IMG/VR virus record: IMGVR_UViG_3300035698_004441
Span: 1 to 32,073 of that record
Length of the DNA stretch: 32,073 bases
DNA from: a virus
Reading direction: 5' to 3' (one strand)
Made by a program: the position numbers and the translations under genes. A model generated the notes under the pieces. That model had not been told where the DNA came from. It was given only the letters and a program-made list of their open reading frames with translations, and made no database searches. Every line of letters starts with the position of its first letter. Positions within the stretch are counted from its first letter, which is position 1. Shown one piece after another: positions 1 to 32,073 of the stretch.

Positions 1-83
1 ACATTGATGGAAAAATTTTGGGTCTTGGAAAAAGCATTCAGCTCTTACGAAACTTCTCGATAAGTCAGTTGTATAATCCCTGA
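1..83 (+). CDS. 3' end of an upstream gene (partial, frame uncertain)
   Basis: The window opens inside open sequence. Two frames remain open: one ends with TGA at 81-83 (C-terminus ...RNFSISQLYNP) and another ends with TAA at 61-63 (...AFSSYETSR). I cannot tell which is the real gene tail. The product is not recognised. Confidence 0.25.
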   Translation, partial: IDGKILGLGKSIQLLRNFSISQLYNP

Positions 84-117
84 TTGACGACAAACAAGGC
101 CTTGAAAGTCCGACACA

Positions 118-168
118 TTAAAACGAGTACAAAACAAAACAAAACAACAAAAAGTAAAACAAAGTAAA
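118..168 (+). promoter_or_regulatory. A-rich, structure-poor leader of the gp32 gene
   Basis: The 50 bases before the gp32 start are almost only A and C, with reiterated ACAAA/AAAAC units and no Shine-Dalgarno sequence. A-rich leaders favour translation in Bacteroidetes. In T4, gp32 represses its own mRNA by binding cooperatively to an unstructured leader, so this tract could serve as a similar operator. A perfect 10-bp palindrome, CAAGGCCTTG, lies just upstream at about 98-107. The autoregulatory role is inference. Confidence 0.4.
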
Positions 169-1125
169 ATGGAAGATCAAAATTTTGATATTTTTAACCT
201 CCCTTCTGACGCATTCGTCACACCGGAGAAAAAAGGTGGTAGCACAGAGTTCTATCAGCCTAGTGCAGACAAAGGAGTAGAAGGGGTTTATGCCTCTCAG
301 ATTAGATTCGTGCCAAACGTACATAATCCTGCTCTATCCAAGATCATGAAGTATTATGTGTGGTTAACTGATCCAACAACCGGAGACGGTTTTTCAGTAG
401 ATTGCCCATCTACAGTAGGACAGAAGTCTGTTCTTAAAGACATGTACTGGAAGCTAAAGAAATCTGAATCTGTAAAGGATCAGGAATTAGCACAAGAGGA
501 ATTCGGTAGAGTTGAATCTCACTACTCGGTTATCCAAGTGGTTGAGGACAAGCACCAACCAGCGCTTGTAGGTAAATTGCTTATTTATAAGTTCGGTGCT
601 AAAATCGCTCAGAAGATCGATGCAGCTCAGAAGCCAATTCAAGGAGCTCCAATGAACCCTTACGATATGTTCGAGGGTAAAGTGTTCGGTCTTCACATCG
701 TGAAGAAAATGAAGTGGAACAACTATGATCAATGTGCATTCATTGGTGATCGTACACCGCTTGTTCTTGATGGACAACCTGTTCAGAAAACCAAAGAGGA
801 TATGGAACGTATCACTGCATGGTTGAAAGCAGATTCTCCAGACATCTCAAAGTACGCTTATAAAGAGTGGGACCAAGAGATGACTGACAAAGTTCTATCT
901 ACTATTGCTAAGATCGTTCCTGACGGTCGTATGGTAGAGCAGATTTCAAATTCTGCGAAAGCCGAAGGAACAACCGGAGCTAACACAGGTGGTCTAATGG
1001 ATTCTGCTCCAAAAGCGGCAGCAACTCCAGCAACATCATTTGATGAAGCACCAACTCCAGCAGAAGCACCTGTTGCAGCAGGTGGTGGAGCATCTAGTCT
1101 TGACGATCTATACAACGATCTGTAA
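169..1125 (+). CDS. 32: single-stranded DNA-binding protein, T4 gp32-like
   Basis: This is the replication and recombination ssDNA-binding protein that coats single strands and recruits primase, helicase loader and recombinase. The 318-residue product is close in size to T4 gp32 (301). The N-terminus has the gp32-like stretch NLPSDAFVTP. The core contains the conserved NPYDMFEGKVFGLHIVKK block near residues 163-180. The tail is Ala/Pro-rich and ends in an acidic SSLDDLYNDL peptide, the part that in T4 binds partner proteins. The histidine-plus-three-cysteine zinc site of T4 gp32 is not visible: only two isolated cysteines are present. The gene has an A-rich leader and its own terminator, so it is probably a separate, abundant transcript. 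Primase follows. Confidence 0.9.
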   Translation: MEDQNFDIFNLPSDAFVTPEKKGGSTEFYQPSADKGVEGVYASQIRFVPNVHNPALSKIMKYYVWLTDPTTGDGFSVDCPSTVGQKSVLKDMYWKLKKSESVKDQELAQEEFGRVESHYSVIQVVEDKHQPALVGKLLIYKFGAKIAQKIDAAQKPIQGAPMNPYDMFEGKVFGLHIVKKMKWNNYDQCAFIGDRTPLVLDGQPVQKTKEDMERITAWLKADSPDISKYAYKEWDQEMTDKVLSTIAKIVPDGRMVEQISNSAKAEGTTGANTGGLMDSAPKAAATPATSFDEAPTPAEAPVAAGGGASSLDDLYNDL

Positions 1126-1163
1126 GAGTTATTCATTCAGTACAAGTTAGGTATTGGATAATT

Positions 1164-1196
1164 AGGGGTCAAGCATATTGTTTGACCCCTTTTTTT
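1164..1196 (+). terminator. intrinsic terminator after gp32
   Basis: A 9-bp perfect stem, AGGGGTCAA (1164-1172) with TTGACCCCT (1182-1190), is followed by a run of T. It separates the gp32 transcript from the primase gene. Confidence 0.85.
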
Positions 1197-1219
1197 AACC
1201 CTTTAAAAATAGATTAGTT

Positions 1220-2326
1220 ATGCAGCTAGAGATTAAAGATGCAGGTGGATTAGATACACCGAGAATGTCAAATGATAGGGTTGCAGAACTCGTTCGTTTT
1301 GTTCTTCAATCTAGGTTCCCTGGTGATGTCGAAAGACAACACGTAATTTCAAGAGGTGTTCGCCTCAACTTCTGTTGCCCTTATTGTGGCGACTCAGATA
1401 ATTCACACAAGAAAAGAGGTAACGTCTATACACATTGGTTGACCTTCAAATGTTACAATGGTGGATGTGAGAAGTATACTGATTTTGAATGGTTCCTACG
1501 AAACTTCGATCAGATCTATCGTCTATCAGATGATGAACAAACATCTCTAAAGTTATCAATACAAGAGGAGAAGAAGAACTTTGGTGCTGAACGACAACAA
1601 TCCTACGAAGCCAACCTGGAGATCATGGTTGAAGCTGAGTGGAGTAAGCTGTTGGTTAAGCGAGAAGATCTAATGTCAAAACTCTATCTATGGGAGATCA
1701 AAGAAGGTAGTCCTCAACATGTGTATCTAACCAAAAGAATGCAGACAGTTGATAAGAAGTTTGCTTGGGATAACTACAGAAAACGTTTGTTTGTCTTTAA
1801 TCTAGATCAGACTGGAGAATTCATTTTCGGTTTACAGACCAGACAAATGAATGATCCAACCGCCAAGTACAAGACTTATACGATTGAGAAGGTCCATGAA
1901 TTTTTCATGAAGTCTGACGCAGGTCTTTGTGAGTATGCTGCAAAGTATAATCACTTGTCCACGATGTTCGGAATATTGCGGATCAATCTCTATAACACGA
2001 TCACAATATTTGAAGGTCCGATGGATGCATTCTTGTATCCTAATTCTGTTGCCACTTGTGGTATTGGTGAAATGCCGTTAGATCTGAATAACCTTCGGTA
2101 CTTACAGGATAATGACAAAGCAGGTATCAAATTTGCTTTGAAAGAATTAGAAGCAGGTAAGCATGTATTCTTATGGAAGAAGATGCTTGAAGAGAACACT
2201 CATCTATACGGGTCCAAGCGAAAGGATTACAACGATATTTTTATCAATGGAACCCTTGCTGAAAGACCACCTGGGAGACTGGATCAATACTTCTCAAATC
2301 ACAAACATGATGGTATATACTTATAA
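1220..2326 (+). CDS. 61: DNA primase, T4 gp61-like
   Basis: This enzyme makes RNA primers for lagging-strand synthesis and in T4 works with the gp41 helicase. The N-terminus carries a CHC2-type zinc finger: CCPYCGDS at about residues 52-59 and CYNGGC at about 78-83. A Toprim-like catalytic part follows, with the acidic motif FEGPMDAFL near residue 264 and an aspartate pair in YLQDNDKAG near residue 296. The length of 368 residues fits T4 gp61 (342). It follows gp32 and precedes recombination genes, a normal replisome neighbourhood. The start at 1220 is the first ATG after the terminator. The helicase gene is not in this window. Confidence 0.87.
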   Translation: MQLEIKDAGGLDTPRMSNDRVAELVRFVLQSRFPGDVERQHVISRGVRLNFCCPYCGDSDNSHKKRGNVYTHWLTFKCYNGGCEKYTDFEWFLRNFDQIYRLSDDEQTSLKLSIQEEKKNFGAERQQSYEANLEIMVEAEWSKLLVKREDLMSKLYLWEIKEGSPQHVYLTKRMQTVDKKFAWDNYRKRLFVFNLDQTGEFIFGLQTRQMNDPTAKYKTYTIEKVHEFFMKSDAGLCEYAAKYNHLSTMFGILRINLYNTITIFEGPMDAFLYPNSVATCGIGEMPLDLNNLRYLQDNDKAGIKFALKELEAGKHVFLWKKMLEENTHLYGSKRKDYNDIFINGTLAERPPGRLDQYFSNHKHDGIYL

Positions 2327-2345
2327 GAAATAAACACTGGAAAAC

Positions 2346-2450
2346 ATGACTACAGAAGACGCAATAAAAGAGTTGATAAAGGAATTCCCTAACGATGCAG
2401 ATCTTGGGAAAGCAATCAGAAAATTGAACGATGATGGAAAGCTCGGATGA
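2346..2450 (+). CDS. small protein of unknown function (34 aa)
   Basis: A complete 34-codon frame starts with MTTEDAIKELIKEFPND and ends in KLG. It lies 19 bp after the primase stop and overlaps the next start by about 20 bp, as expected for translational coupling. The composition is helical and charged, with no membrane segment. Function is unknown. Confidence 0.5.
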   Translation: MTTEDAIKELIKEFPNDADLGKAIRKLNDDGKLG

Positions 2451-2796
2451 TCAAATACGAAGTATCCTAAGTGGTGAAACCGAAGCCGATATAGAATTCG
2501 TAATGAATTATGTGTACTTGGGTAAGACATCCAGTGAATGGTTACAAGCTGCAACGGATGCTGAAGGTTTAAATGCTGAAGGTAACCCTAATTGGTATGA
2601 GCCAATGTCGAATAGTACATATGCTGTTTCAAGCGCAATGGTAAACCTAATGGTTCTAAAGGATATAAGAGCGGCACAAGCCTATGAAGCACAAAAACAA
2701 GAAATCCTAGCGTCTAACGTTATGGATTCTGTTTTGAAGGCTGCTGTGCAAAAGAGGAGAGGAAACCAAAATAACCCAACGTTAGACAATGACTGA
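2431..2796 (+). CDS. hypothetical protein, T4-like replication cluster
   Basis: The 121-residue soluble protein starts with a double ATG (2431 or 2434) inside the end of the preceding small gene. It is acidic at the N-terminus (ESSDDQIRSILSGETEADIEF) and lysine-rich with a basic KRRG near the C-terminus. It has no cysteines or membrane segment. It overlaps the next start by 8 bp, so it belongs to the primase-to-uvsW operon. Position between primase and uvsY suggests a replication accessory role, but I recognise no family. Confidence 0.7.
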   Translation: MMESSDDQIRSILSGETEADIEFVMNYVYLGKTSSEWLQAATDAEGLNAEGNPNWYEPMSNSTYAVSSAMVNLMVLKDIRAAQAYEAQKQEILASNVMDSVLKAAVQKRRGNQNNPTLDND

Positions 2797-3007
2797 GGAA
2801 CAGAAAAAACAAGTTGAAGAGTGGGACCCGAAAGAAGCTGAAGATTCTATGGGTGGTCGTCGTTTGAAGATGCCAGTAGCATTTATCAGACCTGAATCTG
2901 AATTACCTAAGATGCAGATTGAAATCGAGGAACCTAAACCAGTGGAATTAAAAGTGACAAAACCACAAATAGTTTACAGACCAAAGAACAAAAACGCTCT
3001 TTTCTAG
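2789..3007 (+). CDS. small acidic hypothetical protein (72 aa)
   Basis: The 72-residue protein starts MTEEQKKQVEEWDP, has a Pro/Glu-rich middle and ends KNKNALF. It is soluble with no recognised domain. A hydrophobic C-terminal tip on a small protein in this gene neighbourhood recalls T4 proteins that dock on the sliding clamp (gp33, gp55), but the motif is too short to claim homology. The 91 bases that follow hold only a 13-codon frame and no clear gene. Confidence 0.65.
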   Translation: MTEEQKKQVEEWDPKEAEDSMGGRRLKMPVAFIRPESELPKMQIEIEEPKPVELKVTKPQIVYRPKNKNALF

Positions 3008-3098
3008 GACGTTTTGTAAAAGGTGGAAATAATAACATGAAACGATACCATTTTGATAATTGCACGCAACTAAGTTGATGTAATTAAATATAAAGGAC

Positions 3099-3641
3099 AT
3101 GACTGAAGAAGAGAAATCCGAATTATCGCCTGATGCGATGGCTTTGTTTGAAGTACAAGGCCAAGCGCCAGCTCCAAATACTCCAAAATTAGATAATGGA
3201 ATTACCGATGAAGATGCTATTAAGAAGATCCTTTCAAACTTTGACGAAGAGCTTGTTAAGTGGGATGGGATTATTTCATCAATCACTTTTAGAATGAGAG
3301 ACATTGGTAAATGTGTTGACGTTCAAATGGATCTTTACGATCATCGTCATCAGATAGTCGATCGTAAGCACAAACTCCTTCGGACCCTTGCTAAGTTCTC
3401 AATGAAGTACAAAGAACAACGAGCAGCAAGACTTCAACATTATACCGGGAACTATGATCGTAAACTGACTACAGGTGAACGAGACAAGATGGTTGATTCG
3501 GATACAGCAAAAATGAAATACAAAATGGATCTCTTAGAGAACCATGTTAACCAAATAGATCAAATCTTCAAACTGATCGAGAATGTAATCTTCGGATTGA
3601 AACATCGATTAGAACTTGAGGCGTATCTAAGAAAAATGTAA
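3099..3641 (+). CDS. uvsY: UvsY-like recombination mediator
   Basis: UvsY loads the UvsX recombinase onto gp32-coated ssDNA. The C-terminal 75 residues match the T4 UvsY pattern: an arginine-rich ARLQHYTGNYDRKL block, then ERDKMVDSD, then a long amphipathic helix ending HRLELEAYLRKM. T4 UvsY has KARLDYYSG, EMKTVLSAD and a similar terminal helix. At 180 residues it is longer than T4 UvsY (137), with an extra acidic N-terminus. Position just upstream of a UvsW-like helicase matches the uvsY/uvsW neighbourhood of T4 and strengthens the call. The stop overlaps a following ATG (TAATG). Confidence 0.7.
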   Translation: MTEEEKSELSPDAMALFEVQGQAPAPNTPKLDNGITDEDAIKKILSNFDEELVKWDGIISSITFRMRDIGKCVDVQMDLYDHRHQIVDRKHKLLRTLAKFSMKYKEQRAARLQHYTGNYDRKLTTGERDKMVDSDTAKMKYKMDLLENHVNQIDQIFKLIENVIFGLKHRLELEAYLRKM

Positions 3642-3683
3642 TGACTGTAGAACAAGAAAAATATTCGCAACTGATTATTGGGT

Positions 3684-4124
3684 ATGACGTTAGATCTTCA
3701 GCTCGGTAAAATAGATATAGAACTCTATTTAAGTAATATGGAATTTGCGCTTAAAGGAATGTCAAAAAACGGAAACAAAAAAAGAATCATGAAAGACCAA
3801 CAAAAAGTAACAATAGACGAGTTAATTCAGGAACAAAATGACCTGGGGAACGTAGAAGTAAAGGAGGATTTGAAGTACGTTCTTACCAGAGGAGATGGAC
3901 TTGTAAAGAAGTCTAAAGACATTATTTGGATTGAGTGGAATCCTGATGGATCATTCAAAGCAAAGCACGAACATCCTGAGGAAGGACGAAGTCTTTTGAT
4001 GAGTCCATTTAATGTACATTTCACATGGCAGACAACACAGATTGCTGAGTGGGATGTTGAAGAAGGTGCCATTACGTTCCGAACACAGAATAGTGATTAT
4101 ACACTTGAAAAAATAAAGCCATAA
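3684..4124 (+). CDS. hypothetical protein between uvsY and uvsW, possibly frame-broken at its 5' end
   Basis: The clear reading frame begins MTLDLQLGKIDIELYL and ends RTQNSDYTLEKIKP (146 residues). It has a Trp-rich C-terminal half (IIWIEWNPDGSF, HFTWQTTQIAEWDVEEG) that looks like beta strands. A start overlapping the uvsY stop (ATG at 3641, MTVEQEKYSQLIIG) runs in another frame and would join this frame if one G of the GGG at about 3680-3682 were absent. The true gene may therefore start at 3641. An internal start at MKDQQK (3789) is also possible. T4 also has small unassigned genes near uvsY. Function is unknown. Confidence 0.6.
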   Translation: MTLDLQLGKIDIELYLSNMEFALKGMSKNGNKKRIMKDQQKVTIDELIQEQNDLGNVEVKEDLKYVLTRGDGLVKKSKDIIWIEWNPDGSFKAKHEHPEEGRSLLMSPFNVHFTWQTTQIAEWDVEEGAITFRTQNSDYTLEKIKP

Positions 4125-4131
4125 GAAGATA

Positions 4132-5667
4132 ATGCAACGCTGGGAAGTTACCGAAGATAATTTATGGCTCAAGCTCGTTGAATGGGATGATGAACTCGAT
4201 AGGAGACAGGTCGAGGTATCTTTCACGAAACCTGTAAAAGATGCTCACTTCAAGAAAAGACCGGGATGGGATGGTACTATTCCATTCTTAATGAAGAAAC
4301 GATATATCGCGGTTGGACTTTGGAAGGAGCTACTTACACTCAATGAAAAATTCAAGTTAGGGATTACAATCTTTGGACTTGAAAGAGTCATTGATTTTGA
4401 TGCTAAGTACGAAGACTTCAAAGCATGGGTTGATGAGGAATTCAAAGATGGTATTGGTGGTGATCCTGAGAAGATGCCACGAGAGTACCAGATTGAAGCT
4501 GCATTCAAGATCGTTAAGTATAAGATCAGTTCACAGGAACTAGCGACGAATGCCGGTAAGACTTTCATCACTTATATGGTGACTGCTTATCTCATGCATA
4601 AAGGAGCAAAGAAACTTCTGATGATTGTTCCTACAACTAACCTGGTGATTCAGGGTGTTGAAGACTTTCAAGAATATGGCGGTCATAAACATGGTATGAT
4701 ATACCAACAGATTCATGCTGATTCAAAGAAGATCAATTCTGAGGCAAATGTTGTCATGGGTACTTATCAATCACTCGTCAAGAAAGATGGTTCTTGGTTA
4801 AGTCAATTTGATATTGTGTTTGTCGATGAAGCACACGGTTGTCCAGCAGTTTCAATTAAGAGTATCATTGCTCAGTGTACTGGATCGAAATATCGTTTCG
4901 GTCTATCGGGTACATTGACTGCTGCAGGATTAGAAACCGCGGACTTCTTTACTATTCAGATGTGCCTTGGACCTATGGTAGGAAAGATCACACCAGAATT
5001 CCTCATAGAGAACGATTACGCCTCACCTGTGGACATTAAAATCATTCGAATGAAGTATCTACCCGATGCTACATTAGAACGTCTTGCGAAGCTCCGTAAG
5101 AATAAGATGGAAATGAAGGGCTCTGAGATATACCAGATCGAAAGAAAACTGGTGATCCAGTCTCGCTTACGTATGAATTTCATTTTGGACTTTGCCGTTA
5201 AGTCTTCCAAGAACACATTGATCTTGTATCAATCTGTTGAAGAAGGTTATGGCAAGACACTTTATGATGCATTCCGTGAACTAACACATGATCGTGAATG
5301 CTTCTACATTGATGGATTAACCAAGAATGATTTGAGAAATGAGTACAAGACCCGAATGAAAACCGGGGAAGGTAAAGTCATGATCGCTTCATTCGGTACA
5401 TTCTCAACTGGTATCTCGATCAATAACATTCACAACATCTTCTTGGTTGAATCTTACAAGTCTGAAAGTATCATCAAGCAGTCGATCGGTCGTGGTCTTA
5501 GAAAGCATGCTGACAAGGATAAAGTACGGATCATTGACTTCGTAGACAACTTTACTTGGAAGAACCAATTGAACTATCTGATGGATCACTCTAACGAACG
5601 TATTATGATATACGAAAAGGAGAAGTTCCCATATCAAGTTATCGACGTGGATCTCACGACCCGGTGA
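4132..5667 (+). CDS. uvsW: UvsW-like superfamily 2 helicase
   Basis: This ATP-dependent DNA/RNA helicase in T4 unwinds R-loops and branched intermediates and helps switch from origin- to recombination-dependent replication. The 511 residues match T4 UvsW in length. Visible motifs are Walker A TNAGKT at about residue 139, motif Ia IVPTTNLV, the DEAH box FVDEAHG at about residue 232, motif III GLSGTLT, and motif VI SIGRGLRKH in the C-terminal RecA lobe. The N-terminal ~110 residues correspond to the substrate-binding domain. It follows the UvsY-like gene and appears intact. Confidence 0.9.
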   Translation: MQRWEVTEDNLWLKLVEWDDELDRRQVEVSFTKPVKDAHFKKRPGWDGTIPFLMKKRYIAVGLWKELLTLNEKFKLGITIFGLERVIDFDAKYEDFKAWVDEEFKDGIGGDPEKMPREYQIEAAFKIVKYKISSQELATNAGKTFITYMVTAYLMHKGAKKLLMIVPTTNLVIQGVEDFQEYGGHKHGMIYQQIHADSKKINSEANVVMGTYQSLVKKDGSWLSQFDIVFVDEAHGCPAVSIKSIIAQCTGSKYRFGLSGTLTAAGLETADFFTIQMCLGPMVGKITPEFLIENDYASPVDIKIIRMKYLPDATLERLAKLRKNKMEMKGSEIYQIERKLVIQSRLRMNFILDFAVKSSKNTLILYQSVEEGYGKTLYDAFRELTHDRECFYIDGLTKNDLRNEYKTRMKTGEGKVMIASFGTFSTGISINNIHNIFLVESYKSESIIKQSIGRGLRKHADKDKVRIIDFVDNFTWKNQLNYLMDHSNERIMIYEKEKFPYQVIDVDLTTR

Positions 5668-5689
5668 CCACCTTTTAATCCCGTTCCCG

Positions 5690-5698
5690 GATATATAG
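5690..5698 (+). promoter_or_regulatory. GATATATAG motif, putative late promoter
   Basis: GATATATAG sits 5 nt before the ATG at 5704. The same core recurs at 9214, 12442, 12951 and 27162, always in gaps upstream of genes. It resembles the AT-only T4 late box TATAAATA. The gene it precedes carries a capsid-type leader peptide, which fits late expression. Confidence 0.4.
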
Positions 5699-5703
5699 AT
5701 GGA

Positions 5704-6657
5704 ATGAGATTCCTAAAGACATACAAGTTATTTGAAGGTGGAAACGCTTTACACCTCGCTCGACCTATCAAACAGTCAGAGGTGAGACCGACTATCCAGA
5801 CAATCAAGGACGTTATATTTCCTGCATTGGGTCTTGAAGGATTCGGTGTAGACGTCGTTCAGATCGGAAGTGCAGGTAAGAAAATTGACGATGATGATGT
5901 TTCTGGTGACATTGATCTGGGAATTGCTGTAGATGTCTACGCAGAGAAGCATAACGTCGATCCTAACGAGGTATTAGACCATATCTATGCTACACTACAA
6001 AAAGAATTCCCAGGCTTTGAATCGAGGATGATGAAAGGTCTTGAAGTTGTTAGTCTTGGTTATCCGATCGCTAACCAACCGAGATTAGGATACGTACAAT
6101 TAGATTTCATTCCGGTAAAAGATATGGAATGGGCGAAGTTCATTTACCATGCTCCTGATGCAAGGAAGGGTGAGAGTGCTTATAAGAGTGCACATCGAAA
6201 TTGGTTGTTCTGTGCAATCCTATCCCAGGTGATAGAAGATGAAGAGTTTGACCTTGATGGTAACAAGTTAGGATACCGTGGTTATATGCTCAGATTAAAT
6301 GATGGTCTTTCTAAGATTGAGAAGTCATGGGTCGGTAAGACTAAACTTCTGAAGAATCCTAAGAAAGTTTCAGATGAGCCAGTCACAAAGAATCCAAGAG
6401 AATTCGTCAAGTTCCTTTATGGTAAAGGTGTAAGACCAAACCAGGTGAAAACGTTCGAAGATGCTTATTCTAAGGTGTTAGAGCCAGGTTTTAAGTTTGC
6501 TGATAGGCTCCGAGATATTGAAGAAGAATTGAAACGATTCTTAAAAAGAGTTGACTTACCGATTCCGAAAGAAATATCTAAACGAAGACGTGCTGAAACA
6601 GATGCATCATTACCGAATAAAAGTAATAATGGAGAAGAAGATGTCCAAGACGAATAA
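5704..6657 (+). CDS. nucleotidyltransferase with capsid-targeting-like leader
   Basis: The protein carries the polymerase-beta-type nucleotidyltransferase signature: QIGSAGKK near residue 57, the metal-binding pair in SGDIDLGIAV at about residues 67-76, and a third acidic residue in VQLDFIPVKD. Such enzymes transfer NMP to RNA, protein or small molecules; the substrate is not evident. The C-terminal third is charged and ends in an acidic, Ser/Asn-rich tail. The first residues, MRFLKTYKLFE|GG, resemble the T4 internal-protein leader, with an LFE site suited to gp21-type cleavage. It may be packaged in the head and injected. It overlaps the next gene by 17-29 bp. Confidence 0.72.
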   Translation: MRFLKTYKLFEGGNALHLARPIKQSEVRPTIQTIKDVIFPALGLEGFGVDVVQIGSAGKKIDDDDVSGDIDLGIAVDVYAEKHNVDPNEVLDHIYATLQKEFPGFESRMMKGLEVVSLGYPIANQPRLGYVQLDFIPVKDMEWAKFIYHAPDARKGESAYKSAHRNWLFCAILSQVIEDEEFDLDGNKLGYRGYMLRLNDGLSKIEKSWVGKTKLLKNPKKVSDEPVTKNPREFVKFLYGKGVRPNQVKTFEDAYSKVLEPGFKFADRLRDIEEELKRFLKRVDLPIPKEISKRRRAETDASLPNKSNNGEEDVQDE

Positions 6658-7072
6658 TATGTTCAAAACAGCCATCGAGTTATTCCTGGGCCAATTGGTT
6701 CTGGGCGTAAACGTGGCCCCTGATGGCATAGAATTCATGACAATAAACGGAGAAGTTGGATCAACAGTCCCAAATTATATGGGAAACCTAGATGTACAGG
6801 TGGGAGAAGAAATAGTCTATGAAATAGAGAGCGCATTGATTCCTATTATAGAGAACGGTACCGACCGTAAGATGTTTGAGATGTATGACTACATCAAGGA
6901 GATCGATCAAGAAAAATTACAATACAAATCAAAACTATTTCTGACAATTGTCCAAGGTAGTATTGAGAAAATCCTCTTAACTGATAAACTAGCTTTAGAA
7001 GGGCGAACTATTATTGGTACACAAGAGGTTATATACAACGATGGGAAACGATTCCTAATCAGTCTAAACTAA
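6641..7072 (+). CDS. hypothetical protein (143 aa)
   Basis: The soluble protein starts MSKTNNMFKTAIELFLGQ; an in-frame ATG at 6629 would add MEKK. It is beta-rich in the middle (GVNVAPDGIEFMTING) and ends with a hairpin-like RTIIGTQEVIYNDGKRFLISLN. It overlaps the 3' end of the nucleotidyltransferase gene and lies 13 bp before the ligase fusion, so the three are probably co-transcribed. No family was recognised. Confidence 0.7.
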   Translation: MSKTNNMFKTAIELFLGQLVLGVNVAPDGIEFMTINGEVGSTVPNYMGNLDVQVGEEIVYEIESALIPIIENGTDRKMFEMYDYIKEIDQEKLQYKSKLFLTIVQGSIEKILLTDKLALEGRTIIGTQEVIYNDGKRFLISLN

Positions 7073-7085
7073 TAAACAGAAAGTT

Positions 7086-9026
7086 ATGGCCGGTATAAAA
7101 CACCTGACAGACATTTACAGAGTACAAGGAAAAGAGTTTATCACAAAACTCTTCGATGGCTTTGTTACAGTCAACGAAAAATTGGACGGAAGTGCATTCT
7201 CAGTCGAGAAGAATTTCGTAACCAAAGAGCTTGAATTTTACAAGAGAAACAACAACGTTCCAATATCATTGGTTGATCGAACATTAGCCAGATTCTATGA
7301 GAAGCCAATCGAACATTTCAATAGTCTACGTATTGAGATAAAAGATAAGATGCCACAAGGCTGGAGATTCGGTTTCGAATACCTTCTATCTGAGCGTCCT
7401 CAAGAGATTGCTTACGATCGAATTCCAAAGAATTCGTTGGTTCTATCTTACATACACGTCAGAAATGGTTCTGGTCAAATTATCAGAACGATCCAAGATA
7501 AAGATGATCTAGACAAATGGGGAGACATTCTCCAGGTTGAACGACCACCAATTATATTTCAAGGTGTTCTTAACGATGAGCAGAAGATTCAGATTATGGA
7601 TTTCCTTGATACACCGAGGACAGAGCTAAATCTTAAATTCAAGACTGAATCTTTTATCAAATACATTATATCGGTTCTTAACCCTAAGTTGAGAAAGACC
7701 TTATTGAATGATGATCTTAGTAAGCCTATTGAAGGTGTTGTGTTTAGATTCGGATCCGTTGATCAAGAAGTTGTATTGGCCAAACTAGTCGATCCTATTT
7801 TTCAGGAACTAGCAAAGCAGAAATTATCAACACCGACCGGTGGTAACGATATTTATCATATCACATTGCTTGACATCATGAATTACTTTGATGGTCTTAA
7901 CCTTAACAAGTTCAAGCCAATGGGTCGTTCATATGATGAGCGTTATATCAATTTCATATCCAAAGCATTTAATGATCTCGTTGCAGATCATGGAGAGGAT
8001 TATGAAGATGTTGATTTCAATGAACCAGAATATCTTAAGAAACCAGAATTCGATTTGAACGCTGAGTTTATTGATGACCAAGTTACCTTGAGTCATATTG
8101 ATCGTGCAGATGGTCTTAAGAAACTATTCAAGATCATGCTTTCAGCTTTCAAGAACAAGCGACGTAAAGTAACTGGAATATTCACAAAGGGTGTCATAGA
8201 ACAGTTCAATCAAACTGTTGATATGATTAACAGACACTTGATGCAAAATTTACGAATCGTAGAAAGTGAAGTTCCATTATTTGGTGACTTCCTAGATCGA
8301 AGAGGTCGAGGTGCAGAAATTGCAGAAACCGAGGAAGAAGATTCGGAAGAGGAAGAACTATATGCTGAAGACGAACCTAAAGACGAACGTGAATTTGATG
8401 CTGAGAAGTTCAGAGAAAAAATGGACAGTCTTGAAGGTGGTGAAGAAAAAGACGAAGGCAAGAAGAAAAGAAAGGCCGGTAAAAAGGTCAATATGATTGT
8501 TGGTCGTTTCCAACCATTCCACAATGGTCACATGGAGATGATCGAAGAGATCTATTCAGTAAACAAGTATCCAGTAATGATTGTTGCGGTTCACCCGGGA
8601 CATAACAAATCTGGTAAGAGTCCATTATCATTAACTACAATGCGAACCATGCTCGAGAATCTTCAACAAGATGGTAATGGTAAGATTTGTGGACACCGTA
8701 TTATCGGTCGTGGATTCATTGGAGACATTATAGAAGCGGTCAGACCAGATTTCGAGCCTGTTCTATGGGGTGTTGGACCAGACAGAATCATTGGTTATCA
8801 GAAACAACTTGAGCATAATTACATGCGAAAGAATGAATTAAATCTTGATGAGCGATTTACTGTTATGGAAACCAAACGATACATGAGTGGTACGGATGTT
8901 CGAGAGAATATCTTCAATGATTCATTCGGTGCATTCAAAGCACAAGTTCCTAAAAGCGTTCAAACCATATTTCCATTACTCCGTAATGACATCTTGAAGT
9001 ATGATCTACCAGCTAAAGAAGAGTAA
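7086..9026 (+). CDS. nucleic-acid ligase fused to NMN adenylyltransferase (NadM/NadR type)
   Basis: Two enzymes are joined in 646 residues. Residues 1 to about 400 hold a covalent nucleotidyltransferase (ligase) domain: motif I EKLDGS with the AMP-accepting Lys32, a motif III-like GWRFGFEYLL, motif IV IEGVVFRFG and a motif V-like LAKLVDP. It is more likely an RNA ligase than a replicative DNA ligase, but this is not certain. An acidic then lysine-rich linker spans about 405-465. From residue 466 follows an NMN adenylyltransferase domain with GRFQPFHNGH (HxGH ATP site) and SGTDVREN (SGTxVR), which makes NAD+ from NMN and ATP. It would complete the NAD+ route begun by the PRPP-synthetase homologue and NadV at 28-32 kb. 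No frame break is visible. Confidence 0.85.
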   Translation: MAGIKHLTDIYRVQGKEFITKLFDGFVTVNEKLDGSAFSVEKNFVTKELEFYKRNNNVPISLVDRTLARFYEKPIEHFNSLRIEIKDKMPQGWRFGFEYLLSERPQEIAYDRIPKNSLVLSYIHVRNGSGQIIRTIQDKDDLDKWGDILQVERPPIIFQGVLNDEQKIQIMDFLDTPRTELNLKFKTESFIKYIISVLNPKLRKTLLNDDLSKPIEGVVFRFGSVDQEVVLAKLVDPIFQELAKQKLSTPTGGNDIYHITLLDIMNYFDGLNLNKFKPMGRSYDERYINFISKAFNDLVADHGEDYEDVDFNEPEYLKKPEFDLNAEFIDDQVTLSHIDRADGLKKLFKIMLSAFKNKRRKVTGIFTKGVIEQFNQTVDMINRHLMQNLRIVESEVPLFGDFLDRRGRGAEIAETEEEDSEEEELYAEDEPKDEREFDAEKFREKMDSLEGGEEKDEGKKKRKAGKKVNMIVGRFQPFHNGHMEMIEEIYSVNKYPVMIVAVHPGHNKSGKSPLSLTTMRTMLENLQQDGNGKICGHRIIGRGFIGDIIEAVRPDFEPVLWGVGPDRIIGYQKQLEHNYMRKNELNLDERFTVMETKRYMSGTDVRENIFNDSFGAFKAQVPKSVQTIFPLLRNDILKYDLPAKEE

Positions 9027-9030
9027 TGAT

Positions 9031-9076
9031 ACCGAAAGAGGAAATTTCATTTATCCTCTAACCGTTCTATTTCGGG
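9031..9076 (+). other. nested inverted repeat, possible terminator or processing hairpin
   Basis: CCGAAA (9032-9037) pairs with TTTCGG (9070-9075), and inside it GAGGA (9038-9042) pairs with TCCTC (9054-9058). There is no T-run, so RNA processing or mRNA 3'-end protection is as likely as termination. Confidence 0.45.
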
Positions 9077-9119
9077 TGTTGTATCAAACTTTCTACCCCA
9101 CTTTAAATATTGATCCTTG

Positions 9120-9212
9120 ATGATTGAAACTCTATTTACACCAGAGATGATCGAGCAACAACCGGATATGGAATTCAATTTCTTAAAATACCTGAAGAAC
9201 AGAGAATTTTAA
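9120..9212 (+). CDS. small protein of unknown function (30 aa)
   Basis: A complete 30-codon frame (MIETLFTPEMIEQQPDMEF... ending KNREF) lies alone in the gap after the ligase fusion. Its composition is normal for this phage, but a frame this short could occur by chance. Confidence 0.4.
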   Translation: MIETLFTPEMIEQQPDMEFNFLKYLKNREF

Positions 9213-9213
9213 C

Positions 9214-9223
9214 GATATATAAG
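9214..9223 (+). promoter_or_regulatory. GATATATAAG motif, putative late promoter
   Basis: It is the same core as at 5690, 12442, 12951 and 27162. It heads the run of capsid-leader genes that starts at 9264, with a 13-codon frame (9226-9267, MKRIKSTKSTKAS) in between. Confidence 0.4.
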
Positions 9224-9225
9224 GT

Positions 9226-9267
9226 ATGAAAAGAATTAAATCTACTAAATCTACTAAAGCATCATGA
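9226..9267 (+). CDS. 13-codon leader-like ORF
   Basis: MKRIKSTKSTKAS ends in a TGA that overlaps the ATG of the next gene (ATGA). It may act only to couple ribosomes to the downstream gene; it may also be chance. Confidence 0.25.
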   Translation: MKRIKSTKSTKAS

Positions 9268-9575
9268 GTAACGTGAAGAAATTTAATGAACTTTTCGAAG
9301 GTCAATATGGTATGGAGAAATTTGATTTGGAATCTTCCAACCGAACTGTAATTGGTGTAGAGTGGAGAACAGGGAGAACAAACATTGGATTTGTTGCTGT
9401 TGCCTTACATGATTCACACGAGTGGACAGTTTATATCTGTGGCGTTCCTGGAAAAGATGAAGTATCTGACGTGAAATTGGTTGCCGATTATGGTACTCGA
9501 TTATCTGAAGAAGAAGGAACAGCATTCTTCCCACATTTGGAAGCACCCGAAAAATATACATACAAAGGACGATGA
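9264..9575 (+). CDS. small protein with capsid-targeting-like leader (103 aa)
   Basis: The first 12 residues, MSNVKKFNELFE|G, have alternating basic and aromatic/leucine residues and an LFE site, like the leader that directs T4 internal proteins into the prohead before gp21 cleavage. The remaining ~90 residues look like a small beta-rich fold (TVIGVEWRTGRTNIGFVAVAL, EWTVYICGVPG). No family was recognised. It overlaps the next gene by ATGA, which has a similar leader. A head-packaged, injected protein is inferred. Confidence 0.7.
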   Translation: MSNVKKFNELFEGQYGMEKFDLESSNRTVIGVEWRTGRTNIGFVAVALHDSHEWTVYICGVPGKDEVSDVKLVADYGTRLSEEEGTAFFPHLEAPEKYTYKGR

Positions 9576-10087
9576 GCAGAATACACGATTTTAAGAACTT
9601 CCTTAATGAGATGAACGGATATGGTGAAGAACCATTCTTTTACATCCAAGATGGAGATCTACATAATTACATGTTCAAGATTGAAGATGGTAAGAACGTA
9701 GAGCGTGGTATGGTTATCTCAATAGGTAACTTCAGTAGGTTTACACAACCCGCCGAAGCTAAGAATGCTTATGGCGTTATCACAATTGTAGAAATGAGTC
9801 CGGAGGCACTGGATCAAGCCGTAGCAGATGAAGGTAAGTTCGAGACTAACGAGTCCCGTATTGATGCCGATGATGCTGCTATGGAGAAGATCATGCACAC
9901 ATTAACAGAAGTCATCAACGATTATCTACAGAAATCACCTAAGGTGAACAAGTTCTATGATGAGATGCAAGCAACGTTACATTCTGCAAATTATGCAGCG
10001 AGCTTTAAAGGATCTACAGAAGAATGGCCAGGAGACTGGAAATTCCAAGAGATTGAAAACGGTAAATTGAATTTAGTATCAAAATGA
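9572..10087 (+). CDS. protein with capsid-targeting-like leader (171 aa)
   Basis: The leader MSRIHDFKNFLNE|M matches the pattern of its neighbours, with an LNE site. The mature part of about 158 residues is acidic, with FFYIQDGDLHNYMFKIEDGK near the start and a helical C-terminal region (AAMEKIMHTLTEVINDYLQK). No known domain was recognised. Both ends overlap neighbours by ATGA, so translation is coupled to the genes at 9264 and 10084. Confidence 0.7.
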   Translation: MSRIHDFKNFLNEMNGYGEEPFFYIQDGDLHNYMFKIEDGKNVERGMVISIGNFSRFTQPAEAKNAYGVITIVEMSPEALDQAVADEGKFETNESRIDADDAAMEKIMHTLTEVINDYLQKSPKVNKFYDEMQATLHSANYAASFKGSTEEWPGDWKFQEIENGKLNLVSK

Positions 10088-10506
10088 AAAACATAAAATT
10101 ATTTGAAGACTTCGACATTAACGAAGGATCATACGAAGACTTCCTTACAAACAATGCTGATGAGATCAAGCAAGCAATTGATGAGATCAAGCAAGCTAGT
10201 GAAAAACTGAAGGACCTTAGTCCAGAGGAATACGAAAAAATTGTGAAAGCTGCTTTTGCCCCACATGAAGATACTTATGATCGTACGATCACAGAATTTG
10301 TAGATTCAAGTTTGGGTAACCCACATGGTATAGATGCAAGAGACATTGCAGATACAGCGATCCGAAATGAAAATCAAACTGGTACAGAAGCCATTATGAT
10401 TCTTGATGCCATCTCAACTATTACAAGTAGCATCATTCACCCTAGAACAGGAACAGGACGACCTAACAGACCAAGAAGAGGTCCGGGTTTCATTCCAACT
10501 AAATAA
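10084..10506 (+). CDS. protein with capsid-targeting-like leader (140 aa)
   Basis: The leader MKNIKLFEDFDINE|G ends in an INE site. Next comes a helical region with a tandem duplication (DEIKQAIDEIKQAS), encoded by near-identical 21-bp repeats at about 10162-10203. The C-terminus is basic and Pro/Gly-rich (GRPNRPRRGPGF), which could bind nucleic acid. T4 internal proteins are likewise small, charged and DNA-associated. Function is unknown. Confidence 0.7.
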   Translation: MKNIKLFEDFDINEGSYEDFLTNNADEIKQAIDEIKQASEKLKDLSPEEYEKIVKAAFAPHEDTYDRTITEFVDSSLGNPHGIDARDIADTAIRNENQTGTEAIMILDAISTITSSIIHPRTGTGRPNRPRRGPGFIPTK

Positions 10507-10510
10507 TATA

Positions 10511-11167
10511 ATGTCTGCCAAGACTAGTAAATATAAAGTTCCAAAGAATGTGGTTAAGATCCCAGACGGGGATACTGGCTACAATCTGGTCAAATCAAAG
10601 TATAACCGCTTTATTTGGACGTGGAACAATGCGCCTAAGAATGAGGACAATGACTATAAGCCTAAGCACATCAAACATCTTGATGAATCCGAGGAGATAG
10701 AAGGTGGTATTGCTGATGGTAAGAGCTTACAAGATCTATCCGATGAGCATGAAGTAACAGTTGAGCATATTGAAAGCCAACTGTACAAGGGTATCAAAGT
10801 CGAGATGGAACATACAACAAGTATGTCTACTGCTGAGGAAATTGCCATGGACCATATATTTGAAGATCCATATTATTATGATAAACTTGCAACTATTGAT
10901 TCGCACGAAGAGGAAGGAGCAAACGATCTAGAGCTGGAGGATGAAAATACTGATGAAGCATCAGGATGGGACGTAGATATGGGAACTACTTCTGGTATGG
11001 GACAAGCTGCAGGATCAGCAAAAGGAACAGTCGGTTATCGTAGTGGTCCGTTATCAAATGGAAAAATGTTGCCTACAGATGCTCACGAAGACCCTGATGA
11101 AAGGGAACAAAGAAAGAAGAGTAACATACAACGATTCAAAGATTTTAAACCTAAAAATAAAAAATGA
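10511..11167 (+). CDS. hypothetical protein with DUF5661-like segment
   Basis: I take the start at ATG 10511 (MSAKTSKYKVPKNVVKIPDG), 4 bp after the preceding gene, because an upstream frame extension overlaps that gene. The middle contains GIKVEMEHTTSMSTAEEIAM and DHIFEDPYYYDKL, which resembles the 'EHT...A.EIA.DHL.EDP.YY..L' pattern I associate with DUF5661 phage proteins; this is from memory. Just before it, DGKSLQDLSDEHEVTVEHI looks like a small helix-turn-helix. The tail is acidic, then Gly-rich, then basic. The stop overlaps the next gene (ATGA). Function is unknown. Confidence 0.7.
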   Translation: MSAKTSKYKVPKNVVKIPDGDTGYNLVKSKYNRFIWTWNNAPKNEDNDYKPKHIKHLDESEEIEGGIADGKSLQDLSDEHEVTVEHIESQLYKGIKVEMEHTTSMSTAEEIAMDHIFEDPYYYDKLATIDSHEEEGANDLELEDENTDEASGWDVDMGTTSGMGQAAGSAKGTVGYRSGPLSNGKMLPTDAHEDPDEREQRKKSNIQRFKDFKPKNKK

Positions 11168-11607
11168 TGATTGCAATGATTGGCGTAAACGTAGTAATTG
11201 GTGTTGTATGTGTAGTAATGGTGTTAGTGATAGCAGCATTTATATGGAAGTATAACCAAGACAAGACAAAAACTGCTGGAGAAGTAGTTGATTCTTTAAT
11301 TGATGATGTTGAAGATGCGGTTGAAGAACTGGCAGAAGACATCAAAGAAGAAGTCGAGGATGTGGTTGACGATATTAAAGAGGAAGCCGTTGAAGTATAC
11401 GATAACTTTCAAGACTTAATCACAGACAAAGCTGTATTGGTTCTTATTGAATCGCTTAGCCGTATTAAGACGAAGACTCGTGTTTGGTTCATGGCAAATG
11501 GTAAGACTAAGGTTGAAGCCGATGCGATCATGGCAGACATCAGTAAGCCGTTCGATGCAAAGGGTATGGATTTAGAATCCGCCCCATTCAAATTCACAAA
11601 AAAATAA
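11164..11607 (+). CDS. membrane-anchored coiled-coil-like protein
   Basis: One N-terminal membrane helix (residues ~3-27, rich in V, I, M and A) is followed by a strongly acidic helical stretch (VEDAVEELAEDIKEEVEDVV) of heptad-like character. A basic C-terminal region follows (SRIKTKTRVWFMANGKTKVE). The orientation is probably N-out, C-in. It is a 147-residue protein with start ATGATG at 11164. No family was recognised. It could be an inner-membrane host-modifying protein. Confidence 0.65.
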   Translation: MMIAMIGVNVVIGVVCVVMVLVIAAFIWKYNQDKTKTAGEVVDSLIDDVEDAVEELAEDIKEEVEDVVDDIKEEAVEVYDNFQDLITDKAVLVLIESLSRIKTKTRVWFMANGKTKVEADAIMADISKPFDAKGMDLESAPFKFTKK

Positions 11608-12003
11608 GTGAAACATTTAGAAACTTTAAACGAAAAATTCGGCGATATTAAAGGATTTGGTTCTAGTGGTAATTTAGAATTCAAAACCACTTTAGATGAC
11701 ATCATTGTTGATGTGGCTAATAGTCCATTTGAAGATGCTGATTTTAGACAGAATGGTTTCATAGAATGGGAACTTGGTCTCAACCTTAATAGAGCAGGGA
11801 TTGAGTGGTTCGGTGAGTCAGTAAGACGTGTTTTGCTTTCGGTTAGGGTAAATGAAGAAGATACAGAGTTTGAAATCGATAGTAATATCGAAACAGAGAA
11901 ACTCAATATTACCAAATCGTGTTATGTAACAAAGATTGATATTGACATGCATGATAGTACGGATCATACCGATTGGGATACGGTAGTTTATATTGGTAAT
12001 TAG
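11608..12003 (+). CDS. hypothetical protein with GTG start
   Basis: The frame opens directly after the previous stop with GTG: (M)KHLETLNEKFGDIKGFG. The start resembles the capsid leaders (LNE), though it is shorter and weaker than those at 9264-10084. The protein is acidic, beta-rich and soluble (131 residues). Its stop TAG lies at the junction of a perfect 17-bp tandem duplication, so the present C-terminus may be recent. Function is unknown. Confidence 0.65.
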   Translation: MKHLETLNEKFGDIKGFGSSGNLEFKTTLDDIIVDVANSPFEDADFRQNGFIEWELGLNLNRAGIEWFGESVRRVLLSVRVNEEDTEFEIDSNIETEKLNITKSCYVTKIDIDMHDSTDHTDWDTVVYIGN

Positions 12004-12017
12004 TTTATATTGGTAAT
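11984..12017 (+). repeat. perfect 17-bp tandem duplication
   Basis: TAGTTTATATTGGTAAT occurs twice in direct succession (11984-12000 and 12001-12017). The second copy supplies the TAG stop of the preceding gene. Confidence 0.9.
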
Positions 12018-12033
12018 CCAGAATTGTAAATAA

Positions 12034-12045
12034 TTCTTATCTTTA
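12034..12045 (+). promoter_or_regulatory. TTCTTATCTTTA promoter-like element
   Basis: It contains TATCTTTA, close to the Bacteroidetes -7 consensus TAnnTTTG. The ATG of the broken ART-like gene follows after 6 nt. Matching elements occur at 15397, 16076, 22287, 24431 and 27751. Confidence 0.6.
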
Positions 12046-12051
12046 CGGGAA

Positions 12052-12450
12052 ATGTACCCGTAACTTTCAAAAGACTTTTTCACGGATCTAAGAGATCGCC
12101 TAATGCTTATCGTAAGCGTGAGGTTATCTATTATACAGATCACCCAGAAGTTGCTGAGACTTATGGTGATGTTTATGTTGTTGGTTCCAGGAAATACTGA
12201 TGGGCTAATTATTGGAAACATCATGGATACTAAGTTTGGTGAAGTTCCGTTACATGTAGATCGTGACTGGCGTGGTTTACCAATATTTGATTTTGAAGAT
12301 CAGGCCGATGAATATTACGACCATCTCGATTACTTCACAAGTACCTTAGTTATTGTTCCAAATATGCATCCAAATATGCATCCATTCAACAAAAATTTCC
12401 ACGTTAGGATAGAAGATGCCGAAACTTTTTCTAAATTTGTTGATATATAA
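12052..12450 (+). pseudogene. frame-broken ADP-ribosyltransferase-like (ART/MuF-type) gene
   Basis: After the promoter-like element the ATG at 12052 hits a stop after three codons. The neighbouring frame then reads clean protein: VTFKRLFHGSKRSP, EVIYYTDHPEVAETYGDVYVV, ending at TGA 12198-12200. A third segment continues in the ATG's frame with PGNTDGLIIGNIMDTKF and a TLVIVPN strand to 12450. Together these resemble small phage ART-type domains: 'FHG', 'Y.TD.PEVA..YG', then 'DG.II.NI.D' and a final strand. One missing C in CCC (12057-12059) and one extra base near 12183-12198 would restore a single ORF of about 132 codons. A 12-bp in-frame duplication (PNMHPNMH) lies near 12358-12381. Confidence 0.5.
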
Positions 12451-12451
12451 G
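12442..12451 (+). promoter_or_regulatory. GATATATAAG motif upstream of tmRNA
   Basis: The motif overlaps the stop of the preceding frame and ends 14 nt before the first base of the tmRNA, a suitable distance for a late-type promoter core. Confidence 0.4.
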
Positions 12452-12465
12452 AGTACAATATTTAT

Positions 12466-12913
12466 GGGGCCGAATGGCATTTGACATACGGTAGTTCATA
12501 TTGAGTAAGCATGTGGTGTCCGCCTTGAGACACGTTAATAAAGAGGGGCAATGCTATAACAGGCAACATTGTTAACAGGGCCGTTGAGGCCACTCTTAAT
12601 GTCGTACGATCTATCGCTCCAGTAGCGATGGGTTATGAAGCTGGAGAGCTTCGCCTAGCGGCCTAAGAGCTGAGGACCGTCGGACCAAGTTCGGCACCTC
12701 GTAGAAAAAAACTCAAAGCCGTCGAGGTCGATACCAACGGGATATAAAACGGAACAGTTCGGAGTATCACATATACTTCGATAGTTGTGGGGCATGAAGC
12801 ATAAGTCCTTGTGATAAATTGTGATAATTTGCAGGTGTAAGAAAAACCTGATAAACATGTAGAAAACCGATTTGATACAGTATTGGACGAGGGTTCGAAA
12901 CCCTCCGGCTCCA
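12466..12913 (+). ncRNA. ssrA: transfer-messenger RNA (tmRNA)
   Basis: tmRNA with SmpB rescues stalled ribosomes and tags the nascent chain for proteolysis. The 5' GGGGCCG (12466-12472) pairs over 7 bp with CGGCTCC (12906-12912), with one G-U pair; A12913 is the discriminator. A canonical T arm GAGGG-TTCGAAA-CCCTC lies at 12889-12905. The 5' part keeps tmRNA-like TTGACATACGG and AAGCATGTGGTG blocks; CATGT can pair with ACATG near 12854. A tag frame runs to TAA 12664-12666, encoding GYEAGELRLAA from 12631, or two codons more (A-M) from 12625. It ends in the typical LAA. The 3' CCA is only partly encoded (ACCG). The length of about 448 nt is above the E. coli 363. Confidence 0.88.
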
Positions 12914-12950
12914 CCGGAGCTGTTTTGTACCTTTTTTCTAAATATATTTC

Positions 12951-12960
12951 GATATATAAA
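12951..12960 (+). promoter_or_regulatory. GATATATAAA motif upstream of GIY-YIG gene
   Basis: The same core as the other late-like motifs lies 15 nt before the ATG at 12976, in the gap between tmRNA and the endonuclease gene. The gap also has a T-rich stretch (12931-12938) that could end the tmRNA transcript. Confidence 0.35.
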
Positions 12961-12975
12961 GAAAAAAGGTATACG

Positions 12976-13572
12976 ATGGCGAGAAAACCCAAAAAATACC
13001 ATTACATTTATAAAACAACTTGTAAAGTAAATGGTAAGTATTATGTAGGAATGCATAGTACAGATAATTTAGATGATGGATATTTAGGTTCGGGTACATA
13101 TCTTTGGCGTGTTATTAACAAATATGGCAAAGAAAACTTTGATGTGGAGATATTAGAATACTTAAATACACGAAATGAATTAAAAGAAAGAGAGGCGGAA
13201 CTAGTCAATGAACAATTTATCGGAGATTTATTATGTATGAATTTGAAACCCGGTGGCTATGGCGGGTTTAATTCTAAAGAACATCAAATTAAGTGTTCAA
13301 CAGCAGGAAATGTTGGTTATGTTAACAAATTAAAAACCGATCCAAACTTTAAGATTAAGGTTAGCGCCAACACATCAAGCAGAAATCGAAAAATGTGGGA
13401 AGATCCAGAATATAGAGAATATATGATGGAACATTGTGGTAACTCAACAACCGGAAAAATTTGCATAAATAATAAAGTGCAAAATAAATTTATCCTACCA
13501 ACAGAGTTAGAAGAAATGGTAAATCTCGGATGGAAACGAGGTAGAAAAACAAAAGAATCAACGAAAAAATGA
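12976..13572 (+). CDS. GIY-YIG homing endonuclease
   Basis: The N-terminus has the GIY-YIG nuclease pattern: YHYIYKTTCKVNGKYYVGMH (residues ~8-27), then GYLGSGTYLWRVINKYGKENF with a catalytic-type Arg. The acidic residue is likely in EAELVNEQF. The middle has GGYGGFN and NUMOD3-like segments, and the C-terminus KICINNKVQNKFILPTELE resembles a DNA-binding NUMOD module. I choose ATG 12976 because the longer frame would start inside the tmRNA. The gene stands free just downstream of the tmRNA, as homing genes often do beside RNA genes. The stop overlaps the next gene (ATGA). Confidence 0.85.
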   Translation: MARKPKKYHYIYKTTCKVNGKYYVGMHSTDNLDDGYLGSGTYLWRVINKYGKENFDVEILEYLNTRNELKEREAELVNEQFIGDLLCMNLKPGGYGGFNSKEHQIKCSTAGNVGYVNKLKTDPNFKIKVSANTSSRNRKMWEDPEYREYMMEHCGNSTTGKICINNKVQNKFILPTELEEMVNLGWKRGRKTKESTKK

Positions 13573-14000
13573 ATATCAAAAATTTTACTACTATAATAGA
13601 TACTGGAAATTTCGAGGTTGAAAATGATAATATGCGTTTATGTACAGACAACTTGAGTATATCAATGAGTATGGAAGTTGTTAATGACCTTGACATAAAG
13701 AATGAACATATCTATTTAAAGTATGCGAAGTGCGCTGAATTCTATAAAATTAACTATTACTATAATAATAATTTAGTCTTTAGTAGATACTGCTTCCAAG
13801 TTATAGGCCTTTTGGATTACCCTACTTTTTATTTACCTGTACCGCTGGGACCGAAAGCTGAAGGTAAATTTTATTACAGTGAAAATAAAATCAGAAAATT
13901 GAACAACGTCTTACACGGAAACGACAGTTTTTACAATACCGGTGTAGACAAGGTTATCACATATCTTAATGGTCATGATTCAGTTATTATGGCTATTTAA
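13569..14000 (+). CDS. hypothetical protein (143 aa)
   Basis: The soluble, Tyr/Asn-rich protein starts MNIKNFTTIIDTGNFEVEND and ends GHDSVIMAI. It looks beta-rich. Its ATG overlaps the endonuclease stop, so it may have been acquired with that gene. It is more AT-rich than the flanking core genes, like the endonuclease. No family was recognised. Confidence 0.6.
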   Translation: MNIKNFTTIIDTGNFEVENDNMRLCTDNLSISMSMEVVNDLDIKNEHIYLKYAKCAEFYKINYYYNNNLVFSRYCFQVIGLLDYPTFYLPVPLGPKAEGKFYYSENKIRKLNNVLHGNDSFYNTGVDKVITYLNGHDSVIMAI

Positions 14001-14026
14001 CCGTATAAATTTAAACAAAATAAAGA

Positions 14027-14209
14027 ATGGGATTCTTTGATAATATTATAGGTGCAGCAGTGAAAACTGCACTTACGCCAGTAGCAATCGTTAAAGACGT
14101 TGTTAATGTGGGAACAGGAGAAGAAGCAGATACAACTAAGAAATTGGTTGGGTCTGCTGTAGAAGATGCAGGAGATGCATTGAATGATCTTGTAGATGGA
14201 GAATTTTAA
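14027..14209 (+). CDS. small amphipathic phage protein (60 aa)
   Basis: MGFFDNIIGAAVKTALTPVA opens a short Ala/Val/Asp-rich protein that ends DLVDGEF. Short 'MGFFD.I.GA' proteins are frequent in phages, without a known role to my knowledge. The start helix is amphipathic and may touch membranes. It overlaps the next frame (ATG 14196) by 14 bp. Confidence 0.6.
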   Translation: MGFFDNIIGAAVKTALTPVAIVKDVVNVGTGEEADTTKKLVGSAVEDAGDALNDLVDGEF

Positions 14210-14433
14210 ATTGCTTTATACCTATACAATAGAAGGCAAAAACTATTCGGTATATGGCGGTAATTTGGAAGAAATGAAAAGAGTTGCTGATATTCTTGGC
14301 TGGCCATTTCCAGAATTTCAAACATTAACAAAGTTGATAGATAAAAAAAACAATACGAAACGCATTTAAAAAATTGGTTGCCGATAAGAAAATTGTATCT
14401 TACTCTAACGGAGAGATTACTAAAAAGAATTGA
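14196..14433 (+). pseudogene. small gene broken at an A8 run, copy 1 of a paralogous pair
   Basis: The first frame (MENFKLLYTYTIEGKNYSVY... to TAA 14367-14369) is interrupted after a run of eight A (14343-14350). With one A fewer the frame would continue DKKTIRNAFKKLVADKKIVS to TGA 14431-14433, giving 78 residues. The continuation reads like real protein, so a single-base insertion or a slippage site is likely. The second copy at 14586 shares YTxxIEGxxYxVYG, EEMKRVA and PFPEF. Confidence 0.55.
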
Positions 14434-14585
14434 TCGCACAAGGCATCGAACTTGCCATGCCGATCTAAAGACGCGAAGAACACGGGTGAGTTAACCGATA
14501 CATCATAGGGAACGACTAACAATAGTTGAAACTAGGATGTTCATTAAGCAGGGAGACGGAGTTTAGTGCCTTCACACTTTTAAAA
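14434..14585 (+). other. non-coding spacer with a hairpin, possible structured RNA
   Basis: No reading frame fits. GATCG (14432-14436) pairs with CGATC about 25 nt downstream, enclosing a GGCA/TGCC stem. A second region, GAAC...GTTC with ACTA/TAGT, follows. It may be an RNA element or a remnant between the two paralogous small genes. I could not assign a known class. Confidence 0.3.
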
Positions 14586-14812
14586 ATGACGCACAAATAT
14601 ACACATGTGATAGAGGGAGAACCTATGTTGTATATGGTGCAAACATTGAGGAAATGAAAAGAGTTGCTGGATATTGCGGTTATCCGTTTCCAGAATTCTC
14701 AACATTGAATCTAAACGAAAGTAAACTACCCATAGGAAGGAACGCCTGTGAAAAAAGTATTATCTTTGCCCCAGTGGTTGGTAGTTTACGCATTACAAGG
14801 GCATGTTTCTAA
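14586..14812 (+). pseudogene. small gene broken by a 1-base loss, copy 2 of the paralogous pair
   Basis: ATG 14586 reads MTHKYTHVIEGE, then leaves frame. The neighbouring frame continues TYVVYGANIEEMKRVAGYCG and PFPEFSTLNLNESKLP. One missing base near 14617-14621 explains it. Similarity to copy 1 ends after about FSTL. The open frame to TAA 14810-14812 runs into the candidate RNA below and probably no longer encodes the original C-terminus. Confidence 0.5.
14758..14768 (+). promoter_or_regulatory. TATTATCTTTG promoter-like element
   Basis: It contains an exact TAnnTTTG match (TATCTTTG). No start codon follows; a structured, terminator-closed region does. This suggests it drives a non-coding RNA beginning near 14773. 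Confidence 0.45.
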
Positions 14813-14976
14813 TAGGGTAGCTTGCACGAGATCTCAGTTAAACCTTATTCCTTTTCGTTAGGGTACACTAGAACTCCTTAACTTTAGCCAAGTAGGTAAA
14901 TCTTGGGACTCATAATGTTCTGGCCCATATGACCAGATGGTGGAGGGCAAATCGGATAAACCGGTTAGCCCTAATT

Positions 14977-15012
14977 GAAAAGGTCGGTTAATCCCGACCT
15001 TTTCTTATTTTA
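14977..15012 (+). terminator. strong intrinsic terminator
   Basis: A perfect 11-bp stem GAAAAGGTCGG (14977-14987) with CCGACCTTTTC (14994-15004), loop of 6, is followed by a T-rich tract. It is A-flanked on the other strand, so it may be bidirectional. Confidence 0.85.
15002..15012 (+). promoter_or_regulatory. TTCTTATTTTA promoter-like element
   Basis: This variant of the TTCTTATCTTT element is embedded in the terminator tail, 5 nt before the ATG at 15018. The site seems to end one transcript and begin the next. Confidence 0.4.
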
Positions 15013-15017
15013 GCAAG

Positions 15018-15377
15018 ATGATAACTAGCATTCGAGATATAATCCAAATGGTACCGGCCTTCAGTGAGAAGATCTATCCAGTTATGCCATCAGAAGAAAT
15101 TCTGGATTCGGCAGAGAAATTTTTAGTTCAAATCCCCGCATTCTATCGGAAGATACTATCAATAGATAATGTGACCATAAACAATGGTGGTACTATCTCA
15201 TTAGATTGGACTGTAGCCCGAGAATTCGTATCTATTGAGATTGGTGCAGGGCGAGTAGGATTCTTTTGTGATATGCCGGATGGGATAAATCCAGAAGGAG
15301 TATTTGAAATCACAAATGAATGTCCCAAACCGATCGCGACTGTATTAAACAAACTTTACGGAAGAAAAGATATTTAA
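15018..15377 (+). CDS. hypothetical protein (119 aa)
   Basis: The helical N-terminal half (IRDIIQMVPAFSEKIYPVMP) is followed by a beta-rich part with INNGGTISLDWTVAREFVSI and IGAGRVGFFCDMPDG. This 'G.I.L.W......SIEIG...' arrangement is seen in many small phage and bacterial proteins of unknown role. It has its own promoter-like element right behind a terminator, so it is probably an early, separately controlled gene. Function is unknown. Confidence 0.65.
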   Translation: MITSIRDIIQMVPAFSEKIYPVMPSEEILDSAEKFLVQIPAFYRKILSIDNVTINNGGTISLDWTVAREFVSIEIGAGRVGFFCDMPDGINPEGVFEITNECPKPIATVLNKLYGRKDI

Positions 15378-15396
15378 TTTCCGTTTGTCAATATTA

Positions 15397-15408
15397 TTCT
15401 TATCTTTG
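15397..15408 (+). promoter_or_regulatory. TTCTTATCTTTG promoter-like element
   Basis: Exact TAnnTTTG match, followed after 4 nt by ATG 15413. The same 4-nt spacing occurs at 16076, 22287 and 27751. Confidence 0.6.
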
Positions 15409-15412
15409 GTCC

Positions 15413-15708
15413 ATGAGAAGGCAATCGATCAATCTGGGAACAACGAAACTGAAGCCATTGGTAAATTGGTTTTAAGACTGCAAAAAGAATCAGTCGAAAC
15501 AGAACCGATCAAGGATGCTATTGTAAAGGCAATGAAATCACATCGGGATTTCATTGCCGAATTTGAAGTTGTTAGAAGATCAATTGAATGTGACTATTAC
15601 AATCATTCAGCTATTAATGGTCGAACACTTGATAGTACCGAAAGGCAGAGAATGATTGAATCTGATGCAAAACGACATGGTAGTAATTTGACTAGACAAT
15701 ACAAATGA
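15413..15708 (+). CDS. small protein with UvsY-like segment, start frame uncertain
   Basis: The long frame reads KAIDQSGNNETEAIGKLVLR and continues to DAKRHGSNLTRQYK, but has no ATG before 15532. A TTG at 15385 or 15406 would lie in the promoter-like element. The ATG at 15413 is one base out of frame; one extra A after ATGAGA would give MRKAIDQSG. The C-terminal block (RRSIECDYYNH, GRTLDSTERQRMIESDAK) resembles the ARLQHYTG / TTGERDKMVDSDTAK part of the UvsY-like protein at 3099, so it may be a partial paralogue. It overlaps the next gene by ATGA. Confidence 0.5.
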
Positions 15709-16052
15709 GAACCACATACGGAAATCACGGAAATCCAATCGAGGATCAGTATAAGTATATGAAGTTGAGACTGAAAGCCAAGAAGGCAGGACGTCTGAAT
15801 GATACTGCTGAGAACATTGCCAAACTAGAAGATAAGATCCTAGAGATCAACAAGAACTATAAGTTTGAGGAAGAAGTCTTTACTGAGAAGAAAGTAGAGA
15901 CCGCTCAAGATGTATTGAGATCAAAGATTGCCAAGCTTGAAGGTACTTTATCAAATGAGCACTTCCTTGCTAATGTGAGTGCTGAGATTAAAGAACTCAA
16001 AGAAGCAGAACTACAATCTCTTAAAGACGAATTGAATCAAATAATTTTCTGA
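15705..16052 (+). CDS. charged coiled-coil-like protein (115 aa)
   Basis: The protein is almost wholly helical and rich in Lys and Glu (RLKAKKAGRLNDTAENIAKL, VSAEIKELKEAELQSLKDEL), with heptad-like spacing of hydrophobic residues. It has no cysteines and no membrane segment. Its ATG overlaps the preceding stop, so the two are translated together and may form a complex. No family was recognised. Confidence 0.65.
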   Translation: MRTTYGNHGNPIEDQYKYMKLRLKAKKAGRLNDTAENIAKLEDKILEINKNYKFEEEVFTEKKVETAQDVLRSKIAKLEGTLSNEHFLANVSAEIKELKEAELQSLKDELNQIIF

Positions 16053-16075
16053 GAGGCTTAATTATTCGTTATTTT

Positions 16076-16087
16076 TTCTTATCTTTA
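16076..16087 (+). promoter_or_regulatory. TTCTTATCTTTA promoter-like element
   Basis: Preceded by a T-run, it lies 4 nt before ATG 16092. It probably starts a transcript with essentially no 5' leader. Confidence 0.6.
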
Positions 16088-16091
16088 TGGT

Positions 16092-16358
16092 ATGAAAGAA
16101 ACAACGCTAGTATCCGCCCCAGTAATTACTCTTAAGAATGTTAAAACTTTTGTTGGCCGTGAAGGTCACGGATTGAATGCAGACGTTTATGTCGATGGTG
16201 TGAAAACCGCATTTTGTCGTGATGATGCTTCAGGTGGCGAAGTTGATTATGATGTTTACAACCTAGAAGACTACGATGGAGTTTTTGAGCTTCACGCAAA
16301 CCACATCAGAGCATTGAGAAATGCTGGAATCACAGTACCAAAAGAATTTGAATCATGA
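16092..16358 (+). CDS. small hypothetical protein (88 aa)
   Basis: MKETTLVSAPVITLKNVKTF starts a beta-rich protein with NADVYVDGVKTAFCRDDASGG, a strand-turn-strand followed by an acidic loop, and a helical end (HANHIRALRNAGITVPKEF). It overlaps the pentapeptide-repeat gene by ATGA, which links the two in expression. No family was recognised. Confidence 0.65.
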   Translation: MKETTLVSAPVITLKNVKTFVGREGHGLNADVYVDGVKTAFCRDDASGGEVDYDVYNLEDYDGVFELHANHIRALRNAGITVPKEFES

Positions 16359-16960
16359 AAACTAAAATCGAAATCAAATCAGTATTCGGAAAAGTACTTT
16401 TCGAGCACGAAACCGAAAACAACACACTATCGAAAACGGTCAGTGAAGCCGTAAAAAGCTCTGCTGACCTTAGCTCTGCTGACCTTAACTATGCTAACCT
16501 TCGCTATGCTGACCTTCGCTCTGCTAACCTTCGCTATGCTAACCTTAGCTCTGCTGACCTTCGCTATGCTAACCTTCGCTATGCTAACCTTAGCTATGCT
16601 AACCTTCGCTATGCTAACCTTAGCTCTGCTGACCTTAGCTCTGCTGACCTTAACTATGCTAACCTTCGCTATGCTAACCTTAGCTCTGCTGACCTTCGCT
16701 ATGCTAACCTTCGCTATGCTAACCTTAGCTCTGCTGACCTTCGCTATGCTAAGACTGACAAGAGGTACATTCAAGTCTCTTGCATTGGCTCATCTAAGCG
16801 TATGACAACCTACTGTTTTGAAGATGATATTGTAACGTGTGGGTGCTTTAAAGGAACACTAGAATCGTTCAAGAAACAGGTTGAGAGCACTCATAAAAAC
16901 AACGACCAGTACTTGAAAGAATACCTAGGACTTATTAACTACCTAAAATCACTAAAATGA
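16355..16960 (+). CDS. pentapeptide-repeat protein
   Basis: Residues 37-131 are nineteen uninterrupted A(D/N)Lxx pentapeptides (ADLSS, ADLNY, ANLRY, ADLRS...), which fold as a right-handed square beta helix. Some family members (Qnr, MfpA) mimic DNA and protect or inhibit gyrase; others have unknown roles. A short N-terminal domain (MKTKIEIKSVFGKVLFEHET) precedes the helix, and the C-terminal ~65 residues (DKRYIQVSCIGSSKRMTTYC...) form a separate part with cysteines. The repeat DNA is nearly identical from unit to unit, so length may vary between strains. A gyrase role is only a possibility. Confidence 0.88.
   Translation: MKTKIEIKSVFGKVLFEHETENNTLSKTVSEAVKSSADLSSADLNYANLRYADLRSANLRYANLSSADLRYANLRYANLSYANLRYANLSSADLSSADLNYANLRYANLSSADLRYANLRYANLSSADLRYAKTDKRYIQVSCIGSSKRMTTYCFEDDIVTCGCFKGTLESFKKQVESTHKNNDQYLKEYLGLINYLKSLK
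16463..16747 (+). repeat. 15-bp coding repeats in the pentapeptide gene
   Basis: Nineteen 15-bp units, mostly variants of CTTAGCTCTGCTGAC and CTTCGCTATGCTAAC, use almost no synonymous variation. This suggests recent expansion or recombination. Other frames stay open across the array, creating spurious ORFs on both strands. Confidence 0.9.
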
Positions 16961-17315
16961 AAAAGACATATTATCTGGTTATTCTGAACTTCGTAGGATT
17001 TATGAACGAAATGAAGATTATCTTTATCCAAATGATCGTTCGGATAAAAAGAGATTGGCCTTATACCGAGAGTATAACGGAAGAGCAAATGATCTATTCC
17101 GAAAGATGCTTGAGTCCTTTATGTGGACTGAAAAAGAGTTGGATACCGTTGGACAAGAAGATCTTGACAATATGTATCGTGATGCTTGGTCAAGAGGTCA
17201 TGCGAATGGTCACTATGAAGTTTACTGCTGTTATGAAGATGTAGTAAGCAAGTATGACGATTGGTTGACAGATAAGATCACCAGAGATGAATTCGAAGAG
17301 TATTTAGACGTATGA
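16957..17315 (+). CDS. hypothetical protein with an apparent frame break after the start
   Basis: The ATG at 16957 overlaps the preceding stop, but the protein-like frame is offset by one base. It reads KKDILSGYSELRRIYERNED, YLYPNDRSDKKRLALYREYN and continues to DEFEEYLDV. One extra A in the A5 run after ATG (16960-16964) would give MKKDILSGYSELRR. In the sequence as given, only TTG 17055 could start the frame (86 residues). The product is helical and charged with many Tyr. Its stop (17313-17315) overlaps an ATG at 17312. Confidence 0.5.
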
Positions 17316-17351
17316 AAAATTTACAGTTTAAATAGTGACGAGGTAGGTGGT

Positions 17352-17522
17352 ATGAGATGTAAAAAACAACATTTCGCAATTGATAAATTGGAGAACATAT
17401 CACTTTGTGGTATTGAACTCATTGCTACATCGGCAGAATTTGATCTTGATGAAGAAAAACTGATTTCAGTTAATTGTAAGAAATGTATTAAAGAGGCAAA
17501 GAAACATGGCAAAGAGAATTAG
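17352..17522 (+). CDS. small Cys-rich, zinc-ribbon-like protein
   Basis: MRCKKQHFAIDKLENISLCG and SVNCKKCIKEAKKHGKEN provide C-x4-H, C and C-x2-C groupings that could bind a zinc ion. The frame overlaps the start of rtcB by 17 bp. The same frame is open upstream to 17314 (KIYSLNSDEVGG), and the ATG just upstream at 17312 is one base out of frame behind another A5 run. The full gene may therefore start MKKIYSLNSDEVGG. Function is unknown. Confidence 0.5.
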   Translation: MRCKKQHFAIDKLENISLCGIELIATSAEFDLDEEKLISVNCKKCIKEAKKHGKEN

Positions 17523-18933
17523 AGGAAATCACTTATTGGATTTAGGATACCTTCCAGGTAGACCAGTTGGCGTAGCAATCGATGCAACTAAGAAGTTGTT
17601 GAAAAGAAACACAGTTGAGGAAGTCCTAGGTATGCTTAAGGAGGTCCTAGACGATCCCGATGCATTTTTAGAGCATGAATACCTATCTAAGGTAGCGGAA
17701 GCCATTGTAGAAGAGAAACGACCTAGAGTTGATCTACTCAGAGATGAGCCTTTACCATATGCAATCTACGGTCTTGAAGGTATCGAAAAAGGTGCTCGAG
17801 ATCAGATGGATGTTGCTATGTCATTACCTGTTTCTAGGAAAGGTGCTTTGATGCCGGATGCTCACGCTGGATATGGTTTACCAATCGGCGGAGTTCTAGC
17901 ATGTGAGAACGCAATCATTCCTTATGGTGTGGGTGTTGACATTGGATGTAGAATGTGCTTGTCCATATACGATATGGGTGACGATCGATATGTCGAAAGA
18001 AATGTTCAGACCCTTAAGAAGGCTTTGGCCGACAACACAAGGTTCGGTATGATGGGTGTTCACGAAGATCCAGTTGAACATGAAATATTTGATCGACCAA
18101 TCTTTGATGAGATCAATATACTGAAGCAGTTGAAGGATAAGGCCTGGAGACAGATCGGAACTTCTGGTGGAGGTAATCACTTCGTTGAGTTCGGTATGAT
18201 CGAGATACTTGAAGAGTCTGACCTTGGTCTTGCTCCAGGTAACTATGTTGCTGTATTGTCTCACTCAGGCTCAAGAGGTTTTGGTGCTAAGATTGCTGAT
18301 CACTATACCCGAATGGCAAAGAAGTCGAGAACTCTTCCTAGACATGCAGGACACCTTGCATGGTTGGATATGGATTCTGAAGGCGGACAGGAATATTGGA
18401 TTGCCATGAATTTGGCTTTGGATTATGCTTCGGCATGTCACCACGATATTCACAGACGTCTTAAGAAGTATCTTGGTAAGGAGCCTTTGGCGACTGTTGA
18501 GAACCACCACAACTTTGCTGCTAAGGAGATCCACGATGGTGTTGAATATATTGTCCACCGTAAAGGTGCGACTCCAGCATCAGATGGTGAGATGGGAATC
18601 ATTCCAGGAACGATGGCCGACTTTGGTTATCTCGTGAGTGGACTTGGTGATGAAAATTCACTTAGATCTGCATCTCACGGTGCTGGCCGAGCTATGTCGA
18701 GAACTGTTGCCAAAAACACATTCTCTGGTAAGTATGCTAAGGACTACTTAAAAGAGCGAGGAATTACATTACTTGGAGGAGGTGTCGATGAACATCCTGA
18801 AGCATACAAGAAGATCGATGAAGTGATGGCACACCAAACTGATCTTGTTAAACCAATTGGTAGATTTCACCCGAAAGTTGTTCGCATGGCGGACGATGAT
18901 CCTGATGCTAAGAAACCATGGGAGAAGAAATAG
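17506..18933 (+). CDS. rtcB: RNA ligase RtcB
   Basis: RtcB joins RNA 2',3'-cyclic phosphate or 3'-phosphate ends to 5'-OH ends using GTP and Mn2+, and so repairs tRNAs or rRNA cut by ribotoxins. Family signatures are clear: MPDAHAGYGLPIGGVLA, the metal-binding cysteine in VDIGCRM, GTSGGGNHFVEFG, SHSGSRGFG, ENHHNFAA and HRKGATPA. The guanylate-accepting His lies in ASHGAGRAMSR. The length of 475 residues is normal and the frame intact. The start at 17506 overlaps the small Cys-rich gene. In a phage its likely role is to reverse anticodon-nuclease defences. No RtcA or archease was seen here. The C-terminus KKPWEKK overlaps the next gene's start. Confidence 0.95.
   Translation: MAKRIRGNHLLDLGYLPGRPVGVAIDATKKLLKRNTVEEVLGMLKEVLDDPDAFLEHEYLSKVAEAIVEEKRPRVDLLRDEPLPYAIYGLEGIEKGARDQMDVAMSLPVSRKGALMPDAHAGYGLPIGGVLACENAIIPYGVGVDIGCRMCLSIYDMGDDRYVERNVQTLKKALADNTRFGMMGVHEDPVEHEIFDRPIFDEINILKQLKDKAWRQIGTSGGGNHFVEFGMIEILEESDLGLAPGNYVAVLSHSGSRGFGAKIADHYTRMAKKSRTLPRHAGHLAWLDMDSEGGQEYWIAMNLALDYASACHHDIHRRLKKYLGKEPLATVENHHNFAAKEIHDGVEYIVHRKGATPASDGEMGIIPGTMADFGYLVSGLGDENSLRSASHGAGRAMSRTVAKNTFSGKYAKDYLKERGITLLGGGVDEHPEAYKKIDEVMAHQTDLVKPIGRFHPKVVRMADDDPDAKKPWEKK
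18911..18932 (+). repeat. 22-bp direct repeat at a gene junction, copy 1
   Basis: A 22-bp sequence starting AGAAACCATGGGAGAAG recurs exactly at 19051-19072. Each copy encodes the KPWEKK C-terminus of one gene and, in another frame, the MGEEI start of the next. Confidence 0.9.
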
Positions 18934-19073
18934 AACTAATACACTATTTAATAGGTGGTGGCTTGATTTTAATAGCCGTCCTATTCGTTGTTATTATGCG
19001 AGGGCTCTGGACTGTTTTGGTTGAGGATGCAGTTCCTGTGAATGAAGAGGAGAAACCATGGGAGAAGAAATAA
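18918..19073 (+). CDS. small single-pass membrane protein (51 aa)
   Basis: MGEEIELIHYLIGGGLILIA begins a protein with one membrane helix at about residues 9-28 (GGGLILIAVLFVVIM), followed by an acidic tail ending EEKPWEKK. It starts inside the 3' end of rtcB and its own 3' end contains the next gene's start. The terminal peptide and start codon context are copied from the rtcB junction by a 22-bp repeat. Small phage membrane proteins of this type often alter the host envelope; no specific role can be given. Confidence 0.6.
   Translation: MGEEIELIHYLIGGGLILIAVLFVVIMRGLWTVLVEDAVPVNEEEKPWEKK
19051..19072 (+). repeat. 22-bp direct repeat at a gene junction, copy 2
   Basis: Exact copy of 18911-18932, offset by 140 bp. 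It spans the stop of the small membrane gene and the start of the next membrane protein. Confidence 0.9.
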
Positions 19074-19693
19074 ATACAATAACCAGAGGGATAGTAATAT
19101 TCCTCTGGTTATTCTTCTTGACCCTTGTATTCTTATTTCGCATCGTCACACAAGTTAAATCTGAGTTTCATCCCAATCAACGTTGGTTGGTTGATGAAAC
19201 TAATGGTCTTCATGTGAAGCCAGAACTTCCTGTTGAGCATTTGGACATGTTTGACAACCCACACCTGACATTAGATAACGTTTTCGCCTTGCTCAGCAAG
19301 CCTAAGGACATCACAGAGGAGCAGTACCATCTTTTGTGTCTATTCTGCTGTCCAGGATATAAGGCGATGTTAGAACGCATCATTGAGAGTCCGAAGGTAT
19401 ACAATGCATTTCTCAAACTAAGGCTTACTTCTTCAAGAGGAGACTTCAAAAGAATGTTGCCATCGTTCTCGGTAAGTAAACGAAAATTGCGGACAGTCGA
19501 TGATCATCTATTATTTGCGGATTTTTTTAAGACTGGAATACCACATATTAGATGGGCAGCTCTTAAGAAAGGCAAGGAACTTACACCTGTGTTCATCCAT
19601 TTCGATATTGATCTGGATGATCCTTGGTTTACTGGATGGAATGAAATACCAGAAGATCCAGAAGTAGTTTTAAACAGACTTCGTAATACTTAA
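19058..19693 (+). CDS. membrane-anchored hypothetical protein (211 aa)
   Basis: A strong N-terminal membrane helix (residues ~11-31, IVIFLWLFFLTLVFLF) leads to a soluble domain of about 175 residues. The latter includes ITEEQYHLLCLFCCPGYKAM, SSRGDFKRMLPSF and an acidic FIHFDIDLDDPWFTGW near the end. The start shares MGEEI with the preceding gene through the 22-bp repeat, but the rest is unrelated. No family was recognised. A weak promoter-like TACTTTTA follows the stop. Confidence 0.65.
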   Translation: MGEEINTITRGIVIFLWLFFLTLVFLFRIVTQVKSEFHPNQRWLVDETNGLHVKPELPVEHLDMFDNPHLTLDNVFALLSKPKDITEEQYHLLCLFCCPGYKAMLERIIESPKVYNAFLKLRLTSSRGDFKRMLPSFSVSKRKLRTVDDHLLFADFFKTGIPHIRWAALKKGKELTPVFIHFDIDLDDPWFTGWNEIPEDPEVVLNRLRNT

Positions 19694-19701
19694 CAACTTT
19701 T

Positions 19702-19713
19702 TTCGTACTTTTA
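19702..19713 (+). promoter_or_regulatory. TTCGTACTTTTA promoter-like element
   Basis: A divergent version of the TTCTTATCTTT(A/G) element (TAnnTTTA core), 10 nt before ATG 19724, preceded by a T-run as in the other copies. Confidence 0.4.
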
Positions 19714-19723
19714 CAGTTAATAC

Positions 19724-20938
19724 ATGAGAAACTACATGAGAAACATCAGTTGGTATAAGGAATTAGACCCGTATCTTCATATACTGAAGCGGGTTGAAAA
19801 GTGGGTGGGAACATCTAACTTATTGGAGGTGTTGTCTGCTTGGGATCAACCAGAAAGACACTACCATAATCTTGACCATATGATTAAGATGTTTGATCAA
19901 TTTAATGAATGGTTCGATTGGAATACAGATCAGATACCAACAGAAACCCTTCAAACTGGGTTTGATGCTTTGGAAAAACAAGCAGATATTATGGCTTGTG
20001 CAATTGTATATCATGACGCCGTTTATAATCCTTGTGCTGAAGGCAAAGACAACGAACAGCATTCTATAGAATTATGGCAAGAACATGTCAAATTCAGAAA
20101 AGAAGTGATTGTTAAACATTTGAAACAACCAACTGATAATGAACTATTGACGCATAATCTTTCAGTTGCATCTTTAATTGACGCCACAAAAGATCATACG
20201 GATTTAGGAGAACCTGGAACATTACAACGAATATTCATTGAATGGGATCTTAAGAATCTTATTTCATCAGATTTAGGTCAATTGATTAGATCTGAGAATA
20301 AGGTCATGAAGGAATACCAGTTCTATGATTATGATCTATATCGAGTAGGCAAAGTTGCATTACTCGAAACGTTCGTACCAGTTTGTAAAAAACTGAATCC
20401 TGATACTGCGATTGAAGGATTGATTGATTACATTAAAAATAGGGTATTGAACATCGGTGTCTATGCTGGTACGTTCTACCCAATGCATGTAGGACACTAC
20501 AGCATTCTTAAAAGGGCTGAGAAGGTCTTTGATAAAGTCATTGTAGCTTGTGGACATAATCCAACGAAAGATCATGACCTGCTACCATTAGGGGCTCAAA
20601 TAACTTTGAACGAAGTATTGCCTTATCATCAAGTTACAAGTTTCCCTGGATTACTGACAGAGTTTATTGCGTCAAAAAGAAGTGCTAATACAAATGTTAC
20701 CTTAATTAAAGGTCTTGGAAGATACCAAGATTTCGAGGAAGAAAAAATGCAAATGAGATATATGGAAGACTTTGATCCAGAGATCAATGTCGCCTATTTC
20801 ATTTCCGATAGAAAGTTCGATTATGTCTCATCTAGTGGTGCAAGAATAATTGAACAATTTGATGAAACCGCGTATAATAAATACGCGTTAGGGGAGTGGC
20901 CAGACGCAGAGGTCAAAATGAAAAGTGATGTGTCATGA
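19724..20938 (+). CDS. HD-domain phosphohydrolase fused to CoaD-like adenylyltransferase
   Basis: Residues 1 to about 230 resemble metal-dependent HD-superfamily hydrolases: RHYHNLDHMIKMFDQF near residue 47 and the HD pair in AIVYHDAVYNP near residue 97. From residue ~245 comes a nucleotidyltransferase of the HxGH class: GVYAGTFYPMHVGHYSILKR, IKGLGRYQDFEEEKMQ and YVSSSGARIIE. The last two correspond to CoaD (phosphopantetheine adenylyltransferase) blocks 'RGLR...DFEYE.Q' and 'SSSxVRE', so the domain is closer to CoaD than to NMN adenylyltransferase. The pairing suggests a nucleotide or CoA/NAD metabolite is both hydrolysed and adenylylated. A second ATG at 19736 is possible. It overlaps the next gene by ATGA. 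Confidence 0.8.
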   Translation: MRNYMRNISWYKELDPYLHILKRVEKWVGTSNLLEVLSAWDQPERHYHNLDHMIKMFDQFNEWFDWNTDQIPTETLQTGFDALEKQADIMACAIVYHDAVYNPCAEGKDNEQHSIELWQEHVKFRKEVIVKHLKQPTDNELLTHNLSVASLIDATKDHTDLGEPGTLQRIFIEWDLKNLISSDLGQLIRSENKVMKEYQFYDYDLYRVGKVALLETFVPVCKKLNPDTAIEGLIDYIKNRVLNIGVYAGTFYPMHVGHYSILKRAEKVFDKVIVACGHNPTKDHDLLPLGAQITLNEVLPYHQVTSFPGLLTEFIASKRSANTNVTLIKGLGRYQDFEEEKMQMRYMEDFDPEINVAYFISDRKFDYVSSSGARIIEQFDETAYNKYALGEWPDAEVKMKSDVS

Positions 20939-21543
20939 AAAAGACAGTTTTAAAAACAGAGAAAGTAAGATCAACGAGCGTGAAGAAATCTACACGAGAC
21001 ATTGAGATCATTGAAAAATATGTCTCAGGCAAAGACCAAACGGAGATCGCAGAGGAGTTCGGATTAACTCCGACCAGGATAGGGCAGATCATACGTGATC
21101 AGCTCGGTAAGCATGCTAAGAACAGCATTCTGGAGAAGTCGTTGATCGAACTGAAGAGAGATATTAACACCGGACAGACACACAAAGAAATTCGTGTGAA
21201 ATATGGTGCTAGTCTATTACGTAAGATCAAAAGCAATCTCGGGTTCAATGCCTTTGAAGCCTGTTTGGAAAAACGGGATACTGATGTGCTCAAGAAACAC
21301 AAAGAAGGAATGACTGCTTTGGAAATTGCCGAAGAACTCGGTTTGACCAGAGATCACATTTATGGAATTCTTCATACCGCTGGAGTAAGATCTAAGCCTA
21401 CTAAGGCAGAGTATGCTACACGGAATGCAAAGATCGTTGAGCAATTCCAAGCAGGTAAGACAAGTTCTGATCTGGCAGAAACACACAAGCTCACGGTGAC
21501 AAATATCAACATCATCCTCAAGAATATGGGGGCAAGAGACTAA
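20935..21543 (+). CDS. tandem helix-turn-helix DNA-binding protein
   Basis: At least three similar helix-turn-helix units occur in 202 residues: KDQTEIAEEFGLTPTRIGQI (~33-52), MTALEIAEELGLTRDHIYGI (~124-143) and KTSSDLAETHKLTVTNINII (~177-196). A degenerate one, QTHKEIRVKYGASLLRKIKS, lies near 82. They resemble sigma region-4 or resolvase-type HTH motifs. The N-terminus is basic. The repeat layout would let one chain grip an extended DNA site. It could be a transcription regulator or a DNA-organising protein. Start ATG overlaps the HD/CoaD-like gene's stop. Confidence 0.75.
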   Translation: MKKTVLKTEKVRSTSVKKSTRDIEIIEKYVSGKDQTEIAEEFGLTPTRIGQIIRDQLGKHAKNSILEKSLIELKRDINTGQTHKEIRVKYGASLLRKIKSNLGFNAFEACLEKRDTDVLKKHKEGMTALEIAEELGLTRDHIYGILHTAGVRSKPTKAEYATRNAKIVEQFQAGKTSSDLAETHKLTVTNINIILKNMGARD

Positions 21544-21554
21544 AATACTAAAAT

Positions 21555-21785
21555 ATGAAATTCGCAATCCAAATGTTGGCCTTCTCAATGGTCGTAGTAG
21601 CAATATCACTTCTTACTTTACCTGCTTGTGAGACTTCGGCTGATGATCAAAGTAATCAAAGGATTAAGTTTGTTGAGTATACTGTAATAGGTGGTCATGC
21701 TTTTCTCTTGGTCCAGGTGGATAACAAAGAATATTTTGTTTCAGGAGATGGTGGCGCAATTCTTCATAGAGTTATTGTTAATTGA
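21555..21785 (+). CDS. putative phage lipoprotein
   Basis: A lipoprotein signal peptide spans residues 1-24, with a lipobox TLPAC (Cys25), so the mature ~52-residue protein would be lipid-anchored. The mature part (RIKFVEYTVIGGHAFLLVQV, EYFVSGDGGAIL) is beta-rich. Small phage lipoproteins often act in superinfection exclusion or lysis; neither can be shown here. The stop overlaps the next ATG (TGATG). Confidence 0.72.
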   Translation: MKFAIQMLAFSMVVVAISLLTLPACETSADDQSNQRIKFVEYTVIGGHAFLLVQVDNKEYFVSGDGGAILHRVIVN

Positions 21786-21991
21786 TGGCAAAGGAACTCT
21801 ACGTTCGAAAGATGCTTCTCGATATAATGTCGAAGGATTGGTGGGATACGGAAATAACCCAATACGGAATAACCAAAGACCAAATAATCAATGTCTCTAT
21901 AGATTATGAGGGTAAAGTTTGGCTCATTTATTGGGAAGAACACGAGGTTGAATCGGTCAACCGATCAGGATGTTCTTTTATGTTTTGTTGA
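21785..21991 (+). CDS. hypothetical protein (68 aa)
   Basis: The start MAKELYVRKMLLDIMSKDWW overlaps the lipoprotein stop. It is a small soluble protein with a Trp-rich C-terminal half (GKVWLIYWEEHEVE) ending CSFMFC. Its TGA overlaps the next ATG, so three genes are chained by TGATG junctions. Function is unknown. Confidence 0.6.
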   Translation: MAKELYVRKMLLDIMSKDWWDTEITQYGITKDQIINVSIDYEGKVWLIYWEEHEVESVNRSGCSFMFC

Positions 21992-22278
21992 TGTCTAAGG
22001 TTAAAGAGTTAGATACTTCTAAGGTTGTTGAATTCTTCAATGATTATTGCTACAGATGTGTGATCATAAATGATTGGTCTAGTATCCGTAGGGGTATACC
22101 GAATGGTTCCCCTGGTGATGTTATGAAAAAAGGATACCAGGATTATCTGAAGATTACTCGGGATGATGTGTATTGGGATGAAGATCTAATCGAACAACTA
22201 GAAGAGGATTCAGACCTGATGTACTGGACTGATGGTAAAGACTTTTACTTTGGTATGAATAAATCACAGCGTATTTAA
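21991..22278 (+). CDS. hypothetical acidic protein (95 aa)
   Basis: I choose ATG 21991, which overlaps the preceding stop, over an upstream in-frame ATG inside the previous gene. The protein starts MSKVKELDTSKVVEFFNDYC, has IPNGSPGDVMKKGYQDYLKI and ends GKDFYFGMNKSQRI. It is soluble and acidic; no family was recognised. A TTCTTATCTTTA promoter-like element follows. Confidence 0.62.
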   Translation: MSKVKELDTSKVVEFFNDYCYRCVIINDWSSIRRGIPNGSPGDVMKKGYQDYLKITRDDVYWDEDLIEQLEEDSDLMYWTDGKDFYFGMNKSQRI

Positions 22279-22286
22279 CCAAATTT

Positions 22287-22298
22287 TTCTTATCTTTA
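22287..22298 (+). promoter_or_regulatory. TTCTTATCTTTA promoter-like element
   Basis: Same element and same 4-nt distance to ATG (22303) as at 15397, 16076 and 27751. Confidence 0.6.
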
Positions 22299-22302
22299 CA
22301 CT

Positions 22303-22758
22303 ATGGACATAGGAAGAAACAATAAAGGAGTAGCTAGGAGGTTGAGTAATTTCACCGCCCGACCTTTTATATTTGATGGTGTAGAGTGTGCTTCTATGGA
22401 AGGATTGCTACAAGGTTTCAAATTTGAGAACCCTTTAATTCAAGAACATGTCTGTACTCTTGTTGGTATCAAAGCCAAGCGAAGAGGTAGTAAAAGAAAC
22501 AAGGCATGGAAAGGTGGTCAAACACTTTGGTGGAAGGGCAAACCTTACGGTAGAAAATCCAACGAGTATCAAGACTTATTGGATGAAGCATATGAAGCAC
22601 TTGGTACCAACGAGCATTTCAAGAAAGACCTTTTGTCAACAGGCAAAGCGGTTTTCACACATGCCATTGGTAACAACAAGAAATCCGAGACCGTATTGAC
22701 CGAAGCAGAATTCTGTAGAAGACTTACATGGTTACGAATGAAATTCCTTCAAGAATGA
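22303..22758 (+). CDS. NADAR (YbiA-like) family protein
   Basis: The opening LSNFTARPFIFDGVECASME followed by GLLQGFKFEN is the NADAR/YbiA signature ('LSNF...PF..DG..y.s.E...Q..Kf'). The C-terminal helices (EAYEALGTNEHFKKDLLSTG, THAIGNNKKSETVLTEAEF) fit the fold, and 151 residues is a normal length. Some NADAR proteins remove ADP-ribose from modified guanine, acting as antidotes to DarT-type toxins; others cleave N-glycosidic bonds in riboflavin intermediates. In a phage that also encodes NAD+ synthesis genes, reversing ADP-ribosylation of phage DNA is the attractive role. It has its own promoter-like element and overlaps the STAS-like gene. Confidence 0.8.
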   Translation: MDIGRNNKGVARRLSNFTARPFIFDGVECASMEGLLQGFKFENPLIQEHVCTLVGIKAKRRGSKRNKAWKGGQTLWWKGKPYGRKSNEYQDLLDEAYEALGTNEHFKKDLLSTGKAVFTHAIGNNKKSETVLTEAEFCRRLTWLRMKFLQE

Positions 22759-23123
22759 ATATTAACGTATCAAAAGATTTCAGTAGGTATCCTGGAACAA
22801 GATCCAAAGAAACCAGTGATAATTCCGGTGAAGAATTCTTTGAAAAACTCCAGGACGGAATGATGCATGCTTTGGAACACCATACTAAGTTGGTAGTTAA
22901 TTTAGATGGGACCGCAGGTTATGCAGGATCATTTCTGGATGAAGCATTCGGTAGACTTGCACATAAGTTCCTCTTAGTAAATGTGGAACCTGTATTAGAA
23001 CTCATATCTACAGAAGAACCATACTTGATTGAAGAGATACAACAATCTATGAGAGAGTGGTCAGAAGATGGACCACATGATAATTCGGCACTTAGTAATA
23101 AAAACAAAACTGAAATTGATTAA
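22755..23123 (+). CDS. STAS-like DUF4325 protein
   Basis: I take the start at ATG 22755 (MNINVSKDFSRYPGTRSKET), which overlaps the NADAR stop. The pattern KLVVNLDGTAGYAGSFLDEA followed by FGRLAHKF matches the STAS-like alpha/beta family DUF4325, usually a small sensor or signalling module ('v.ld..g..gS.l.e'). The last 30 residues are acidic. Translational coupling with NADAR suggests a shared role. Family assignment is from memory. Confidence 0.72.
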   Translation: MNINVSKDFSRYPGTRSKETSDNSGEEFFEKLQDGMMHALEHHTKLVVNLDGTAGYAGSFLDEAFGRLAHKFLLVNVEPVLELISTEEPYLIEEIQQSMREWSEDGPHDNSALSNKNKTEID

Positions 23124-23144
23124 CGATAACGAAAATAATAAGTC

Positions 23145-23462
23145 ATGAGCAAAGAATGGTGGGTAGTAATAATAGTGATAGTAGGTTTGATCGGATATTC
23201 TTCAATAGGAACTGAAGGACGAGTAAAGGAAATTGAAGCCGTTGCTGAACAAGAAATCACAGATGCTGGATTTAAAATTATCCGGCACGAAGGATATACT
23301 CGTGGCAGTTGGGGCCAACACGGAGGTAAGGTTTGGTATCATGTACAAGATGTCAATGATAAGAATCTCCGATACAGATTGTACTTGACCAAATGGAATG
23401 GGGAGATTCATTTCACATATGGAGCACCAGACAAACTTCAACGAATAAATGTGAACATATAA
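23145..23462 (+). CDS. membrane-anchored or secreted small protein (105 aa)
   Basis: Residues 4-21 (EWWVVIIVIVGLIGYSSI) form a membrane helix or uncleaved signal. The rest is a beta-rich extracytoplasmic-type domain (GKVWYHVQDVNDKNLRYRLY, NGEIHFTYGAPDKLQRI). The stop overlaps the next ATG (TAATG). Function is unknown. Confidence 0.62.
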   Translation: MSKEWWVVIIVIVGLIGYSSIGTEGRVKEIEAVAEQEITDAGFKIIRHEGYTRGSWGQHGGKVWYHVQDVNDKNLRYRLYLTKWNGEIHFTYGAPDKLQRINVNI

Positions 23463-23608
23463 TGGAAGAGACATTCACCCGAGAAGAAATGGCAGACTGT
23501 TTTAAAGCAGGACATGATTTTGCTAAAGACATGTTTAACAATCCAAGTAACTCAGAATATTTGAACGATTTGATTGAGAAGAAACGTTTGGAAGAGGAAA
23601 AGGAATAG
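23462..23608 (+). CDS. small hypothetical protein (48 aa)
   Basis: The start at 23462 overlaps the previous stop; a longer in-frame reading from 23393 would lie inside that gene. MEETFTREEMADCFKAGHDF leads into a helical, charged protein ending KRLEEEKE. It is the last gene before a terminator. Function is unknown. Confidence 0.6.
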   Translation: MEETFTREEMADCFKAGHDFAKDMFNNPSNSEYLNDLIEKKRLEEEKE

Positions 23609-23629
23609 TTATAACATTTTTATGGAATT

Positions 23630-23668
23630 AAAAGCCCCTAATGGAGATTTCTCTGTTTTGGGGCTTTT
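23630..23668 (+). terminator. intrinsic terminator
   Basis: AAAAGCCCC (23630-23638) pairs perfectly with GGGGCTTTT (23660-23668). The loop is about 21 nt and a T-rich tail follows. It ends the transcript that includes NADAR and the small genes behind it. Confidence 0.8.
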
Positions 23669-23707
23669 CCTTTTCATAGAAGTAGTTTACATTCACTCAT
23701 GGTAGGT

Positions 23708-23722
23708 AATAGATAATCTATT
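23708..23722 (+). promoter_or_regulatory. 15-bp palindrome, possible operator
   Basis: AATAGAT-A-ATCTATT is a perfect 7+1+7 inverted repeat in the leader of the gene at 23747, 25 bp before its ATG. It could be a repressor site; the protein that would bind it is unknown. Confidence 0.4.
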
Positions 23723-23746
23723 CCACTATAATCAATATTCCACTCA

Positions 23747-24211
23747 ATGAATGAAATGAGAGAAAGCAGACAAGGCGGAGATTTAGTTCTCCCACAAGGA
23801 ACACACGTTGCTGTCCAAGACGGTGCGAGTGGTCAAGTCGAAGTAATTGTTGGTCCGCATAAAGCGTCACTAGCAGATACTGATCGGCCAGTAATTTATG
23901 ATCCCAAAACCAGGCGGTTCAGTTCCACGAATGCTAGTGAAGCAATCCAGGCGAATCCAACTGCGAATGAGGGGCAGTATATCGTTTTATCAAATCCAAG
24001 TGTGGATGAAGACGGTAAACAACACCCAGGTAAGGGTAAACAGTCAACGGCCGGACTTAAAACTGGTCACAAGATCAATATATCTGGACCTTATACAATG
24101 CCACTTTACCCAGGACAAGTTGCAGAGGTTCTTGATGGTCACCTATTAAAGAGCAATGAATATCTCGTTTGTAGAGTATACAATGAAGAGACAGAATTGC
24201 CATTGAGATGA
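23747..24211 (+). CDS. hypothetical protein with vault-repeat-like features
   Basis: The N-terminal part LVLPQGTHVAVQDGASGQVE with VIVGPHKASL, and the later GPYTMPLYPGQVAEVLDGHL with SNEYLVCRVYNEE, recall the repeats of major-vault-protein-like beta-rich domains. This is a tentative reading. The 154-residue frame ends soon after VYNEE; the overlapping frame of the next gene is open just upstream (RIAIEMNEDGS), so the two may once have been one longer protein. It lies behind a terminator and a palindrome, so it begins a new transcript. A second ATG at 23756 is possible. Confidence 0.6.
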   Translation: MNEMRESRQGGDLVLPQGTHVAVQDGASGQVEVIVGPHKASLADTDRPVIYDPKTRRFSSTNASEAIQANPTANEGQYIVLSNPSVDEDGKQHPGKGKQSTAGLKTGHKINISGPYTMPLYPGQVAEVLDGHLLKSNEYLVCRVYNEETELPLR

Positions 24212-24396
24212 ATGAAGATGGTAGTCCAAACGAAGTAAGCATGATGGCTACAATGGCCGAAGCATACGGTGGCGGGAATAAAAGAGATGATACTGATATG
24301 ATCGTAGGCGGTTTCCTTAGTAGTCATGGACGAGAACCAAGAATGCATTATACTGCTGATGGACATATTGTTAGAACAAGAGGAATGTGGGGTTAA
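24208..24396 (+). CDS. small hypothetical protein (62 aa)
   Basis: MNEDGSPNEVSMMATMAEAY starts a Gly/Met-rich protein ending DGHIVRTRGMWG. It overlaps the preceding stop by ATGA. It may be the displaced C-terminus of the vault-like protein if one base was lost near 24187-24197. No family was recognised. Confidence 0.5.
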   Translation: MNEDGSPNEVSMMATMAEAYGGGNKRDDTDMIVGGFLSSHGREPRMHYTADGHIVRTRGMWG

Positions 24397-24430
24397 AAAT
24401 AAATCGCCAGAAATTTTAGTGTCATATTTT

Positions 24431-24442
24431 TTCTTATCTTTA
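24431..24442 (+). promoter_or_regulatory. TTCTTATCTTTA promoter-like element
   Basis: Same element, but here 49 nt before ATG 24492, with an A-rich leader between (AGAAACGAGAAACAAAAATC). This gives a leadered transcript, unlike the other copies. Confidence 0.6.
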
Positions 24443-24491
24443 CATAAGAAACGAGAAACAAAAATCAAATCATAAACCAAATCATATTATT

Positions 24492-25325
24492 ATGACGTTA
24501 GTAGGAAGTGCAAAAAAGAGTTTGACCAAAGATGCAGTGAAAGAAACTGCAGAAGGTCTGATGAAAAAGAATGGTTCAACAACCACATTGGATGTGAAGA
24601 ATACTCTTCGTGCCAATGATTATTGGTGTGTACAATCTGAGGTGTCTTCGATGCTTCAATCGGTATCCGCAGAAGAAGGTTGGGATTATTCAAACCCAAG
24701 TGGACAATACAATGAGTATAGTCTTCCAGTAGCAACAACCGCTACAACCAATGCCACTCCAACAGGAAACACTGCCATTGCAATCATCGCATCAGTGTTC
24801 AGTAGCATTCACACTTTATCAATGTCTGTTACTTCCCGACTTGAAAACGATCTGGGAATTGACGAGGACGATATTGAAGAGCTTATCGAAGAACTTGATG
24901 CAAGATTCACTTCACTGGATTTCTCAAGCATTGACGAAGAGAGCACAGTTGGTGACATCCAAGACATATTGGATACTGCCGCTACAACTTCACCGCCCGT
25001 TGCCGTTGCCACTCCAGTAGCAGATCCAACAGCCACTTCGGTTGCCAAAAAAAAATCCGGTCAAGGACGTAAGCCTTACACTCGTGTGAAACTTACTCCG
25101 AAGCAAGACTTCGGTGGACTAGGTGCTACAAATCAGGATGTTCAAAACATGCTGAGTAAGAATGGCATCTACACCAACGACTGGGTTCTTTCAGTTGATA
25201 ACGATGCTGGAACGAGAGTTGTGTATGGTGGAGGGAATAGCAGAGATCAAGTGAGATCAGCATTCGCTCGCTACGCTGGAGTACCAATCCAAGATACTAG
25301 ATCTTGTAGAGCGAAACGTTGCTAA
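24492..25325 (+). CDS. hypothetical multidomain protein with an acyl-carrier-like segment
   Basis: Three parts are visible in 277 residues. Residues 1-80 look helical and winged-helix-like (TKDAVKETAEGLMKKNGSTT, ending GQYNEYSL). Residues ~105-165 resemble an acyl carrier protein (SRLENDLGIDEDDIEELIEE, LDARFTSLDFSSID, STVGDIQDIL), but where carriers have the pantetheine-bearing Ser in DSL this protein has DED. After an Ala/Thr/Pro linker and a basic patch (AKKKSGQGRKPYTRVK), a C-terminal domain follows (TNQDVQNMLSKNGIYTNDWV... ending CRAKRC). Its own promoter and A-rich leader suggest strong expression. Function is unknown; it could be a DNA-binding or structural protein. Confidence 0.65.
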   Translation: MTLVGSAKKSLTKDAVKETAEGLMKKNGSTTTLDVKNTLRANDYWCVQSEVSSMLQSVSAEEGWDYSNPSGQYNEYSLPVATTATTNATPTGNTAIAIIASVFSSIHTLSMSVTSRLENDLGIDEDDIEELIEELDARFTSLDFSSIDEESTVGDIQDILDTAATTSPPVAVATPVADPTATSVAKKKSGQGRKPYTRVKLTPKQDFGGLGATNQDVQNMLSKNGIYTNDWVLSVDNDAGTRVVYGGGNSRDQVRSAFARYAGVPIQDTRSCRAKRC

Positions 25326-25326
25326 G

Positions 25327-25869
25327 ATGTCTAAGGACTCGATTACAACTACAAGATCCAAAACGTTGACTAGGGTGAAAATCCTTGGTCAGCGTCTTGG
25401 TAATTTAACCAAGGAGGTTGGATTGCTTACTGAAGAGTTAGAATTACTTACAGAGGACCTACAAGATTATCCAAGGACTTCGACAATTGGTGAATTGCCA
25501 ATTATTGGTAAACCGTTTGAACAGAAGTTCGATCAGATCTACGATGCTTATATGAAATATGGAACCATCAAAGATGCTTCTAAATTTCTTGGGTTTTCAG
25601 AACGAACTGGTTATAGAAGAGTTAAAGATTACAACCTTAATCAAGGTAAGAAACTATGTGCCATGCTTCTTGATGATTTTGGTTGGACTGAATCTAGTCC
25701 TGAAGGAAAAACCGGTCGTATATTTCAATGTAAAGATGAAATTTTAGTATTCCCTGAAACCATGACAAAAAGACATTTCATTGCGACCAGAAGACATCTT
25801 GATATGATGGGATGGTTGACCACTGAACAATTCAACAACAAATTCAAACTCTTATTAAACGTGATATGA
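25327..25869 (+). CDS. coiled-coil plus HTH-like protein (180 aa)
   Basis: Residues ~15-46 form a leucine-rich coiled-coil (LGNLTKEVGLLTEELELLTE), suited to dimerisation. Next is a helix-turn-helix-like segment (QIYDAYMKYGTIKDASKFLG, SERTGYRRVKDYNL), and a C-terminal ~75-residue domain with FGWTESSPEGKTGRIF. It may be a DNA-binding regulator. It starts 1 bp after the preceding stop and ends in an ATGA overlap. Confidence 0.62.
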   Translation: MSKDSITTTRSKTLTRVKILGQRLGNLTKEVGLLTEELELLTEDLQDYPRTSTIGELPIIGKPFEQKFDQIYDAYMKYGTIKDASKFLGFSERTGYRRVKDYNLNQGKKLCAMLLDDFGWTESSPEGKTGRIFQCKDEILVFPETMTKRHFIATRRHLDMMGWLTTEQFNNKFKLLLNVI

Positions 25870-25916
25870 CTGAAATTGAAGAAAACGAAAGACACGAAAA
25901 AAAAGAAAAATCATGA
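25866..25916 (+). CDS. 16-codon lysine/glutamate-rich ORF
   Basis: MTEIEENERHEKKEKS overlaps the preceding stop and the following start by ATGA at each end. It may only couple translation between its neighbours. Confidence 0.3.
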   Translation: MTEIEENERHEKKEKS

Positions 25917-26137
25917 TAGTTAGCGGAATTCCAATTATGTGGGTCCTTATATGGGCCTTGTTTGCAACGGCATGGTATGCCTACAGATACAGAAAGATCA
26001 AGTTCATGGACAAACCTTTGTTTGCTAATCCTTGGAGTTATTTAGTAATCTTTTGTGGAAACTTCTTTTTGTTTGCTTGGGCAGCAATTGCCTTTGTAGC
26101 ACTGGAAGGGTTCAGATGGTACAGTGACGAATACTAA
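25913..26137 (+). CDS. small two-helix membrane protein (74 aa)
   Basis: Two membrane helices are visible: residues ~4-22 (GIPIMWVLIWALFATAWYAY) and ~44-64 (LVIFCGNFFLFAWAAIAFVA). A basic loop (RYRKIKFMDK) after helix 1 would face the cytoplasm. It is followed at once by another membrane protein gene. Holin-like size, but no proof of such a role. Confidence 0.65.
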   Translation: MIVSGIPIMWVLIWALFATAWYAYRYRKIKFMDKPLFANPWSYLVIFCGNFFLFAWAAIAFVALEGFRWYSDEY

Positions 26138-26143
26138 TGTCGA

Positions 26144-26392
26144 ATGACAAAAGATACTAGGTTCAAAATCTATGATGCACTTGGTGTTATTGCACTAGTG
26201 TTGTTCATAATTGCATCAATATATGGTGCGATTCTTATGTCAGAGCCCAATGCAAGTATTAGTACTGCTGACGGTTTCATCCAATTTGTCAGTGTTGGTT
26301 GTATACATTTAGTCATAGCAGCTATTTGTAGCATACCAGTTTTCATGTGGATAAGTAGCGGACCAGAATACACAGATAACGGATGCATATGA
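26144..26392 (+). CDS. small two-helix membrane protein (82 aa)
   Basis: Helices lie at residues ~11-31 (LGVIALVLFIIASIYGAILM) and ~47-70 (FIQFVSVGCIHLVIAAICSI, VFMWIS). The connecting loop is short and polar (SEPNASISTADG). It is paired with the preceding membrane protein. Function is unknown; an envelope-modifying or lysis-related role is possible. Confidence 0.63.
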   Translation: MTKDTRFKIYDALGVIALVLFIIASIYGAILMSEPNASISTADGFIQFVSVGCIHLVIAAICSIPVFMWISSGPEYTDNGCI

Positions 26393-26411
26393 GTAACGTT
26401 AACTGAAGAAG

Positions 26412-27125
26412 ATGAACAGTAAAGTAGAACTTAAACTAAAGGAGATCCTTTCGGGTGTCTATCATGTATCTGCCGAAAATCGGTTTGATCTTGCTATGAC
26501 CTTCTTAAGGGCTCAAGAGTTCTATGAATCCGACAATCCGGAGATCTTCGAAAAGAACTTCGATATTATCAAGTACATGAGATGGTATGCGAATAAGCAG
26601 AACACCTCAACGTTTGAATACCCCGATGATTGGGCCGGGTTCAATGTTCCATCACGATCGATCAATATGGCTTTGTCCACTACTCCAAAAAGAGAGTGGA
26701 CAATCTATGATCATGCCATGAATGATGTAATTGAGAGTGTTCCATTTGGAAGGTTTGACATCGTTGACAATAAACCATTCAAGAAGTTCTATTTGATTGG
26801 TACAATGACGGAAGGTAATTATGATCATCATGAATCGTCTGTATTGAATCACGAGATCGCTCATGCCTTCTATTACCTCGATAGGGACTATAGGAGAGGC
26901 ATGAGCGACCTTATTACCACTATGGATGCTGATGTAAGGCGGAAGATTTATAGGGCCTTTAAACGGCTCGGTTATGCTGATAAAGTATGGGCAGATGAAT
27001 TACAGGCTTACGCAATTTCTGGTATGGAAAGTATCACAAATGTCCCAGTCGATACTAAAGCATTCCAAAAGATTTTTGATGAGACCTTAGAACGGTTTAC
27101 ACTCAAAGAATCTATCCCAGTATAA
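26412..27125 (+). CDS. zincin-like metallopeptidase domain protein
   Basis: The sequence VLNHEIAHAFYYLD near residue 147 is an HExxH zinc-binding helix. The downstream acidic residue in WADELQAYAISG (~residue 198) is suitably placed as third ligand. A preceding strand (KKFYLIGTMTEG) fits the zincin beta-sheet edge. The N-terminal 100 residues are helical and of unknown role. The 237-residue protein has no signal peptide, so it would act in the cytoplasm or virion. The substrate is unknown; some HExxH phage proteins have structural roles rather than peptidase activity. Confidence 0.65.
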   Translation: MNSKVELKLKEILSGVYHVSAENRFDLAMTFLRAQEFYESDNPEIFEKNFDIIKYMRWYANKQNTSTFEYPDDWAGFNVPSRSINMALSTTPKREWTIYDHAMNDVIESVPFGRFDIVDNKPFKKFYLIGTMTEGNYDHHESSVLNHEIAHAFYYLDRDYRRGMSDLITTMDADVRRKIYRAFKRLGYADKVWADELQAYAISGMESITNVPVDTKAFQKIFDETLERFTLKESIPV

Positions 27126-27161
27126 TTTTCTTTCCAATAGGTAGTTTTATGTATCAGAACG

Positions 27162-27170
27162 GATATATAG
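27162..27170 (+). promoter_or_regulatory. GATATATAG motif, putative late promoter
   Basis: The motif lies 18 nt before ATG 27189. The sequence GGATATATAGAT is shared with the copy at 5689-5700. Confidence 0.4.
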
Positions 27171-27188
27171 ATAAATTAACCTATTGTT

Positions 27189-27404
27189 ATGGCCCTTAAA
27201 AAATTTGAAAAATTCGGAGAAAAAATCGATGAATTCGATTATCACAATCCAGACGATTTTGAAAAGGTGGATGGTATAGATGTCAGTCTAACCAATATGC
27301 GGAAGGCCATTAAAATTGATATAGGTGGGACAAACATTGAGCTCAATAAAGAACAAGCATCTGAAGTGATGTCTGCTATAGCCAATGCAATCAAAATAAT
27401 GTAA
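27189..27404 (+). CDS. small hypothetical protein (71 aa)
   Basis: MALKKFEKFGEKIDEFDYHN begins with a Lys/Phe-rich segment that loosely recalls the capsid leaders but lacks a clean [L/I]xE site. The rest contains IDIGGTNIELNKEQASEVMS. It follows a GATATATAG motif and its TAA overlaps the next ATG. Function is unknown. Confidence 0.6.
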   Translation: MALKKFEKFGEKIDEFDYHNPDDFEKVDGIDVSLTNMRKAIKIDIGGTNIELNKEQASEVMSAIANAIKIM

Positions 27405-27721
27405 TGGCAGGAGTTAGCGGATTCTCGGGACAATCGGGACAATCAGGTATATGTCGAAACTGATGCGTCAACGTATTTAATCCGCAATTTATATCAGAGC
27501 TTAATGTAAATGGTACTATATCTGGACCAATAATAGTTAGTCTCAATTTAAACCTTTATATACGATTGGAAAACGTTGATACTGGCTGTACATATTGTGC
27601 AATGTTTAATGACACATCTTTTGATTCACCATTATCAACCAATTTATTATCAGGTTTTTGCCCAGAATTATTTTCAGCTTCAGGAACTTCAGGAACTTCA
27701 GGATCAGGTAGCAAAAAATAA
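27404..27721 (+). pseudogene. collagen-like Gly/Ser-rich gene interrupted by an in-frame TGA
   Basis: The frame starts MAGVSGFSGQSGQSGICRN, meets TGA at 27461-27463, and continues in the same frame for 85 codons (CVNVFNPQFISELNVNGTIS ... LSGFCPELFSASGTSGTSGS) to TAA 27719-27721. Gly-Ser-x repeats at both ends are typical of phage collagen-like or fibre-associated proteins. The uninterrupted downstream frame suggests a recent nonsense mutation, a base error or readthrough. Many other genes here end in TGA, so general codon reassignment is unlikely. Confidence 0.5.
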
Positions 27722-27750
27722 TTCCAAGAAGCACACCCTATTCATTCTTT

Positions 27751-27762
27751 TTCTTATCTTTG
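27751..27762 (+). promoter_or_regulatory. TTCTTATCTTTG promoter-like element
   Basis: Exact TAnnTTTG core preceded by a T-run, 4 nt before ATG 27767. It would drive the UVR-motif, prs-like and nadV genes. Confidence 0.62.
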
Positions 27763-27766
27763 TATC

Positions 27767-28156
27767 ATGATTTTAACGGTCTGGTATACGATAACATATA
27801 GTGCTCTCATAATTTTTGGGTGTGTTATGGTTTTCGGAGTCATGGCTGTTCTGCTTGTTGACTCTCGTAATTCTCGTGTTAAACGACAAACAGAGACACA
27901 ACAAAAAGAGATTCTCCAAGCTCGAAGGCTTGATGCAGAATTACATACATTACGATGGCAAGATACACTTAGACAAGATCTTGAAGCACCAGAAATAATC
28001 AGCAAAGAAGATCTAGATACCAAGCTCAAAAAGTTAGAGTTTTACGATGTAAAGTTAGTGGATGCTCTCGATAAAGAGGATTACGAATCTGCTGCCGTAT
28101 TAAGAGATGAGATTGAGAAATTGAAGCAAGAACTAAATACAGAAAAAGATGCTTAA
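27767..28156 (+). CDS. membrane-anchored protein with a UVR motif
   Basis: The N-terminal membrane helix (residues ~9-31, YSALIIFGCVMVFGVMAVLL) is followed by a basic, then helical cytoplasmic part. The last ~35 residues (KLVDALDKEDYESAAVLRDE, IEKLKQEL) match the UVR motif of UvrB, UvrC and McsA-type proteins, a helical hairpin for protein-protein contact. A membrane-tethered UVR could bind a host repair or protease partner. It overlaps the prs-like gene by 8 bp. Confidence 0.65.
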   Translation: MILTVWYTITYSALIIFGCVMVFGVMAVLLVDSRNSRVKRQTETQQKEILQARRLDAELHTLRWQDTLRQDLEAPEIISKEDLDTKLKKLEFYDVKLVDALDKEDYESAAVLRDEIEKLKQELNTEKDA

Positions 28157-29120
28157 CGAATCGACACTTAGGGTTAACATGGGTGTACTTCCTCCAGCCT
28201 ATTGGGGAAAACAAGAAACAGCTTTAACCTATCAACAAAGTATCTTTCCTGGTGGAGAGGTGTTTGTCAGATTAAACCATCCTGAACAAGTTGATGAAAA
28301 AGATATTATTATCAGTGTTGCTCTTTTAGATTCAGCTGATATATTGAAGCTGATTATGATGGTGAATGCTCTGAGAGCTGCTGGAGCTTCGAAAATCTAT
28401 CTCTATATGCCATACGTTCCTTATGCCCGACAAGATCGAGTATGTACAGAAGGAGAAGCAAATGGTATCCAAGCATTCGGTGACCTGATCAATGATATGA
28501 ACTTTACAAAAGTGTTCGTACTTGATCCACATTCAAACGTTACTGAAACGGCTATCCGAAATATTCGCAGCACTACGAATCATCATTTCGTCCGAAGAGT
28601 TGCCGTTGATCTTTATAGTAAAGGATACAATAAAGAAAACACAATCTTTGTTTCACCAGATGCCGGAGCCAAGAGTAAGATGAAAAATTTGATCTCCTGG
28701 TTATATCCAATTTTTGGTTTCACAAATGTCTTTGGTGATAAGGTCAGAGATCAAGCAACAACAGAAATTCTTTATACATCAGTAGACGATCCTGATGATA
28801 TGATCGCAGGTAAGACTTGTGTTGTCGTGGATGATATTTGTGACGGAGGTCGAACATTCATTGAACTCGCGAAAGTTCTTTTGGAAAAAGGTGCATCTGA
28901 AGTTATACTGATTGTAACCTTTGGAATATTCAGTCAGGGCTTATCTCCATTTAAAGGACTCGTGACTAAGATTTATTCTACAGACGTTTTAAGCAAACCT
29001 GAAAGTATTCCTGGTGTTGAATACTTTCGTATGCCGATCACTATTTTGAAAGATCCAAAAACATGTGATCCAATTCCACCTTCTGCACTTATGCCAGCAG
29101 GAACTATTGGCACACTATAA
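28149..29120 (+). CDS. prs: ribose-phosphate pyrophosphokinase homologue (Prs, or ADP-ribose-acting Adps type)
   Basis: PRPP synthetase adds pyrophosphate from ATP to ribose 5-phosphate. The family signatures are FPGGEVFVRL (residue ~37), YMPYVPYARQDR (~85-96) and the ribose-phosphate loop VVVDDICDGGRTF (~225-237). The length of 323 residues is normal. The stretch DAGAKSKM replaces the usual 'D.GG..RA', a divergence also to be expected in a homologue with another substrate. Next to nadV, it supplies PRPP for NMN synthesis, or as an Adps-type enzyme it would pyrophosphorylate ADP-ribose as in the phage NARP1 pathway. Sequence reading alone cannot separate the two. Confidence 0.85.
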   Translation: MLNESTLRVNMGVLPPAYWGKQETALTYQQSIFPGGEVFVRLNHPEQVDEKDIIISVALLDSADILKLIMMVNALRAAGASKIYLYMPYVPYARQDRVCTEGEANGIQAFGDLINDMNFTKVFVLDPHSNVTETAIRNIRSTTNHHFVRRVAVDLYSKGYNKENTIFVSPDAGAKSKMKNLISWLYPIFGFTNVFGDKVRDQATTEILYTSVDDPDDMIAGKTCVVVDDICDGGRTFIELAKVLLEKGASEVILIVTFGIFSQGLSPFKGLVTKIYSTDVLSKPESIPGVEYFRMPITILKDPKTCDPIPPSALMPAGTIGTL

Positions 29121-29761
29121 TGAATTTCTTTCGTTACATAGCATGTTTGATTGGGTTTCATAAAACCCCTGTTCCAATGTTGATTGAGACAGATTTTGCT
29201 ATTCATAGCAGAGGTTGTCCAGCATGTGGAATAGCATTTGGTTTTGGTGCACTCAAGAAAGTTCCAAAGCCACCAGGTGAAATGACAGATGATTCTTGGA
29301 ATGTTTATCAGCAAGCACATCTTAATGACGTAAGGGCAAAGATTCAAACTGAGATTGATGAAGCAAATAGACCTCCAATTCCAACTACGTTAGATGAAGC
29401 GATCAATACTATCCGTATTCTGAACAAAGAACATATTCCAGCGATCATGGGAATGGACGAAGATACGTTCAGTGCATCAGGTCATTCTTATGCTGGTCGT
29501 TGGATGAGAAATGAATGGTATCTTTGGTGGCAACCAAATCATTCATATGAGACATGGCCTAAAGAAGAACCACCGTTGAATAAATGGTTTACGTCAATAG
29601 GAATAACTCATGCAGATGATCGAAGTGGAATTATCATGACTTGTTTTTATCGTGATGTTTGGGGTCTTGACAGAGATCTCAACGGTCAGATTGAACATTA
29701 TAAAAAGCATTGGAAGAACGCCGGATTTGAAGATGGCATTTACAAAAACGAAACCAAATGA
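29120..29761 (+). CDS. hypothetical protein between prs and nadV (213 aa)
   Basis: Near the N-terminus GCPACGIAFGFG holds a C-x2-C pair. The C-terminal half has TLDEAINTIRILNKEHIPAI, ASGHSYAGRWMRNEWYLWWQ and THADDRSGIIMTCFYRDVWG. This reads like the small 'DUF6794-like' proteins with 'H..GRW.RN.W.LW' and 'GI.H.DD.SGII'; the family name is from memory. It is soluble and Trp-rich. Overlap with prs (1 bp) and the next gene (4 bp) places it in the NAD-synthesis operon, so a metabolic accessory role is possible. Confidence 0.65.
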   Translation: MNFFRYIACLIGFHKTPVPMLIETDFAIHSRGCPACGIAFGFGALKKVPKPPGEMTDDSWNVYQQAHLNDVRAKIQTEIDEANRPPIPTTLDEAINTIRILNKEHIPAIMGMDEDTFSASGHSYAGRWMRNEWYLWWQPNHSYETWPKEEPPLNKWFTSIGITHADDRSGIIMTCFYRDVWGLDRDLNGQIEHYKKHWKNAGFEDGIYKNETK

Positions 29762-29967
29762 GTTTGACACCAAAAAGCGTTGTTACAGAATATTCACCTG
29801 ATGAAGTAAAGAAATTGTTTGCTAAGGAATTAGGTGTTGATCAAAGTGAAATAGATTTGAACTTTGTGATCAATGATACTTCACCTGATCGTCCTGGACA
29901 TTCACCTTCTTATAAGGTGACCGCAATCAAAGTAAGAACAGAACCAAGTAATAAATTCGACATATAA
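29758..29967 (+). CDS. small hypothetical protein (69 aa)
   Basis: MSLTPKSVVTEYSPDEVKKL leads to a small soluble protein with LGVDQSEIDLNFVINDTSPD and a C-terminal strand (PSYKVTAIKVRTE). The ATG overlaps the previous stop. It lies 11 bp before nadV. Small proteins with the same 'I.F.I.D...D....' layout are common in phages. Function is unknown. Confidence 0.6.
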   Translation: MSLTPKSVVTEYSPDEVKKLFAKELGVDQSEIDLNFVINDTSPDRPGHSPSYKVTAIKVRTEPSNKFDI

Positions 29968-29978
29968 ACAATTACATC

Positions 29979-30806
29979 ATGAACTTTTTAGAACTTTATT
30001 GGACAGACGTTTATAAGACAGGACACAAACCAATGCTTCCACCTGGAAGTACATTGATGTTCTCAAACTCAACACCTCGAAGCGGTCGGCTATCGAACGT
30101 TCCTGGATCAGAAGGAATTATCGTTGCCGGTGCTCAGATGATGATGAGGAAATTACAGGATGATTGGTACAACAATTTCTTTATGAGACCAGTGTCTGAG
30201 ATCGAACAATTCGGTAAAGACATCACAGAGATGCTTATGTTGGACAAACCATATGATGTAAGTCATATGATTCAGTTCCATGCATTGGGTTATCTTCCGT
30301 TAGAGGTTCGTGCCATTGAAGAAGGTACATTCCTTCCTTATAAGATTCCAATGACCACGATTGTTAATACTCATCCAATTGATGGGACAATCGTTGATTG
30401 GTTGGTGAACTACCTGGAGTCACCTAATTCTGCTGAATCTTGGTTAACGCCAACTTCTGCCACTACTGCGTTTGCTTACAAGAAGAATGGTATGGCGAAC
30501 ATCAAAAAGACTGACCCAGAGAACATGTGGTTCTTGGATTACAAATACCATGATTTCTCAATGAGAGGAATGGGTGGTAAATCTGCAATTGTAAATTCGG
30601 GTCTTGGTTTTGCAATGGTAAGCAAAGGATCAGATTCACTTCCTGTTATCCCAGCAGCAAGAAAGTATTATGACGAAGATGGGGTTCCGATCTTTTCTGT
30701 TATTGCATCAGAGCACGCTATTATGTGTGCCAATATTGGTGTATTTGGTGAACGTATTAAGCAAGGCCTGGAAGATGTTCTCGTTTCAGAATATAATTCT
30801 TTTTAA
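29979..30806 (+). CDS. nadV: nicotinamide phosphoribosyltransferase NadV, N-terminal part (interrupted gene)
   Basis: NadV converts nicotinamide and PRPP to NMN. This frame holds the N-terminal half: FLELYWTDVYKTGHKPMLPP, then LDYKYHDFSMRGMGG (~residue 190) and the catalytic-His block VIASEHAIMC (~243-250). It then leaves homology and stops (SEYNSF) because an 866-bp insertion begins at about 30795. Joining at the flanking CAGAATAT repeats restores SEY-ATIKKMLNDFPTGIISLV in frame with the part at 31625. The RPDSGDP phosphate-binding block lies only in the second part, so the two pieces must assemble or the insert must be removed for activity. Namat-type homologues use ADP-ribose pyrophosphate instead. 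Confidence 0.87.
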   Translation: MNFLELYWTDVYKTGHKPMLPPGSTLMFSNSTPRSGRLSNVPGSEGIIVAGAQMMMRKLQDDWYNNFFMRPVSEIEQFGKDITEMLMLDKPYDVSHMIQFHALGYLPLEVRAIEEGTFLPYKIPMTTIVNTHPIDGTIVDWLVNYLESPNSAESWLTPTSATTAFAYKKNGMANIKKTDPENMWFLDYKYHDFSMRGMGGKSAIVNSGLGFAMVSKGSDSLPVIPAARKYYDEDGVPIFSVIASEHAIMCANIGVFGERIKQGLEDVLVSEYNSF

Positions 30807-31569
30807 ATTCTACACATGTTTCTTTTTTCCAATCATGTCTGGAGATCATGTGAGAATTGAAATTTCCGCCATCAAGATTTGATTTATTACAATCGGGACA
30901 TATATAACGTTTACGTTTATGTGCTCTTTTACAGCAATCTATTTTTTTACATGCGTTTTTTGCGGATTCACTCATTTTTTCTTTGGTAACATTTGAGTGT
31001 TTATGTCCAAGTGTAGTTGGTGTTGTTTTAAGTTTTTTACCCTTATCACTTTTCCAAAAAATATTATTCTTTTCTAACATATATTTTTGGTATTGTGTTT
31101 CACTCCATTTTTTTAACATTAAATCTTTACGATATTCACGATATTCTTCTGAGGACTGCCATATAGTTGAAGCTTTTGATATTTTATCTTTTGTATCTTG
31201 GCTTAAAATCCTTCCTTTATTATTGTAAGGCAAAGCATTGTTAAAATGGTCAACCTGGTTAATAAAGTCTTTTCTGTTTTTTGCATTTACTTTAGTCAAA
31301 AAATTTACTTCAAATATGCAGGCATCTTGGTAGCAAGAAAATGTTTTGTGTATTATTATTTCAAATGGTAATATATTTTGTTGTAATAAATTTTTTACAC
31401 TTTTGGATGATGTATAATATTTTTTGAAAATATCATCTGTTGGTTTATTATTTAATCGGACATTTCCATATCGGACGCCATAATAGTATTTTACCTTATT
31501 ATTGATTATAAATTTTAATAAATATGTATATGGTGCAATTAAATTGTTGGTTTTATTTATAAGAAACAT
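30757..31569 (-). CDS. GIY-YIG-type homing endonuclease inserted antisense in nadV
   Basis: The 270-residue product begins with a GIY-YIG-like core (YTYLLKFIINNKVKYYYGVR, residues ~14-33; YYTSSKSVKNLL; CIFEVNFLTK). It has NUMOD3-like repeats (SQDTKDKISKAS, KHSNVTKEKMSESAKNA) and a C-terminal zinc finger (ICPDCNKS...HMISRH). The last ~15 residues are read from the antisense of nadV itself, so the original C-terminus probably changed on insertion. Its AT content is much higher than in the flanking nadV, a sign of foreign origin. Its likely target is uninterrupted nadV in related phages. Confidence 0.8.
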   Translation of the reverse strand: MFLINKTNNLIAPYTYLLKFIINNKVKYYYGVRYGNVRLNNKPTDDIFKKYYTSSKSVKNLLQQNILPFEIIIHKTFSCYQDACIFEVNFLTKVNAKNRKDFINQVDHFNNALPYNNKGRILSQDTKDKISKASTIWQSSEEYREYRKDLMLKKWSETQYQKYMLEKNNIFWKSDKGKKLKTTPTTLGHKHSNVTKEKMSESAKNACKKIDCCKRAHKRKRYICPDCNKSNLDGGNFNSHMISRHDWKKETCVEFKKNYILKREHLPGLA

Positions 31570-31660
31570 TGATTTTTATTTTATATATCCATAGATTCCT
31601 TGTATTTTTGTTTAAAATAAAATTATGACTGAAAAAGAAATACAATCTGTTGCAGAATAT
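30795..31660 (-). mobile_element. 866-bp homing-endonuclease insertion in nadV
   Basis: Direct repeats CAGAATAT lie at 30787-30794 and 31653-31660. Deleting one repeat and the DNA between them removes 866 bp and fuses the two nadV frames exactly. Apart from the endonuclease gene only about 90 bp remain, too few for a group I intron core. Confidence 0.75.
31603..31610 (+). promoter_or_regulatory. TATTTTTG promoter-like element before the nadV 3' part
   Basis: A TAnnTTTG match lies 14 nt before ATG 31625, inside the insertion. It could give the downstream nadV piece its own transcript. In such AT-rich DNA a chance match is possible. Confidence 0.35.
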
Positions 31661-32073
31661 GCAACAATTAAAAAAATGCTTAACGATTTTCCAACCGGAA
31701 TTATTTCTTTGGTTTGTGATACCTTTGATCTTTGGCAAGTATTGACAGAATTTTTACCGCGACTCAAAGAAGAGATTCTTGCAAGAGATGGTAAGTTAGT
31801 TATCCGTCCTGATTCAGGTGATCCAGTTGATATTATGTGTGGTGAGATTGAATTTACAGATAAAGAAAGTTACGCATCGTATATCAACTGTGCACAACCA
31901 GATGAAAGAACACCAGCACAAAAAGGTGTTATCGAACTTCTTTGGGACATCTTCGGTGGTGAAATGACATCTACTGGATACAAGCGATTGAATGCTAAGG
32001 TGGGAGCCATTTATGGCGACTCTATCACGATCGATCGTTCAAACCGCATGGATGAGAGGGCAATAGAGAAAGG
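31625..32073 (+). CDS. nadV: nicotinamide phosphoribosyltransferase NadV, C-terminal part (runs off the window)
   Basis: The frame opens with MTEKEIQSVAEY, contributed by the insertion, then joins NadV homology at ATIKKMLNDFPTGIISLVCD. It continues with DTFDLWQVLTEFLPRLKEEI and LVIRPDSGDPVDIMCG (phosphate-binding block, ~residues 59-66), and later GYKRLNAKVGAIYGDSIT. It is still open at the window end. A new start codon, with a promoter-like element upstream, suggests it is made as a separate polypeptide that could complement the N-terminal part. Confidence 0.82.
   Translation, partial: MTEKEIQSVAEYATIKKMLNDFPTGIISLVCDTFDLWQVLTEFLPRLKEEILARDGKLVIRPDSGDPVDIMCGEIEFTDKESYASYINCAQPDERTPAQKGVIELLWDIFGGEMTSTGYKRLNAKVGAIYGDSITIDRSNRMDERAIEK

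Follow-up and report, generated by a model that had tools for sequence, protein, structure and literature searches.

Leaders in the window

The window, namely the whole 32,073-nucleotide stretch of viral DNA analysed here, contains five open reading frames, at 5704, 9264, 9572, 10084 and 11608, whose coordinates and N-termini were verified; the features given below with coordinate ranges lie on the plus strand. The first protein begins with the leader MRFLKTYKLFE (5704..5736), predicted to be cut after E11 and followed by GG, and its mature part (5737..6657) is a putative nucleotidyltransferase (NTase), with G55-S56...D69-x-D71...D134 and a polymerase X (Pol X)-like fold according to the orthologue alignment and the predicted structure. 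The 9264 protein begins with MSNVKKFNELFE, then G (leader 9264..9299; mature part 9300..9575), the 9572 protein with MSRIHDFKNFLNE, then M (9572..9610; mature part 9611..10087, taken to structure prediction and fold search), and the 10084 protein with MKNIKLFEDFDINE, then G (10084..10125; mature part 10126..10506). These proteins share the pattern [ILV]xx[FY]xx[FYL]..[hydrophobic]xE, with the predicted cut after the E. The 11608 protein, which has a GTG start, carries a weak leader, MKHLETLNE, then K (11608..11634; mature part 11635..12003). A promoter-like motif, GATATATA, lies upstream of the NTase gene (5690..5697), of the 9264 gene (9214..9221) and of a further ORF at 27189 (motif 27162..27169). 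This ORF (27189..27404; 71 aa, under the 80-aa limit of the counts below) starts with the leader-like MALKKFEKFGEKIDE, then F, and also fits the pattern, although it was absent from the list in the earlier note.

The earlier note had described similar N-termini on otherwise unrelated proteins at these positions. Its coordinates are right, and the mature parts of the five proteins show no relation to one another (E 0.31 for the best cross-match). In being short and N-terminal and in preceding several unrelated proteins, the leaders agree with T4-type capsid-targeting sequences (CTS). In PMC9026906, mutants of T4 IPIII assign targeting to residues 4 and 7 and processing to residues 8 and 10. Hydrophobic or aromatic residues three apart, like residues 4 and 7 of IPIII, are present in the window leaders except that of 11608, and a hydrophobic-x-E cut site is present in the leaders at the level of sequence. 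The leader set stands for 5704, 9264, 9572 and 10084, which fit the fixed rule described below, but not for 11608, which fails it.

No Pfam or PHROG match to a family named internal protein or Alt was found for the window proteins. In the large related contig G002, the 9264 orthologue (mature parts, E 3e-17) has the core and fails the site rule, while the protein in a place like that of 10084 has the same first ten residues and an unrelated mature part (E 0.91). The G002 protein in a place like that of 11608 has a clear leader, MRIKRFTELNE, then K, and the mature parts match weakly (E 0.005).

Frequency and conservation of the leader

The fixed rule was a core [ILVM]xx[FYW]xx[FYWLIM] starting at residue 2-5, then [LIVMFYW]xE. 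Among window genes of at least 80 aa, this rule, which was composed after the examples had been seen, matched 4/35, where internal segments gave means of 0.11 and 0.10 (max 2) and shuffled N-termini means of 0.34 and 0.36 (max 3; 1000 draws). It matched 21/350 genes in G002 and 33/284 (14 families) in G001, another large related contig, and in the window, G002 and G001 alike, 1000 internal or shuffled draws never reached the observed count. Carried unchanged to genomes outside its making, among them two more large related contigs, G011 and G005, the rule matched 23/375 genes in G011 (internal mean 2.5, max 8), one of the 23 being a false positive, RNase HII, and 38/466 in G005 (internal mean 3.2, max 11; 400 of 482 kb covered), both counts exceeding all control maxima, together with 0/87 in the comparison phage crAss001 and 4/279 in KVP40; about 2-3 chance matches are expected per large genome. 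In T4 the known leaders take the start methionine as the first residue of their core, which is why T4 scored only 1/187. When the start methionine was allowed, T4 scored 9/187 (mean 2.2, max 8), and IPII and IPIII, which start with MKTYQEFIAE followed by A, were the only known T4 leaders among those nine.

De novo motif discovery among N-termini found the leader motif again, with scores of at least 10 bits in 64/266 sequences of G001 and 27/342 of G002, each with 0 internal and 2 C-terminal hits; the G001 signal is partly due to paralogous families. P1', which is not part of the rule, was G, A, S or N in 76/115 cases vs 2093/8445, and P2, likewise not chosen by the rule, was biased as well. 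An initial, more permissive regex that allowed many alternative starts failed to distinguish G002 (40 genes vs control mean 31.4, max 42) or the window from controls and was dropped, and a rule version with core offsets up to 9 separated more weakly. C-terminal copies of the core (e.g., at window 10511, ending NIQRFKDFKPKNKK, and in 9/38 DUF5661-type orthologues) are not claimed, because they are not enriched genome-wide (12 families vs mean 10.6 in G002; 14 families vs 9.6 in G001, with 72/1000 draws as high) and are also found in 22/46 primase C-termini.

Core and site together are retained in 36/48 NTase orthologues, 36/44 9572-type orthologues and 33/40 members of a leadered family found in L001, and the core in 42/44 nonredundant 9572-type orthologues. 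Control genes of the same loci gave 0/40 (gp32), 0/33 (UvsW), 0/38 (ligase), 1/46 (primase), 0/14 (ORF6641) and 1/38 (DUF5661). E11-G12-G13 is invariant in 48/48 NTase orthologues, as is the cut-site E13 in 37/37 aligned 9572-type proteins, and the spacer from core to E is variable (2-11 residues in the 9572 family). The 12/48 NTase orthologues missed by the rule all have, by a looser test, [FY]xx[FYWL] at most 14 residues before E-GG. In the predicted structures the leader is disordered and the domain confident (pLDDT under 50 for NTase residues 1-12). Four Lak-phage NTase homologues that were read are leaderless and have their first residues at the predicted cut (alignment by eye). Since Lak phages possess both the S77 protease described below and the NTase, the latter lacking the leader, NTase packaging would not be universal.

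An ATATATA upstream motif is common to leadered genes and virion genes (29/47 vs 17/237 in G001, 11/32 vs 37/318 in G002, 25/44 vs 48/331 in G011 and 10/53 vs 35/413 in G005), and it is also found before leaderless genes, as the 37/318 in G002 illustrate. It lies upstream of the 9572 gene in 15/44 orthologues and of the NTase gene in only 2/48.

Protease-scaffold fusion and probable capsid targeting

The search for a gp21-like protease recommended in the earlier note found no protease, capsid or other head gene in the window, which is a 32-kb fragment, but a gp21-type S77 protease is encoded by 15/18 large relatives; the other 3/18, likewise fragments, gave no match (search controls: T4 and KVP40 positive, crAss001 negative). 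In 15/15 cases the protease is fused to a region of 11-14 tandem YSEYLAE-like repeats (YxxYLAE followed by N), which share a 7-residue register with the leaders. In G002, G011 and G005 this register occurs in 12-13 copies in the S77-scaffold fusion and in at most 5 in any other protein. A Gp23-type capsid gene adjoins the S77 gene in G002, and the S77 domain with this neighbour recalls T4 gp21 and gp22; in T4, however, protease and scaffold are two proteins, and gp22 is without YxxYLAE repeats, whereas here one ORF holds both.

Judged from PMC9026906 and the T4 sequences, the gp21-cut CTS of T4 (IPI, IPII, IPIII and Alt) are, like the leaders here, N-terminal, 9-20 residues long, equipped with an aromatic pair three apart and hydrophobic-x-E, and carried by unrelated proteins; the longer spacer of 9572-type proteins is matched by IPI. 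Unlike T4 CTS, the leaders here usually have a further hydrophobic residue, three positions ahead of the aromatic pair and distinct from the start methionine, and P2 is mostly N or F. In SPN3US and phiKZ, too, a diverged gp21-type prohead protease removes propeptides of head proteins after E (PMC5694885 and PMC10052503), but these often exceed 100 residues, only that of gp45 being short (PMC5694885).

We consider it probable that these N-termini act as propeptides for prohead targeting, as T4 CTS do, and that the T4-type capsid-targeting system is expanded in this phage group. The earlier note had proposed the T4-type reading, and the sequence supports it well as a prediction, through the IPIII-like residues, the S77 protease of the relatives, the invariant cut-site E and the shared upstream motif. 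From what the computation reached (leader, conservation, boundary, protease in relatives and shared upstream motif), we infer docking, cutting, retention and injection. The amphipathic core [ILV]xx[FY]xx[FYL] would dock the protein on the scaffold core while the head is growing; upon shell closure the S77 protease would cut after the E of [LIVF]xE, ahead of S, A, G or N; and the mature protein, retained in the head, would accompany the DNA into the next host. Expansion would have placed the same detachable address on unrelated cargo genes, many with the virion-type promoter-like motif. Packaging and cleavage of the leadered proteins appear strongly indicated, injection moderately so.

The register of the scaffold repeat, aromatic-x-x-aromatic-hydrophobic-x-E with the cut after E, appears to be that of the leaders and of the T4 IPII/IPIII leader. 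We tentatively suggest, with slightly less than even confidence, that the leader is one unit of the scaffold repeat, detached and present singly: such a unit on any protein would therefore make it co-assemble with the scaffold, be released by the S77 protease and be carried to the next host. If true, a single virion would carry some 15 to 40 different proteins by means of one universal plug-in address, and repeat mimicry would offer a testable molecular account of a long-open question, how T4-type targeting peptides are recognised. The open-licence PMC literature, as far as covered, holds no report that in this group such leaders have expanded or a protease is fused to a repeat-bearing scaffold.

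Two accounts would do without capsid targeting. Gene starts are A/T-rich in many cases, and no strong Shine-Dalgarno sequence was noticed (by eye only), as expected if easily opened starts, in hosts without Shine-Dalgarno, yield K, N, I, L and F with no targeting; yet composition-matched shuffled N-termini fall short of the counts, the cut-site E is invariant, control genes of the same loci do not show the pattern, both P1' and P2 are biased, and leaderless homologues start at the boundary, and we give this account hardly any weight. It is improbable, though less so, that the leader addresses another structure (tail, membrane or replication compartment), its E site being cut by another protease or uncut. 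A ClpP-type protease gene does lie near the head genes of G002, but the concentration of the register in the S77-scaffold fusion and the same spacing in the experimentally defined T4 CTS (PMC9026906) speak for the head.

Proposed cargo and the putative nucleotidyltransferase

Leadered G002 proteins include ART-PolyVal (ADP-ribosyltransferase), GNAT, Nudix and 2H/Acb1-like domains; other leadered proteins resemble enzymes or binding proteins of the cell wall (CHAP, SLT, PG-binding and LysM), AAA-like and polymerase-beta-like domains also occur, and most are without a named domain. The proposal of the earlier note that the cargo consists of injected host-takeover or anti-defence effectors fits the first group, less so the cell-wall-like proteins, and remains an inference. 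Such cell-wall domains are as compatible with a role in entry or in the tail as with injection. The leaders could be real and S77-cut while the cargo serves mostly the head and DNA entry (core proteins, murein breaching and DNA handling), which we judge rather unlikely. The cell-wall-like, AAA-like and polymerase-beta-like cargo agrees with this, as does the T4 prohead core, which likewise contains gp67, gp68 and the IPs, but the ART-PolyVal, GNAT, Nudix and 2H/Acb1-like domains suit effectors, and the T4 cargo proteins Alt and IPI act inside the host (PMC9026906).

Head-packaged ARTs, Nudix and 2H proteins have been predicted from MuF/portal fusions and neighbourhood, and the same effector classes are found here with leaders. 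In PMC9503650, by contrast, packaging was inferred from fusions, neighbourhood and T4-like context, and the words 'propeptide', 'targeting sequence' and 'prohead' are absent from its main text. The cargo differs from that of T4, with 14 to 38 families per genome here and four named in T4. Head-borne phage proteins that enter the cell first are usually learned proteome by proteome. Should the leader serve as a cargo address, N-termini alone would reveal the early effectors of a large, mostly uncultured phage group, as a list of those 14 to 38 families for each large contig, many without known domain.

That one leadered protein is a nucleotidyltransferase, as the earlier note had it, is backed by fold and conserved residues, not by a family match. 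The residues G55, S56, D69, D71 and D134 (GS...DxD...D) are invariant in 48/48 orthologues, and the predicted fold aligns with a Pol X structure (Z 9.5, rmsd 3.5 over 166 residues), which supports a putative nucleotidyltransferase with a Pol X-like fold. Foldseek alone gave nothing with E under 0.001 (best, CutA, 1.4e-3), no Pfam, PHROG or PDB sequence-family match of Pol X or Pol beta type was found, and a PADLOC cyclase match was weak (E 3e-4, 18.3 bits). The fold search with the 9572 protein gave no convincing match (best E 7e-3). With low confidence, the most likely role of the NTase is early nucleotide transfer, either in end or tRNA repair or in modification of a host target. We would guess at a host in Bacteroidota, because the only annotated NTase relatives found are from Lak phages of Prevotella. 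The neighbour of the NTase gene is an RNA-ligase-like/adenylyltransferase fusion, which would suit an end or tRNA repair role.

Leadered proteins and their conservation

The window is a virus fragment of 32,073 bases with T4-type replication genes, including a UvsW-like helicase at 4132 (PHROG DNA helicase match, 6e-71); a gp32-like protein (169) and a gp61-like primase (1220) were recognized by reading the sequence. The helicase is followed by the genes at 5704 (nucleotidyltransferase, NTase), 9264, 9572, 10084, and 11608, in which the earlier note had seen similar N-termini, with [L/I]xE after a short K/F/L-rich stretch. The leader, a core [ILV]xx[FY]xx[FYL] followed by a hydrophobic-x-E cut site, is clear at four of these N-termini and weak at one, and the proteins are otherwise unrelated, as that note had said, the mature parts showing no mutual resemblance.

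A search with the NTase retrieved one locus, while a two-sequence alignment as query gave the best 80 of 85 loci. The contig IMGVR_UViG_3300035183_000733 (G002) shares synteny with the window and reaches 54% identity in its best segment. Among nonredundant orthologues, core plus site was found in 36/48 NTases, 36/44 orthologues of the 9572 protein, and 33/40 members of a third family with the leader (from locus L001). At the same loci it was found in none of the gp32 (0/40), UvsW (0/33), ligase (0/38), and ORF6641 (0/14) neighbors and in one each of the primases (1/46) and DUF5661-type proteins (1/38). The ligase-type ORF (window 7086–9026) combines RNA-ligase-like (Pfam E 0.008, below the cut-off) and cytidylyltransferase-like (E 5e-10) parts and adjoins the NTase in the loci examined.

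The cut-site E and the next two glycines are invariant in the NTases (48/48). In the 9572-type proteins, E13 is among 17 invariant columns (37 aligned of 44) despite the variable length before it, and the spacer from the aromatic pair to E ranges from 2 to 11 residues (all 44), indicating that the leader consists of two separable parts, core and cut site. The window's 10084 protein has its first ten residues in common with a G002 protein, although the two mature parts are unrelated. The residue after the cut (P1') is G, A, S, or N at 76/115 leader sites vs 2093/8445 other hydrophobic-x-E places, and P2 is N or F at 73 of 115 vs 818 of 8445, F being partly imposed by the core.

Distant NTase homologues (27–30% identity) were found in 15 records of Lak phages. 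In four of these (B2, C1, A2, A1) the N-terminus is MSGMAIKGS, without a leader, and was aligned by eye with the GGAAIK that follows the predicted cut, so that the start of the leaderless enzyme coincides with the point at which the leader would be removed. The leader end is disordered in predicted structures (pLDDT <50 at NTase residues 1–12 and 9572 protein residues 1–6).

In DUF5661-type proteins (window 10511–11167; L117:14201–14623; L048), an FxxF-like core is C-terminal in the window and L048, and a leader is at the N-terminus in G002 and L048. Genome-wide enrichment of the C-terminal core was looked for and not found.

Enrichment and the upstream motif

A rule fixed after viewing examples (core [ILVM]xx[FYW]xx[FYWLIM] from residue 2–5, then [LIVMFYW]xE) matched 4/35 genes in the window, 21/350 in G002, and 33/284 in the related contig G001 (14 families after merging paralogues), counts reached by 0/1000 internal or shuffled draws. 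Applied unchanged to sequence not viewed before, it matched 23/375 genes in G011 and 38/466 in the examined part of G005, both above all control draws. Two or three chance matches are expected per large genome, and one, RNase HII, was identified. The rule matched 0/87 genes of crAss001, where an S77 (gp21-type prohead protease) search also gave no match, 4/279 of KVP40, and 1/187 of T4, the last an understatement because T4 leaders begin the core at Met1.

ATATATA lies within 60 bases upstream of 29/47 core genes vs 17/237 other genes in G001, 11/32 vs 37/318 in G002, 25/44 vs 48/331 in G011, and 10/53 vs 35/413 in G005, and the excess persists in G001 and G002 after merging by family. In G002 it also precedes the protease-scaffold gene, though not the capsid gene, and five of the ten motif genes scanned have matches among virion families (protease, portal, tail sheath, tail fiber, baseplate). 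We infer that it is a late promoter. It precedes 2/48 NTase orthologues, whose gene is placed behind the L001-type leadered gene, itself preceded by the motif in 38/40. Three of the six GATATATA sites in the window are upstream of leadered ORFs (5690, 9214, 27162). Another, at 12442–12449, is 17–24 bases 5' of a phage-encoded tmRNA (12466–12916; Rfam 81.3 bits; ARAGORN tag VGHEA), whose 3' end is overlapped by a GIY-YIG endonuclease ORF (12883–13572).

The protease-scaffold fusion and the comparison with T4

S77 was found in 15/18 large relatives; 14 of these matches exceeded the curated cut-off. In 15/15 (L093–L107; four sequences identical), including G002 111219–113207, it opens a long ORF whose scaffold-like middle carries 11–14 YSEYLAEN-type tandem repeats of the kind NISYSEYLAENLDK, and all repeats except a few contain hydrophobic-A/G-E before N, K, or S. 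A Gp23-type capsid gene (E 9e-42) adjoins it in G002. The fusion protein contains the seven-residue register aromatic-x-x-aromatic-hydrophobic-x-E 12 times in G002, 12 in G011, and 13 in G005, and no other protein has more than 1, 1, and 5 copies, respectively. N-termini contain the register more often than expected as well (G002, 6 vs 2.1; G011, 10 vs 1.8; G005, 24 vs 4.0; G001, 7 vs 1.5), with 0 vs 0.3 expected in crAss001. T4 IPII and IPIII share this register (YQEFIAE); T4 gp22 has no such repeats.

As described in PMC9026906, packaging of T4 IPIII needs no more than the first ten residues, with targeting governed by residues 4 and 7 and processing by 8 and 10, the same two parts as in our leaders. 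Judging from these sequence features, the leaders very probably act like the capsid targeting sequence (CTS) of T4, with targeting, cutting, and injection taken jointly; we place targeting and cutting higher than this whole, and injection lower. They are a variant of the T4 CTS rather than a plain member, differing in the far greater number of cargo families, the fused repeat-bearing protease-scaffold, and the N/F-E site.

Cargo and other window genes

The NTase keeps the residues G-S...D-x-D...D, and its model superposes on structures of Pol X and Pol beta (Z about 9.5, 166 residues aligned). Leadered proteins of G002 include an ART-PolyVal beside the NTase (48.7 bits, start uncertain), a second ART-PolyVal with GNAT, Nudix, UPF0227, and DUF5661 proteins, and a 2H protein (27.7 bits, cut-off 27; Acb1 model 26.1, slightly below its cut-off). 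Those of the other contigs include a LysM protein (G001), a polymerase-beta-thumb protein (G005), and CHAP, SLT, and PG-binding proteins (G011), and the majority of the leadered proteins scanned lack a named domain. In PMC9503650, ART, Nudix, and 2H proteins were already predicted, on other evidence, to be packaged into the head, and these cargo classes are therefore not new; what is added here is the leader as a means to list cargo.

A leadered 222-aa protein of G005 (L194:4615–5283) has a sub-threshold match to PF07737, a toxin-type metallopeptidase family (23.1 bits, cut-off 27.4). A large leadered paralogous family of G001 (76411–82810, 87529–103986, 112196–114335, 192859–193824) ends in [E/D]LFSGFDELGLF. 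Other leadered proteins have the related LISGFEDLGI close to their N-terminus; this motif gave 33 matches in G001 and no match in the window, and it was found in one gene of G005 and in no gene of G011.

The window ORFs 17506–18933, 22303–22758, 28149–29120, 29979–30806, and 30757–31569 (-) include RtcB, a T4 gp30.3-type protein, a PRPP-synthetase-like protein, and, by eye, a nicotinamide phosphoribosyltransferase-like ORF that is shortened beside an opposite-strand NUMOD3 ORF and possibly interrupted by an endonuclease element. The protein at 16355–16960 consists mostly, by eye, of NLRYADLSSA-type pentapeptide repeats.

Follow-up and report, generated by a model that had tools for sequence, protein, structure and literature searches.

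The stretch of viral DNA analysed here, called the window below, comprises positions 1 to 32,073 of the IMG/VR virus record IMGVR_UViG_3300035698_004441, and its last part carries a Prs-like gene followed by a NadV homologue in two pieces with an endonuclease-like ORF in between. The Prs-like gene (28149-29120, plus strand), already recognized as such in the original prediction, matches phrog_619 (1e-70) and TIGR01251, the latter with 136.7 bits for a cut-off of 113. Its Prs fold is assigned by homology, and its substrate loop reads DDICDGGRTF, as does that of phage Bas63 but not that of E. coli Prs (DDMIDTGGTL), the sole canonical Prs in this comparison, which was used in place of a tree. The loop would decide the substrate, presumably ADP-ribose, and we refer to the gene as Adps-type. 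It lies two ORFs upstream of NadV, these being a DUF6794 ORF (29120-29761, plus strand; PF20594, 2.6e-14) and, directly 5′ of NadV, a small plus-strand ORF from the ORF list (29758-29967) with no Pfam match.

NadV is encoded by two plus-strand ORFs. The N-terminal half (29979-30806, 275 aa) is Namat-like and displays D13, Y15, R40, F189, R192, D215 and the catalytic histidine (SPbetaL1 numbering), while the C-terminal part (31625-32073, at least 149 aa, truncated by the contig end) displays R306, D308, G360, D361 and S362. All ten core residues (D13, Y15, F189, R192, D215, H245, R306, D308, G360 and D361) are found across the two. PRK09198 matches both halves (1.7e-43 for N, 1.5e-36 for C), each under the whole-protein cut-off of 405 bits, and the closest solved sequence is the SPbetaL1 Namat 9W5X (7.4e-44 and 2.4e-32, respectively). 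The break is situated about 30 residues past the catalytic histidine, in a linker which, in the unsplit homologue L022, runs from one helix to the next. Each half has its own start codon, which for the C half is ATG. No ribosome-binding site was seen before the C half, but only 4 of the 40 chosen window starts have one, and promoters of the TAnnTTTG type were not enriched in the window (22 found for 31.9 expected). The NARP-type NadV homology announced in the original prediction is thus real, although NadV had been given two coordinates there, and both the split and the contig end inside the gene had been missed. There are two coordinates because an antisense ORF interrupts the gene.

This ORF (30757-31569, minus strand, 270 aa) contains a NUMOD3 motif (PF07460, 4.3e-5, over the cut-off), occupies nearly all of the insert and overlaps the NadV N half by 50 nt at its end. 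It reached neither the GIY-YIG model of Pfam nor any PHROG model itself; the GIY-YIG assignment comes from its homologue in locus L194, which matches the phrog_314 homing endonuclease and SEG-like phage proteins. Homologous endonuclease ORFs occupy the same place of nadV in L025, where the ORF stops early at a TGA, and in L194.

Other candidate NAD-related genes are dispersed along the window. The protein encoded at 7086-9026 (plus strand) combines an N part weakly similar to RNA ligases (PF09414, 0.0082, below cut-off), for which a PDB search returned nothing relevant, with a C-terminal NadM-like nucleotidyltransferase domain (PF01467, 4.5e-10). This domain is of the HIGH type, and its PDB matches are archaeal-type NMN adenylyltransferases (1.4e-4 to 1e-2); the proposed NMN adenylyltransferase activity is less well founded, the next-ranked named model, PRK01153 (NMN adenylyltransferase), giving 32.5 of the 127 bits of its cut-off. 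Such an enzyme is dispensable for NARP1. A second HIGH-type domain, absent from the earlier gene list, lies at 19724-20938 (plus strand), where a phosphohydrolase-like N part (phrog_19425, 2.9e-16) precedes a CoaD-like nucleotidyltransferase (TIGR01510, 9.9e-22, below cut-off with 77.6 of 103 bits); it is probably not an NMN adenylyltransferase. The NADAR gene (22303-22758, plus strand) is confirmed as gp30.3 (PF08010, 1e-54, 184.6 bits for a cut-off of 36), described as the phage NADAR type in the available text of PMC11125620. According to the same text, T4 gp30.3 acted on guanine-ADP-ribose in vitro, and phage NADAR gave cells no protection from DarT1. Hence, of the proposed double defence of the phage against NAD depletion and DNA ADP-ribosylation, the NAD+ restoring set is well supported by homology and the second part is weakened. 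The ART-like relic announced at 12052 is not supported: in Pfam, the open piece 12030-12194 gave no ART hit (the best was PF20603, 0.021), it matched nothing at E 1 in 50,697 phage records, and the ORF 12103-12450 has no ART match in Pfam or PHROGs.

Is the interruption of nadV peculiar to the window? When the Prs-like protein, the N half of NadV or the 7086 protein was used alone as query against IMG/VR, no relative came up; scans with alignments did detect relatives. Among the 158 loci obtained, three showed one half only owing to contig ends, and 33 duplicate rows were removed. Of the 122 other non-redundant nadV genes, 7 are divided in the loop that is split in the window, a proportion that is not a population frequency, the loci having been chosen for likeness to the window halves (two scans, the best 80 each of more). 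Six of these seven splits are due to antisense endonuclease ORFs of four kinds; in the seventh, L241, nadV is split without insert and its halves overlap by 8 nt. With the window included, the endonuclease ORF is antisense in all seven inserts, which, falling into four endonuclease kinds, are not seven independent draws. On a quick tree the fewest changes of the split state amount to seven, which may be gains or losses; in the group table, the split group accounts for one change, but with the five Nampt-type rows as its sole comparison. Related phages seem to have acquired the split on several occasions and to have retained both halves. In the lineage of the window it is not datable, the end branch being long (1.86 for a median of 0.33). 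As to cultured phages, among the 60 listed of 1,933 matches one nadV match is enlarged, that of Staphylococcus phage Stab23, whose extra length is due to an intein. Among the same 60, several Felix O1-like rows consist of two pieces that together span a normal length. The short nadV match of Staphylococcus phage A3R was rejected as a split, since it corresponds to a recorded deletion fusion.

Unsplit nadV alleles are present among the relatives (L022, L026 and L260), and two of the splits, L025 and L194, have near-identical unsplit sisters together with sharp tracts resembling co-conversion. L025 is 93-100% identical to L026 per 60-base block over 5801-6700, with abrupt divergence after; L194 shares 90-100% with L260 before the insert, 45-76% for about 340 bases after it, and 96-100% again beyond. 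L221 and L223, a third sister pair, are too diverged for such a reading. Sequence comparison in these two relatives supports the notion that the endonuclease gene homes into unsplit nadV and carries flanking nadV sequence with it.

None of the eight split genes has lost any of the ten core residues. Outside the tracts, three comparisons of split with unsplit genes gave dN/dS of 0.05-0.08, low values that rest on 2 to 6 nonsynonymous changes between sisters whose splits look recent; it is 0.36 for the L025 C half, which contains the converted tract, with L026, and 0.11 (N) and 0.25 (C) between the window and L025. One could suppose that the split has left NadV dead, the enzyme having been lost after insertion of the endonuclease gene and the halves being in decay. 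L069, with two frame changes in its C half and an Adps-type gene that is also interrupted, conforms to this scenario, as does the long branch of the window, and in the two splits that look recent, open frames have perhaps not had time to decay. Yet, the frame changes of L069 apart, the window and the other split genes have both halves open and no core residue lost. Moreover, the L069 and L100 halves are conserved (pN 0.15 and 0.20) though synonymous sites are saturated (pS 0.78 and 0.82), and in L241 both halves persist although nothing is inserted between them. We consider the loss of the enzyme unlikely, while recognizing it as a serious alternative, and lean, from the sequences, toward halves that function together. 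They would most likely assemble into an active enzyme, by analogy with the split NrdA of phage Aeh1.

The original prediction left the NARP chemistry open. The Adps-type gene nearby, the Namat-type residues, the tree position and the relatives all lean to NARP1 (Adps + Namat). Residue 362 is Ser in the window NadV and Gly in all five Nampt-type references; residue 40, Arg in the window and Lys in L021-L027, is weakly diagnostic, being also Lys or Arg in three of these five references. The ten core residues speak for activity, not for Namat, since they are common to Nampt. For NadV, the phylogeny suggested earlier places the window outside the five Nampt-type references, which separate from the other 134 rows with support 100, and groups it with L021-L027 in an eight-member clade (support 100); this is a quick tree without HdNadV, with a long-branch warning and 40 of its 136 inner branches below 80. 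The model of unsplit L022 has Namat 9W5X as best match (2e-46). All seven of the nearest IMG/VR relatives (L021-L027) have a Prs-like gene in their record and a clamp helix GSYSL.xVTRD, with Tyr at position 3 in all seven. Leu at position 5 and M, M, F, F, F, H and Y at position 7 fit less well with the Namat consensus GS-X-phi-X-phi-X-phi-TRD, which is mostly aromatic there (PMC12774641). TRD by itself is not diagnostic for Namat, because HdNadV has it too (GAQTYQRNTRD). No clamp motif is readable in rows L047, L069, L098, SCTP-2 and the window, and L218 reads GSFSYGYNSRDT. Since the window ends about 12 residues short of NadV's own clamp helix, NARP1 is here likely, not proven.

Under NARP2, NadV would instead use PRPP supplied by the Prs-like enzyme to form NMN, which would then be converted to NAD+ by the NadM-like domain of 7086. 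The NadM-like signature is indeed present, the aromatic residue at clamp position 7 is not found in all nearest relatives, and Namat itself is able to use PRPP in vitro (PMC12774641). Nevertheless, Ser 362, Arg 40, the tree position, the Adps-type loop and the gene order argue against this pathway, as does the NadM-like domain itself, about 21 kb from nadV and far under curated cut-offs. NARP2 appears rather improbable to us, and the Adps-type and NadV pair probably constitutes a NARP1 system.

As to the nature of the interruption, one could also imagine a self-splicing intron of a type not yet described, harbouring the endonuclease ORF in antisense and restoring intact NadV once spliced out. 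Phage genes often contain splicing elements, and, as judged by eye, four of the split genes lack few residues at the junction. However, Rfam gave no group I or II intron for any of the eight split loci, that of the window included, and loose searches yielded weak, unrelated matches only; the window insert does not fold differently from shuffled sequence (z 0.0), the ORF takes up almost all of it, the C halves start with an ATG of their own, and in L241 the gene is split with nothing inserted. An intron is thus very unlikely. An assembly artefact, for which the metagenomic origin of the contigs and the frame changes of L069 could be invoked, can be practically dismissed, since three separate contigs have homologous endonuclease ORFs at one and the same position, four others have endonuclease ORFs of other kinds, and the frames are open on both sides. 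We are highly confident that NadV was split by insertion of an endonuclease gene, and the fuller proposal of a NARP1 pair whose NadV, split in this way, is a functional two-chain enzyme has in our opinion slightly better than even chances.

The NAD kit itself is ordinary. As in the window, the NARP1 systems of SPbetaL1, Bas63, ICP1 (NrsAB) and DyoEdafos have a Prs-like gene upstream of a NadV-like gene, the core residues and Ser/Ala at 362; the window differs by a NadV in two pieces, two ORFs between the genes and the clamp variant of its nearest relatives. NARP2 (Nampt + NMNAT), reported in schizotequatroviruses in the available part of PMC12028318, shares with the window NadV homology and an NMNAT-like domain, which here is not adjacent, the window NadV lying outside the Nampt-type group. 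The available part of PMC2988022 describes Aeh1 nrdA, split by mobE with an active product, and further cases in T4-like phages (gene 43, topoisomerase), in which a free-standing endonuclease gene likewise divides an enzyme gene into two ORFs. Compared with what is described there, the target here is a NAD-restoring anti-defence enzyme, the inserted ORFs are consistently antisense, four endonuclease kinds use one loop and one split has no insert. The Stab23 intein also places a mobile element beside the catalytic histidine, but in frame, within a single 812-aa ORF. In PMC13096335, as far as its available text goes, the homing endonuclease SegB drives amplification of anti-defence genes; such genes are shaped by a homing endonuclease in both cases, through segmental amplification there and insertion into the gene here. 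In the open papers searched, no report was found of the splitting of a NAD kit.

With the chemistry taken from the literature and membership deduced from sequence, the Adps-type enzyme would add pyrophosphate to ADP-ribose, and the Namat-type enzyme would join this product to nicotinamide, giving NAD+ directly. A free-standing endonuclease gene of the opposite strand has in all likelihood invaded the Namat-type gene, which now encodes two polypeptides of 275 and at least 149 residues. These would most likely be brought together by the native fold as an active two-chain enzyme, while the endonuclease gene would spread by homing into unsplit nadV alleles together with flanking nadV sequence. More tentatively, and with chances somewhat short of even, the two-chain Namat would be a working, repeatedly evolved anti-defence enzyme, with unrelated antisense endonucleases using one tolerant linker, homing moving nadV flanks between phages and L241 split without endonuclease: a selfish gene would spread and reshape NARP1 alleles.

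NAD+ depletion is a widespread output of bacterial defences, which NARP1 lets phages undo. Split genes of this kind are easily annotated as pseudogenes or missed. If a key enzyme of NARP1 is repeatedly split yet kept, the unsplit genes, those split with an endonuclease and those split without one would form a natural series for the study of split enzyme activity, of the use of a tolerant site by endonucleases and of the spread of anti-defence alleles by homing.

The window is one complete IMG/VR virus record (32,073 bases), classed as linear, possibly fragmentary, and carries a gp32-like gene (PF08804, 3.3e-9), a UvsW-like helicase best matching the 462-kb uncultured phage LR756500 (39.7%) and a tmRNA gene (12466-12916). 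A GIY-YIG ORF (12883-13572; SegE_GIY-YIG, 1.7e-5) lies directly after the latter, an RtcB-type RNA ligase is encoded at 17506-18933 (PF01139, 1.5e-80), and ORF 16355-16960 displays pentapeptide-like repeats A-N/D-L-x-x, judged by eye only. The motif TTCTTATCTTTR occurs six times without mismatch, each time on the + strand (12034, 15397, 16076, 22287, 24431 and 27751), three of these copies ending four bases upstream of an ATG (16092, 22303 and 27767); with one mismatch permitted, 7 are found in the window vs 1.1 expected.

Of the dispersed NAD+ gene set initially proposed, three members stand: the Prs-like ORF 28149-29120 (phrog_619, 1e-70), which also passes the general ribose-phosphate diphosphokinase model, NadV, distributed over 29979-30806 (N half) and 31625 to the contig end (C half), and NADAR, the gp30.3 ORF starting at 22303 (PF08010, 1e-54), gp30.3 being the phage NADAR type according to an excerpt of PMC11125620. 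The proposed NMN adenylyltransferase (NMNAT) is retained only as a HIGH-type nucleotidyltransferase domain with a NadM-like signature, C-terminal in 7086-9026 and far below the curated NMNAT cut-offs. The N-terminal part of this protein is weakly RNA-ligase-like (0.0082, under cut-off); matches to the protein occur in 6 of 50,697 phage records, among which LR756500 alone matches over more than 80% of its length. A second HIGH-type domain, in the 19724 ORF, is CoaD-like. The ART-like relic at 12052 is unsupported, by protein families and by phage records alike.

Among the 50,697 phage records, 1,473 have Prs-like matches; the figure for NadV-like matches is 1,684 to 1,933 according to the query. 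Such genes are ordinary in a phage. The NadV of the staphylococcal phage fRuSau02 is listed among purified-phage mass-spectrometry proteins in a table of PMC5618024. Among 80 bacterial loci, 78 carry GSFTYQ[YF].TRDT together with IYGDS, mostly marine Flavobacteriia and eight enterobacterial by record titles, and 42 show a Prs-like loop motif within the fetched stretch; NARP1 may be common in these bacterial groups.

NARP1 pairs the Prs-like Adps with Namat, and NARP2 a Nampt-type NadV with an NMNAT. In PMC12774641, Namat is described as a Nampt-like core to which a clamp is added, made of loop residue 40 and, at 390-400, a helix of the motif GSX-phi-X-phi-X-phi-TRD. Among 15 aligned phage references, ten display a GS...[TS]RD-type helix, nine of which come with a Prs-like gene in the sequence fetched (PTm1 does not); the Nampt-type helix is found in phiGrn1, GAP32, phiAS5, SCTP-2 and IME-SM1, none with a Prs-like gene there and three with an annotated NMNAT-like neighbour. 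The window stops about 12 residues short of the clamp helix, and its readable residues are Namat-like, with Arg at 40 and Ser at 362, the latter being Gly in all five Nampt-type references. In the non-redundant set of 139 rows (122 from IMG/VR, 16 references and the window), 129 combine a TRD-type helix with IYG[DN] plus S, A or T as the next residue, the five Nampt-type rows read IQGDG, and in five others, the window among them, the clamp helix is unreadable or variant. Ser at 362 outweighs TRD as a sign of Namat, because HdNadV, seen in structure-search alignments only, has IYGDG with a TRD helix that lacks the aromatics.

For each of the seven nearest IMG/VR relatives (L021-L027; 60 to 67% identity over the N half), the record includes a Prs-like gene and the helix reads GSYSL.xVTRD. 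In a quick NadV tree, which carries a long-branch warning from the tree tool, these relatives form with the window a clade of eight, and another branch separates the five Nampt-type references from every other row; both have support 100. A model of the unsplit L022 NadV (mean pLDDT 89.8) best matches Namat 9W5X, then HdNadV, then human NAMPT. The Prs-like substrate loop is DDICDGGRTF in the window, in Bas63 and in 49 of 72 rows overall, window and references counted, vs DDMIDTGGTL at the equivalent place in E. coli Prs. The original prediction had left the NARP chemistry undecided; with the window's clamp helix beyond the contig end, the loop, Ser 362, the relatives and the tree lean to NARP1, and the pair is probably of this type. 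The ICP1 pair NrsAB is likely the same system, according to part of PMC11559045.

The NadV halves are separated by an antisense ORF (30757-31569) bearing a NUMOD3 motif, whose homologue in L194, another IMG/VR locus, matches phrog_314 homing endonucleases (5.4e-8); distant matches occur in 8 phage records, some annotated as homing or SEG-like endonuclease. Rfam searches gave no intron family in the insert, whose folding is like that of its shuffled versions (z 0.0 over 20 shuffles). In the alignment to unsplit L022, judged by eye, the last residue of the N half is 275 and the first of the C half 283, so that about seven residues are missing at the junction. In the L022 model the split lies some 30 residues past the catalytic histidine H246, in the stretch that separates helix 266-273 from helix 285-303.

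A retrieval of IMG/VR loci resembling the N or the C half gave 158, of which 155 contain both halves; split nadV genes make up 7 of the 122 non-redundant rows, always in the same loop. L025 and L194 harbour endonucleases of the window's family (59 and 55% identical to the window ORF), the only ones found in IMG/VR by a scan of limited reach; the L025 ORF has an early stop at TGA. L069 and L100 carry HNH endonucleases with NUMOD3 (55% mutual identity; L100 phrog_655, 1.1e-51), L202 a different GIY-YIG endonuclease (phrog_314, 1.4e-29), and L221 an endonuclease-VII-like ORF (phrog_1035, 1.3e-17) together with a small ORF in sense orientation. L241 is split with nothing inserted, and its two halves share 8 nt. 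In each of the seven inserts, window counted, the endonuclease ORF runs antisense to nadV, and in six it ends within the NadV N half by 23 to 58 nt. At least seven changes of split state are needed on the quick tree. A similar long loop is present in four unsplit genes (L022, L087, L217, L249), of which three have YYS[FY]D at the end point of the window-family split proteins. Each of the eight split loci is accompanied, within the sequence fetched, by a Prs-like gene; that of L069 is interrupted, and that of L241 reaches no more than 25 to 31% similarity. The interrupted L069 Adps-type gene (2508-4232) contains a gap ORF (3493-3789) that is LAGLIDADG-like by eye, and in nadV of Staphylococcus phage Stab23 (L354, 1477-3915) a domain annotated as an intein (Hint) is inserted immediately ahead of the catalytic histidine.

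L025 is 93 to 100% identical to unsplit L026 per 60-base block from 5801 to 6700, then diverges sharply at the loop, its C half being mosaic. Compared with unsplit L260, L194 shows 90 to 100% identity up to the loop, 45 to 76% over about 340 bases after the insert and 96 to 100% over the rest. Homing co-conversion would be expected to leave such a trace; the same identity pattern could also come from ordinary recombination, if the donor gene was split.

Ten core residues are kept in all eight split genes. When the two split genes L069 and L100 are compared with each other, pN comes to 0.15 for the N half and 0.20 for the C half, against pS of 0.78 and 0.82. Split vs unsplit sisters outside the converted tracts give dN/dS of 0.05 to 0.08, values computed from 2 to 6 nonsynonymous changes. 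Values are higher for the L025 C half vs L026 (0.36, converted tract included) and for the window vs L025 (0.11 for N, 0.25 for C, at high divergence). Against function count the frame changes of L069, by decay or sequencing error, and the window's long branch, the split being undated in its lineage. The nearest precedent is Aeh1 NrdA, fully active though split by mobE, as stated in an excerpt of PMC2988022. The NadV halves more likely than not work together.

A description of a split Namat or NadV was not found in the open literature searched (titles and shown abstracts). The NAD gene set is a further instance of a known system; the repeated splitting of nadV is what is new, on a known theme.

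Follow-up and report, generated by a model that had tools for sequence, protein, structure and literature searches.

A one-piece phage tmRNA with a 34-codon tag frame and a SegB-type homing endonuclease gene directly behind it

Few phages carry tmRNA, as a sequence-only reading of the DNA studied here had stated; in the survey by Buchholz et al. 2022 (PMC9004378), 402 phage genomes out of 18,146 have one. Phage tmRNAs are described for Bacillus phage G and for mycobacteriophages such as Bxz1 and Wildcat (PMC4131195, in the part available), and the OM43 phage Melnitz is described, in the accessible part of its source, as having a permuted two-piece form. In the accessible part of the report on huge phages (Al-Shayeb et al. 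2020, PMC7162821), complete, phage-borne tmRNAs detected with ARAGORN are found, as well as SmpB. T4 segB lies between tRNA genes and has RNA structure over its start (PMC2988022, in the part available), and SegB has been reported to amplify tRNA-Tyr and so to defeat Septu (Chihara et al. 2026, PMC13096335, likewise in part). The occurrence of tmRNA in phages, of SmpB in huge phages and of SegB next to tRNAs has thus been published before. The window, by which we mean the whole 32,073-base stretch of viral DNA that was analysed, carries a tmRNA that is one-piece, unlike that of Melnitz, and complete and phage-borne like those of the huge phages, from which it differs in having a homing endonuclease gene directly behind it. 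A long tag, about three times as long as usual, and this endonuclease set it apart from the described phage tmRNAs, and no description of long phage tmRNA tags or of a tmRNA-endonuclease pair was found among the results listed for the literature searched, which largely excluded subscription journals. We favour, at a probability of roughly 0.78, a phage one-piece tmRNA that rescues ribosomes by adding a 34-residue tag, with a SegB-type endonuclease behind it.

The window is a fragment of a T4-like phage related to uncultured huge phages. Its contig carries gp32-, primase-, UvsY- and UvsW-type-helicase-like genes, and the first 25 kb had no match to phage records at near-DNA level. The best phage-record relatives of the helicase were uncultured phages of 462-735 kb and Lak phages, in the order LR756500 (39.7%), 634-735 kb phages and the Lak phages of Prevotella; among the matches listed, the helicase of a 246-kb contig, G006, was 42% identical over its best segment. 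As a single query the helicase found no match in viral_contigs, and the helicase alignment (A1) was built without the Lak helicase. Six of the 25 listed helicase records were used for the huge-phage searches, and RF00023 was over its cut-off in three of these six; LR756500, the best phage-record match, has a tmRNA. Among 45 helicase-relative records, many of them short, that were chosen from 80 loci, a tmRNA over the cut-off was found in one (G006); the tmRNA is thus not a constant member of this group's gene set. In the tmRNA of LR756501 (locus L015, 1272-1844) a match to a group I intron, scoring 96.1 bits, begins in the T-arm region; group I introns in the T loop of tmRNA are known (PMC11915505, in the part available).

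Elsewhere in the window are PRPP-synthetase-like, nicotinamide phosphoribosyltransferase and nucleotidyltransferase-like genes (28149-30806 and 19724-20938), together a possible phage NAD+ salvage set; such sets serve in counter-defence against NAD+-depleting immunity. An RtcB-type RNA ligase (17506-18933; phrog_1075, E 4.4e-91) would fit a role in mending cleaved RNAs, tRNA among them, during infection. Between 14206 and 15000 a short coding stretch (..EEMKRVA..PFPEF..) was seen by eye to occur twice, with several hundred apparently non-coding bases behind the copies. No Rfam family scored above its gathering score in this repeat region, and the Rfam matches at 12900-15100 (BSnc120, STnc390 and others), all below their gathering scores, were taken as chance.

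The proposal of a tmRNA, made from the letters alone, was borne out by a covariance-model search. RF00023 matches 12466-12916 on the plus strand over the complete model (1-374) with 81.3 bits, against a gathering score of 47 (E 2.8e-30), and is the sole match in the window at or over any gathering score. The whole-RNA fold had a z of -2.67 against dinucleotide shuffles. The tRNA-like domain (Table 1) comprises a 7-bp acceptor stem, in which all seven pairs are formed including a G3.U70 wobble, and a T arm; the anticodon arm is absent. Both the acceptor stem and the canonical T arm had been claimed earlier and were found, and the gene end had been placed correctly at the discriminator base A. 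Next to this base stands CCG; the gene thus does not encode the 3' CCA, which would have to be added after processing. A PK1-like element was located, and 3' of the tag, stems compatible with PK2-PK4 were enumerated in a region most of which the RF00023 model leaves unaligned. The 5' sequence diverges from the consensus, with AUUUGACAU instead of AUUCGACGG. The window tmRNA is real, complete, phage-borne and of a known kind.

Table 1. Features of the tmRNA and endonuclease locus, in window coordinates.
Feature	Position	Strand	Basis
tmRNA (ssrA), one-piece, mature part without CCA	12466..12913	+	RF00023, whole-RNA fold
Acceptor stem, 5' strand GGGGCCG	12466..12472	+	pairs with 12906-12912 CGGCUCC
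PK1-like stem 1, GUGUC 12516-12520 / GACAC 12529-12533	within 12516..12549	+	enumeration, exact
PK1-like possible stem 2, GCCUU / GGGGC	12522-12526 / 12545-12549	+	by eye, two wobbles
Tag frame, resume GGC, 34 codons + UAA: GNIVNRAVEATLNVVRSIAPVAMGYEAGELRLAA	12562..12666	+	translation; covariance alignments
T arm GAGGGTTCGAAACCCTC (RNA GAGGGUUCGAAACCCUC)	12889..12905	+	RF00023 alignment, pairing list
Acceptor 3' strand + discriminator A (12913)	12906..12913	+	sequence, pairing list
Hairpin in tmRNA-endonuclease gap, -25.4 kcal/mol	12919..12980	+	fold
SegB/SegE-type homing endonuclease of 198 aa (GIY-YIG)	12976..13572	+	phrog_314, PF19835, PF01541, alignment A3

In the RF00023 alignment GGC 12562 stands opposite the consensus GCa, a column that we take to be the resume column and that resembles the resume region of E. 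coli. With this column as the resume point, the tag starts at GGC 12562 and runs for 34 codons to a UAA at 12664-12666, its end being hydrophobic and rich in Ala. The GGC is directly preceded by AUAACA, which puts an A at -4; an A is found at this position in 60 of 60 long-tag family entries, the window being counted there twice, as itself and as L001. In LR756500 a GGC occupies the same RF00023 column, and ARAGORN reads GNNAEMRMAA from that GGC, a tag of 10 aa against 34 aa in the window. The frame ending GELRLAA-stop that had been pointed out earlier is present, and a degenerate pattern for it occurs once in the window and in none of 100 shuffles. ARAGORN misreads the window tmRNA: its match spans 12577-12915 only, and because the 5' half of the gene is missed it gives the tag VGHEA, which was rejected. 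By length alone, the window tag can be likened to that of the mollicute Mesoplasma florum, which is long and degraded by Lon.

A long-tag class was defined here by a tag of at least 20 aa, a usual start of G/D-N/D/E and a resume point about 90-96 nt from the 5' end. The window tmRNA, with 34 aa, the start GNIVN and an offset of 96 nt (90-96 in its relatives), falls within it. A pattern combining the 5' end and resume region found nine viral contigs, eight with GNILNKMALVGLVRQDELVNVA (one of them truncated by its locus end) and one with GNNAEMRMAA. The first exact 3' pattern gave no match; the productive patterns were those for the resume region and for the H2/T-arm region, and the latter 3' pattern found at least 120 loci in viral contigs. 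The window and 129 loci made up 130 sources, in which 5' ends were paired with 3' ends by a script; 113 yielded a tmRNA in this way and the other 17 no full one. Long tags were read in 58 of the 113, window included, short ones in 48, and seven were left unassigned; the script set the long class at 17 aa or more, the shortest actually found being 20 aa, and, since it picks whichever qualifying frame is longest, some of the long tags may be over-read. The commonest long tag was GNVLNKMETLGLVRESEVTVA with its variants. G006 has a 29-aa tag, GESFVNADGKVFYMDTTAVSYDEPVLMAA, which was called by ARAGORN itself, the tag of LR756504 is DNVNSFEQSILNELFAPVEMAVAA, the frame of Lak-B5 ends DDEIEFRMAA, and the 735-kb LR756501 has a long frame in a tmRNA scoring just 21.1 bits. 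Across the residue-pattern family ARAGORN reported a tmRNA in 16 of 59 loci and the tag as read here in 3 of 59. Judged by their sequences, long tags of 20-34 aa are recurrent in viral contigs, and mostly start G-N/D-V/I and end in A.

The endonuclease gene starts 62 nt 3' of the tmRNA, and its product matched phrog_314 (E 1.9e-38), PF19835 (25.9 bits, cut-off 25) and PF01541 (22.6 bits, exactly at the cut-off of 22.6). Like SegB of T4 and T6 it is a free-standing GIY-YIG protein, and it is 39% identical over 150 residues to SegB of RB33, which lies 41 nt behind a tRNA gene. The neighbour of SegB in the available part of PMC13096335 is a tRNA, whereas that of the window endonuclease is a tmRNA. 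Compared with five relatives in alignment A3, the window protein has a linker that is shorter by about 25 residues ahead of the C-terminal end.

The 3' arm of the hairpin in the gap between the two genes contains AAAAAAGG, which is likely the ribosome site, and the start codon of the endonuclease lies within the outer stem. Hairpins of -22.0 to -24.5 kcal/mol were found over the endonuclease start region in eight other endonuclease-bearing tmRNA loci, and six relatives that lack the endonuclease have other hairpins, most of them terminator-like, of -14.2 to -22.2; these energies carry no shuffle control, and the endonuclease-free L026 likewise reaches -22.2. Terminator-like matches at 12903-12922 were set aside; the region has three such sites, where shuffles predict 1.2.

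Linkage of the endonuclease to the 3' ends of tmRNA and tRNA genes was observed from both sides. Where the 3' flank reached 700 nt or more, an endonuclease relative was found behind eight of 55 long-tag tmRNAs, none of 45 short-tag ones and none of the six unassigned; the 55 include the window, whose own gene lies outside the database and makes a ninth case. In the eight, tmRNA and match share a strand, and 50-54 nt separate the tmRNA from the start of the match. In a scan from the endonuclease side (alignment A3; best 80 loci, seven left out for having less than 600 nt upstream), 35 of 73 lay behind a tmRNA, 34 behind a tRNA of many isotypes and four behind neither, three of these four showing a T arm and acceptor by eye. 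Tags of the 35 were long in 28 cases, 8 aa in one and not read in six; the two linkage counts are not independent, since L473, L475, L480, L523 and L541 are on contigs from the 3'-pattern search, and near-identical contigs are common in both. A 77-row endonuclease tree, from which one row of less than 120 aa was omitted, has at least five changes between tRNA and tmRNA labels, at least two of them forced by well-supported branches, although the bootstrap had not settled. The family has therefore probably moved between tRNA and tmRNA sites. A single origin of the tmRNA-linked endonucleases was considered and dropped; a small hand-picked tree, which left out the short matches L141 and L064, grouped them (75/56), but the larger tree did not.

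These counts bear on whether the tmRNA profits from its neighbour at all. The pair may be purely selfish, the 3' ends of tmRNA and tRNA genes being just safe docking sites with no gain for the tmRNA, and the chance of this falls only a little short of even. The family sits equally behind tRNAs and tmRNAs, as this would predict, and the endonuclease is present in L057 and absent from L087, a relative that is collinear upstream (83%). Against this, a relative of the enzyme does help its neighbour: T6 SegB amplifies the adjacent tRNA gene and so overcomes Septu (PMC13096335, in the available part).

The same part of that report gives RAWTSGAAC as the sequence that T6 SegB prefers (23 of 83 sites), and neither 'T-arm' nor 'tmRNA' occurs in its main text. 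The reverse complement, GTTCSAWTY, is in our reading the tRNA T-loop sequence. Loss of the motif from the T arms of endonuclease-bearing tmRNAs was not seen: exact matches were found in 7 of the 44 loci that have the endonuclease and in 2 of the 49 that lack it, which leaves self-protection through the T6 SegB motif unsupported. Exact matches are rare in tmRNA T arms whether or not the endonuclease is present, and the window T arm is not one. In nine endonuclease-bearing tmRNA loci (L488, L489, L524 and six others) the T arm is GAGGTTTCGATTACCTC, with U-A as the last stem pair, which is usually G53-C61.

No SmpB gene had been noticed in the window by the sequence-only reading, from which it concluded that the tmRNA would rely on host SmpB. 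A search for PF01668 likewise found none in the window, which is a fragment, nor in LR756500 or G006, and the reliance is plausible; however, SmpB is encoded in five of the six huge-phage records searched (five of seven with the window counted). It was found in one of 24 chosen tmRNA-bearing viral records, that is in 1/15 with long and 0/9 with short tags. Of 230 SmpB matches, 80 loci were kept, six of which have a long-tag-family tmRNA within flanks of at most 3 kb, and 39 of the 80 were given a whole-record search; seven of the eight tmRNAs read on SmpB-bearing contigs have long tags, the maximum being 33 aa. Both states exist among phages, and host SmpB is the likelier partner for the window phage. 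Among the matches listed for a query whose first row was Lak, the cellular SmpBs that most resemble those of phages were nearly all on Bacteroidota-named contigs, and the single best cellular row was a short contig labelled as a Roseburia MAG.

Codon-level selection was observed on the long tags of the 21-aa family, to which this comparison applies, the 34-aa tag of the window having no close relatives of its own for it. In 33 distinct 21-codon tags the pairwise differences at the three codon positions were 0.354/0.215/0.431, and 9 of 20,000 column shuffles were as extreme. For codons 1-13 the values were 0.387/0.145/0.468 (2/20,000). Because the pattern used to collect the sequences constrained residues 1-5, codons 6-13 were retested and gave 0.395/0.143/0.462 (28/20,000), and a retest with 14 sequences of less than 85% identity gave 40/20,000. 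Codons 14-21 alone showed no significant periodicity among the 33 tags (5,485/20,000); none was seen in the 36 nt upstream of the tag (0.362/0.322/0.317; 10,632/20,000) or in the 63 nt after the stop of this family.

In the reading that we favour, the tmRNA would be charged with alanine via G3.U70 and would enter, with SmpB that is probably the host's, ribosomes stalled on broken mRNA. The ribosomes would switch to GGC 12562 and add the 34-residue tag ending RLAA, after which the freed ribosomes would serve phage translation and the tagged product would be destroyed. By analogy with SegB of T4 and T6, the endonuclease may promote the inheritance, and perhaps the amplification, of the tmRNA region. 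That the molecule does not tag at all, being an SmpB-titrating decoy or a decaying gene, is decidedly unlikely. Its divergent 5' end, the lack of an encoded 3' CCA and the absence of SmpB from the window would agree with this, and a molecule like the tRNA-like-only one of mycobacteriophage DS6A, for which a decoy role is suggested, inhibits tmRNA (PMC4131195 and PMC11915505, in the parts available). However, the DS6A molecule is hardly more than a tRNA-like domain, whereas the window has a full-length RF00023 match with tag frame and stop intact, and in the related 21-aa family selection acts on the codons of the tag.

It is very unlikely that the true tag is short, with the resume point further downstream or in the VGHEA frame and the 34 codons open by chance over structured RNA. 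The ARAGORN call would point this way, as would the tags of 8 aa, ATEEVTVA among them, that it reads in several relatives, the hairpins into which the window tag region folds, and codons 14-21 of the 21-aa family, which lack a periodicity of their own. The codons that a short tag would omit are nevertheless those that carry the periodicity in that family; the covariance alignment has GGC in the column taken as the resume codon, the A at -4 is present in all 60 family entries, and the ARAGORN match lacks the 5' half of the gene.

In a Bacteroidota sample, tmRNA was found in 60 of 61 genomes. ARAGORN tags were compared at 33 loci (the 30 best-scoring of the 60 tmRNAs and three further genomes), where many, like the window tag, start with Gly and six end in RLAA or RMAA (DNNYSYRLAA and GDNFGYRMAA, for example); 32 of the 33 are 9-10 aa, unlike the window's 34, and the other is apparently spurious. 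At both its start and its end the window tag thus looks like a host tag, and in between it carries about 24 additional residues. It had been called atypical before, which does not hold for its C-terminus but does for its length; what is atypical is the 34 aa and the homing endonuclease that directly follows the gene, and both had gone unmentioned. Whether or not the tag is the cause, the earlier suggestion that phage-tagged proteins could be treated differently from host-tagged ones is a conjecture. From this and the SmpB comparison we infer that the host of the window phage belongs to the Bacteroidota. A host gene, whether from a bacterial contaminant or as the ssrA attachment-site copy of an integrated phage, is hardly credible despite the G start and RLAA end shared with Bacteroidota tags and the frequent integration of genomic islands into the tmRNA gene (PMC11915505, in the part available), as the gene is complete, the remaining contig has T4-type replication genes, no integrase was found among the 30 window proteins scanned (a subset of the ORFs), and the Bacteroidota tags are so much shorter.

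A further reading, which we hold to be doubtful, is that tmRNA and endonuclease together form a mobile counter-defence cassette, in which recognition of the T arm common to tRNA and tmRNA genes would spread and amplify a ribosome-rescuing tmRNA and the long phage-specific tag would direct products to a protease other than host ClpXP. If this were true, the tmRNA would free ribosomes after the host's defences have cleaved mRNA or tRNA. Long-tag phage tmRNAs are frequent in uncultured viruses, at 58 of the 113 assembled, and are largely misread by the standard gene finder, and the long tag offers a testable peptide signature for phage trans-translation. The link to the SegB family, which has been shown to amplify anti-defence tRNA genes, makes ribosome rescue as a phage counter-defence directly testable.

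Follow-up and report, generated by a model that had tools for sequence, protein, structure and literature searches.

A phage nadV gene split by an antisense GIY-YIG-type homing-endonuclease gene and its probable function as a two-chain enzyme

A nadV/namat gene carried by a metagenomic virus was found to be divided into two open cistrons by an antisense homing-endonuclease gene of the GIY-YIG type. This gene probably entered a loop of NadV and spreads by homing, and the two polypeptides left behind most likely form the usual enzyme. The window, that is the whole stretch of DNA analysed here, corresponds to a complete IMG/VR virus record of 32,073 bp, and because the contig ends within the second nadV part, the ~100 C-terminal residues of this part lie outside it. 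Alignment-based scans of IMG/VR identified two further split alleles with the same architecture, L042 and L120. As judged from sequence comparison, the data document this architecture, its three occurrences, two before/after pairs with their tract boundaries, the insertion in a loop and the conservation of active-site residues.

The split nadV locus

Re-examination of the open reading frames and their coordinates placed nadV-like parts 1 and 2 on either side of the antisense endonuclease gene (Table 1); the last 50 nt of this gene overlap part 1. The original prediction, which described nadV as split by a homing-endonuclease insertion into two open cistrons, was thus confirmed in all its coordinates; it had also rightly assigned the catalytic-His block to part 1 (EH, residues 245-246), the RPDSGDP motif to part 2, and to the latter an ATG of its own, present at 31625. 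Each half is open with its own start and stop, both being complete in L042 and L120, while part 2 of the window is open to the contig end. Part 1 matched the profiles phrog_448 and phrog_16547, and part 2 matched NAPRTase, phrog_448 and phrog_15800. The last of these is a C-terminal NadV family whose profile starts where part 2 starts, and it probably reflects phages with a split nadV. The gene upstream of nadV, which belongs to the same pathway, shares 33% identity over 204 aa with Adps, the partner of Namat in NARP1, but is Prs-like too. Cytidyltransferase or NMN adenylyltransferase-like stretches occur in two other ORFs of the window (7086-9026 and 19724-20938; phrog_3041 and phrog_3462), which together with nadV and the Prs-like gene could constitute an NAD+ salvage set.

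Searching IMG/VR with part 1, part 2 or the endonuclease as single proteins returned no matches, and alignment queries were needed to find the other alleles. Further scans of IMG/VR with the endonuclease added nothing to L042 and L120, and those of the genome collection gave no match.

Table 1. Features of the split nadV locus in the window and their counterparts in other contigs
Feature	Location	Strand	Description
Ribose-phosphate pyrophosphokinase / Adps-like gene	28149..29120	+	Upstream of nadV, same pathway
nadV/namat part 1	29979..30806	+	275 aa; nicotinamide-pocket and catalytic-His half, ends ..LVSEYNSF before the stop; profile matches, alignment, residue checks
Part-1 tail	30717..30806	+	3' of catalytic His, long-loop type; colinear with intact L104/L076
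GTTTCAGAATAT	30783..30794	+	First repeat copy, V-S-E-Y; coincidental, no insertion footprint
Homing-endonuclease gene	30757..31569	-	270 aa; GIY-YIG-type N-terminus, NUMOD3, C2H2-like zinc finger
Leader	31570..31624	.	55 nt, divergent, between endonuclease gene and part 2; cassette-borne (leader alignment)
nadV/namat part 2	31625..32071	+	149+ aa, cut by contig end; own ATG, head helix, RPDSGDP, YGDSI
GTTGCAGAATAT	31649..31660	+	Second repeat copy, V-A-E-Y; different NadV position
L042	contig 3300036715_002609		Part 1 276 aa (3501-4331); part 2 253 aa including ATG, complete; antisense endonuclease
L120	contig 3300042356_001193		Part 1 267 aa (1852-2655); intact endonuclease 264 aa; part 2 263 aa, complete
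L104, uninterrupted			Long-loop NadV, ..GELDDIVCEYLNSPKEEVDNLSNEEIRKIAEFATFKK..
L076, uninterrupted			Long-loop NadV, ..GLGQHLIDEYYSFDVPATKSTRENPDLMAIAEWANLREWL..

Uninterrupted siblings and transfer by homing

In relatives of the split alleles, the gene that harbours the endonuclease is contiguous (L023 for L042, L143 for L120) and the loop is empty in L104. L042 shares 89% DNA identity with the uninterrupted L023 over 4.1 kb, up to its position 4240 just past the catalytic His codon; the alignment resumes at 5230, with 95-100% identity around part-2 codons 102-141. Likewise, L120 is 94% identical to the uninterrupted L143/L144 up to position 2582, a few codons past the catalytic His, and its part-2 codons ~105-174 are identical to those of L143. 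Since identity is lost just past the His codon and regained some 100 codons into part 2, a cassette of ~1.2 kb appears to have been copied by homing with co-conversion. Sibling identity stops at the part-1 tail, and in both L042 and L120 the donor tract contains this co-converted tail, the endonuclease gene and the part-2 head, the recipient's own loop being replaced. These two before/after pairs with their co-conversion tracts, established by comparing the sequences of metagenome contigs, may reflect transfer of the endonuclease gene into empty alleles. The NadV body of the window resembles those of L026 (67%) and L022 (66%) only to residue 256, a nearly identical breakpoint.

A tree of the NadV N-terminal body (125 rows) requires three changes to the split state, forced by supported branches, and trees with a single change were found in 0% of bootstraps. 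Intact sisters were recovered for L120 (L143, 100/98), L042 (L023, 100/88) and the window (L026, 99/94), the window NadV lying on a long branch (0.51). Three changes, each with an intact sister, indicate that the cassette repeatedly moved among NadV backgrounds, matching homing with co-conversion.

The following course of events would account for this distribution. An antisense GIY-YIG gene may have entered the surface loop that connects the catalytic-His helix to the helix at the entry of the PRPP-binding half. We infer that the endonuclease cuts uninterrupted nadV at the empty site, and repair templated by the split allele would then copy the endonuclease gene together with the adjoining part-1 tail, including its stop, and the part-2 head, including its start. 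The recipient would hence produce two polypeptides, most likely co-folding into the usual NAMPT-like enzyme.

Alternatively, nadV could have been split first, the endonuclease later invading the gap between existing cistrons. Such a route has been envisaged as a possibility for gene 43 in Aeromonas phages 25 and 44RR (PMC2988022), and the loci examined carry no record of the initial event in the donor lineage. None of the fetched loci contained an endonuclease-free split nadV, the endonuclease being present in every split allele, and we consider this order of events improbable. It concerns the origin only and is compatible with a working two-chain enzyme.

Insertion site and the direct repeat

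The three part-1 tails (..VSEYNSF, ..IEEYYNLS and ..IKEYYSF) and the corresponding part-2 heads (MTEKEIQSVAEYATIKK, MKLTDEQIRDVAEFATFRK and MKNNFNITNPDYKGIAEYATFKN) are colinear with the long loop of the uninterrupted L104 and L076. A structure model of the L104 NadV, built with 28 sequences (pLDDT 90.4, pTM 0.90), matches Namat 9w5x (TM 0.92 by target) and HdNadV 9ke8. In this model the break lies in the segment linking helix 266-273 to helix 285-303, a stretch of lower confidence (down to 79), and it would cost little structure. The tails at the broken ends (~25 and 12-19 aa) are homologous to the intact NadV loop and displayed no split intein halves; a gene fractured by split inteins was ruled out.

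The direct repeats CAGAATAT noticed earlier at 30787-30794 and 31653-31660 do exist, with a spacing of 866, and the match extends to 11/12 nt (GTTnCAGAATAT). Deletion of one period does yield an open frame, and the fused NadV aligned over its full length with intact phage NadVs. Yet the claim that the insertion is exactly removable in frame had to be abandoned: the uninterrupted long-loop L104 and L076 contain both segments, and a distance of 22 residues in L104 separates the E of the part-1 EY from the E of the AE(F/Y/W) in part 2. SEY in part 1 and AEY in part 2 are thus different NadV positions, making the 8-bp repeat coincidental. The 12-nt repeat is absent from L042 (ATAGAAGAGTAT vs GTTGCAGAATTT), and a target-site duplication was ruled out by L104, L076 and L042. 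Judging from these alignments, excision at the repeat, or 'repair', would remove native loop. A third GTTnCAGAATAT copy occurs at 29782-29793, where the small ORF that directly precedes nadV reads V-T-E-Y in frame; three copies thus fall within 2 kb, with 0.02 expected in the window.

The endonuclease gene

The window endonuclease is 59% identical to that of L042 and 55% to that of L120. Its GIY-YIG-type motif includes Y14-T-Y16, Y29-Y-G31 and the catalytic Glu E87, which are invariant with annotated Seg-like enzymes, but a Pfam search returned no GIY-YIG domain match. NUMOD3 was detected in the window protein (23.8 bits vs a cut-off of 20.4) and fell just under the cut-off in that of L120 (19.7 bits). 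The structure model was poor (pLDDT 50) and unfit for fold search. Nei-Gojobori estimates of dN/dS for the endonuclease ranged from 0.10 to 0.33, rough values as dS is high. In L042, the endonuclease reading frame contains a TGA (4474-4476) ahead of its zinc finger, both nadV halves remaining open; this endonuclease is possibly decaying after homing. A 13-bp hairpin is found at L042 5099-5128, immediately upstream of the endonuclease start; translation-blocking hairpins occupy that place in phage endonuclease genes such as mobE. A late-promoter role for a TATAAATA-like string ahead of the endonuclease start was rejected, since this string is too close to the ATG. The part-2 head carries a short palindrome, GTTGCAGAATWTGCAAC (window 31647-31667; L042 ~5189-5210; partly kept in L120), which is a candidate endonuclease contact or just a coding constraint.

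The part-2 leader and the question of splicing

The endonuclease gene being antisense, translational coupling of part 2 to an upstream endonuclease is impossible. The leaders preceding part 2 in the window and L120 are both 55 nt long, and their alignment scored 17.5 against a shuffle mean of 1.8 (sd 3.1), none of 2000 shuffles scoring as high. Although the proteins have diverged widely, the leaders are alike, suggesting that the cassette carries along a signal serving either part 2 or the endonuclease. Part 2 is presumably expressed. The TAnnTTTG element attributed to part 2 in the original prediction was only partly upheld: the octamer is present at 31603-31610, but its role as a promoter was not supported, the motif being neither enriched in the window (22 seen vs 32 expected) nor conserved in the L120 or L042 leaders. 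Elsewhere in the window, a repeated leader, TTTTTCTTATCTTTG(n5)ATG, lies just upstream of several starts (15386-15416, 16073-16094, 22276-22306, 24420-24441 and 27740-27770) and is perhaps the phage's own TAnnTTTG-type promoter or leader. Within one ORF (16355-16960), some twenty 15-bp tandem units with a start-to-start distance of 15 (16398-16827) encode a five-residue protein repeat.

Homing endonucleases are often intron-borne, and the insert could be regarded as an intron that harbours an antisense endonuclease gene and splices itself out of the mRNA. Several other insertions in Pectobacterium phage CB7 do splice (PMC7344957). Rfam searches of both strands of the window, L042 and L120 revealed no intron match and no group I catalytic core was found in any of them, which led us to reject a group I intron. 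Moreover, the insert is taken up by the ORF and its 55-nt leader, part 2 supplies a start of its own, and an exact join at the repeat would delete native loop. Splicing is thus very improbable.

A two-chain enzyme or a dead gene

Across 36 intact NadVs, 80 residues are invariant; L042 and L120 keep every one of them, and the window keeps 62 of the 64 that it covers. The contacts reported for SPbetaL1 Namat are D13, Y15, F189, R192, D215, A242, R306, D308, G360 and D361 (PMC12774641); each split allele has all of them, some in part 1 and the others in part 2. The catalytic residues comprise D, Y, F, R, D and H in part 1 and R, D, G and D in part 2, so either half alone would presumably be inactive. 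The residues F392/Y396 of the aromatic selectivity-clamp helix of Namat are F/Y in L120 and Y/F in L042, and lie beyond the contig end in the window. Codon divergence between the part-2 heads of the window and L042 (0.33/0.18/0.50 at positions 1/2/3) appears as expected for a constrained coding stretch.

These data also bear on the main competing explanation, namely that the insertion inactivated a dispensable NadV whose halves are remnants yet to decay. The L120 insertion is very recent, so much so that its intact halves say little about post-split maintenance, which is only partly supported. The dN/dS of the part-1 body between siblings (0.05-0.06) was likewise not used as evidence of post-split function, the events being too recent. 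In addition, the window NadV lies on a long branch, and in Salmonella phage FO1a the N-terminal half of nadV was lost by deletion, so that the gene seems dispensable there. However, the six nadV halves contain no stops or frameshifts, a coding pattern is kept in the part-2 heads across an old cassette divergence, the invariant and contact residues are retained, and the part-2 start codon and leader travel with the cassette. A dead gene is therefore unlikely, although less so than the other alternatives, and a two-chain NadV, the halves of which would assemble into an active enzyme, is the best reading.

Other seemingly broken nadV genes, in isolate phages, proved not to be split alleles of this kind: in FO1a the deletion fuses an upstream HNH-like ORF to the nadV C-terminal half (L018 3803-5020), 357Saur119PP has two adjacent annotated ORFs and no insertion, TTM-TASP117 contains a run of N, and in one ICP1 isolate the gene is annotated as two pieces. 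Finally, an assembly artefact joining unrelated contigs is the least probable explanation of all, for while all three alleles come from metagenomic contigs, these agree in order, orientation and breakpoint region and carry diverged endonucleases.

Relation to known systems

The original prediction regarded this state of NadV as one not known to be described, but a nadV split by an unspliced endonuclease gene was reported in 2020 in CB7, where the HNH gene CB7_245 lies between the nadV pieces CB7_244 and CB7_246; RT-PCR showed no splicing, and the authors suggested two assembling peptides (PMC7344957). CB7 part 2 begins at the equivalent residue of the same loop (MKNLTLDQKRLVAE vs MKLTDEQIRDVAE; alignment). 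In both CB7 and phiTE, nadV likewise forms two cistrons around an endonuclease gene in that loop, but there the endonuclease is HNH, in sense orientation, and overlaps the flanking cistrons, whereas here it is GIY-YIG and antisense, and part 2 has its own leader. Because of the CB7 precedent, the split of nadV by a homing endonuclease is not wholly new; the novel elements are the GIY-YIG type of the endonuclease, its antisense orientation, split-adapted termini that were co-converted repeatedly, and before/after pairs of siblings.

The parallel drawn earlier with split genes of T4-like phages was appropriate, as illustrated by T4 gene 60/mobA and Aeh1 nrdA/mobE (PMC2988022). In Aeromonas phage Aeh1, an endonuclease gene likewise splits an enzyme gene into two polypeptides, and the split NrdA is active, as is the split gp43 of phage 25 (PMC2988022). 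MobE differs in belonging to the HNH family and in its target gene, and activity was demonstrated there, while a two-chain function is proposed here. T4 gene 60/39 with mobA and phage 25 gene 43 with seg43, a Seg (GIY-YIG) enzyme (PMC2988022), also contain a free-standing endonuclease inside a split gene, with other targets and no antisense arrangement noted there, and nrdD is split by a free-standing endonuclease in UAB_Phi87 (PMC4837284). The Seg-like enzymes of ACP17, Ps15 and phiN3 are roughly 27-30% identical to the present one and have the YTY..YYG..E motif in common with it, those of ACP17 and Ps15 having a CPxC zinc finger too, but they lie between genes (baseplate, recombination) and none is inside nadV. 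The closest solved relative of the split enzyme is SPbetaL1 Namat (PDB 9w5x, NARP1 pathway), which has the same catalytic contacts but consists of one chain, has a short loop where the split occurs and shares its adenine-clamp residues only in part.

Implications

The mobile unit may amount to more than the endonuclease gene. Tentatively, and with a little less than even confidence, we propose a gene-fission cassette that provides a ready-made two-chain interface, the loop being a natural split-permissive site on which an HNH element converged. Such a cassette would comprise the endonuclease and split-adapted NadV termini, namely the long part-1 tail with its stop and the part-2 leader, start and head helix. 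If this is true, homing swaps a short uninterrupted loop for a two-chain interface, NadVs of quite different backgrounds survive the cutting, and the unrelated HNH element of CB7/phiTE converged on that same loop.

With the alleles described here, fission of a gene by a homing endonuclease can be followed in natural before/after pairs, the tract boundaries being readable and the target enzyme assayable. They also show one enzyme loop cut independently by two unrelated endonuclease families. Annotation pipelines would otherwise record two partial or broken genes in these phages. Studies of NAMPT-like enzymes could also use this loop as a candidate split site. Within the NadV/Namat family, to which this enzyme belongs, the Namats rebuild NAD+ against NAD+-depleting bacterial defences (PMC12774641), and whether the two-chain form works therefore bears on phage counter-defence.
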